Origin: Candidatus Altarchaeota archaeon
GTDB taxonomy: Archaea > Altiarchaeota > Altiarchaeia > IMC4 > QMZM01
Assembly (NCBI GenBank): GCA_016931955.1
Contig: JAFGDV010000038.1
Location: 1-33,103, forward strand
Direction of reading: 5' to 3'
Length of the DNA: 33,103 nucleotides
In this document: positions 1 to 33,103 of the stretch, piece after piece
Numbering within the stretch: position 1 is the stretch's first letter
Layout of the letters: each line of letters opens with the position of its first letter
The notes under the pieces: generated by a model
Seen by the model: only the letters and a program-made list of their open reading frames with translations
What the model was told of the DNA's origin: nothing
Databases searched by the model: none
Translations under genes and position numbers: made by a program

Positions 1-99
1 AAAAGAAACGCGCCCGAAAGAAAAAGGAATTCGCCTACGGCGAATTCAACGGAAGGTAGGGTTGATAAGGGCGGAAACCCGCAGGTGTCTGCCCTTATG
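1..99 (+). repeat. Modular hairpin element, copy 1
   Basis: This is intergenic DNA with no supported gene. A perfect 9-bp stem GAATTCGCC (27-35) / GGCGAATTC (39-47) has a 3-nt loop. The shared block GGTAGGGTTGATAAGGG follows at about 55-71, and an outer stem ATAAGGGC (65-72) / GCCCTTAT (91-98) encloses small inner stems such as GCAG 81-84 / CTGC 89-92. The same modules recur in four other intergenic regions of the window, in the same orientation. The CAACCTTTT-type first stem of the other copies is not seen here; it may be absent or lie left of the window. Function is unknown. Confidence 0.8.
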
Positions 100-120
100 T
101 GTCAGATCACCTACTTCGGC

Positions 121-240
121 GTTTTATTGTCGTCCGACTCCCTTCGACAAGTCGACTGGAGTCGAATAACTATTGGTGTCCCTGTAAGTTATCTTGTTGC
201 TCTAGTGCACCATCCTTTACAGGCTAATTTCTGGGCCAGT
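121..240. other. Intergenic region with two inverted repeats
   Basis: No gene is supported between copy 1 of the hairpin element and the ORF at 289. A hairpin at 135-164 pairs CGACTCC (135-141) with GGAGTCG (158-164), with an inner TCGAC/GTCGA stem. A wider inverted repeat pairs CCTGTAA (181-187) with TTACAGG (217-223). Neither is followed by a T-run, so they are not obvious terminators. They could be operator or RNA structures, but nothing assigns a function. Confidence 0.4.
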
Positions 241-252
241 TAGTATATATGG
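241..252 (+). promoter_or_regulatory. TATA box for the ORF at 289
   Basis: The sequence TAGTATATATGG lies about 40 nt upstream of the ATG. An archaeal TATA box directs initiation about 25 nt downstream, which would give a leader of roughly 15 nt. This is inferred from spacing alone. Confidence 0.45.
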
Positions 253-288
253 GCGTACTACTCATAAGTAACAAATTACTCCACTAAA

Positions 289-723
289 ATGACCTCAACT
301 AACCTAGAGGGCATATTCTACTTTTATATCGAGAACAAGGTAACGGATGTGGGTTTACGCCTCGATATTGCCAAGGATATCCCTGATGAACTGGAAATTC
401 GAGTAGACAATATAACAAAAAACAAAGTTAGAGTTTACTTGAGAGGTAAAGAACAAGCAGTTGAGCGATTTTACAAATATATTAAAAAAAAGAAAAAAAT
501 AGGAAAAGCTGAAAACTACTCTATTTCTGAACTAAAACTGATGGAAGAAGCAGGTTGCATAAATATTGATACAAACAGGTTTTTCCATAAATTAGAATGT
601 GAACAGATGGGGAAATTTGTAGATGTAGGTATAGAAATGCGAGAAGAAATAACAGCCATGAAGGAGGAAATACAAAAACTACCTAAAAATCTGGCTAAGG
701 AACTAAAGAAAGTTCTTACTTAA
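289..723 (+). CDS. Small protein with a possible acylphosphatase-like domain
   Basis: The product is 144 residues. Residues about 8-70 resemble the ferredoxin-like fold of acylphosphatases. A segment VTDVGLRLDIAKDI sits where those enzymes have their GVxFR loop, and a second strand-helix unit (VRVYLRGKEQAVERFYKYIK) matches the usual value-of-group-then-helix pattern. The normal catalytic Arg/Asn context is not clean, so activity is doubtful. The remaining 70 residues form a lysine-rich, probably helical tail. The gene is visibly more AT-rich than the ribosomal genes beside it and stands alone between two hairpin elements, so it may be acquired. A TATA box about 40 nt upstream supports expression. 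The family assignment is tentative; it could be an unrelated small protein. Confidence 0.55.
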   Translation: MTSTNLEGIFYFYIENKVTDVGLRLDIAKDIPDELEIRVDNITKNKVRVYLRGKEQAVERFYKYIKKKKKIGKAENYSISELKLMEEAGCINIDTNRFFHKLECEQMGKFVDVGIEMREEITAMKEEIQKLPKNLAKELKKVLT

Positions 724-753
724 CCCGCGATAACATCTCCCCCCAACATCAGC

Positions 754-768
754 ACAGTATTTAAAGAA
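754..768 (+). promoter_or_regulatory. Possible upstream promoter reading into the hairpin array
   Basis: An AGTATTTAAAG-like TATA sequence at about 756-766 would start transcription near 785-792, just ahead of five tandem hairpins and 250 nt before rps13. If active, it would give the ribosomal operon a long structured leader, or a separate non-coding RNA. The call rests only on sequence resemblance. Confidence 0.3.
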
Positions 769-823
769 CAAAACCCTCAGTCATGTAAGGTGATACGAAC
801 AAGCTCCTCGCTCACTACCTCGG

Positions 824-1037
824 CGTCAACCTTTTTCTTAGAAAGAAAAACGTTGACGAAAAAGAAAGGAATTCGCCAGAGGCGAATTCTTAGGGTTGAT
901 ACGCGAGAGCGCATAGCGCTCTGTGCGCCAATACACTTATGTGTATTGCGCGAGGGCATGAGATGCCCTTATGTTGATAAGGGGTGGACCTTGGTTCTCG
1001 CACTTATTCGCTGACGTCGTAGGTTTTATGCCCTTAT
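824..1037 (+). repeat. Modular hairpin element, copy 2 (expanded, five tandem hairpins)
   Basis: The 318 bp between the ORF at 289 and rps13 hold no supported gene but contain a row of hairpins. Stem CGTCAAC (824-830) / GTTGACG (852-858) is extended by TTTTTCTT/AAGAAAAA. Stem GAATTCGCC (869-877) / GGCGAATTC (881-889) follows, then AGAGCGC (906-912) / GCGCTCT (916-922), CAATACAC (929-936) / GTGTATTG (941-948), and AGGGCAT (953-959) / ATGCCCT (963-969). Loops are 3-4 nt. An ATAAGGG at 977-983 can pair with CCCTTAT at 1031-1037, which overlaps the likely TATA box of rps13. The block TTAGGGTTGAT (890-900) is shared with the other copies. Small ORFs predicted through this stretch are not genes. 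Confidence 0.8.
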
Positions 1038-1042
1038 AAATA
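1031..1042 (+). promoter_or_regulatory. TATA box for rps13 (supports an internal start)
   Basis: CCCTTATAAATA lies directly against the first possible ATG (1042). Initiation about 25 nt downstream falls near 1062-1068, just before the in-frame ATG at 1069. This favours a leaderless message starting at residue 10 of the longest reading frame. Confidence 0.5.
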
Positions 1043-1548
1043 TGAAATCACATATTTTAAGACCCAAAATGCAGGCAGAGGCTAAGAAGAAGGTAGAAAA
1101 GGAGGAGTTCAGGCATCTGGTGCGTCTCTCTGGCGTGGTCTTAGACGGTAATCTAGATCTTATCAGAGCCCTCACTCGCATAAAGGGTGTCGGTCAGAGG
1201 ACTTCGGTCTCGCTCATAGACTCCTTAGGTATGGAGCATAAGATAAAACTCGGCTCACTTAATGAGGCTCAAGTGGATAAGTTAGAGGAGGGTATTAAGG
1301 GCCTTGATAAGATCATCCCTTCTTGGATGGTTAACAGACAGAAGGACAACTATACTGGAGAAAACATGCACCTCACCGGACCTGATTTGGATATGGCCTT
1401 CAGAGAGGACATAAACCTGCAGAAGAGGATTAAGTCATATAAGGGGATAAGACACAGCATGGGTCTGCCGGTTAGGGGTCAGAGGACGCGAACCTCTTTC
1501 AGGACTGGGGCAACAGTCGGCGTTAAAAGGAAGAAAACAAAGGTGTAG
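1042..1548 (+). CDS. rps13: 30S ribosomal protein S13 (uS13)
   Basis: uS13 sits in the head of the small subunit and contacts the P-site tRNA and the large subunit. The helix-hairpin-helix region (LIRALTRIKGVGQRTS) is diagnostic, as is the basic C-terminal tail with GLPVRGQRTRTSFRTG. The longest frame has 168 residues. Starting at the ATG at 1069 gives 159 residues beginning MQAEAKKKVEKEEF, which fits the family better and agrees with the TATA position, so 1069 is my preferred start. It is the first gene of the rps13-rps4-rps11-rpoD cluster, with 3 nt before rps4. The structured hairpin array directly upstream could influence its expression. Confidence 0.95.
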   Translation: MKSHILRPKMQAEAKKKVEKEEFRHLVRLSGVVLDGNLDLIRALTRIKGVGQRTSVSLIDSLGMEHKIKLGSLNEAQVDKLEEGIKGLDKIIPSWMVNRQKDNYTGENMHLTGPDLDMAFREDINLQKRIKSYKGIRHSMGLPVRGQRTRTSFRTGATVGVKRKKTKV

Positions 1549-1551
1549 GAT

Positions 1552-2085
1552 ATGGGTGATCCACGAAAACAGAGGAGGAGGTATGAAAGGCCACAGCATC
1601 CCTGGAGGTCCGATAGGATAACCGAGGAGAATGAACTCTGCAAAAAATACGGTCTGAAAAACAAGAAAGAGATCTGGAAAGCCAAGTCAAGGACAGGGAG
1701 GTTCAGGGAGCAGGCAAGGAAACTCCTCGGATCATCAGGCGAGGAGAGGGAAAAAGAATCCAAGGAGCTTTTAGATAAGCTGAACAGGTTAGGGATCCTA
1801 GAAAGCCCATCGATAGAGGACGTTCTGGGATTGAATGTGGAGAACCTGCTAGAGAGAAGGTTGGAGACGAGAGTGTATAGGGGGAATCTGGCGAACACGA
1901 TAAAGCAGGCAAGACAGTTAATAGTCCACGGCCACATTATAGTAGGCGACAACGTGGTGAGTATTCCAGGATACATAACACCGAAAGATGAAGAAGACAA
2001 AATCAAACTCAACGAAAAAATAAAGGTGGTAAAACTTGACGAAGGAAAGCAAGGAGAAAAAGTCCCCGAAAAAGAAAAAGCCTGA
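1552..2085 (+). CDS. rps4: 30S ribosomal protein S4 (uS4)
   Basis: uS4 is a primary 16S rRNA-binding protein that nucleates assembly of the small-subunit body. The 177-residue product has the archaeal-type N-terminus ([18 protein letters not shown]) and an S4 RNA-binding domain at about residues 100-160, with [20 protein letters not shown] followed by the [17 protein letters not shown] strand-turn. The tail is charged ([12 protein letters not shown]). The last 50 bp also encode the start of rps11 in another frame. The spacing indicates co-transcription and translational coupling with rps13 and rps11. Confidence 0.96.
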
Positions 2086-2581
2086 AGAGAGGGTAGAGGA
2101 AAAAGAGGAGGCTGCGGAGGAGACCCCCAAAGCTGCTGAGGAGGAACCAGTTGAAGAGAAAGAGGTGAAGGGGGAACAAAGGAAAAAGAAGGAGAGTGGA
2201 CTTTGGGGTATACTGAACATCTATTCATCGAAGAATAACACCATACTTCATGCAACAGACATAACAGGGGCTGAAACCATCAGCATAAAATCAGGCGGCC
2301 AAATAGTGAAATCTCAGCGTGAGGAATCCTCTCCCTATGCTGCAATGCAGTCAGCATTGAGGCTGGTGAAGGATATCAAAGACAAGGGATTCGAAGGAGT
2401 CCATATAAGGGTGAGAGCCCCCGGAGGCCACAATGGACCAAGATACCCTGGTAAAGGTGCTCAGGCTGCTATCAGGGTTATATCGAGGAGCGGGATACAT
2501 ATTGGGAGAATAGAGGATGTGACACCACTCCCATACGGCGGCTGCAGACCGAAGGGGGGTAAAAGAGGCAGACGCGTTTGA
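2036..2581 (+). CDS. rps11: 30S ribosomal protein S11 (uS11) with charged N-terminal extension
   Basis: uS11 lies on the platform of the small subunit beside the E-site mRNA. The core begins near residue 54 ([20 protein letters not shown]) and ends in the family signature [16 protein letters not shown]...[18 protein letters not shown]. Ahead of it is an unusual extension of about 50 residues, almost all Lys, Glu, Pro and Ala. The start is TTG at 2036, preceded by GGTGG at about 2025-2029. This places the first 50 bp inside rps4. An in-frame GTG at 2165 would remove most of the extension, so the true start needs proteomic evidence. Function is certain from the core; the extension is likely disordered. 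Confidence 0.93.
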
Positions 2582-2587
2582 GAGAAA

Positions 2588-3166
2588 ATGAATGTAAAAA
2601 TCACCAACAAAAAAAATAATCGGGTTGAATTCAATGTTTCCGGAATCACTGCGAGTCTTGCTAATGCATTCCGAAGGGCTGTTATCTCAGAGGTCCCAAT
2701 TATGGCTATTGAGGATGTAACCTTCTACCAGAACTCATCGATGATGGACGACGAAGTATTAGCCCACAGACTGGGTCTAATCCCGCTGAAGACCGATCCG
2801 GGGGGGATTGAAACCATGCGTGTAAGCTTGAAGTCTGAAGGTCCTGGAACCGTATACTCTAAGGAGCTTAAACCCATGGAAAAGAGGGTGAAAGGTAAGT
2901 CATCTTCTCTAGCAGCTTACGATAAAATACCCATCATGAAACTGACGGAGGGCCAGAGGATCGAGTTGGAGGCAACTGCTCAGATGAGAAGCGGGAGAGA
3001 ACACATAAAATGGCAGGGGGGGCTGGCTTCCTATGAGATAGAGAAGGATGGCTCCTTCAGTTTTTTCGTGGAATCCTACGGACAGATGCCAGTTAATGAA
3101 TTAATAAACAAAACATTCGAAGTATTCAATAAAAAGATCAAGGAACTTAGATCACAACTAAAATAA
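2588..3166 (+). CDS. rpoD: DNA-directed RNA polymerase subunit D
   Basis: Subunit D is the archaeal counterpart of eukaryotic Rpb3 and the bacterial alpha N-terminal domain, and pairs with subunit L to start polymerase assembly. The 192-residue product has the alpha-like dimerisation signature LANAFRRAVISEVPIMAIEDVT, then NSSMMDDEVLAHRLGLIPL. It contains no cysteines, so it lacks the Fe-S cluster domain found in the D subunits of many archaea and represents the short form. It follows rps11 by 6 nt and is followed by tRNA-Leu only 6 nt downstream, so the tRNA may be released from the same transcript. Confidence 0.95.
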   Translation: MNVKITNKKNNRVEFNVSGITASLANAFRRAVISEVPIMAIEDVTFYQNSSMMDDEVLAHRLGLIPLKTDPGGIETMRVSLKSEGPGTVYSKELKPMEKRVKGKSSSLAAYDKIPIMKLTEGQRIELEATAQMRSGREHIKWQGGLASYEIEKDGSFSFFVESYGQMPVNELINKTFEVFNKKIKELRSQLK

Positions 3167-3172
3167 TCACAT

Positions 3173-3321
3173 GCGGGGGTGCCCGAGTCCGGTCAAACAC
3201 ACGTCTTACCCCCTTTAATAACACTAAACATTTTGCCACCCATAAGGCGTTGTGGGCTAAAGGGGCACGGTTGAGGGCCGTGTGGCATAGGCCTGCGCGA
3301 GTTCGAACCTCGTCCCCCGCA
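3173..3321 (+). tRNA. tRNA-Leu(GAG) with an intron in the D-loop
   Basis: The acceptor stem pairs GCGGGGG (3173-3179) with CCCCCGC (3314-3320), with discriminator A at 3321 and no encoded CCA. The anticodon stem is CACGG (3266-3270) / CCGTG (3278-3282) with loop TTGAGGG, so the anticodon is GAG at 3273-3275. The T-stem is 3297-3301 / 3309-3313 with loop TTCGAAC. A class II variable arm lies between, as expected for leucine. The D-arm is split by a 64-nt intron (3197-3260); removing it gives a normal 85-nt tRNA with D-loop GGUCAAAGGGG. Lying 6 nt after rpoD, it probably depends on the rpoD transcript or on a promoter inside rpoD. Confidence 0.93.
3197..3260 (+). other. tRNA-Leu D-loop intron (bulge-helix-bulge)
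   Basis: The junctions form a full bulge-helix-bulge. The central helix pairs GGTC (3191-3194) with GGCT (3255-3258) and includes two G-U pairs. The 3-nt bulges are both AAA, at 3195-3197 and 3259-3261. The inner helix begins CAC (3198-3200) / GTG (3252-3254) and, past one bulged T, continues as ACGTCTTA (3201-3208) / TAAGGCGT (3243-3250). Cutting after the second A of each bulge joins position 21 to position 22 of the tRNA. Most archaeal introns sit at 37/38 in the anticodon loop, so this position is non-canonical. Confidence 0.88.
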
Positions 3322-3445
3322 ACCTTTTCATAAAAGGTTGATCAAAAGGAATTCGCCTAAAGGCGAATTCAAAAGAAGGGTTGGGTTGATAAGGGAGGGA
3401 ACGTAGTTCCCACCCTTATGTATCGAACAACTCGTCCCCCGCAAC
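3309..3445. repeat. 15-bp direct repeat of the tRNA-Leu 3' end flanking hairpin element copy 3
   Basis: CTCGTCCCCCGCAAC occurs at 3309-3323, where it is the T-stem and acceptor end of tRNA-Leu, and again at 3431-3445. CGAAC precedes each copy, directly at the first and two bases further away at the second. The 107 bp between them hold the hairpin element. This looks like the duplicated attachment site left by integration at a tRNA 3' end, or a remnant of a duplicated tRNA tail. No integrase is present here. Confidence 0.7.
3320..3420 (+). repeat. Modular hairpin element, copy 3
   Basis: Stem CAACCTTTT (3320-3328) / AAAAGGTTG (3332-3340) starts on the last two bases of tRNA-Leu. Linker ATCAAAAG leads to GAATTCGCC (3349-3357) / GGCGAATTC (3362-3370). 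A purine-rich tract and GGGTTG follow. The last hairpin combines the outer stem ATAAGGG (3389-3395) / CCCTTAT (3413-3419) with an inner stem GGGAAC (3397-3402) / GTTCCC (3406-3411). It is the cleanest complete copy, about 101 bp long. Confidence 0.85.
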
Positions 3446-3556
3446 TGCCACTGTCAGTTGACACTTGGGAGCCACATGCGCTCCCTGATGTCGCTTAGTG
3501 GCTCTTAACAAATCAAAAGGGAAGAATGGGTTTGGCACGGAGAGTGTTTTGATAAA
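3446..3556. other. Intergenic region before rpl18e
   Basis: No gene is supported. It holds short inverted repeats: TGTCA (3452-3456) / TGACA (3459-3463), GGGAG (3467-3471) / CTCCC (3481-3485), and the alternative GAGCCAC (3469-3475) / GTGGCTC (3498-3504). The last two are mutually exclusive. A GGAGAG at about 3540 is rather far from the rpl18e start to serve as a ribosome binding site. I see no convincing promoter. Confidence 0.35.
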
Positions 3557-3922
3557 ATGCCTAGAACGTATGAATTCGAGGACCCAAGGAGGGTGGATTT
3601 GATGGATAGGCTTCGGGAAGCGGCTAGGGTTAATGATGCAGGCATCTGGAAGGCGTTGGCTGAGGAGTTGTCTCGCTCAAGGAAGGATAGGCATGCAGTT
3701 AACCTATGGAAGGTAAACAAATACACGAAGAAGGGGGACACTGTTCTCGTGCCAGGCAAGCTTTTAGGAGACGGTGTCTTGGATCATAGGGTTGATGTTG
3801 CCGCGTTCAAGGTCAGTGAATCAGCTAAGGATAAGGTAGAGGCTGCTGGCGGGAAGGTTATCTCAATCCATGAATTGGTGGAGAAGAACCCGAAGGGCTC
3901 CAATATTGTGATGATTGGTTAA
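3557..3922 (+). CDS. rpl18e: 50S ribosomal protein L18e (eL18)
   Basis: eL18 is a large-subunit protein shared by archaea and eukaryotes and related in fold to bacterial L15. The 121-residue product shows the family pattern: an N-terminal helix region (DLMDRLREAARVNDAGIWKALAEEL) with SRSRKDRHAVNLWKVNKYTKKGDTVLVPGKLLGDG, then a small alpha-beta C-terminal domain ending GGKVISIHELVEKNPKGSNIVMIG. It opens the second half of the ribosomal/polymerase cluster, separated from rpoD by tRNA-Leu and a hairpin element. rpl13 begins one base after its stop. Confidence 0.96.
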   Translation: MPRTYEFEDPRRVDLMDRLREAARVNDAGIWKALAEELSRSRKDRHAVNLWKVNKYTKKGDTVLVPGKLLGDGVLDHRVDVAAFKVSESAKDKVEAAGGKVISIHELVEKNPKGSNIVMIG

Positions 3923-3923
3923 G

Positions 3924-4361
3924 ATGATAGTTAACGCTGAGGGGCAGGTTTTAGGCAGGCTGGCGTCGTTCGTCGCCAAGCAGGCGTTGCTCGGAGACGA
4001 GGTTATTGTAGTGAACGCTGAGAAGGCGCTGGTCTCGGGTAAGGGAGATATGGTGAGGGGTAAGGAGTTAGAGAAGCTGGATATAAGGAACATAGGTAAC
4101 ACAAAGAAGGGCCCCTTCCACCAGAAGAGACCTGATAAGTACGTTAGAAAAGCCGTCCGCGGCATGCTTCCTTGGAAGAAGGCCAGCGGCAGAGAAGCCT
4201 TTAAGAGGATTCAGGTTTATATAGGCATCCCCGAAGATGTTATAAAAAAGGTGCATAATGTGGGGAAGATTGAGATACATAACTTAGATGACATGAAAAA
4301 GGGTTTAGTGGAGTATACTACAGTCGCTGAAATCTGTAAGTCCATAGGTGGAAAATGGTAG
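3924..4361 (+). CDS. rpl13: 50S ribosomal protein L13 (uL13)
   Basis: uL13 is an early-assembling large-subunit protein. I choose ATG 3924 (MIVNAEGQVLGRLAS), the conserved family start, giving 145 residues. A TTG three codons upstream (3915) would overlap the rpl18e stop and adds nothing conserved. The signature VRGMLPWKKASGREAFKRIQVY is present, and the archaeal insertion with GNTKKGPFHQKRPDK matches. The coding region overlaps the first 7 bp of rps9, which suggests coupled translation. Confidence 0.95.
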   Translation: MIVNAEGQVLGRLASFVAKQALLGDEVIVVNAEKALVSGKGDMVRGKELEKLDIRNIGNTKKGPFHQKRPDKYVRKAVRGMLPWKKASGREAFKRIQVYIGIPEDVIKKVHNVGKIEIHNLDDMKKGLVEYTTVAEICKSIGGKW

Positions 4362-4771
4362 AGAAACAAATTCACAAGGCAGGGAAAAGGAAGATGTCTA
4401 TTGCTCGGGCGACGGTGAAAAAGGGCAGGGGTAGGGTGACCATAAACGCTGTACCTCTTGACGTCTATCAGCCAGAGATTGCTCGATTCAAGATTTATGA
4501 GACTCTGATGCTTGCATCAGATCACGTGGACTTGAAGAAGATTGATTTGTCGGTGAGCGTGAGGGGTGGCGGTGTCATGGGGCAGGCTGATGCCATACGT
4601 TCCTCGATAGCAAGGGGTCTGGTAGAGTTTTCGGGTAGTGATGAATTACTTAACGCGTATATATCCAATGATAGGACGCTGATAGCCGGGGACCATAGAC
4701 TGACGGAGCCTCATAAACCAAGTCAGAGCAGTAAGGGTCCAAGGCATAAAAGACAGAAATCATATAGGTAG
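4355..4771 (+). CDS. rps9: 30S ribosomal protein S9 (uS9)
   Basis: uS9 sits in the head of the small subunit; its C-terminal tail reaches the P-site tRNA. The 138-residue product has the N-terminal GKRKMSIARATVKKGRGRVTIN motif, the VRGGGVMGQADAIRSSIARGL signature, and the conserved basic tail ending RHKRQKSYR. It overlaps rpl13 by 7 bp. The stop codon overlaps the strong ribosome binding site of rpoN. Confidence 0.96.
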   Translation: MVEKQIHKAGKRKMSIARATVKKGRGRVTINAVPLDVYQPEIARFKIYETLMLASDHVDLKKIDLSVSVRGGGVMGQADAIRSSIARGLVEFSGSDELLNAYISNDRTLIAGDHRLTEPHKPSQSSKGPRHKRQKSYR

Positions 4772-4775
4772 GAGG
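4771..4775 (+). promoter_or_regulatory. Ribosome binding site of rpoN
   Basis: GGAGG overlaps the rps9 stop codon and lies 8 nt before the rpoN ATG. It is one of the few clear Shine-Dalgarno sites in this window and fixes the rpoN start. Confidence 0.7.
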
Positions 4776-4783
4776 AATACAAA

Positions 4784-4984
4784 ATGATTATTCCAATCAG
4801 GTGTTTTAGCTGCGGTAAACCGATAGCCAAGGACTGGGAGGAATACAAAGAAAGGACATCTGCTGGAGAGGATTCCAAGAAGGTCCTCGACTCCCTGGGC
4901 TATGATAGGTACTGCTGTAGGAGGATGTTTATCTCCCACTCAGAAGTCATCGATGATGTGATGAGGTACAGGAGACTTCAATAG
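4784..4984 (+). CDS. rpoN: DNA-directed RNA polymerase subunit N
   Basis: This is the archaeal Rpb10, a small zinc-binding polymerase subunit that contacts the D-L platform. The 66-residue product has the family zinc site: the CFSCG motif at residues 7-11 and the CCRR pair near residues 44-47. The length matches the family. It lies between rps9 and rpoK in the conserved archaeal order, and rpoK starts 5 nt after its stop. Confidence 0.96.
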
Positions 4985-4989
4985 ATAAA

Positions 4990-5169
4990 ATGGAATACAC
5001 TAAATTCGAAATCGCCAGACTGATTGGTGCACGTGCGTTGCAGATAAAGATGGGTGCGCCAGTCTTGATAGATATCCCATCAGGTGTTAATAGGCCGCTG
5101 GATATAGCGAAGCAAGAACTCGAAAAAGATGTTTTACCTATAACAGTTAAAAGGAAGGAGCCAAGATGA
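4990..5169 (+). CDS. rpoK: DNA-directed RNA polymerase subunit K
   Basis: This 59-residue protein is the archaeal Rpb6/omega subunit, which clamps the largest subunit during assembly. The translated start [18 protein letters not shown] and the following [11 protein letters not shown], then [20 protein letters not shown], are the family core. It is close to a minimal Rpb6 core with no N-terminal tail. Its stop codon overlaps the ATG of rps2 by 4 bases, so the two are translationally coupled. Gene order (rpoN-rpoK-rps2) confirms the call. Confidence 0.94.
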
Positions 5170-5843
5170 CTGAGGAGATTGACGTATCAACCGAAGACTT
5201 TCTTGTCCCATTGGATGATTACCTCTCGAACGGGGTCCATGTTGGATTGAAGTATAGAACAAAGGATATGAGGGAATTCATATACAAGATCAGGCAGGAT
5301 AAACTCTGCGTCTTTGACGTGAGAAAAATAAACGATAGGTTGAGGATTGCCGTAGACTTCATCTCAAGATATGATCCGAAGAATGTTGTAGTGATTTCTA
5401 ATAGGGTGTACGGCAGAAAGCCGATAAAGAAGTTCTGCGAATACGTTGGCTGCACGGCAATAGAAAACCGCTTTGTTTCAGGGACCCTGACGAACCCGGA
5501 GATAGAAGACTACGTTGAAGCAAAACTGCTTATAGTCACGGACCCCAGCAGTGATCAGCAGGCTATTAAGGAGGCTGCTCTGGCCGGGATACCCGTTGTG
5601 GCAATCTGCGACACAAACACCAGGTCAAAAAACATAGACTTGATCATACCATCCAACAATAAAGGTAAGAACTCTCTCGCATTGATCTACTGGATACTCA
5701 GCAAGGAGATTCTGAAGAAGAGGGGTGTGGGGGAATTTAACGCTCAGCTCGATGATTTCATATCCAAGGCCGAACCCCAACCCTACTTATTGAAGATGCA
5801 GGAACTGCAGAGAAGGCAGAGGCGGAAGAAGAGGAGGGGGTAG
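5166..5843 (+). CDS. rps2: 30S ribosomal protein S2 (uS2)
   Basis: uS2 binds at the head-body junction of the small subunit late in assembly. The 225-residue product has the two S2 signatures: a start region like [20 protein letters not shown], and [28 protein letters not shown]. The archaeal [16 protein letters not shown] segment follows. The C-terminus is strongly basic. GGAAGGAG inside the end of rpoK supplies a ribosome binding site. It is the last gene of the operon here and converges on enolase with 6 bp between stops. Confidence 0.96.
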
Positions 5844-5847
5844 ATAG

Positions 5848-5862
5848 GGTTAAAGATTAACC
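5848..5862. terminator. Palindrome between convergent rps2 and eno
   Basis: GGTTAA (5848-5853) / TTAACC (5857-5862) with a 3-nt loop spans the enolase stop codon and lies right after the rps2 stop. It could act as a weak bidirectional terminator. There is no long T-run, so this is a suggestion only. Confidence 0.3.
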
Positions 5863-7112
5863 TTATAAACTGCTTTATCGCCTAGTTCTTCCTCAATCCT
5901 CATCAGTTGGTTGTATTTCGCGTTCCTCTCGGATCTGCAGGGGGCGCCGGATTTTATTTGGCCGGTTCCTAGACCGACAACAAGGTCTGCTATGAAGCTG
6001 TCCTCTGTCTCCCCCGAGCGATGTGATACCATCACATTCCATCCGTTTTCCATTGCGATGTGTGCAGCATCAATTGCTTCAGATATCGTGCCTATCTGGT
6101 TTATCTTCAACAAAAGAGCGTTGCAGGCTTTCAGTTCAACCGCTTTCTTGATCCTTTTCACGTTCGTGACCAGCAGATCATCACCCACAAGCTGAACCCT
6201 TTCGCTGTTTTTTTCCGTAAACGCCTTCCATGAGCCCCAGTCGTCTTGGGCGAAGACGTCCTCGCATGATACTATAGGGTATTTTTGGAGCAGGTCAACG
6301 TATATGTCTGAAAGCTCCTCTCCTGAGATTTTTCTTCCCTCGAAGACATAGTTACCCTCATCGTAGAACTCGGAGGCTGCGGCGTCTATTCCCATCTTCA
6401 CCTTGCCGTTGTAACCCGATTCCTCAACAGCCTCCAAGATAAGCTCTAGGGGCTCCTCCGCCTGAGAAAGGGGGGGCGCAAAGCCGCCTTCATCGCCTAC
6501 GTTGATCGCGTTGCGCCCGTACTTTTTCTTGATTATGTCCTTCAGGCTTTGGTAGACCTCGGAACACATCCTCACTGCTTCGCGTAAATCCCCCGCGCCA
6601 ACGGGCAGGATCATGTACTCCTGTATGTCCAGTTTGTTGCCGGCATGCTCTCCCCCATTTACGACGTTCATCGAAGGCACCGGCAATGAAGTATCCCCCC
6701 CTGAAAGAGTGGAGATCCACTTGTATAATGGAATCCCCTGCTCTAATGCAGCCGCCCTTGTAACCGCCATGCTGACGCCGAGAATAGAATTCGCCCCAAG
6801 TTTTGATTTGTTTTCTGTGCCGTCCAGCTCGATCATCAATGAATCTATTTCCCGCTGTTTCCTGCAGTCTAAGCCGATTACCTTCTTGGAGATTATTCTG
6901 TTGACGTTTTCCACTGCCTTAAGAACGCCTTTCCCATGATACCTCTGTTCTTTATCCCTCAGCTCTAATGCTTCATGTACTCCAGTGCTCGCCCCAGAGG
7001 GGATCATGGCCCTTGAAACACCTTTCGCGGTCCTGAGATCGACCTCCACAGTAGGGTTGCCCCTGGAGTCAAGAACCTCTCTGGCGTGAATCTCTTCGAT
7101 CCTAAAACTCAT
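5850..7112 (-). CDS. eno: Enolase (phosphopyruvate hydratase)
   Basis: Enolase converts 2-phosphoglycerate to phosphoenolpyruvate in the cytosol, in glycolysis and gluconeogenesis. The 420-residue product is full length. The N-terminal domain has [17 protein letters not shown] and [17 protein letters not shown]. The barrel carries the enolase signature [17 protein letters not shown], then [25 protein letters not shown]. Metal-binding acidic residues lie in the expected [13 protein letters not shown] and VGDDL contexts. It is on the opposite strand to the ribosomal cluster although archaeal eno often sits within it, so a local inversion is likely. Confidence 0.97.
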
Positions 7113-7128
7113 ATAATAGATTTAGCTT

Positions 7129-7142
7129 AGAATAAAAAAAGA
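7129..7142 (-). terminator. T-run terminator of the mevalonate-entry operon
   Basis: On the minus strand CTCTTTTTTTATT follows the DUF35 stop codon directly. Archaeal transcription ends well at such T-runs. It lies just ahead of the short eno upstream region, so eno is probably transcribed separately. Confidence 0.5.
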
Positions 7143-7146
7143 GCCC

Positions 7147-7548
7147 TTATTCCTTCAGTTTGAACTTGTAGCCGTATCTTATGATCCCATTGCTGCCGTC
7201 TGCTATCACCTTCCTGAAGACCAGCTCGACCTTTTTCCCTATCTCAAGGTCCTCTGGCTTGCAGTCGACTATCTGGGCTGTGATGAAGGGACCCTCAACA
7301 AGCTTTATGACCCCGATGACGTAGGGTTTCATGAACTCGAAGCCCTCTGAAGGCGTATGCACAATTGTATAACTGTATATCTCTCCTTCGCCGGAGTATT
7401 TAACCTCCCGTACATCGCCTGAACGCCTGCAGTTTGGGCACAGTTGCCTTAGCGGAAAGAATTTTTCGCCGCAGTTTTTGCATTCTGTCCCGACCAGATT
7501 GTATCTCTGAGGTATCAGCCTCCAGTGTACTGCAACACCCCTCGACAT
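7147..7548 (-). CDS. DUF35 / OB-fold zinc-ribbon acyl-CoA channelling protein
   Basis: In archaea this family bridges acetoacetyl-CoA thiolase and HMG-CoA synthase so that the intermediate is channelled. The N-terminal rubredoxin-like zinc ribbon has the pairs CKNC and CPNC (about residues 23-26 and 37-40). An OB fold follows (GEIYSYTIVHTPSEGFEFMKPYVIGVIKL). I choose ATG 7548 (MSRGVAVHWRLIPQRYN), one base after the thiolase stop, giving 133 residues. The longer frame from 7563 would overlap thiolase. The last two words of the zinc ribbon and the operon context make the role firm by homology. Confidence 0.9.
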   Translation of the reverse strand: MSRGVAVHWRLIPQRYNLVGTECKNCGEKFFPLRQLCPNCRRSGDVREVKYSGEGEIYSYTIVHTPSEGFEFMKPYVIGVIKLVEGPFITAQIVDCKPEDLEIGKKVELVFRKVIADGSNGIIRYGYKFKLKE

Positions 7549-7549
7549 C

Positions 7550-8713
7550 TTAGTCAACCTCAAGTATGTGGATCACGGTTGTGGCTCCTGAGCCGCCAAC
7601 GTTATGGATCAATCCCAGTCTCGCATCCTTGACCTGTCTTTTACCTGCATCCCCTCTCAGCTGCAGGGTGGCTTCCACTGCCTGCGCTATCCCAGTAGCA
7701 CCTACTGGATGGCCCTTACCCTTAAGTCCGCCACTCGTGTTTATCGGAATCCTGCCGTCGAGGGCCGTATCCCCCCCCTCCGTCAGTCTTCCGCCTTCAC
7801 CAATGCCGCAGAAGCCCAGGCCCTCTATGGCCAGGATCTCCGCGATGGAGAAGCAATCATGCACTTCGGCGAATTCTATGTCCTTTGGCTTAATCCCTGC
7901 CTTCTTGTAGGCCTTTCCTGCGGCAAGTATCGTCGAATCCATCCTGGAAAGGCTCTTCCTGTCGTGGAGCGCTAACGTATCAGTAGCAGTCGACGAAGCC
8001 CTGATCCATACAGGGTTCTTGGATAGCTCCTTTGCCTTTTCTTCTGAGGCCAGAACTACTGCTGCGGCTCCGTCGCTGAGGGGTGAACAGTGGAGCAGCC
8101 TTAGGGGATCCGCTATGAGAGATGACCTCATAACCTGATCCAAGGTGACCCTGAAGGGGAACTGTGCATTTGGGTTCAGGCAGGCGTTGTCGTGGCTTTT
8201 AACCGCGACCTGGGATATCTGCTCAATCGTCGTCCCGTACTCGAACATGTGGCGTCTCGCCATAAGGGCGTAGATGCTCGGAAAAGTGGCTCCTTTAAAG
8301 GTCTCCCATTCCTGGTCTCCCGCGCCCATCAATGTGACGGTTGCATAGGAGGCTGAGACATCGGTCATCTTCTCGACGCCGCCTGCAACCACTATGTCCA
8401 TTTCGCCGGATTTTATGGCTAGATAGGCCTCCCTCAGGGCGAGGCTGCCGGAGGCGCACGCCCCCTCGACCCTTACCGCTGGAATCCCTATAAGGCCGCT
8501 GTAGTCTGCGACCAATGCCCCAATATGCTCTTGGCCCGAGAAAAGGCCGGGCGACATAGAGCCTATGTAGAGCCCCTCGATGTCTTCGCCTTCTATTCCA
8601 GCGTCGATTATCGCCTTAGTCCCGGCCTTGGTTATTAGATCACGGTATCGCTGATCCCATAGTTCGCCGAACTCTGTGATCCCGATTCCGATGATCGCTA
8701 CTCTGCCGCTCAT
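7550..8713 (-). CDS. Acetyl-CoA C-acetyltransferase (archaeal thiolase)
   Basis: The enzyme condenses two acetyl-CoA to acetoacetyl-CoA, the first step of the mevalonate route to archaeal lipids. The 387-residue product has the nucleophilic cysteine in VEGACASGSLAL (Cys86), the HDCFSIAEI segment, and the C-terminal GLKGKGHPVGATGIAQAVEA, which supplies the catalytic histidine. The archaeal subfamily lacks the second catalytic cysteine context typical of bacterial thiolases; here GSGATTVIHI occupies the C-terminal position. It lies 3 nt after HMG-CoA synthase and 1 nt before the DUF35 gene, in the known channelling-complex order. Confidence 0.93.
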   Translation of the reverse strand: MSGRVAIIGIGITEFGELWDQRYRDLITKAGTKAIIDAGIEGEDIEGLYIGSMSPGLFSGQEHIGALVADYSGLIGIPAVRVEGACASGSLALREAYLAIKSGEMDIVVAGGVEKMTDVSASYATVTLMGAGDQEWETFKGATFPSIYALMARRHMFEYGTTIEQISQVAVKSHDNACLNPNAQFPFRVTLDQVMRSSLIADPLRLLHCSPLSDGAAAVVLASEEKAKELSKNPVWIRASSTATDTLALHDRKSLSRMDSTILAAGKAYKKAGIKPKDIEFAEVHDCFSIAEILAIEGLGFCGIGEGGRLTEGGDTALDGRIPINTSGGLKGKGHPVGATGIAQAVEATLQLRGDAGKRQVKDARLGLIHNVGGSGATTVIHILEVD

Positions 8714-8716
8714 TTT

Positions 8717-9778
8717 TTATGGCTTCTCCAATTTCACTCCCTTGATCTTGCCCTTGAATTTGGCATAGGTTGAATATTCGACGTACTCTTTTCTGTCCAT
8801 GTAGGCCTTTAGGGGTTTACTGTTCCTTCTTTTTTCGTTCTCCTTTGTGACTTCTATGATGAACGCATCGCTTCCAGCGCCTGAGCCGTAGGATACAGCC
8901 AGTACCCTATCCCCTGAGACTGCATCGTCTAGTATCCTTGCCAGCCCCAGCATGGTTGAACCAGAGTACGTGTTTCCAATATATGGAGTCAATAGACCCG
9001 TCTCCAGCCTCTTCTTTTCTATCCCCAGTATCTCCGCCGCCTTTAAAGGGAATTTCCCGTTGGGTTGGTGGAATACCGCGTAGTCGAAATCCTCTGGTTT
9101 TAGATTGTTCCTTTTCATTATCTCCTTCGCCGCCTCTATAACGTGCTTGAAGTATGCCGGCTGTCCTGTGAACCTTGCGCCATGGGATGGGAACTCCTGT
9201 CCTTCCCTCCTCCAGAAATCAGGGGTGTCGGTGGTATATGAATAGGTGTCTAGGATCCTGGCTATGAGGTTGTCTTTCCCTATTATGTACGCTGCACCGC
9301 CTGCAGAGGCTGTGTACTCCAACGCGTCCCCGGGCTTCCCCTGTGATGTGTCCGCTCCAACAGCCATCCCATACTTGATCATCCCAGACTTCACGAGGCC
9401 CATGGTCGTCTGTATTGCTGCTGTTCCCGCCTTGCATGCGAACTCGTAGTCGGCAGCAGTCATGTCCGGTACCGCGTCGATTGCGGCCGCAACTATCGTG
9501 GAAGTCGGTTTCACGACGTATGGATGGGATTCTGAGCCAACATAGATCGAACCAATCTCCTTTGGATTTATCCGGGCGTGTTGTACGGCGTTTCTGGCTG
9601 ATTCTACTGCGATGGTTGCTGTGTCCTCGTCCAGTGCGGGGACTGTTTTCTCGTATATGAGGAGGGAATTCTTTATGCTTCCTGCGTCATCACCCCAGAC
9701 CTTAGCGATTTCTTCCGTCTTTATCCTATATCTTGGTATGTATACTCCGTAGCCTACTATTCCGACATCCATTTTCAT
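8717..9778 (-). CDS. Hydroxymethylglutaryl-CoA synthase (archaeal type)
   Basis: It condenses acetoacetyl-CoA with acetyl-CoA to HMG-CoA. The 353-residue product is the short archaeal form. The nucleophile is in [17 protein letters not shown] (Cys115), the catalytic glutamate in VGSESHPY, and the histidine in [34 protein letters not shown] is also conserved. The ATG follows the stop of the upstream regulator without a gap, and another ATG lies two codons in. Together with the thiolase and DUF35 protein it forms a single operon and probably one complex. Confidence 0.95.
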
Positions 9779-10480
9779 CTAGCTGACACACCCCCTCAGG
9801 TTTTTCACTAGCTCGTCTTCTGAGCGTATCTTTGATACTATTAGTGGAATCTTCTCCAGTGTCGCTATCTTGACTGCCAGTTTGTCCACCTTCTTGGGCG
9901 AGAGCCCGTGGAGGACTATCATCTTCGGCTTCGGGTGTGTTACCTTCACCGCTATCAGAGGTGATCTGCCGAAGTGGACCTTGGTGAATATTAATGCTCG
10001 ATCTTCGCTGGCGCCGTAGATTCCCAGAAAGTCCTTCTCTGAGAGTTCGAGTATGGCTTTTATCGAGTCAATTACTGTGTAACCCCAGATATCCTCCAGC
10101 TGTGAGTCTTCCCCTGCTATGATTTCCCCTTCAACTGCCTCTATTATTTCGTCTGCTGGTATGGGAGACAGGAAGTCTCTTATGTCCAGGATAGCATCCA
10201 CCTTTAATCCTTCGGAGAACTTTTTCACCATGCCTCCGCCATTTTTCATGTCCGAGTATATGAGGGTCTCTATGAACCTCCTGATGAATATGGCGCCAGG
10301 TGATCTTCTCCTCCCTGATTCATAGTCTGATATAACGGAGGATGAGATCCTGAGATTTCTGGCGATATCGCATTGCCTTATCATGAATATTTCGCGCCAT
10401 TTTTTCATCACAACGCCAGGATTTTCTGATAAGACGATTTCTCCGGCTATGTTTCTTGTGAGTGTTTGGTTGGATGTCAT
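9779..10480 (-). CDS. Archaeal helix-turn-helix transcriptional regulator of the mevalonate operon
   Basis: The 233-residue product has an XRE-type helix-turn-helix at about residues 30-65 (IFMIRQCDIARNLRISSSVI, then SDYESGRRRSPG). A C-terminal alpha-beta domain of about 120 residues follows, with motifs such as SLIAVKVTHPKPKMIVLHGL-like strands. It matches the archaeal family known as COG1709, which is often found next to HMG-CoA synthase genes. It is the first gene of the operon, with the next start abutting its stop, so it is a good candidate for feedback control of isoprenoid synthesis. An AGGAAAAGAG sequence just before the ATG may serve as ribosome binding site. Confidence 0.8.
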   Translation of the reverse strand: MTSNQTLTRNIAGEIVLSENPGVVMKKWREIFMIRQCDIARNLRISSSVISDYESGRRRSPGAIFIRRFIETLIYSDMKNGGGMVKKFSEGLKVDAILDIRDFLSPIPADEIIEAVEGEIIAGEDSQLEDIWGYTVIDSIKAILELSEKDFLGIYGASEDRALIFTKVHFGRSPLIAVKVTHPKPKMIVLHGLSPKKVDKLAVKIATLEKIPLIVSKIRSEDELVKNLRGCVS

Positions 10481-10573
10481 CTCTTTTCCTGATGTATTCC
10501 CTATACTATAACTACAGAAATTGGGTGTCTTATTATAAATAGGTTGGGGAATATAAAACGTCGATTGTCGAAG
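10481..10573. promoter_or_regulatory. Divergent promoter region
   Basis: On the plus strand TTATTATAAATAGG (about 10528-10543) is a TATA box whose start would fall near 10565, just before the ATG at 10574. On the minus strand the same A/T-rich segment and a second TATAGTATAGGG-like stretch can serve the regulator gene. Both genes would have short leaders. Confidence 0.5.
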
Positions 10574-12148
10574 ATGAAAATAGTGCCAGACACGTCCGTC
10601 ATAGTCGACGGCAGGATATCAGAGATACTGGAAGAACTCGAGGATAAAGGAGTGGATATAATAATCCCAGAAGCCGTTGTATCGGAACTAGAATATCAGG
10701 CGAACCTCGGCCGTGAGACAGGCTTCGACGGCCTGCGAGAGCTGAACGCTCTAAGGAAGATGGCAGAGGAATCAAGAGAAAAGATGGCCATCTCCTTCTA
10801 TGGGGAAGCGCCCACCGCTGAAGAGATAAAGAAGGCCAGAATCGGGATGATAGACAGCCTCATAAGAAAGGCCGCCATAGAAAACAAGGCAACTCTGATA
10901 ACAAGCGATAGAATACAGGCCCTGGTGGCTGAAGCGAAAGGGATCAAGGTAGAATACATCGGGCCCAAGGTGAAGAAAATCGCCCCAAAAATATTCGACC
11001 TATTCGATTCAGAGACCATGTCAGTGCACTTGAAAGAAAACTCCCCCATGCTCGCGAAGAAGGGGCACGTGGGCAGGGTCAAATTAACAAGCATAGGAGA
11101 AAAGCTTTCAAGGGAAGAGATCGAGGAATACGCCAGGGAGATAATAGAATTCAGCTACTCGGATTCGAAAAGCCAGATAGAGTTGGAGAGAAAAGGCGCC
11201 ACTGTGGTGCAGTTGGGCGACCACAGGATCGTGATTGCGAGGCCTCCTTTCAGCGACGGCCTTGAGATAACCGCGGTAAAGCCCTTGGTGAGGACGACAT
11301 TGGATGACTACGACATCTCCAAGAAGCTCTTAGATCGGTTGGAAAAACAGGCGGAAGGCATATTTGTAGCGGGTTCCCCTGGAGCGGGTAAGACGACCTT
11401 CGTCCAAGCCCTCGCTGAATTCTACCTCAACAAAGACAAAATCGTTAAAACAATGGAGCATCCCCGAGACCTTCAGGTCCCGGATGTTGTGACACAATAC
11501 AGCCCATTGGAGGGCTCCATGGAGAATACTGCTGATATACTTGTACTTGTCAGACCTGACTACACCATCTTCGATGAGCTGAGGAAGACCAGAGACTTCG
11601 AGGTCTTCGCCGACATGCGTCTTGCCGGAATCGGTTTAGTGGGTGTTACACACGCCAACAAGGCGATAGACGCGATCCAGAGACTAGTCGGCAGGGTTGA
11701 ATTAGGGATGATCCCGCACATCGTCGACACAGTGATCTACATAGAAGCCGGTAGAATAAAGAAGGTCTATGAGCTCAGCATGGTCGTTAAAGTACCCCAC
11801 GGCATGCGGGAGGCAGATCTTGCGAGACCGGTCATAGAGGTTAGGGACTTCGAGACCACTAAGCCAGAATACGAGCTCTACTCATACGGCGAAGAAGTGG
11901 TAGTGATACCCATACAGGAGAGGGCTAAAAAAATGATAGAACAACCTGGTTTCTCTCTGACGAAAAAGCAGATCATCCTGAAGTCGAAATCACACCGTGA
12001 CGAACCGGTAAGTGTCTTCGCAGATAATGAGTTCATATGCCGTGGAAGGGCTAACGGCTCCGGTAGCATAAAGATAAAGAGGAACACCGCTCATGGGCGG
12101 ACGCTGATTGCTGCGATGGACTCCGGGAAAAAGATAACATTGAGTTAG
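10574..12148 (+). CDS. PIN-domain and P-loop ATPase (PilT-like, COG1855)
   Basis: The 524-residue product begins with a PIN nuclease domain ([20 protein letters not shown], with further acidic positions to residue ~130: [20 protein letters not shown]). A PilT/VirB11-like ATPase follows, with Walker A GSPGAGKT near residue 266, the [20 protein letters not shown] region, and [16 protein letters not shown]. The C-terminus has a KH-like segment. This archaeal family has no settled role; RNA processing or quality control is a fair guess from the PIN domain. A TTG ten codons upstream is possible, but the TATA position favours ATG 10574. The next gene starts 1 nt after the stop. Confidence 0.88.
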
Positions 12149-12149
12149 A

Positions 12150-13583
12150 ATGGCAGCCTGTAACCGCTATTCTGGGGAAGACGACTTTAGGTATCCTGCC
12201 CTGAAGTGCAGACTGGAATCGTTCAAGAGATTCAAGTACACTACCAGGGGCAGAGGGATCGAGGTAGAAGGCATCTTCATCTACAAGTTGGCTCTGCCGC
12301 AGAGGAATTCTAAAGTATATGTCGGCTTCATCGACTCCATGGAGGAATACAGGCTTCTTAATCTTAGGCCGCCTGAAAAGGATCTATTGAAGATTTGGTG
12401 CCACATCCCCTCTAATCTGGCAACTAGGGAGCGGCTTCTCTCGAAGCCCAACCTGAGGCTGAGGGGCAAGGTCAGTGTAGAAGGAAACAACCTGGAATCC
12501 AAGACACTAATTGTAGAAGACCTTGAATTTCTACCAGTGGAATACACCGCGGTCGGGGCTCCGGCCTTCATCGACTTGGATGATATGTTTTCTTGCATAT
12601 ATTCCAGAGGTCCTGAGTTATACGAGCACGGGCCTCTTCTCCTCCTCGCAAGCCTCGTCGGATCGGAGAGGAAATCCAGGTACTTCCCAGAAGAAAACGC
12701 GGGCTGCGGAATAAACATGGGCTCCTCTGCAGAGGATTCTCCCAGAAAGGTAAGCTCTGGTAGGATAACCTCCTCCATGAGAAAGCAGCTGTTGGATTTC
12801 ATAAGAAGGGTTAATATAGGTTCATTAGATTCCATATCCGATAAATTCAGGTGGAACCGCTTTCTATCCATCGAAGATCCACTAATACTCTCAAGGACAA
12901 TACAGACAAAGAATGAGATCGACTGGAATCTTGTATCTGACATAGACGGCATCAATAACCTAAAGAGGTCAAGATTCATCACCTCGGACATCAACCTTGT
13001 CTTTGACCCTAACATCTTTCCAAGAAAGATGAACAGGGATGATTTAAAGAATCTCAGGCAGACCATCTTGTTTGCAAAATCAACCTCTGGGATGAGTTAC
13101 TCTGCGGAAGCAGACGCCTGGATAGAGAACGGCATAGACAAGGTTGTGAGGGATCTGGCTAAACGCGTCGACTACGCTCCTTTCCTGTTCAGGTACAGGT
13201 TGGAGCCTCTCTGCGATGCTTTTCTGAGAGCCAACCACCTAGAGGACCTTCTCCTGGGGGGGAGCATTGGGATAAAAAGAAAGGACGTCAAGGACTTCTT
13301 CAGTATAGCAGAGGACGCTGCCTGCGACTTCGCAGAATACTCTCGACCCTACGTAGATGAGAGAGTATTCAGTTCCATCTTGGACAGCATGAACGACAAG
13401 CGTCTGCAGAACCTATACAGGGAGCTGCTGGTGAAGGGTGGCATGACCGAAAACGACATGAAGCTCTTCCTCGAGAAACACGCAGTTGCGGAGAAAAAAG
13501 CTGACTCCCTCGTATCCTCTCTGCTACACTCAGAACCTGTTCTGGTGGTCAAACAGGGAAGCCTTTATAGACCGGTCGGATAA
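12150..13583 (+). CDS. Unrecognised 477-residue protein between the PIN-ATPase and MCM
   Basis: I do not recognise this protein. Residues about 1-130 look beta-rich and could contain an OB-like barrel (EVEGIFIYKLALPQRNSKVY, LRLRGKVSVEGNNLESKTLI). Residues about 200-420 are mostly helical with many charged positions. The last 40 residues (DMKLFLEKHAVAEKKADSLV, ending GSLYRPVG) look like a winged helix. No membrane segment, signal peptide or catalytic motif is evident. It begins one base after the PIN-ATPase stop, so the two are co-transcribed, and it ends at a T-run 36 bp before mcm. The position and domain pattern suggest a nucleic-acid role, but this is inference only. Confidence 0.75.
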   Translation: MAACNRYSGEDDFRYPALKCRLESFKRFKYTTRGRGIEVEGIFIYKLALPQRNSKVYVGFIDSMEEYRLLNLRPPEKDLLKIWCHIPSNLATRERLLSKPNLRLRGKVSVEGNNLESKTLIVEDLEFLPVEYTAVGAPAFIDLDDMFSCIYSRGPELYEHGPLLLLASLVGSERKSRYFPEENAGCGINMGSSAEDSPRKVSSGRITSSMRKQLLDFIRRVNIGSLDSISDKFRWNRFLSIEDPLILSRTIQTKNEIDWNLVSDIDGINNLKRSRFITSDINLVFDPNIFPRKMNRDDLKNLRQTILFAKSTSGMSYSAEADAWIENGIDKVVRDLAKRVDYAPFLFRYRLEPLCDAFLRANHLEDLLLGGSIGIKRKDVKDFFSIAEDAACDFAEYSRPYVDERVFSSILDSMNDKRLQNLYRELLVKGGMTENDMKLFLEKHAVAEKKADSLVSSLLHSEPVLVVKQGSLYRPVG

Positions 13584-13590
13584 TTTTTTT
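13584..13590 (+). terminator. T-run after the 477-residue protein gene
   Basis: Seven consecutive T directly follow the stop codon, the usual archaeal terminator signal. An A/T-rich CATATTATTAACC at about 13601-13613 just downstream may be the mcm promoter, giving a very short leader. Confidence 0.5.
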
Positions 13591-13619
13591 AACAGGATAC
13601 CATATTATTAACCCACAAG

Positions 13620-15626
13620 ATGAGAGAGAAAATAGAGAGCTTTTTAAAGAAGAAGACAGATGAGATCAATGAATTGGCTGAATTCTATCCAGAGAAGAAG
13701 GCGCTCTACATAGACTACACTGACTTGGAGAGATTCGACCACGAAGTAGCTGAGGAATTGATTCAGAAGCCTGACGAAGTCATCAGCTTATTCGATGAAG
13801 TCTTATCTGGCATGAATATTCCGACCATGGAGGAAAACCCCCGCATACATGTGCGCTTCAAGAACCTGCCTAAGGAGAGAGGCTACACCCTAATGATTAG
13901 GGACGTGACTTCAAGCTACATCGGAAGGTTTATGGCTGTTGAAGGCGTCGTTAACAGGATATCGGACATACTACCCAAGGTTTCAGTCGCCAGATTCTAC
14001 TGCAACAGATGCGGTGAAGGCCATGACGAAATACAGTCGACAAGGTTCCTCACCGAGCCTGTCTTCTGCAGAAACTGCAGGAGGAAGGACTTCAGGTTCG
14101 TTCCGGACGAATCTGAGTGGACTGATGTTCAGAGACTGCAGATCCAGGAGCCTCTTGAGTTGCTGGAAGGCGGCGAAGAAGCCAGGCAGATCGAGGTCTG
14201 GGCTGAAGATGATTTAACAGGTGAGGTCACAGCAGGCGACAAGATAATAGAGACCGGCGTTATGAGGCTTCTGCCCCCTCAAAAGAGGGGTTCTGTGTAT
14301 CGGAAATTCCTTGAAGCCAACTTCCTTGAGAGCGTTGAGAAGGAATTCGCTGAGCTTGAGATCTCAAAAGAGGAGGAGAAGGAGATAAAGAAACTTTCGA
14401 AGGATCCTAGGAGCTATGAAAAGATCATCAACTCCATTGCGCCGTCCATCTACGGATACAAGGAGATCAAAGAGGCTGTGGCTTTGCAGATGTTCGGCGG
14501 CCGTTACGGTAAGAAACTGCCTGACGGAACCTCCGTAAGATCCGACATGCACATTCTCTTGATAGGTGAGCCGGGGGTTGCTAAATCAAGGCTTCTTCAA
14601 TATATTAACCAGATCGCGCCGAAGAGCATCTATGTTGCAGGCAAGGGCACTACGGGTGCTGGTCTCACTGTTACGGCTGAACGCGATGAGTTTGCTGAAG
14701 GCGCTTGGACGCTGAAGGCTGGAGCATTGATCCTCGCCGGCGGCGGTATCGCGTGCATCGACGAATTCGACAAGATGAGCACCGAGGATAGGAGCGCGAT
14801 GCACGAAGCCTTGGAGCAGCAGACCGTCTCCGTCGCTAAAGCCGGTATTGTAGCGACCTTTAAGGCTGACACTGCGGTGTTGGCGGCCGCTAACCCTAAG
14901 TTCAGCAGATTCGACCCCTATAAGCCTTTATCCGAGCAATTCGATATCCCTGCAACGTTGTTAAGCCGATTTGACCTGATCTTCCCAATCAGGGATATAC
15001 TAGACAAGGAACAGGATAAAGAGATAGCAGAGCATATCCTGAAGATCCACCGGACGGGTGAGGGTATCAAGGACCTTGAGCCTGAAATACCCACTGAGTT
15101 GTTGAGGAAGTATGTAGCCTACGCGAGGAGGAACATCCATCCAGTATTGTCTGATGACGCCGCTGAGAAGATCAAGGAATTCTATATTGAATTGCGTGCT
15201 GGAAGCAAGGAGACGGTGATGGCCACCCCCCGGCAGCTTGAGGCCCTTGTCAGGCTTTCAGAGGCCTCCGCCAAGATGAGGTTAAGTAATACTGTCACAG
15301 TAAGTGATGCGGAGAGGGCGATCGCCTTGACCGAGTTCGTGTTGAGGGAGATTGCATACGATGAGTCTCTGGGTAGGATCGATATTGACCGGATCGTTAG
15401 CGAGCACCCTAAGTCTACCCGTGACCGTATCAGGGTCGTTGAAGACATCATTAACGGCTTGATTGCTGCGTCCGCTGAGGGGATGGCTTCCTTTGACGAC
15501 ATCATCGAGGAGGCGAAGTCGAGGGGCCTTGACCGCTTTACTGCTGAAGGCATACTGTCTGAGTTGAAGAACAAGGGTGTCGTCTTTGAGCCAAGGCATG
15601 GCAGATACATGCTGACCGAGGGATGA
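13620..15626 (+). CDS. mcm: Replicative DNA helicase MCM
   Basis: MCM forms a homohexamer that unwinds DNA ahead of the replication fork. The 668-residue product has an N-terminal domain with a zinc site at about residues 127-155 (CNRC and CRNC), then the AAA+ core. Walker A is GEPGVAKS at about 316-323, Walker B CIDEFDKM at about 378-385, the sensor AAANPKFSRFDP follows, and the arginine finger is LLSRFDLIF near 447. A C-terminal winged helix closes the protein (ASFDDIIEEAKSRGLDRFTA). There is no intein. The presenilin-like gene overlaps its stop by 4 bases. Confidence 0.97.
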   Translation: MREKIESFLKKKTDEINELAEFYPEKKALYIDYTDLERFDHEVAEELIQKPDEVISLFDEVLSGMNIPTMEENPRIHVRFKNLPKERGYTLMIRDVTSSYIGRFMAVEGVVNRISDILPKVSVARFYCNRCGEGHDEIQSTRFLTEPVFCRNCRRKDFRFVPDESEWTDVQRLQIQEPLELLEGGEEARQIEVWAEDDLTGEVTAGDKIIETGVMRLLPPQKRGSVYRKFLEANFLESVEKEFAELEISKEEEKEIKKLSKDPRSYEKIINSIAPSIYGYKEIKEAVALQMFGGRYGKKLPDGTSVRSDMHILLIGEPGVAKSRLLQYINQIAPKSIYVAGKGTTGAGLTVTAERDEFAEGAWTLKAGALILAGGGIACIDEFDKMSTEDRSAMHEALEQQTVSVAKAGIVATFKADTAVLAAANPKFSRFDPYKPLSEQFDIPATLLSRFDLIFPIRDILDKEQDKEIAEHILKIHRTGEGIKDLEPEIPTELLRKYVAYARRNIHPVLSDDAAEKIKEFYIELRAGSKETVMATPRQLEALVRLSEASAKMRLSNTVTVSDAERAIALTEFVLREIAYDESLGRIDIDRIVSEHPKSTRDRIRVVEDIINGLIAASAEGMASFDDIIEEAKSRGLDRFTAEGILSELKNKGVVFEPRHGRYMLTEG

Positions 15627-16441
15627 AATTGAAGTACCTGAAACCCCTCCTCTTGTTGATTGTAATCTACCTACTAGTGCAGGGTCTTGGTTTATGGATT
15701 GCCGCTGGTGGCTTATGGGTTAAGGAGGGGGTTGTGGAGCAGATTCAGGATAACCCCGAGCTCGGCGTCGTCGAGAACCCTGAAAGCCTTGAATCCTCTG
15801 GCCAGATCTTTCTCTACATCTTGGTTGCTACTGCCTTTCTTCTGTTGTTCATCAGATTCAAGCTGGACTTCATTATCAAGGTCTTTATCAATATCGCGAT
15901 CTTAGGCGGCCTTCTTTTGACGTTAGTGAATCTCTTCGATTTTCTTGGCTTCTTTGCCGCTGTTTTCTTGTTTGTTTTGAGGCTGTGGAAGAGGGAGGAT
16001 ATCTTTGTGATGAATGTTGTCATTATCTTCACTATCCCTGGGATCGGAAGCTGGCTTGGCGCCTCCTTGGATGTTTTCCCAGCTCTTCTGTTGCTTCTGG
16101 TTCTAGCAGCATACGACGTCGTCGCAGTCTTCGGCACGAAGCATATGGTTACCTTGGCTGAGAGTGCGAAGGAGAATATGCCCTTGATGGTCGCCATCCC
16201 GGTGGAGGACCGCCACCTCGGTTTGGGCACAGGCGACCTCGTGATGCCCCTCGTCTTCTCCACATCCATGCTGAGACAGTACCCCCTCACTTCCTCTGTT
16301 ATAACGGTCTTGGGCGGCCTCCTCGGGTTAATAGCGCTGTTCTATTACACAACGAAGAGAAAAGACGTCGTATTACCCGCACTGCCACCGATCACAGCCG
16401 GCTTATTGCTTGGATTCGCTTTGAGCTTCCTTATCTTGTAG
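15623..16441 (+). CDS. Presenilin-like intramembrane aspartyl protease (A22 type)
   Basis: The 272-residue product has about eight or nine predicted membrane helices. It carries the two catalytic motifs of the presenilin/signal-peptide-peptidase family: YD in LAAYDVVAVFG (Asp165) and GxGD in LGLGTGDLVMPL (Asp205). The C-terminal PAL motif is present in VVLPALPPITAG. Such archaeal enzymes cleave substrates inside the membrane; physiological substrates are unknown. Its ATG overlaps the mcm stop (ATGA). The 3' end overlaps the convergent pilin-like gene by 11 bp. Proximity to membrane-anchored pilin-like proteins is suggestive but not evidence of a link. Confidence 0.92.
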   Translation: MKLKYLKPLLLLIVIYLLVQGLGLWIAAGGLWVKEGVVEQIQDNPELGVVENPESLESSGQIFLYILVATAFLLLFIRFKLDFIIKVFINIAILGGLLLTLVNLFDFLGFFAAVFLFVLRLWKREDIFVMNVVIIFTIPGIGSWLGASLDVFPALLLLLVLAAYDVVAVFGTKHMVTLAESAKENMPLMVAIPVEDRHLGLGTGDLVMPLVFSTSMLRQYPLTSSVITVLGGLLGLIALFYYTTKRKDVVLPALPPITAGLLLGFALSFLIL

Positions 16442-16859
16442 CCTTGACTTCCAGTATCCCTGGATGTGTGTTTGTGTTGTTGTATCTCAGCGCTGTTGGA
16501 AGTCTTGCTGTTTTCCCTTCCACTGGTGGGCCGCATGTGCATAGTGTCTTGTTTTCTCTGAGGTCTTTCACTGAGATGGAGAGGTTGAGTTCTGGGATAG
16601 AGGGGCACTGGCTGCAGGTCTTCTCTGTATCCAGCAGCCTTGCGTGGGTTACATTATATGAATCCGTGTAAGCCCACTCAGTGGATAGGAAATCCGCTAA
16701 CATCCAAGTCCTGCGGTAGACGTCGGATTCCGCGTTTCCTGTAACATGAACACTGAATAATGTGTTGATGAATACGAAGAATCCTGCTAAGGCCAATACT
16801 ATTACGAGGAGCGAGATCAAGTCTTCTCCGATGAAACCCATCTGAGCCCTGGAATTCAT
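16431..16859 (-). CDS. Pilin-like secreted protein with four cysteines
   Basis: The 142-residue product starts RAQMGFIGEDLISLLVIVLA, a short basic head and a glycine before an acidic position and a hydrophobic helix, as in archaeal class III (prepilin-type) signal peptides. The exported part has four cysteines in two close pairs (CSQC about residue 82 and CTC about residue 107) and possible N-glycosylation sites. Its ATG overlaps the stop of the upstream pilin-like gene (ATGA). No full family match is recognised. It ends inside the 3' end of the presenilin-like gene. Confidence 0.72.
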   Translation of the reverse strand: MNSRAQMGFIGEDLISLLVIVLALAGFFVFINTLFSVHVTGNAESDVYRRTWMLADFLSTEWAYTDSYNVTHARLLDTEKTCSQCPSIPELNLSISVKDLRENKTLCTCGPPVEGKTARLPTALRYNNTNTHPGILEVKATR

Positions 16860-17314
16860 GGGTCCAAGACCTCCAATAGGAACTCTTTTCCCTCGTTTGA
16901 TGGATCCTCTCTGGTCCAGTAGACGAGTGTGAGAAGGTATCTTCCCTCCCCTGTCAGGTTCACTGTGCCCCTGTATCTTAGGCTCACATCTAGGGGATAC
17001 TCCTCCGTGCTGGAATTATGTTTCAAGACCCTAACGCTTTCGTTGTTGAAGGCTATGCTGTAACTCTCTGGGATGGTGAGTGGGACCTGCTGCACTGAGC
17101 CTATGTCTCCCATGGAATGCACTGAGTTGATTGCTGTGAGAATCTTTGCCGTTTCCGCTTTAGCCCTGCCTAGGTCCATGGAGTCCTGCCATCTATTGTA
17201 GGCGGGGTAAACGATTAATGCAGTCAGTAGTAGGACGATGGAGGATAATATAAGGTAAAAGGGAAAAGATTCTATTCCTTTCCCAGTAAGCCTCCTTGGG
17301 TTGGGCACTTTCAT
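16856..17314 (-). CDS. Pilin-like protein
   Basis: The 152-residue product has a basic head (MKVPNPRRLTGKG) followed by IESFPFYLILSSIVLLLTAL, which matches a prepilin cleavage site (Gly followed by Ile-Glu) and the hydrophobic helix that packs in a pilus core. The rest is beta-rich with several Asn-x-Ser/Thr sequons. It lies in a three-gene series linked by ATGA overlaps on both sides. A minor pilin or pseudopilin role is inferred from the signal peptide and from the TadA/TadC genes across the divergent promoter. Confidence 0.75.
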   Translation of the reverse strand: MKVPNPRRLTGKGIESFPFYLILSSIVLLLTALIVYPAYNRWQDSMDLGRAKAETAKILTAINSVHSMGDIGSVQQVPLTIPESYSIAFNNESVRVLKHNSSTEEYPLDVSLRYRGTVNLTGEGRYLLTLVYWTREDPSNEGKEFLLEVLDP

Positions 17315-17496
17315 GAAAGGCTTGCGTTCATGGTATTGTTTGCGTGCTCTATTGCTGTGTCGACCATGCTGCCTGCCTTGCCCATGATGCCGCTCATCAC
17401 CGCGACAAGCATCACCAGTATCACTGCAGCCAGGATAAAGACTAGGACCCTGGTCTCTATCCCCCTCTCATCCTGTAGGAATTCCTTTATTTTCAT
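17311..17496 (-). CDS. Small class III signal peptide protein, likely major pilin
   Basis: The 61-residue product reads KEFLQDERGIETRVLVFILA, so the cleavage site is after Gly12 with Glu at the second mature position (Ile-Glu-Thr). A single hydrophobic helix and a short polar tail follow. Processing would leave about 49 residues, close to the very small archaellin-like or EppA-type pilins. It is first in the minus-strand series, with a TATA box about 25-35 nt upstream, so it may be the most expressed of the three. The overlap ATGA couples it to the next gene. Confidence 0.75.
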   Translation of the reverse strand: MKIKEFLQDERGIETRVLVFILAAVILVMLVAVMSGIMGKAGSMVDTAIEHANNTMNASLS

Positions 17497-17511
17497 TTTT
17501 TATTAATATGT

Positions 17512-17553
17512 AATCGAATATATATAAATAATTCTAAAGTATGATATAAAAGT
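17512..17553. promoter_or_regulatory. Divergent promoter of the pilus locus
   Basis: An A/T-rich stretch carries TTTATATATATTCG on the minus strand (about 17517-17530), serving the small pilin gene. On the plus strand ATGATATAAAAGTC (about 17540-17553) serves tadC. Both predict short leaders. Shared control of the two half-operons is likely. Confidence 0.55.
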
Positions 17554-17573
17554 CTACTAAAATTTGAGTGAAC

Positions 17574-19439
17574 ATGATGGGGTTATTTGAGGTATACTGC
17601 GGATTCGTGAACAGGCGCCTTGCCTGGATTCTCTTCGGGTTGAAACTGGAGTGGGATCCTGGATTGGAGAAAGCCATCAGATTCACGAAACTCAAAACAA
17701 AGCCGCTGGGGGTGATCACGTGCGCTTGGACTACGGCGCTCACAGTGATAGCCTTCACCGTTATATCCTCTCTGACACTGTACTCCCTAGGCCGTGACCC
17801 GCTGCCTTCGCTTTTGGCGGGCTTCGTGTTGGCGGTAGTGCTCGCTTACGGCATCTCAGAGTACCCGAAGATCCTGGCAAACAACATGAAGATTAAGTCG
17901 CTCGGCCATGCGCCTGAGATAGTGGCTTACCTGATAATCCCATTGAAACAGAACCCCAACCTGGAGGATGCGGTAAAATTCGCTGCAGAGCACGGCGAAG
18001 GGCAGATGGCTGAGGACCTTAGGAAGGCACTCTGGGATGTGTGGTCTGGAGCATACAGGTCAGTGGGTGAGGCCCTCCCAGTTCTGGGATACAGGTGGGG
18101 TGAGGACATAAAAGGCTTCGAGGATGCCATGTATGCTATTAGGACGTCTCAGATTGAGAAATCGGAGACCCGTCGACTTAATACATTGGATAGGGCGATG
18201 GATACGGTTCTTAAGAGCGTGCAGAAGAAGTTCGAGGAATACATAAACTATCTGAGGATACCCACGATGGTCATGTTCGCTGGAGGCGCCCTCCTGCCGT
18301 TGGTTATAATAATACTGCTCCCGCTCATCTCTTTTATGGGGATGGATCTAGGAAGCCACTGGAATCTGTTCATCATCCTGATGGCTATTGTCCTGGGAGT
18401 GTTCCTCTTCTCAGAGCATACGCTGAGCAAGAGGCCTGCCGCCTTCGCCCCAATACGCATTCCAGACAACTATCCTGGACTTGTTTCGGCTGGGAGGATT
18501 AGATTCCTTGGGAGGGAAGGCTCTGCTTGGAAGATCTCATTTGGCTTGGGCGCTGCTATCTCCCTGCTGAGCGTACCTTATCTCCTGGGCGCGTCCTACC
18601 CTCTAACAGACATGCTTAATACGATACCCATCGTCATAGGAACCTGCTTCTGCCTCTGGCTGTACATGAGGGGTACGTCGCTCCCGAAAAAAAGGGTGCG
18701 TGATTACCTTAAGAGGATGGAGGATGAAACCATTGAGGCTGCATTCCACCTAGGGAACAGGCTTCTTACGGGTATGTCGGCGGAGGAGGCCTTCATCAGG
18801 GTTGCTGACATGATGTCCAGTAAGGTCGGGTCGACTATCCCTGCCGTATTGGAGAACGCCATCAGGAACATAAGGTATTTGAACATGAACCTGGAGGGCT
18901 CCCTCTTTGACGAGAACAGGGGCGCTTTGAGGGAGATCTCTTCTGGGGTGGTTAAAAGCGTCTTCCGGGTCTTTACTACAACGATGAAGAAGAGCGTAGT
19001 ATCCGCCTCTGAGGCCTTGCTCGTCGCGGCGAACCACATAAGACAGATTAGGAGGGTTGAGGACTCGCTGAGGGATAAGATCTCGTATACGACTTCCATG
19101 ATCAAGGCCACTGCCCTCCTGATCAATCCGATGATCTGCGCCCTGGCAGTATACATAGCAAACGTTTTCAGGGAGACCATGGAGAACACTAGATCGATCA
19201 TCGGCGTCGGAGGGACCGGCTTCAACGCAGGTATGCTTACGGAATCGACCGCTAATCCGGAGATGCTTCAGCTTATCACTGGATTGTATATGATTGCGTT
19301 GCTTATTGTTTTGATGCGCTACGTTTCCGTGCTCGAGTGCGGCGATGATCCTATAGCGCATAGACTGCAGATAGCTAAGGGCATACCCATAGCGTTGTCT
19401 GCATTCATCGGTGTGCTTTTAGCCAGCAGTTTTTTGTAG
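17574..19439 (+). CDS. TadC/FlaJ-like pilus assembly membrane protein (two T2SF domains)
   Basis: The product of about 621 residues is the inner-membrane platform protein of an archaeal type IV pilus-like machine. Two copies of the type II secretion F fold are visible: residues about 80-240 (IVAYLIIPLKQNPNLEDAVK) and about 370-560 (AAFHLGNRLLTGMSAEEAFI). Membrane helices lie at about 48-95, 230-285, 310-360 and near the C-terminus. I choose ATG 17574; a GTG at 17568 and a second ATG at 17577 are equally possible. The adjoining pilin-like gene follows by 1 nt and the ATPase after that. Confidence 0.87.
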   Translation: MMGLFEVYCGFVNRRLAWILFGLKLEWDPGLEKAIRFTKLKTKPLGVITCAWTTALTVIAFTVISSLTLYSLGRDPLPSLLAGFVLAVVLAYGISEYPKILANNMKIKSLGHAPEIVAYLIIPLKQNPNLEDAVKFAAEHGEGQMAEDLRKALWDVWSGAYRSVGEALPVLGYRWGEDIKGFEDAMYAIRTSQIEKSETRRLNTLDRAMDTVLKSVQKKFEEYINYLRIPTMVMFAGGALLPLVIIILLPLISFMGMDLGSHWNLFIILMAIVLGVFLFSEHTLSKRPAAFAPIRIPDNYPGLVSAGRIRFLGREGSAWKISFGLGAAISLLSVPYLLGASYPLTDMLNTIPIVIGTCFCLWLYMRGTSLPKKRVRDYLKRMEDETIEAAFHLGNRLLTGMSAEEAFIRVADMMSSKVGSTIPAVLENAIRNIRYLNMNLEGSLFDENRGALREISSGVVKSVFRVFTTTMKKSVVSASEALLVAANHIRQIRRVEDSLRDKISYTTSMIKATALLINPMICALAVYIANVFRETMENTRSIIGVGGTGFNAGMLTESTANPEMLQLITGLYMIALLIVLMRYVSVLECGDDPIAHRLQIAKGIPIALSAFIGVLLASSFL

Positions 19440-19440
19440 A

Positions 19441-19833
19441 ATGAAAAACAATAGAGGAATGGTATGGGGTCTTTCGAAGATCGCTGTCCTATTAGGGGCT
19501 ATTATGCTCTTCACTATCCTCTGGTCTTATCACTTGGCTTTCGGGGAGATCAACTGCATGGATGCTGTAGTGCATGAGGCCCGGAACATGGCTGACCTGA
19601 TTGATTCAGTGGGTTCTTCGCCCTCAGCCTGTGAGTTAACATACGAGACCCCGGAAAGGCTCTGCGGCAAAAGCTACAGCATCGAGATAAGATCCAGGAA
19701 TCTGACGCTGTCAATGGATTCTGGGATAGCATCTTATGTAACCTTTTTTTCTGGGATCGATGGTGATTTCTCCTGCGTTGGCGGGCATCTTCTGAGGATC
19801 AAAAAATACAATGGAACGGTGAGCGTGTATTGA
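19441..19833 (+). CDS. Small exported pilin-like protein
   Basis: The 130-residue product has a basic start (MKNNRG) and a hydrophobic helix (KIAVLLGAIMLFTILWSYHL), then a soluble part with four cysteines. A classical prepilin glycine-acid site is not clear, since Gly6 is followed by MVWGLSK. It may therefore be an anchored pseudopilin. It sits between tadC and the ATPase with 1-nt and near-zero spacing, so it is part of the same machine. Confidence 0.7.
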   Translation: MKNNRGMVWGLSKIAVLLGAIMLFTILWSYHLAFGEINCMDAVVHEARNMADLIDSVGSSPSACELTYETPERLCGKSYSIEIRSRNLTLSMDSGIASYVTFFSGIDGDFSCVGGHLLRIKKYNGTVSVY

Positions 19834-19835
19834 AA

Positions 19836-22007
19836 ATGGAATGCGTCTACAATATGAGCCTGTTTGGGGATAAAAGGATTGCTTGCTTTAATTGCCTGGG
19901 TTGCATGAACCAGGGGAGTCTGGGGGACGCCGAATGTCAGAGGGCTGTCCTAAGATTATTGAGGGAGAAGTTGAGGGTTGACGAGCTTCATTTTAGGAAA
20001 AGGGATTACACTGAATTCTACGATGATGTAGATGTGAGAAAATTCAGCGAAGTCGTGAGTCTGGGAAAGGACCTGTCCAGTGAGAGGTTATGGGAGAAGG
20101 TAGAGGATTCCTCTAGGCGGCGTTTCTTGAAGAATGTTGTCTCACAGGATATCCTCCAGGACCCTATTAAGGCCTATGAGATGGTGTCCGCTGTCCTGAA
20201 ACAGTACGAGAGGATGGGATCAAAACATGGAGCATACCTGAAGACCCTGGCTTACGTAAAGAACAGGCTTGAGCGGACGCAGCTTATTATGGGTTACAGA
20301 AATGGATTGGATGTGGTTGATATGTTTAAGCCGCTGAAGCAGCCCTCCTTCATGACCTCGCATCTTAGGCTTGCTGTTCCAGATAATTCAAGATTGTTAG
20401 ACATCTATGGTGTCTTGGACTCCGAGGTTAGGGTCTACGATGTTGACGGGGTTGAAAGGCTCTACTTCTTGAATCCGCCTGAGTTGTTTCTTTCCCCGGA
20501 GGAGGTCGAGGCTGTGATAAGGCTTAAGGAGTCTATGGTAAGGGATAAGGTGATAGAGGTGATCCAACCTATGGAGGCCAGGGAGTACTTTAAGGGGATT
20601 GCCCTGGAACTCCTCAAGAACTCTGAAGGTCTTGGATTGGATTCTGCGGGGATGGAGAGGCTTGCTGAGATATTCACGAGATACACTGCAGGCTATGGTA
20701 TGCTTGAGTTATTGTTCAACGATGAACACATATATGATGTCTTCATTGACTCGCCTGCTGGAACAACCCCTGTATACGTTGACCACAACATCTTTGGCAT
20801 ATGTGATACTAACCTGTTTCTTGGGGAGGATGACTTGGAGCGGATTTCTTCGAAGTTCAGGTCGATCGGTGGCAGACCATTTGATGAGGCTAATCCTGTG
20901 ATGGACATGGAGTTGAAGGACATGGGTATTAGGGTTGCTGGCATCAGGGAGCCCGCTACCTTCGACGGCATAGCCTACTCCTTCAGGAAGCGCCGGGAGA
21001 AGCCGTGGACTCTGCCGAAGTTCGTCGACGAGGGGATGATGTCTCCTAGAGCGGCCGCCATCCTGAGCATGTTGGTGGGAGGGCAGCGTTCTATTCTGAT
21101 AACTGGTGCGAGGGGCTCCGGTAAGACAAGCCTGCTAAGCGCCTTGATCGCTGAGATTAGACAGAATGACAGAATCCTGTTGTTGGAGGATACGCCTGAG
21201 ATTCCTTCAAGGCATCTGCGTGACTTGGGTTGGAGGATTGAGCACCTGAGGAATCAGCCGGTGATTTCAAGACACAGTAAGGACTCCTTTGAGCTTTCGC
21301 CGGAGAAGAATCTTAGGGCTGCCCTTAGGTTGGGTGAGAGTGTCCTTGTCTTGGGGGAGGTGAGGGGTCCTGAGGCTAGGGCCTTGTTTGAGGCGATGCG
21401 TGTCGGGGCCGCTGGGAATGCTGTCCTTGGTACCATACACGGCAGCAGTCCTTATGATACCTGGGATCGGATCACGAATGACCTTAATGTTCCGGCTACT
21501 AGTTTTAAGGCTGTTGACGTCGTTGTTTCCTTGGGCTACAGGGAGAACCGGGAGCTTTCGAGGAGGGACAGATATCTTAGGAGTATAACAGAGGTTAGAA
21601 GGGGGTGGGAGTGTAATCCTCGTACTGAGGGTGGTTTCTTTGACGTCATGTGTTTTGATGATGTTTCTGGGGATGAGGTCTTTAATCTGGAGGATTCGGA
21701 GGTTTTGTTGGATATCGCCGTGAGGAAGAGGATGCCTCGTGGGGAATGTGTTGAGAACCTGTGTCTGCATGAGATGATGGTGAGGAAGCTTGTTGAGGCC
21801 TCTAGGAATCAGGATATTGCTGAACTCTTGGAGGTCCAGCATGTTCTTAACTCGAGGAAGGAATACATCAGGCTCATGAATGAGCAGTCTTCCAGTCGAT
21901 CCGACATCGACTATAAGAGGATATGCCGGGAGTGGAGGATGTGGCTCATCCAATACATAGACGAACTAAAAAACCAAACACACAACATCAAACCAAAAAT
22001 CCAATAG
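19836..22007 (+). CDS. TadA/VirB11-type secretion ATPase with a cysteine-rich N-terminus
   Basis: The 723-residue product powers pilus assembly. Its N-terminus has an unusual cluster (MECVYNMS... ACFNCLGCMNQ... ECQR) that could bind zinc or an Fe-S centre. A helical segment and the N2 domain (GYGMLELLFNDEHIYDVFID) follow. The ATPase core has Walker A GARGSGKT at about residues 422-430, an Asp box LLLEDTPEI, Walker B-like SVLVLGEVRGPEARALFEAM, and a His box GTIHGSSP. I choose ATG 19836; a TTG two codons upstream overlaps the previous stop. The divergent N-terminus distinguishes it from ordinary archaeal FlaI. Confidence 0.88.
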   Translation: MECVYNMSLFGDKRIACFNCLGCMNQGSLGDAECQRAVLRLLREKLRVDELHFRKRDYTEFYDDVDVRKFSEVVSLGKDLSSERLWEKVEDSSRRRFLKNVVSQDILQDPIKAYEMVSAVLKQYERMGSKHGAYLKTLAYVKNRLERTQLIMGYRNGLDVVDMFKPLKQPSFMTSHLRLAVPDNSRLLDIYGVLDSEVRVYDVDGVERLYFLNPPELFLSPEEVEAVIRLKESMVRDKVIEVIQPMEAREYFKGIALELLKNSEGLGLDSAGMERLAEIFTRYTAGYGMLELLFNDEHIYDVFIDSPAGTTPVYVDHNIFGICDTNLFLGEDDLERISSKFRSIGGRPFDEANPVMDMELKDMGIRVAGIREPATFDGIAYSFRKRREKPWTLPKFVDEGMMSPRAAAILSMLVGGQRSILITGARGSGKTSLLSALIAEIRQNDRILLLEDTPEIPSRHLRDLGWRIEHLRNQPVISRHSKDSFELSPEKNLRAALRLGESVLVLGEVRGPEARALFEAMRVGAAGNAVLGTIHGSSPYDTWDRITNDLNVPATSFKAVDVVVSLGYRENRELSRRDRYLRSITEVRRGWECNPRTEGGFFDVMCFDDVSGDEVFNLEDSEVLLDIAVRKRMPRGECVENLCLHEMMVRKLVEASRNQDIAELLEVQHVLNSRKEYIRLMNEQSSSRSDIDYKRICREWRMWLIQYIDELKNQTHNIKPKIQ

Positions 22008-22039
22008 AAATGGAATAAAGGACAAGTGCTGGTTAAGAT

Positions 22040-22228
22040 TCAATTATAGGGGGAACCTGTGGCTGACTTATATGGTGTGGTTATTTTTTTCTTTACTGTG
22101 AGATCTATTTTTTTGTGGCATAGTTTGTGTTCTTTGTCGTTTTTTTCGTCGTAGTCTTTGTGTTTTTTATGCCATTCTTCGTGTTCTTTTTGGGTGATGA
22201 CCATGTTTTTCTTAAGCTTTTTTTTCAT
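22040..22228 (-). CDS. Small Lys/His-rich protein
   Basis: The 62-residue product contains EHEEWHKKHKDYDEKNDKEH, a strongly charged helical segment rich in histidine. I choose ATG 22228 because GGAGGT lies 4 nt upstream, the strongest ribosome binding site on this strand of the region; a longer frame to 22315 runs back into the AdoMet synthetase gene and lacks such a site. It follows that gene by 56 nt on the same strand. No family is recognised. It might bind metal or nucleic acid, but that is only a guess from composition. Confidence 0.65.
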   Translation of the reverse strand: MKKKLKKNMVITQKEHEEWHKKHKDYDEKNDKEHKLCHKKIDLTVKKKITTPYKSATGSPYN

Positions 22229-22232
22229 GTAT

Positions 22233-22238
22233 ACCTCC
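22233..22238 (-). promoter_or_regulatory. Ribosome binding site of the small Lys/His-rich gene
   Basis: GGAGGT on the minus strand, 4 nt before ATG 22228. It decides the start of this small gene against the longer frame from 22315. Confidence 0.65.
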
Positions 22239-22284
22239 TTTCTTTTTTTTGTTCTCTCCGCAGACTCCTTCAGCCAGAAATCAG

Positions 22285-23448
22285 TTAGAAAGTGGTTACT
22301 TCTCCTTTTAGGCACATTTCAGTGATTTTGGTGACGTTTTCGAGCCAGTAGTTGGTTATTCTTCTGACTTCTTTCTCCAATTTTTGGTCGCCGATTATGT
22401 GCACTGAAGCGATCAAGGGCTGATCAATTGGTTTGCCTATCTGGCTGAGTAGTTTGACGTGCGCCTGCTCTGCACCGGCCTCTGCAATGTCTTCGGCAAT
22501 CTTCTTCGCCAAAAGATTGTATATCTTGCCCACGTGGTTCACCGGGTTCTTCCCGGAAGTAGCCTCAAGAGACATCGGCCTATAGGGGGTGATTAATCCA
22601 TTAGCGCGGTTTCCTCTGCCAACAGAGCCGTCGTCACCCTGCTCTGCGCTAGTACCAGTAACAGTTAAGTAGACGATACCTTTATCGTAGTCGTCTGCGG
22701 TGTTGATGTGGAGGTTAACGTCTTTATCGGTTATCTTGGGGACGAAGTTCTCCAGCTTGCTATGCAGTTCCTCAATGGAGGACTGGTAGTGGTCTAAGTC
22801 GTCTAAGTACCTAGAGACCATCGCACACGCAATAGTTAAAGTGATCTCGTCCTTAAGTCGGAGACCCATGATCTTAACGTCCTCTCCAACCTCCTTGATG
22901 CCAGAGTTTATGAGAAACCTCTCCGTCTCAAAGACCAATCGTTCAGTAGTTGAAAGCGGCGCAAAACCTGCGCCAAAGCTGGTGTCGTTGGCTCTTGGAA
23001 TACCCTCCCTCGCGAAGACACCCCTAAGGTCAGCGGAGCCCTGACCCAGGCGCTGCTCTATCTCCACATGGGAGTCGACGTCCAGGTTCCTTATGCTCTC
23101 CTTCAGGTAATCCCTTGCAGCATTGGTTGCGATATCGCCGACTGGGATCGTTTCCTTGTCGACCCACGTAGTCGCCCTCCCGCTGAGGAGAAAGTATATC
23201 GGCCTAGTGACTTCGCCTCCGCCGAATACAGGCTCAGCCTGTCCGCCGACCAATTCGACTTGGTCGGTGTTGTGGTGCAGTATCCTACCGTATCTTTTAA
23301 CGTATTCCTTGGATAACGCCCTGGAAACAGATTCTGCTATGCCGTCACAGATGGAGTCAGGATGCCCTAATCCCTTCCGCTCGACCAATTCAACGGCCTG
23401 CTTCTCCAGGCACTTGTTTTTGGGGAACTCTATCACTATGTTCCTCAT
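22285..23448 (-). CDS. mat: S-adenosylmethionine synthetase, archaeal type
   Basis: It makes AdoMet from methionine and ATP, the methyl donor and the substrate of radical SAM enzymes such as the Elp3 encoded nearby. The 387-residue product belongs to the archaeal family, which is very distant from bacterial MetK. Recognisable blocks are [20 protein letters not shown] near the start, [20 protein letters not shown], and [20 protein letters not shown]. The ATG overlaps the radA stop (ATGA), so the two are coupled. The length is near the family norm of about 400. Confidence 0.95.
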
Positions 23449-24383
23449 TTCGGATCCCCTATACCGTCAGTGGTGACCTCAAAAACGCATTCCCCTTCAG
23501 GCAGATTCGGAGAATCAATGAGTCTAGCTATTCTTGCATCCCCTTTGCCCTTCCTAAGATAGACCCTGAATGTGGCAGTGTGCCCGACGATGTGTCCCCC
23601 TATTGGCGCAGTCGGGTCCCCGAACATTATGTCGGGGCGTGCCATCACCTGATTAGTGACGATTACTGCGGTATTGTATGGATCCGCCAGCTTTCTTTGT
23701 AGGGAATGTAGTAGGCGGTTCAGCTTCTGCTGTCTCTCAGCCAGTGTACCTCTGCCGGTGTATTCTGCCCTGAAGTGCGCGGTTAAGGAGTCCATGACAA
23801 TAAGCCTTGTCCCATATTCCTTAGCAAGCTCCGCGGCCTTCTCCACAAGCAGCATCTGATGATCTGAGTTATAGGCGCGAGCGACGTGGATGTTCTTTAA
23901 GGTCTCCTCCGGGTCCAAGCCCAACGCAGAGGACATCTGCTGTATCCTCTCAGGCCGGAAAGTGTTCTCTGTGTCTATGTAGATGGCTGTCCCCTCCAAA
24001 CCGCCCTTCTTCCTCGGCAGTTGAACGTTCACAGACAATTGATGGCCTAGCTGTGTTTTACCTGACCCGAATTTTCCATACAATTCAGTTATCGCCTGGG
24101 TTTCGATGCCGCCACCCATTAAGGCATCCAGTTCGTGGCTGTTGGTGGTGAGCTTTCCTATGGTCTCCCTCCTCTTAAGGACCTCTAGGCCTGTCTCAAA
24201 GCCCATGCCGCCGGAGGCCTTCTTCGCGGCATTTATTATCTTCACGGCAGATGCTTCGCCTAAGCCGACGTCCTTTAATTCGCCTATGGCTGCTGCCGCG
24301 ATTGATTCTACGGTTAAATAGCCTGAATCCCTCAGTTTCTCTGCAGTCGTCTTTCCGATGCCAGGTAATTCTTCTATATCCAT
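23445..24383 (-). CDS. radA: DNA repair and recombination protein RadA
   Basis: RadA is the archaeal RecA/Rad51 recombinase that forms filaments for homologous recombination. The 312-residue product has the N-terminal helix-hairpin-helix domain ([20 protein letters not shown]), the polymerisation region, Walker A GKFGSGKT at residues 103-110, and Walker [39 protein letters not shown] is near the C-terminus. No intein interrupts it. It lies in a run lonB-radA-mat-small gene on the minus strand. Confidence 0.97.
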
Positions 24384-24428
24384 TTTAGAACATAGTAAGT
24401 ATTGGAGTGTGGGGTTAAAAGCAGGTCT

Positions 24429-26357
24429 TTAAGTGATGCCGCTCATCCGCTTGATCACTTCCTCCCCGCCCAGGAGTGAATTCTTAAGCACGTCGGTTAT
24501 TGATTCAGCAGTTACTATCTCTATCTTTCCTTCATACTTTTTCTCAAGCAGTACGTCCTTTGCGTTAGCCTTCGGGATGACAACCTTCTTTAATCCGGCT
24601 TCTACTGCAGCCTCTATCTTCTGCGTTACTCCGCCGACGGGGAGGACCTCACCCCTCACCGTCAATGACCCTGTCATCGCAACCGATTGATCCACTTCAA
24701 CGTTCGTGAAAGCTGATATCACAGCTACTGCTACTGAAACACTCGCCGAATCCCCTTCAACGCCTTCATAGGTCTGCAGGAATTGGACGAAGATGTCGTA
24801 TTTTTCCTTTATGTCCTCCCCATAGATCTTCATTATCACTGCAGCGACGTTCTTTACAGCCTCCTTTGCTATGTCTCCGAGTTTTCCGGTGGCTATTATC
24901 TCCGATTTCTTACCCCCGGTGGCTACCTCAGCCTCTATAGGCAAAACTGTACCGCCGTCACCTAAGACCGCCAGCCCATTGACCCTTCCCACCCGCCCTC
25001 CTTCGGTGATCAATACATTGTATTCCCGTTTTCTCTCCAAGTAGACGTCTCCTATCTGCTGCTCAAGGGTTCTCGCTGTCTTCTTTGCCTCCAAGACATC
25101 ATCTGCGGTGACATGCTTGTGGTTTTTTTCTTTCGCTATGTCGCCTGCAGCCCTCACAAGGCCGCCGAGCTCCCTAAATTTGAGGGTCATCTTGTCTTTC
25201 ATGCCCGCCTTCCTCTTCGCCTCCCTGATGATCTCTCCGACAGCATCCTTGGTGAAGTGGGGGATCTTTTTGTCCTTTATCACCTCCTGTGCGACGAACT
25301 GAGCCAGCTTTTTCCTGTATTCCTCTGTGTCATCTATTGTGTCATCCAGGTAGACTTCATAGCCGTAACCCCTTATCCTTGATCTTAGGGCGGGGTGCAT
25401 CTCCTGGAGGGCGCTCACGTTCCCAGCAGCCACTAGGATGAAGTCACAGGGTACTGGGTCTGTTATGACCATCGCGCCTGAGCTCATCTCGCTCCTCCCT
25501 GTGATGGATAGCTGTTTCTCCTGTAATGCAGTGAGAAGGTCCTGCTGTGACCTGCCTAGCGTCGCTATTTCGTCTATGAACAACACCCCTTTATTTGCTT
25601 TATGGATGAGCCCCGGCACGACCCTCACATGGGGTGGAGTGCCTAAGCCGCCTGACTGCAGTGGATCGTGTTTCACGTCCCCCAGTAGGGCACCTGCGTG
25701 TGTTCCAGTCCCGTCAAAGAACGGCGCCTGCTTCCTCTTAGTGTTATCGATCAAGAGCTTTGGCTTGTTCGTCTTAGGTCCGCCGAGCATCGTAAACCTC
25801 ATACTGAAGGCAAGGAAGAGGAACAGGAATATTGCGAACCCTATGAGCCCTAGAGCTACCAAGGGATCAAGTCCAAAAGGTGGGAAACTAAGTACAACCG
25901 CTGCTAACACGACGAGGAAGGGCAGCATCAGTTGGTTGCTCTTTGACTCCGTTGACTCACCCATCTTCTCCCGCTCCTTTTTAACTATCTTTATACCCTC
26001 ACCGGAGGGTACGATACCTATCCTTGGATTGTTCTCGTCCTCCTCGTTCGGATACACTAAGACGTCCACTAGAATCTCTGGTGGCAGCAATTCAGTCATC
26101 GCGACTGCTAGCATGCTCTTCCCGGTCCCGGGCTCGCCGATCAACATGAAGTTCCTCCTCTGCTTCGCCGCCTTCTTTATCAGCTCAACGGCCTTGTCCT
26201 GCCCTATGACCTGGTCTATCAGCCTTTCAGGAATCTTGATCTGGTCCGTTGTCTCGAAGCCGTCCCAGGCCTTCATATCCCCTATGCTGATCTTTTCCTC
26301 AGCCTGTTTCTTCTTAGAATCCTCAGGATTTGTTTGTTGTTTCATTATAGAAGTCAT
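24429..26357 (-). CDS. lonB: Archaeal Lon protease (LonB)
   Basis: LonB is a membrane-anchored ATP-dependent protease. The 642-residue product has Walker A GEPGTGKS at residues 74-81. Two membrane helices lie at about 143-185, inserted in the AAA+ domain as is typical for LonB, and Walker B LFIDEIA is near 259-265. The C-terminal protease domain has the Ser-Lys dyad: Ser537 in EGDSAS and Lys580 in VGGVTQKIEAA. The start at 26357 agrees with a GTATATTAC TATA sequence about 25-30 nt upstream; a second in-frame ATG lies four codons in. Confidence 0.96.
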   Translation of the reverse strand: MTSIMKQQTNPEDSKKKQAEEKISIGDMKAWDGFETTDQIKIPERLIDQVIGQDKAVELIKKAAKQRRNFMLIGEPGTGKSMLAVAMTELLPPEILVDVLVYPNEEDENNPRIGIVPSGEGIKIVKKEREKMGESTESKSNQLMLPFLVVLAAVVLSFPPFGLDPLVALGLIGFAIFLFLFLAFSMRFTMLGGPKTNKPKLLIDNTKRKQAPFFDGTGTHAGALLGDVKHDPLQSGGLGTPPHVRVVPGLIHKANKGVLFIDEIATLGRSQQDLLTALQEKQLSITGRSEMSSGAMVITDPVPCDFILVAAGNVSALQEMHPALRSRIRGYGYEVYLDDTIDDTEEYRKKLAQFVAQEVIKDKKIPHFTKDAVGEIIREAKRKAGMKDKMTLKFRELGGLVRAAGDIAKEKNHKHVTADDVLEAKKTARTLEQQIGDVYLERKREYNVLITEGGRVGRVNGLAVLGDGGTVLPIEAEVATGGKKSEIIATGKLGDIAKEAVKNVAAVIMKIYGEDIKEKYDIFVQFLQTYEGVEGDSASVSVAVAVISAFTNVEVDQSVAMTGSLTVRGEVLPVGGVTQKIEAAVEAGLKKVVIPKANAKDVLLEKKYEGKIEIVTAESITDVLKNSLLGGEEVIKRMSGIT

Positions 26358-26374
26358 TGGGGAATAGTATCATC

Positions 26375-26392
26375 CCTATAGTAATATACACT
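26375..26392 (-). promoter_or_regulatory. TATA box for lonB
   Basis: GTGTATATTACTATAGG on the minus strand lies about 25-30 nt before ATG 26357, which predicts a leaderless or near-leaderless message. Confidence 0.45.
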
Positions 26393-26416
26393 ATCGAGGC
26401 TTAAATATGGCTCAGT

Positions 26417-27382
26417 CTACCACTTTACCTCGACCTCGTCCGTCCTGAACCTCTGCCTCACATAGCTCTCCTCTAAGCCCTGCCTGATGCCTGCATCATA
26501 CATCAACAATCCAAGCAACGCTATCATTACGCCGTTATCGCTGCAATAGCCCTTAGGGACGCCGAAGACTGCCTCATGTTCTTCGGACATCTTTGCCAGC
26601 ATCACTTGGAGCCTTGAGTTGTTGCCTACACCACCAGTTAAGAGCACCTCCTTCGCCTTCAGGTGGGCTAAAGCCCTCTCCGTTACCTCGGAGAGCATGG
26701 CAAACGCCGTCTCCTGAAGCGAAAAACATACGTCTTCAAGCTTGTTGTCTTTGATCCTCTGGAGGGCGCTGGTAAGCAACCCAGAGAAAGAAAGGTCAGT
26801 GCCCTTAACCACGTAAGGCAGCTCGATATAGTTCTTACCCTCTTTTGCAAGGGCCTCGATCTTGGGGCCGGCTGGATGCTCTAAACCAACCTCCCTGCCG
26901 AACTTGTCCAGCATGTTCCCCACCCCGATGTCAAGGGTTTCCCCGAAGACTCGATAGTAGTTATCCTTCAGCTTAAGTATCTGTGTATTGCCGCCGGAAA
27001 CATACAATACCAGGGGATCACTCAGCCTGCAGAATATCCTCCCCACCTCAATATGCGCCACACAATGGTTCACTCCCATGAGGGGGATTCCATAACTCAG
27101 TGACAGGGTTCTCGCCGCTGTTGCCGAAGTCCTGAGACACGGTCCCATGCCGGGGCCCTGAGAAAAGGATATCAGGTCTATTCCCTTGAAATCAAGACCG
27201 GCTTTCTCAAGAGCTTCATCCAATGCCTTGCTCATACTATCAGCCATGAACTGCGAGGCCTCCCTCGGATGGATCCCCTTAGAGGGCACATAAACCATCC
27301 TCACATCGGATAGCACTTCATGGTCTGCAACAATCCCTATACCTAGGGTGTGGGCGGTGCCCTCGATACCTAAAGCTATCAT
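26417..27382 (-). CDS. kae1: tRNA N6-threonylcarbamoyladenosine synthesis protein Kae1
   Basis: Kae1 transfers the threonylcarbamoyl group to A37 of ANN-decoding tRNAs within the KEOPS complex. The 321-residue product has the ASKHA fold start (ALGIEGTAHTLGIGIVAD), a metal-binding NHCVAHIEVGR motif, the phosphate-binding VSGGNTQILKL, and the late LLTGGVGNNSRLQVML. It is not fused to the Bud32 kinase as in many euryarchaea; no bud32 gene is in this window. It diverges from endA across 38 bp of shared promoter. Confidence 0.95.
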   Translation of the reverse strand: MIALGIEGTAHTLGIGIVADHEVLSDVRMVYVPSKGIHPREASQFMADSMSKALDEALEKAGLDFKGIDLISFSQGPGMGPCLRTSATAARTLSLSYGIPLMGVNHCVAHIEVGRIFCRLSDPLVLYVSGGNTQILKLKDNYYRVFGETLDIGVGNMLDKFGREVGLEHPAGPKIEALAKEGKNYIELPYVVKGTDLSFSGLLTSALQRIKDNKLEDVCFSLQETAFAMLSEVTERALAHLKAKEVLLTGGVGNNSRLQVMLAKMSEEHEAVFGVPKGYCSDNGVMIALLGLLMYDAGIRQGLEESYVRQRFRTDEVEVKW

Positions 27383-27385
27383 CTT

Positions 27386-27420
27386 CCAGCTTAAATTATC
27401 TTAAACGAATATAAATAAAA
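27386..27420. promoter_or_regulatory. Shared divergent promoter of kae1 and endA
   Basis: On the minus strand TTTATATTCG (about 27408-27417) is about 30 nt before the kae1 ATG. On the plus strand CTTAAATTATC (about 27389-27399) would start endA near its ATG. Both genes are likely leaderless. Confidence 0.45.
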
Positions 27421-27933
27421 ATGAGTGCAGGAATATTATCTGGTACCAAGGTCCTCGTCGGAGAAGGCGACCTGAAGTCTCTACTTCGGGAGAAGGGCTT
27501 CGGCACAGAGAAGGGAGCCCGACAGGAGCTGTCGTTGATAGAAGCCCTCTACTTGCTGGAATCCGAGAAGATGGAGGTCGTCGACGGAAAGAAGACACTC
27601 TCCTTCGAGGAACTCATAGAGATCGGCAACAAGATAGAGGAAAACTTCTACTCAAAGTATCTGGTCTACAGTGACCTTAGGAACAGGGGCTTGTTGGTGA
27701 GAACTGGTTTGAAGTTCGGCTCAGACTTCAGGGTCTACGAGAGGGGGGTTACAGTGAAAAAAGGCCACTCCACACAGTTGGTGAACGTCGTCCCAGAAGA
27801 ATATACTTGCTCTTTCCCGGAGCTTGCTCGGACCATAAGGTTGTCGCAGAACGTGAACAAGGCCATGATCTACGCCGTAGTAGACGAGGAAGGCGACATA
27901 ACCTACTACCAGATAGACCGAGTCAAGCTCTGA
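27421..27933 (+). CDS. endA: tRNA-splicing endonuclease EndA
   Basis: EndA cuts bulge-helix-bulge sites to release tRNA introns. The 170-residue, single-unit protein has the size of the homotetrameric (alpha4) form. The catalytic residues are visible: Tyr106 in DFRVYERG, His116 in KKGHSTQLV, and Lys147 in NVNKAMIYAVV. The C-terminal strand YYQIDRVKL matches. The alpha4 form is thought to need strict bulge-helix-bulge structures, which both tRNA introns in this window have. Its stop lies 42 bp before tRNA-Trp, a substrate. Confidence 0.96.
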   Translation: MSAGILSGTKVLVGEGDLKSLLREKGFGTEKGARQELSLIEALYLLESEKMEVVDGKKTLSFEELIEIGNKIEENFYSKYLVYSDLRNRGLLVRTGLKFGSDFRVYERGVTVKKGHSTQLVNVVPEEYTCSFPELARTIRLSQNVNKAMIYAVVDEEGDITYYQIDRVKL

Positions 27934-27939
27934 ATCCCA

Positions 27940-27953
27940 TGGTTTTAATTAAC
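27940..27953 (+). promoter_or_regulatory. TATA box for tRNA-Trp
   Basis: GGTTTTAATTAACG lies about 25-30 nt upstream of the first base of tRNA-Trp (27976), the expected archaeal spacing. Confidence 0.5.
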
Positions 27954-27975
27954 GAAATCGGATAATTACTTATAC

Positions 27976-28153
27976 GGGGCTGTGGGGTAGTCAGGCATCC
28001 TAGCAGGCTCCAGTGAACCTCTTTTTCTTTCCATAAGAAAAAGAAACCACGTACTGGAGCGCTGATCCCCTCCGGGGAGATGATGAACGGAAAGGTACGA
28101 ACCACATGGTTTGGAGGTACCTGCCGATGGGGGTTCAAATCCCCCCAGCCCCA
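27976..28153 (+). tRNA. tRNA-Trp(CCA) with a 105-nt intron
   Basis: The acceptor stem pairs GGGGCTG (27976-27982) with CAGCCCC (28146-28152); discriminator A is at 28153 and CCA is not encoded. The anticodon stem is GCAGG (28003-28007) / CCTGC (28120-28124), and the anticodon CCA is at 28010-28012. The T-arm is GGGGG (28129-28133), loop TTCAAAT, CCCCC (28141-28145). The intron (28014-28118) lies at the canonical 37/38 position. Removing it leaves a 73-nt tRNA. Confidence 0.95.
28014..28118 (+). ncRNA. tRNA-Trp intron with a box C/D-type methylation guide
   Basis: The splice sites form a bulge-helix-bulge: CTCC (28008-28011) pairs with GGAG (28113-28116), the bulges are AGT and GTA, and the inner stem is GAACC/GGTTT. 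Inside, box D'-type CTGA (28062-28065) and box C'-type ATGATGA (28080-28086) flank hairpin TCCCC/GGGGA. CTGGAGC (28054-28060) before the CTGA pairs with positions 31-37 of the tRNA. The fifth base upstream of the box faces C34, the known Cm34 site of archaeal tRNA-Trp. The second C/D pair is degenerate. An extra hairpin CTTTTTCTT/AAGAAAAAG lies at about 28021-28043. Confidence 0.85.
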
Positions 28154-28161
28154 ATCACCCT

Positions 28162-28308
28162 CAACCTTTTCGTAAAAGGTTGACCAAAAAGACGCTGTTG
28201 CGTCTTTTCTGAGTCGAAAACCGTAAGGTTTTCGCTCATCAAAAAGAATTCGCCATAGGCGAATTCAAAAGGAGGGTAGGGTTGATAAGGGCACCTTGTA
28301 CCCTTATG
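28162..28308 (+). repeat. Modular hairpin element, copy 4 (five hairpins)
   Basis: The region between tRNA-Trp and the MBF1 gene is filled with hairpins: CAACCTTTT (28162-28170) / AAAAGGTTG (28174-28182); AAAAGACGC (28187-28195) / GCGTCTTTT (28200-28208); CGAAAACC (28215-28222) / GGTTTTCG (28227-28234); GAATTCGCC (28246-28254) / GGCGAATTC (28258-28266); and ATAAGGG (28285-28291) / CCCTTAT (28301-28307). The second and third are extra compared with copy 3. The 25-nt block AAAAGGAGGGTAGGG... before the last stem matches copy 3 at 23 of 25 positions. Confidence 0.85.
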
Positions 28309-28321
28309 TTTCCACACTTAT

Positions 28322-28804
28322 ATGCAATGCGAGGTCTGTGAGAAGCTTATCGTGGAGGGTAGGCGGGTGAGGATTGAAGGCTCCGTTGTAGTTACCTGTG
28401 AGGATTGCGCGAGGTTTGGCGAGGTGGTTGGTTTCGTCAGCTCCCGCGAGAAAAAGAAGCCTGCTGTGAGGGCTGAAGTTAGTGAAGGTGTTTCATTTGA
28501 TGTTGGAGGCGACGATCTTGTTGACGATTACCCTGGGATCATAAGGGATAAGAGGGAGAAGATGGGTTTGAAGCAGGAGGATCTTGCTAAGTTGATCAAT
28601 GAGCCTTCTTCTCTTATACATAGGCTGGAGACTGGCAGGATGGAGCCTGACCCTGAGGTGGCGAGTAAGCTGCAGAAGGCGTTAGGTGTGAAATTGTTGT
28701 GTAAATCAGGTTCTGAAGTTGTTCAACCTGAGAAGCCGACTGGATCTGATGAGTTGACTTTAGGCGATCTCGTAGTCATCAAGAAAAAGGGGGGGAAGAG
28801 GTAA
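28322..28804 (+). CDS. mbf1: Multiprotein bridging factor 1-like regulator (MBF1)
   Basis: The 160-residue product has an N-terminal zinc ribbon (Cys3, Cys6, Cys26, Cys29: MQCEVCEKL and VTCEDCA), a flexible basic linker, and an XRE-type helix-turn-helix at about residues 75-130 (IIRDKREKMGLKQEDLAKLI, ETGRMEPDPEVASKLQKAL). This is the archaeal MBF1 architecture; the eukaryotic protein is a transcriptional co-activator and is also linked to ribosome quality control. It starts 14 nt after hairpin element copy 4 and is followed 1 nt later by the site-2 protease gene. Confidence 0.93.
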   Translation: MQCEVCEKLIVEGRRVRIEGSVVVTCEDCARFGEVVGFVSSREKKKPAVRAEVSEGVSFDVGGDDLVDDYPGIIRDKREKMGLKQEDLAKLINEPSSLIHRLETGRMEPDPEVASKLQKALGVKLLCKSGSEVVQPEKPTGSDELTLGDLVVIKKKGGKR

Positions 28805-28805
28805 A

Positions 28806-30230
28806 GTGCTTTATTTTTTCTTGTTGGTTCTTTTTTTTGTCGGAGGAACCTTTTTGCTTTGGAAGACTAAACATGAGAGACACTTTATCGTCTTCATGAT
28901 CAGGACTAAACACTTTCTCGGTTTCTTGGATAAGCTTGCTGGACTTATGCCTGGGTTCTGGAGATTTTTGGCTGATTTCGCCATCGTTTTCTCGTTCAGC
29001 GGTGTTGGCGTAGCGTATTTATCAAAGCATAGTAGAGAACGCAGGAACCTTGATTTGGTAATGTTCATCTTCGGCTTCTTTGCAGTCTTGATGTGGGCGG
29101 AAAGCCTTGACTTGTTGGCTCTCATGCTAGCTGGCTTAGTACTGGTGGTATTAAGCCTGAGCAAGCTGAGGGACGCCTTGATCGACTTCGTCGTTGCAAC
29201 CGTTTTGATTTCATCCATCATGTTGAATGTCATGGTTTGGTATCTGGCGGTGCTTGAAGGCGTTGTCGGCATCCTCGGTATTCTTGCCGGCTCACTAGTC
29301 GGCCACGCCCTCGATATAACATCAGGTCAATCAACCGTCCCAGGTGTGTCCCCTATAATACCATGGATCGAATCAGGTCAATTGGGTTTCAGCATTCCGG
29401 GTTTGGGCATATTTGTTCCATTAGGCTACGGAGTTGTCTCCTTGATACTCCTCTTATTCGTTCATGAGTTCTCTCACGGAATACTTGCCAGAGTCCATCA
29501 GCTCGAGCTGAAGTCCACTGGCTTATTAACCTTGGGTCCCATCCCCATAGGCGCCTTTGTTGAGCCTGATGAGGAGAAATTCAAGGAATGTGAGAGTATC
29601 GTTAAGATGCGAGTCTTATCGATGGGTTCATTCTCCAATCTAGTATTATCCACAGTAGCTATCTTTCTCTTCATCTTGATCATAGCTCCTTCAGGTGGCT
29701 GGGTTGTCGCTGAATCCAATATAACAGCCATAGAAAATGGAACAATCGTGGAATCTATTGGCGACATAAACCTGTCATCTGTCGGCTACATAGGGGCGGC
29801 GATGGACGCGAACCTTTTCTCCAATAGATTCTATACGCTGAAGGAGGAGACCTTCGAAAACGAGAGCTTAGTGAACATAACAACCGAAAATGGTTTATTA
29901 GCCCTAACACCTGAGGAGTTATCTGATCTGAAGATCAAGTATGTTCCAGGTTATAGTTTCGACTTCGAGTTGCTGGGTTTCAGCCTGCCCCCTATTTTCG
30001 CAGGCACTCTATTCTGGATATTCTTCTTCAACCTTAACATTGCTTTAGCGAATCTTCTGCCGATTGTGCCATTCGACGGAGGCAAGATGATAATAGAGTT
30101 GTTATCTATTTTCAGGCTTAGTGAGGAGTCTGTGAGGAGGATAGTCTACGCCTTCCTCCTCGCAGGGTTGCTTGTTTTGCTGATTAACGCCTACCCCCTG
30201 CTTTATATGGTCTTTGATTTGTTTTTTTAG
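28806..30230 (+). CDS. Site-2 protease family membrane metalloprotease (M50)
   Basis: The 474-residue product is a multi-pass membrane protease that cuts substrates within the membrane. The zinc-binding motif HEFSH is at about residues 220-224 (LLFVHEFSHGILARVH). The third ligand lies in LANLLPIVPFDGGKMIIE near residue 425. At least eight hydrophobic helices are visible, with an external loop of about 100 residues between the two catalytic parts that may hold a PDZ-like fold. The start is GTG at 28806. It is the second intramembrane protease in the window. Its 3' end overlaps elp3 by 4 bp. Confidence 0.93.
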   Translation: MLYFFLLVLFFVGGTFLLWKTKHERHFIVFMIRTKHFLGFLDKLAGLMPGFWRFLADFAIVFSFSGVGVAYLSKHSRERRNLDLVMFIFGFFAVLMWAESLDLLALMLAGLVLVVLSLSKLRDALIDFVVATVLISSIMLNVMVWYLAVLEGVVGILGILAGSLVGHALDITSGQSTVPGVSPIIPWIESGQLGFSIPGLGIFVPLGYGVVSLILLLFVHEFSHGILARVHQLELKSTGLLTLGPIPIGAFVEPDEEKFKECESIVKMRVLSMGSFSNLVLSTVAIFLFILIIAPSGGWVVAESNITAIENGTIVESIGDINLSSVGYIGAAMDANLFSNRFYTLKEETFENESLVNITTENGLLALTPEELSDLKIKYVPGYSFDFELLGFSLPPIFAGTLFWIFFFNLNIALANLLPIVPFDGGKMIIELLSIFRLSEESVRRIVYAFLLAGLLVLLINAYPLLYMVFDLFF

Positions 30231-31867
30231 GTCAGCTTCTTTGACATATATGGACCCTCTCTAATGTAGCCGAATCTACGGTAGTAGTCTCTCACCCCTA
30301 TGCCGCTTGTTACCAGTATTTTCTCCATGCCCAAGCTCGTGCTTAGGTTCTCCGCCTCAGCCAGAAGCTCGGCGCCGTAGCCGCGGTGCTGCCACTCGAA
30401 GCTTGGTTTCTCCCCTACCTCCAGCATGGGGCCGTAGACGTGCAGTTCCCTTACCAAGGACGTCTTGGAAGTAATCTCCGGCCTGAACGGCTCATTCGGT
30501 ATCCTCAAGCGAAGGAAACCTATGAGTATGTCCTTCTTTGTGTCATCGAAGGACAGGAAGACTTCCCTGCCGCCGCTTGCATCGTAATCCATCCTGAGAA
30601 GCTCTATGTCATCTGCTTCCGGCTCTAAACCCTTCTTCGTCATCTGACCCACCTCCCTGCATCTGACGCACCTGCACTTGATGCCTCTCTTTTCCATCTC
30701 ATTGTAGACTAATTCGCCCAGATTCGAGGCCTTTACTCCAGCATCTATCAGGGGGGAGGGGATATCTCGTTGTATCCTCATCGTCCTCATCCATTTGGGG
30801 AGCGTGGATTTCACCTTAACTATGAGGTCCACAGCCTCTTCCGTCGTTAAAGGCCTGAACTCTCCTCTCCGCCACATGTCATAGTATTCTGTCCCCTTCA
30901 GGACCAAGCAAGGATATATCTTGACCATGTCCGGCTTGAATCTTTCATCTTTTATTATCTCATCAAATGCTTTAAGGTCTAGTTCAGGGTTATATCCTAG
31001 AATGCCGGGCATCATGTGGTAGCCTACCTTCAGCCCTGAATCCTTTAGCTGCTGCGTTGATTCAACAACGTCCTGGACTGTGTGACCCCTCTCCACCTTC
31101 TCATAGATTCTATCATCCGGGTTCTGGACGCCGATTTCCACCCTAGTTACCCCGAATTTTAGCATATGGTTTATCTGCTCCTCCTTCGCCCAATCGGGAC
31201 GCGGCTCAAAGGTTATGCCCACGCATCTTACCGTGGATTTTTCGTTCTCCTCCTGAAGGTCCTCAATGTAGTTGAATCTCTTCTCGGATTTACTGTATTC
31301 CTGGATGAACGCTTCCTCGCCCAGCTCCTTTATTCTCCCATAGTTTTCTCTGAACTCGTTCATGGCCTTCAGGGATTCCTTAACGAACCACTCCTGGTAG
31401 TCTAGGCATTGTGCTGTCAGGGTTCCGCCCATGACGATAAGCTCGACCTTCCCTATGGGATGCCCTATGTCTTTCAGTTGTGTAAGCCTGAATGTTACCT
31501 GTAGGTGGGGGTCGAATCCGTATCTTATAGCGCGCCTCGTTGCTGGTTCTTTGCCTGTGTAGCTCTGCGGTACCTGTATGTCCGGTCCGCCTGGACAGTA
31601 CCTGCATCTGCCGTGGGGGCACTTCGAGGGCTGAGTCATGGCGGCAACCACCGCAACCCCGGAAAGCGTCCTCATGGGCTTCTTCCTCAATAGATTGAGT
31701 ACCTTAGCCCGCTCCCCGGGCTTCGCATACCTCAGTATCTCAGAACTGCGGACGAATCTATCCAGCCGAAGCTCTTCAGATAGGCGCCTCTTCTCAGCAT
31801 CAAGACCTTCCCTGTCAACTATCTCCCCGGAAAGGATTTTCTCGATTATTGCTCTATATGGATCCAT
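30227..31867 (-). CDS. elp3: tRNA uridine(34) acetyltransferase Elp3
   Basis: Elp3 makes carbonylmethyl-type modifications on wobble uridines. The protein of 546 residues has the radical SAM domain with cysteine motif CPHGRCRYC (CX4CX2C, near residues 83-91) and a C-terminal GNAT acetyltransferase domain with acetyl-CoA loop QHRGYGAELLAEAE, ending GVRDYYRRFGYIREGPYMSKKL. A zinc-like set CRCVRCREVG lies between. I choose ATG 31867 (MDPYRAIIEKIL); a TTG three codons upstream is also possible. It acts on tRNA like kae1 and endA in the same window. Confidence 0.95.
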   Translation of the reverse strand: MDPYRAIIEKILSGEIVDREGLDAEKRRLSEELRLDRFVRSSEILRYAKPGERAKVLNLLRKKPMRTLSGVAVVAAMTQPSKCPHGRCRYCPGGPDIQVPQSYTGKEPATRRAIRYGFDPHLQVTFRLTQLKDIGHPIGKVELIVMGGTLTAQCLDYQEWFVKESLKAMNEFRENYGRIKELGEEAFIQEYSKSEKRFNYIEDLQEENEKSTVRCVGITFEPRPDWAKEEQINHMLKFGVTRVEIGVQNPDDRIYEKVERGHTVQDVVESTQQLKDSGLKVGYHMMPGILGYNPELDLKAFDEIIKDERFKPDMVKIYPCLVLKGTEYYDMWRRGEFRPLTTEEAVDLIVKVKSTLPKWMRTMRIQRDIPSPLIDAGVKASNLGELVYNEMEKRGIKCRCVRCREVGQMTKKGLEPEADDIELLRMDYDASGGREVFLSFDDTKKDILIGFLRLRIPNEPFRPEITSKTSLVRELHVYGPMLEVGEKPSFEWQHRGYGAELLAEAENLSTSLGMEKILVTSGIGVRDYYRRFGYIREGPYMSKKLT

Positions 31868-31926
31868 CGTATCCAATACATACTTTGGAATCAGAGTAAA
31901 TTACATTTTCTTGTTCTGTTGACTAA

Positions 31927-32235
31927 TTAAGGGAGCTTCAGCTTTTATGCGGCGGAGAGGGCTTAAAGGATGCGTTCTCGGACATCGAAGTGCTCGCAGA
32001 CAAATGCAAGTACGGGAAGTGCACACATACGAAAGAACCCGGATGCGCTGTTTTAGAGGCAGTGAAAGACGGCCTAATACCTGAGAGGAGACTGGAGAAC
32101 TATCACAAACTGAAACGTGAAATAGAGTACAATCTCTCCAAGCATGAGGCACGATTCAGAAACAAACGAAGCAATTTCTGGAAGAATGTAGGCAAACAAG
32201 CGAAACTCATCAAAAAATCCAGAGGGGAGCACTGA
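31927..32235 (+). pseudogene. Orphan C-terminal fragment of ribosome small-subunit GTPase RsgA
   Basis: RsgA is a circularly permuted GTPase that helps mature the 30S subunit. Only its C-terminal part is here. In frame from 31927 the sequence reads LRELQLLCGGEGLKDAFSDI, then the zinc-binding CKYGKCTHTKEPGC (CX4CXHX5C), and the helical tail ENYHKLKREIEYNL, KKSRGEH. This matches the end of RsgA proteins almost from the switch region on. The OB and GTPase domains are missing: a TAA stop stands at 31924 and elp3 begins on the other strand just upstream. A GTG at 31990 could still express 81 residues. It is probably a deletion remnant. Confidence 0.82.
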
Positions 32236-32285
32236 AGCATATAAAGGCGACTTAAGCGGCTCAGGTAACGGAAGCATAACAGAGG

Positions 32286-32471
32286 TTATCGGAAATGTGA
32301 CTTTTGCAGTTTCCCCCAAGTCATGCGTTTTTCTTTGGAGAGGGTTTTGTTTATGAAATGGTTTGCCTCCTCAAGCCATGTGAGTTTCATTTCAGGGGAT
32401 AACCTATAACTCTGCCTTATTTTCTCTCTATCTAGTGTAAAAGAGAAACTGGTTTTAGTTTTTTTTCTCAT
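32286..32471 (-). CDS. Small partner of the nucleotidyltransferase
   Basis: The 61-residue product has a basic N-terminus and the segment YRLSPEMKLTWLEEANHFIN, a pattern seen in small proteins encoded next to nucleotidyltransferases. Its ATG lies inside the end of the upstream gene (17-bp overlap), so the two are translated together. A role as partner or antitoxin is inferred from context, not from a known family match. It is convergent with the RsgA fragment. Confidence 0.6.
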   Translation of the reverse strand: MRKKTKTSFSFTLDREKIRQSYRLSPEMKLTWLEEANHFINKTLSKEKRMTWGKLQKSHFR

Positions 32472-32958
32472 TCTTTATCTTCTCCAATTCGTTTAAGGCC
32501 TTCATATCTGCCACATCCTGAGTCCTTCCTGAGATCTCTTTTAGTTTCTTGATTCCTTCAAGGGATATTACCGGTATCCTTATACCCTTGGCTTTAAAGA
32601 CCTTCCTTTCAGTATATGCTTTATCGAAGTCTATTGGCTCGTCTATGAAAACATCAACAACCTCAAAGGGCTTCTTTGGGTTGTAGAATGAGAAAACCAT
32701 CATATTCTTCTTCTGCCTCCATTCACTTCTTTTCTCAGGATTTAATAGATCTGATGCCTTTACAGGTGCCTTCGGCTTGTACCCTAGATACCCAAGTACA
32801 TCTATGAACTTGGCCAGATTTTCTCTGCCTAAGTGCACCATCAGGTCAAGATCGACTGTTAACCGCACGACTCCGTGTAGTACAATGGCCACGCCGCCAA
32901 CTACCAAGTATTTCACGCGCCTCTTATTCAATTCCCTGAAAACATCTTCATAGTACAT
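32455..32958 (-). CDS. Nucleotidyltransferase-fold protein (AbiEii/DUF6036-like)
   Basis: The 167-residue product shows the nucleotidyltransferase core: GGVAIVLHG at residues 21-29 followed by LTVDLDLMV, where Asp36 and Asp38 form the metal-binding DxD pair. The later VVDVFID (about residue 100) supplies the third acidic residue. GGGAG-type sequence GGCGGGAG lies just before the ATG. Proteins of this kind are often the toxin half of two-gene modules; here the second gene overlaps it. The gene looks more AT-rich than its neighbours, which fits a mobile or acquired pair. Confidence 0.75.
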   Translation of the reverse strand: MYYEDVFRELNKRRVKYLVVGGVAIVLHGVVRLTVDLDLMVHLGRENLAKFIDVLGYLGYKPKAPVKASDLLNPEKRSEWRQKKNMMVFSFYNPKKPFEVVDVFIDEPIDFDKAYTERKVFKAKGIRIPVISLEGIKKLKEISGRTQDVADMKALNELEKIKNEKKN

Positions 32959-32989
32959 TTCTCCCGCCGGCTTAGTAAAGTATTTAGGG

Positions 32990-33016
32990 AACGCATAAAT
33001 AAACCCATACTATGGG
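32990..33016 (-). promoter_or_regulatory. Promoter and palindromic operator candidate of the nucleotidyltransferase pair
   Basis: On the minus strand TTTATTTATG (about 32994-33003) is a TATA box whose start would fall near 32970. Directly upstream CCCATA (33004-33009) / TATGGG (33011-33016) is a perfect palindrome around one base. A palindrome next to the TATA box is the usual place for an autoregulatory operator. Confidence 0.4.
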
Positions 33017-33052
33017 AAGCGTGCACGGAAAGAAACAGAATTTTCTTTTTCG

Positions 33053-33103
33053 CAAACTTTTCGTAAAAGTTTGATCAAAAAGAATTCGCCATCAGGCGAA
33101 TTC
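33053..33103 (+). repeat. Modular hairpin element, copy 5 (cut by the window end)
   Basis: Stem CAAACTTTT (33053-33061) / AAAAGTTTG (33065-33073) is followed by linker ATCAAAAA and GAATTCGCC (33082-33090) / GGCGAATTC (33095-33103). Compared with copies 3 and 4 one C-G pair of the first stem is replaced by A-T, so the stem is kept. The GGGTTGATAAGGG part would lie beyond the window. Confidence 0.8.

Follow-up and report, generated by a model that had tools for sequence, protein, structure and literature searches.

The hairpin repeats between the genes of the window (the whole stretch of DNA analysed here, 33,103 nt, which makes up contig C10 of the 1.55-Mb, 46-contig Candidatus Altarchaeota genome G000, the host) are best explained by M3, a hairpin module that we consider, with a probability of roughly 0.6, to be a small (∼40–55 nt) non-coding archaeal mobile element that inserts behind gene 3′ ends and duplicates its target. 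The preliminary description of this DNA had suggested a small non-autonomous mobile element, and this reading is now supported by flanking duplications, an orthologous site found both empty and filled, near-identical copies at many loci of one relative, and a spread over several phyla. The anatomy of M3, its duplications, its polarity, the empty and filled site, and its spread could all be read from genome sequences, whereas the steps of insertion are proposed.

The unit starts with a short purine-rich or RAATTA lead, followed by GGGTTG and then by one hairpin with a fixed outer ATAAGGG/CCCTTAT stem and a variable inner stem. It would insert in gene direction behind gene 3′ ends, those of tRNA genes foremost, with the CCCTTAT end joining a point within the last 15–80 bp of the gene (near T-loop position 53/54 in tRNAs), and the stretch from that junction to just past the gene end would become duplicated. 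Because the gene end is duplicated, the upstream gene would stay intact, with the second copy of its end shifted downstream. Repeated insertion at one spot, together with the cassettes M1, M2, D, and others, may have produced the composite strings that the window contains. The reversed hairpin occupies the tRNA T-loop in other archaea, where it is probably removed as a bulge-helix-bulge (BHB) intron. We infer that either staggered cutting with fill-in or one-ended copying produces the duplications, and that some enzyme acts in trans.

If this is correct, M3 would represent a widespread and so far unnamed minimal mobile DNA in archaea, which gathers at gene ends and spares the genes, and it would give the odd introns, leaders, and tandem 3′ fragments seen in archaeal tRNA genes a definite origin. 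How BHB introns arise could then be examined through sites with and without the insert, an unknown integration activity would be implied, and the breaks of such genome assemblies at these points would be accounted for.

Repeat copies and their modules

The five copies in the window all lie on the plus strand and outside open reading frames, as originally reported, and are built from M1 (AACCTTTT-type hairpins), M2 (the GAATTCGCC/GGCGAATTC hairpin), and M3 (GGGTTGATAAGGG...CCCTTAT). Copy 1 (27–98) contains M2 (27–47), a purine tract (48–58), and M3 (59–98); copy 2 (824–1007) contains M1 (824–858), M2 (869–889), an expanded M3 (893–972) with a stem broken up by two further hairpins inside it, and a second M3-like hairpin (973–1007); and copy 3 (3320–3419) contains M1 (3320–3340), M2 (3349–3370), a purine tract (3371–3382), and M3 (3383–3419). 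Copy 4 (28162–28307) begins with M1 (28162–28182), followed by an extra two-hairpin module, D (∼28191–28240), then M2 (28246–28266), a purine tract (28267–28278), and M3 (28279–28307), and copy 5 (33052–33103) consists of M1 (33052–33073) and M2 (33082–33103). M3 matches the strict pattern in copies 1, 3, and 4 (n = 3), and two looser examples are present in the window. The contig ends truncate copy 1, which lacks most of M1, and copy 5, which lacks M3; C10 thus starts and finishes inside repeat copies, and other contigs of the genome likewise begin or end there, as expected for an assembler breaking at repeats. The claim that five copies share the same modules stands for M2, which is exact in all five, but has to be qualified for the incomplete copies 1 and 5, for the addition of D in copy 4, and for the interrupted M3 of copy 2.

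The recovery of further copies genome-wide had been set beforehand as a test of the repeat family, and strict patterns yielded 12 M2 and 16 M3 in the host genome, compared to none for the reversed-pattern controls, so the M2 and M3 copies are not due to chance (tRNA and module counts for the host genome derive from pattern and Rfam searches plus selected stretches). The fixed M1-M2-M3 order proposed earlier is kept within the window but varies in strings across the genome: the string on C18 combines M1 and M3 without M2, M1-like hairpins are located after M2 on C22, C31, and C42, units on C30 and C22 terminate in another hairpin, and D is present in some strings only. Of the two conditions set in the preliminary description, the family thus passes the one on further copies and fails the one on a fixed order. 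M3 itself is a single internal palindrome without the terminal inverted repeats of a parent transposon, and its core comprises GGGTTG and the ATAAGGG…CCCTTAT hairpin, the remaining hairpins being extra cassettes in variable order. The GGGTTG lead belongs to the motif, and the position before it (-1) is A, G, or T, with no fixed tetranucleotide. Since the smallest inserts that have their own duplication carry at most ∼14 nt ahead of M3, M3 plus this short lead was taken as the unit; a single modular element of fixed order, as first envisaged, is not supported, the other modules combining freely. The inner part of the ATAAGGG/CCCTTAT stem does differ between copies, as stated originally, and is still paired: the first inner pair is formed at 156 of 175 sites (∼69 in shuffles) and the second at 150 of 163 (99 in shuffles).

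Gene ends, flanking duplications, and orthologous sites

Copies 3 and 4 lie directly 3′ of intron-containing tRNA genes on the plus strand, namely tRNA-Leu (3173–3321; anticodon GAG, with a D-loop intron, the sequence being read by eye) and tRNA-Trp (27976–28153), which ARAGORN placed upstream of the M3 of copy 4 when introns were allowed; one tRNA-Trp intron contains an M1-like hairpin (∼28022–28046). Default ARAGORN detected neither of these two genes, both of which contain introns; the Rfam search also missed tRNA-Leu and returned no matches for the window. Directly after the M3 of copy 3, the tRNA-Leu 3′ end (3303–3323) is present a second time on the plus strand (3423–3445). Elsewhere in the host genome, hairpins directly follow 14 of the 17 tRNA genes found by Rfam, in addition to both window tRNAs (by our own reading), and repeated units occur at tRNA-Pro on C9 and also on C21 and C24. 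A second copy of the gene's own T-loop-to-3′-end segment was found in the 3′ flank of 8 of 19 host tRNAs, compared to one match in the controls, which is itself part of a neighbouring unit.

Duplications were then scored for the 149 M3 copies with enough flanking sequence. The sequence directly after CCCTTAT strongly matches upstream sequence in 47 of these, whereas exchanging flanks among copies gave 2 matches, and a stricter score retained 41 duplications against 0 in the same control. The match often starts exactly after CCCTTAT, and where a tRNA is involved the duplicated piece often runs from the T-loop through the 3′ end. In Altiarchaeota, the duplications span 17–80 bp (median 44, n = 31) and contain a same-strand ORF stop codon in 17 cases, a tRNA 3′ end in 9, and neither in 5, although some ORF stops are spurious ORFs over tRNA ends (e.g., at the window tRNA-Leu), which leaves the gene-end total unaffected. 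A same-strand gene 3′ end is thus present in 26 of 31 duplications, whereas no duplication contains an antisense one; for random intervals the figures are 19 and 9%, respectively. Overall, the evidence favours insertion with target duplication. The strand polarity may point to an involvement of transcription or of the transcript, but such a bias could also arise if other orientations were selected against. Counted against the mobile-element reading are the M3 copies, about half of the total, that are without a duplication, which has decayed or was never present, and the duplication length itself, since we know of no standard transposase that generates duplications of 17–80 bp.

Comparison of orthologous gaps revealed sites with and without the element. 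The rpoN/rpoK junction is an empty site in the window (4950–5010, plus strand) and is likewise empty or tight in G002, G003, G007, and G009, whereas the G008 gap is filled by two M3 units, each accompanied by its own copy of the junction. G008 contains 21 M3 copies, several of them identical at separate loci, and they lie behind protein genes as well as tRNAs; there, the gene-end copy upstream keeps the reading frame and the copy downstream is a leftover. Behind tRNA-Leu, G005 and G012 have a short spacer of ∼23 nt, whereas differing strings of hairpins fill this gap in the host and four other genomes, and a tRNA upstream of an rpl14e-like gene again varies in the presence or absence of the element. 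Such variable orthologous gaps are a prediction of insertion and not of a vertically inherited structured RNA.

tRNA insertions and spread beyond the host

In ∼15 tRNA genes of other archaea, an inverted hairpin (ATAAGGG...CCCTTATCAACCC) directly follows the T-loop, and the remainder of the T-stem restarts after a second hairpin. In most of these, base pairs can form between UUCG (or UUCA) of the exon and CGAA (or UGAA) of the insert, a 3-nt bulge precedes the T-stem, and a 4-bp helix is thus flanked by 3-nt bulges, within which predicted cuts would restore the tRNA with a normal 7-nt T-loop. One locus (L213) contains the compensating pair UUCA/UGAA, and three others (L136, in two copies, L167, and L217) form a 3-bp helix only; the T-stem was placed by eye in L193 (first copy) and L208. 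As judged from these predicted structures, the T-loop copies, which resemble archaeal BHB introns (PMC3293823), are probably spliced out. Gain of tRNA introns by integration of mobile elements has been proposed before, with a 1.8-kb ORF-bearing sequence at a Caldiarchaeum tRNA-Thr (PMC3293823), whereas the M3 hairpin measures tens of bases and is common to introns, leaders, trailers, and mRNA ends. At other tRNAs, CCCTTAT adjoins the 5′ end, or the 3′ end in the reverse direction.

In total, 176 distinct M3 sites were gathered, in lineages that include Altiarchaeota, Woesearchaeota, and Aenigmatarchaeota. Scanning named genomes with a loose pattern recovered at least 109 stretches, nearly all of them archaeal among the matches listed, which represent Woesearchaeota, Nanoarchaeota, Aenigmatarchaeota, Altiarchaeota, Diapherotrites, scattered archaeal MAGs, and two Atribacteria MAGs; by our estimate under uniform base composition, ∼30 matches would be expected by chance, and these would be mainly bacterial with unpaired inner stems. 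Among 394 sampled archaeal genomes, the M3 pattern was present in 20, including 9 that lie outside Altiarchaeota, and reversed controls gave none. A viral collection yielded nine pattern matches, most without a paired inner stem and with no sign of enrichment, so viral carriage of M3 was rejected; the three hairpin-bearing viral matches are like the bacterial (Atribacteria) type.

The likeliest of the alternatives, although unlikely in itself, is that M3 and the other hairpins are structured RNAs, a possibility already raised in the preliminary description. They would act in the transcript, as a tRNA leader, trailer, or intron, an mRNA 3′ tail, or a terminator or processing signal, and would be kept by selection, with the duplications as local tandem by-products. 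What stands of this proposal is that pairing is retained though the stems vary in sequence, that the hairpins have sense orientation at gene ends, that U-rich M1 tracts lie directly 3′ of tRNAs, that in Woesearchaeota hairpins occur between the promoter and the tRNA 5′ end, and that the T-loop versions are intron-like. However, structured RNA leaves unexplained the duplications, which start exactly at CCCTTAT, and is at odds with orthologous gaps that exist with and without the element, with opposite orientations at different tRNA positions, and with the lack of strict M3 in most genomes of the phylum.

Candidate enzymes and known mobile-element families

No protein was found to recur beside M3, and none of four candidate enzymes follows the distribution of M3 among 29 genomes of the phylum; all four were rejected as the M3 enzyme. 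Y1 transposase (PF01797) is encoded by 5 of the 29 and absent in G000, G002, and G009; RVT_1 by 2, and absent in the host, G002, G008, G009, and all M3-rich genomes of the phylum; Cas1 by 7, and absent in G000, G002, G006, G007, and G009; and tyrosine recombinase by 18, with no match in G002, G006, G007, and G009. These are draft MAGs, 60–92% complete in the family, so an enzyme may have escaped detection, and the absences carry no more weight than that completeness allows. A TTGAT within M3 was considered as an ISDra2-type target, a reading dropped because TnpA is absent. Comparison of 15 M3 loci with Rfam at the gathering score returned tRNA and rRNA only and no M3 family, and searches of the open-licence literature by topic and by sequence string gave no prior description of M3, an earlier report elsewhere being possible.

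That no mobility enzyme tracks M3 would suit an accident of host replication or repair, in which the hairpins make template switching at gene ends more likely, a near or distant hairpin is copied, and 17–80 bp of target are copied again by no dedicated enzyme; the variable length of the duplications and the tandem and nested arrangement of the hairpin strings also fit. We regard this as improbable, however, as the exact, recurring CCCTTAT boundary and the preference for the tRNA T-loop suggest specific recognition, and a 13-nt M3 motif is conserved across phyla. A retroposon, with an RNA copy reverse-transcribed at a target nick, would account for several SINE-like features, namely the fixed CCCTTAT end, the variable other end (although 5′ variation stems partly from other modules), the long and variable duplications, and the polarity with transcription, but the scarcity of RVT_1 and its absence from the M3-bearing genomes named above make it quite doubtful. 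Integrative elements classically attach at the stretch between the tRNA T-loop and the 3′ end, and they restore the gene end alike; nevertheless, attL/attR-like repeats left at tRNA and other gene 3′ ends by a tyrosine recombinase or a Cas1-type integrase are a very improbable origin of the hairpins, given inserts of tens of bases at many genes per genome, repeats that each match their own host gene instead of one att core per element, duplications varying over 17–80 bp in place of the fixed length expected of casposons, T-loop introns that do not fit, and two enzymes that do not track M3.

No known mobile-element family accounts for these gene-end hairpins. It is a tentative proposal, which we think rather more apt to fail than to hold, that M3 is a mobile element of a new class: a ∼40-nt hairpin that inserts in the orientation of transcription at gene 3′ ends, duplicates and so preserves the gene end, is independent of known transposases, recombinases, integrases, and reverse transcriptases, and has given rise to some of the tRNA introns of archaea. 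Prokaryotic MITEs, known from some archaea, are like M3 small, non-autonomous, and associated with target duplications (PMC10969869); however, their duplications are short and of fixed length, compared to 17–80 bp (median 44) for M3, and they possess the terminal inverted repeats of a parent transposon, whereas M3 is a single palindrome for which no parent was found. Bacterial REPs (20–40 bp) and BIMEs are also extragenic palindromes built into mosaics, and their super-families bear GTAG or CGTC tags at the hairpin foot and are linked to Y1-type RAYT proteins (PMC2817692, PMC3733652); M3 instead has the GGGTTG lead, and differs further by its long target duplications and by the absence of a Y1 protein in the host. 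Mitochondrial repetitive hairpin-forming elements, among them the double-hairpin elements of Allomyces, resemble M3 as hairpin-only, protein-free sequences of tens of bases that are mainly intergenic and present several times per genome; the Allomyces elements, for which RNA intermediates have been suggested, are reported to have no flanking duplications, whereas M3 has long ones together with its polarity at gene 3′ ends (PMC2800124).

Hairpin modules other than M3

Hairpins closely resembling the M1 cassette were located within two tRNA introns, specifically that of the tRNA-Trp in the window (28020-28049) and that of a CAU-anticodon tRNA in another genome (G007, contig C7; L056), which suggests that modules besides the core M3 hairpin unit are also able to become introns. 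Downstream of M3 at L014 (host contig C4), a ∼28 bp direct repeat (ACTACACCTTGGATCTCAGCAATGCTGC) was present, and the segment between its copies contains another small hairpin, of the AACCTTT type; thus, long duplications may accompany the insertion of non-M3 hairpins as well.

M3 at other sites

M3 and its duplication were also observed inside an apparent coding gene, around position 1501 of G006 contig C43 (L116), where the reading frame appears to stay open across the insertion. In G019 (contig C81; L108), M3 lies in the 16S-23S rRNA spacer, 3 nt upstream of tRNA-Ala. M3-like hairpins were additionally recovered from two Atribacteria-labelled MAGs (L158, L160, L189, L191, and L199), several of them arranged in tandem with further hairpins that resemble terminators; their presence in these MAGs could represent misbinning, transfer, or convergence.

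Contig ends

Sequence comparison revealed 27 identical bases (AAAAAGAATTCGCCATCAGGCGAATTC) common to window positions 33077-33103 and positions 1-27 of host contig C37 (L010). Beyond these bases, C37 passes through another hairpin and reaches a 5S-like rRNA encoded on the opposite strand, entering it at its 3′ end. Based on this overlap and layout, the two contigs may be adjacent in the genome; the join is ambiguous, because the end of host contig C46 bears the same M2 cassette as the window end.

Follow-up and report, generated by a model that had tools for sequence, protein, structure and literature searches.

Introns at non-canonical positions of archaeal tRNA genes are described from the Thermoproteales and other lineages, where a bulge-helix-bulge (BHB) motif covers both junctions and removal of the intron restores the cloverleaf (PMC4090602, PMC4033280). 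Those of the D-arm include introns at positions 20/21 and 22/23, which are already catalogued (PMC4090602). Such introns are mostly tied to splicing endonucleases of the (alpha-beta)2 or epsilon2 type, whereas the alpha4 and alpha2 enzymes are said to cleave the canonical BHB only (PMC4033280, PMC4090602). The Altiarchaeota intron described here shares with them the BHB at both junctions, the restored cloverleaf, the D-arm location and the presumed cleavage by EndA; it differs in its site, the neighbouring position 21/22, in a very short outer helix and in the endonuclease of its host, which is of the alpha4 type only, as judged by sequence. Compared with the canonical introns at 37/38, it follows the same motif logic but sits in the D-loop, without the anticodon arm as outer helix. 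None of the literature searched described tRNA introns from Altiarchaeota. The D-loop intron is a new example of a known intron kind, notable mainly for the simplest type of enzyme in its genome.

The window, the whole stretch of 33,103 nucleotides that was analysed, belongs to a Candidatus Altiarchaeota MAG (G000) of 1.55 Mb that is 92% complete. Positions 3173-3321 on the plus strand read as a tRNA-Leu(GAG) gene with a 64-nt intron in the D-loop (Table 1). The gene is flanked by rpoD (2588-3166) and rpl18e (3557-3922) within the cluster rps13-rps4-rps11-rpoD-rpl18e-rpl13-rps9, and it has the same placement in relatives; the first-pass annotation spoke of a euryarchaeal gene order, which is better put as a Candidatus Altiarchaeota genome. 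ARAGORN called tRNA-Leu(gag) after removal of 3197-3260 and made no call with this segment left in, bearing out the earlier statement that the leucine tRNA is complete only without it; intron-less orthologues likewise indicate that removal restores a complete tRNA. The unspliced gene escaped both ARAGORN and Rfam (cmscan at gathering and relaxed thresholds returned chance matches only), and tRNA counts in such MAGs are therefore underestimates.

Table 1. Coordinates of the tRNA-Leu(GAG) gene, its predicted splicing motif, the presumed endonuclease and the hairpin cassettes (window positions, or locus handles outside the window)
Feature	Position	Strand	Basis or remark
tRNA-Leu(GAG) 5' exon (positions 1-21)	3173..3196	+	sequence; ARAGORN on spliced sequence
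D-loop intron, 64 nt, position 21/22	3197..3260	+	G015 orthologue; BHB and covariation in 13 genomes; model R1
tRNA-Leu(GAG) 3' exon, anticodon GAG, discriminator A3321	3261..3321	+	sequence; ARAGORN on spliced sequence
Central helix, 5' strand GGUC	3191..3194	+	pairs with 3255-3258; 100% paired in 13 sequences
Central helix, 3' strand GGCU	3255..3258	+	pairs with 3191-3194
5' bulge AAA, predicted cut after 3196	3195..3197	+	sequence; AAT variant in G002, G009
3' bulge AAA, predicted cut after 3260	3259..3261	+	sequence; AGA variant in G003
Inner helix, 5' strand	3198..3208	+	90% of cells paired; 4/10 pairs changed on both sides
Inner helix, 3' strand	3243..3254	+	pairs with 3198-3208, U3250 bulged
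Hairpin cassette after tRNA-Leu(GAG), not part of the intron	3322..3445	+	terminal hairpin about 3383-3420; second copy of tRNA 3' end 3431-3445
Terminal hairpin GGGTTGATAAGGG..CCCTTAT, in window	59-99, 3383-3420, 28279-28308		
Terminal hairpin GGGTTGATAAGGG..CCCTTAT, other loci	L159, L164, L171, L172, L177, L179, L182, L190, L193, L195, L196		
EndA tRNA-splicing endonuclease, 170 aa, alpha4 type, triad Y106/H116/K147; presumed enzyme	27421..27933	+	PF01974, TIGR00324, 1a79

One comparison is offered by an intron-less orthologue (G015) that also lies between rpoD and rpl18e, runs continuously across the junction and is identical to the predicted spliced product at 80 of 84 positions. In alignment against it, the 64-nt deletion was the best of all single deletions tried; it falls inside AAA, with four equivalent registers. 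At least six such orthologues, continuous across the junction, were found (G013, G015, G016, G017, G021 and G024). The intron itself occurs at the same point in 13 Altiarchaeota genomes, where the exons are conserved while the intron varies between 36 and 69 nt in length and has an unconserved loop. Retention of the 64 nt as a functional extension of the D-arm would agree with the hairpin being kept across relatives; the absence of the insert from at least six relatives at the same locus, the variable length and loop, and a bulge pattern that is the pattern of splice sites make it exceedingly improbable.

The predicted motif comprises a 4-bp central helix, GGUC/GGCU, in which two of the four pairs are G.U, two AAA bulges and an 11-bp inner helix with one bulged base, U3250, in agreement with the elements listed by the first-pass annotation. 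When the intron letters were shuffled 200,000 times, no shuffle combined the 4-bp helix with an inner helix of 11 bp or more, and a 4-bp central helix between two 3-nt bulges is found in 13 of 13 relatives. The 5' side of the predicted motif is ideal, with its central helix, AAA bulge and long inner helix. Since both bulges are AAA, the cut point is not readable from the G000 sequence alone, and position 21/22 follows the usual convention of a cut after the second base of each bulge. Under this convention, AAT at the 5' bulge of G002 and G009 alters the intron-side base only, and AGA at the 3' bulge of G003 alters one intron-side base only; the variants therefore support 21/22, the position proposed at first reading, although the exact site still depends on the convention.

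The outer helix is weaker. It is formed by C3190-G3262 and C3189-G3263, at best also by U3188.G3264, and measures 1-3 bp in all 13 Altiarchaeota examples, with 1 bp in G014; the 3' site would therefore be less than canonical for an alpha4 enzyme. Of the flanks of a strict hBHBh' motif, the inner helix is strong and covarying, and the outer helix competes with the D-stem, so that the word "textbook" used for this BHB at first reading suits the 5' side but not the outer helix. The same real intron may instead have a relaxed HBh' motif, in which the D-stem 3182-3184/3262-3264 forms in the precursor, the 3' site lies in an asymmetric internal loop rather than a 3-nt bulge, and either the alpha4 EndA or a helper accommodates this arrangement. 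The shortness of the outer helix speaks for this reading, as does the ViennaRNA energy of the D-stem version, which is 2.7 kcal/mol better than that of the outer-helix version; the canonical-only rule for alpha4 enzymes (PMC4033280, PMC4090602) speaks against it, and an outer helix of 2-3 bp may suffice once protein is bound. We consider it a serious option at somewhat less than even odds, and one that would refine, and is compatible with, the preferred explanation of BHB splicing by EndA. Neither version coincides with the minimum-energy fold predicted for the precursor as a whole; that minimum is a third structure, which pairs CCCCUUUA of the intron with UAAAGGGG across the 3' splice site. 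The predicted minimum of the spliced tRNA is not a cloverleaf either, so folding energy decides little. Folding energies do not single out the BHB and were rejected as proof of it.

Covariation among the relatives provides further evidence for the BHB. In the alignment A1, 92.5% of cells are paired, compared to 86.7% in shuffles, which ignore relatedness, and 34-44% in slid versions, a control that leans towards the structure because the structure was partly derived from the same A1 rows; the two controls agree. Two-sided changes occur in 12 cells, a number reached by none of 500 shuffles, and the covariation score of 0.294 (vs 0.196) exceeds that of every one of the 500 shuffles and of every slid control. 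The model R1, built from A1, matched 13 of the 297 archaeal genomes exactly once each, and all 13 are Altiarchaeota. Together, the relatives and the base-pair covariation show an intron that is real and old.

Each of the nine family-f1 genomes with a recovered gene has the intron, as does G014. In another family it occurs in G018 and G023, and their neighbours G017 and G021 are without it. On a tree of six linked proteins this distribution requires at least three changes, and it fits both an intron that was ancestral within Altiarchaeales and one with a small number of gains and losses. Of the 13 genomes, three (G007, G008 and G009) combine the D-loop intron with a canonical 37/38 intron in the same tRNA-Leu(GAG) gene.

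Several other features of these genes were observed. A distant archaeon (G058, L024) has a tRNA-Leu(GAG) gene beside rpoD that contains an unrelated-looking insertion of 29 nt at the same AAA/AAA site of the D-loop and a second insertion in the T-loop; its genome also has a one-unit EndA. Another gene (G036, L019) has an extra D-loop segment at about position 17, a site that differs from 21/22. The D-loop intron has an ACCCC(C) run (3208-3213) immediately inside its inner helix, found likewise in G004, G006, G007, G009, G018 and G023, and with wobble changes in G002. ACCCCC is complementary to the acceptor GGGGGU and to AAAGGGG at the 3' junction; a role as guide or switch sequence was considered and dropped because the run is missing from five of the 13 introns.

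The gene at 3173-3321 is the sole tRNA-Leu(GAG) gene found in the 92%-complete G000 assembly. An intron-less second copy, named at first reading as the finding that would overturn the intron, was looked for in this assembly by a search with the 149-nt gene and by a pattern of the GAG anticodon arm with two mismatches allowed, and neither gave a second locus. This bears on the view of the locus as a decayed tRNA gene carrying a random D-loop insertion, its CUU/CUC codons being read by another tRNA-Leu. Such decay would account for a gene overlooked by standard tRNA finders; it is very unlikely in view of the intact and conserved exons, the covarying BHB that the insert retains in 13 genomes, the identical site in distinct families and the failure to find another GAG gene in G000.

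The genome encodes an EndA-family endonuclease (Table 1), which is its only PF01974 match above the cut-off and scores 129.5 bits with TIGR00324 (NCBIfam endA), against a cut-off of 59.6. The best solved relative is the alpha4 enzyme of Methanocaldococcus jannaschii (PDB 1a79), which matches over the full length (E = 6.7e-39), and the catalytic Tyr/His/Lys triad is invariant in 1a79 and in all archaeal relatives compared. With about 170 aa, one unit and this triad, the protein has the features of an alpha4 EndA, a type assigned by sequence. Nearly all Altiarchaeota genomes with a match have one EndA of about 170-195 aa; a second match in G027 is a fragment below the cut-off. No second subunit and no fused or elongated EndA was found among the Altiarchaeota genomes with a match, none of which has a protein long enough for a fusion of two or three units. 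In the EndA proteins of family f7 (L083-L087, G025-G028), an extra loop is inserted between the catalytic Tyr and the catalytic His; it was not seen in Altiarchaeales.

Per the reviews, the M. jannaschii enzyme is limited to the canonical BHB, whereas its Altiarchaeota counterpart would face a motif with a short outer helix. The Altiarchaeota intron is probably a clade-wide exception to the alpha4 rule, with euryarchaeal precedents. The EndA of Methanothermobacter thermautotrophicus is of the alpha4 type. As this species is listed among the archaea with multiple-intron tRNAs (PMC4033280), the Altiarchaeota intron would probably not be the first case.

Altogether, we propose, with a probability of about 0.93, that 3173-3321 is the sole tRNA-Leu(GAG) gene and that its D-loop intron is spliced by EndA via a BHB. 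The gene would be transcribed with the 64-nt intron inside. In the precursor, the exon GGUC would pair with GGCU at the 3' end of the intron and the 11-bp hairpin would reach into the intron, leaving the two AAA bulges as cleavage sites. EndA, expected to be an alpha4 homotetramer as in M. jannaschii, would cut after 3196 and 3260, and joining of the exons by the archaeal ligase RtcB would be expected to give a normal D-loop, GGUCAAAGGGG. We infer transcription, both cleavage sites, EndA as the enzyme, its tetramer state and ligation by RtcB from sequence. The D-loop intron called in the first-pass annotation is backed by an intron-less syntenic orthologue, covariation, the sole copy and the EndA gene.

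Just downstream of the EndA gene, a tRNA-Trp(CCA) gene (27976-28153, plus strand) undetected by ARAGORN in default mode has an intron of about 105 nt that contains CUGA and AUGAUGA motifs. These resemble the box C/D guide known from archaeal tRNA-Trp introns. By eye, no box C/D element was seen in the D-loop intron of tRNA-Leu(GAG).

A separate feature of the locus is the hairpin cassette that follows the tRNA-Leu(GAG) gene. Among 22 G000 tRNA genes surveyed (by Rfam and T-arm patterns only, an incomplete set), eight are followed, 74-125 nt downstream, by a repeat of their own last 16 nt with 14-16 positions identical, and some G000 tRNA genes have two such repeats; the same identity is reached by 2 of 462 mismatched tRNA pairs, one of which consists of two tRNAs neighbouring in one locus. 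Between the tRNA and the 3'-end copy lie non-coding hairpin modules, often closing in GGGTTGATAAGGG...CCCTTAT, a hairpin that occurs 13 times in G000 and 19 times in G008; the reversed pattern gave no match in any of the 29 genomes. Cassettes also lie downstream of tRNA genes on the G000 contigs C9, C14, C21, C22, C24 and C30, and on C9 the tRNA-Pro gene precedes a tandem array of three hairpin units, of which two are closed by a tRNA 3'-end copy. In 23 of 45 flanked copies, 13-63 nt of the upstream flank recur as a direct duplicate within 8 nt after the hairpin, compared to 4 of 171 controls; such duplicates, with a fixed right end and a variable left end, are also found at hairpin sites away from tRNA genes. 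In the spacer between tRNA-Leu(GAG) and rpl18e, G023 (L053) has an insertion independent of the one in G000; its terminal hairpin is a different one, TAGGGGC..GCCCCTA, after which comes a tRNA 3'-end copy. Eight genomes (G003, G005, G008, G012, G016, G018, G021 and G024) have empty spacers of 14-29 nt.

Cassette hairpin modules were also detected by BLAST inside the canonical 37/38 introns of tRNA-Leu(UAA) (L092), tRNA-His (L103) and L041, with E-values down to 8e-9, and more weakly in the tRNA-Trp intron of the window; 140 shuffled queries gave one hit. The same search found none in the D-loop intron of tRNA-Leu(GAG). By eye, the canonical tRNA-Leu(GAG) intron of G020 (L020) is similar to the modules. 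The modules in canonical introns may represent a route of intron gain.

The cassettes resemble a small repetitive or mobile element that targets the 3' ends of tRNA genes, and no description of tRNA 3'-end hairpin cassettes was found in the literature searched. They may have arisen by tandem duplication through template switching at hairpins or by a DNA integrase aimed at tRNA 3' ends, and a split or duplicated 3'-half function is a possible role. An origin by reverse transcriptase is not supported, because no RVT_1 match was found in the genomes carrying the hairpin elements. The sole IMG/VR match was set aside as a chance match inside a long ORF of a phage contig.

A broader picture that would join the two findings is held only tentatively, and we think it rather unlikely as a whole: a minimal alpha4 EndA would remove an intron with a 1-3 bp outer helix clade-wide, against the canonical-BHB rule, and an undescribed hairpin-terminated element would target tRNA loci and duplicate tRNA 3' ends, its hairpins in canonical introns being a possible intron source. 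If confirmed, the cassettes would represent a novel kind of small repeat or mobile element, and they may matter more than the D-loop intron. The intron would extend the lineages known for non-canonical tRNA introns by a clade that has no splicing endonuclease beyond the simplest type. With 13 natural variants and six or more orthologues that lack the intron, it would be a good system for testing how complete a BHB must be for an alpha4 enzyme, and would equally suit the study of how an intron comes and goes at one site.
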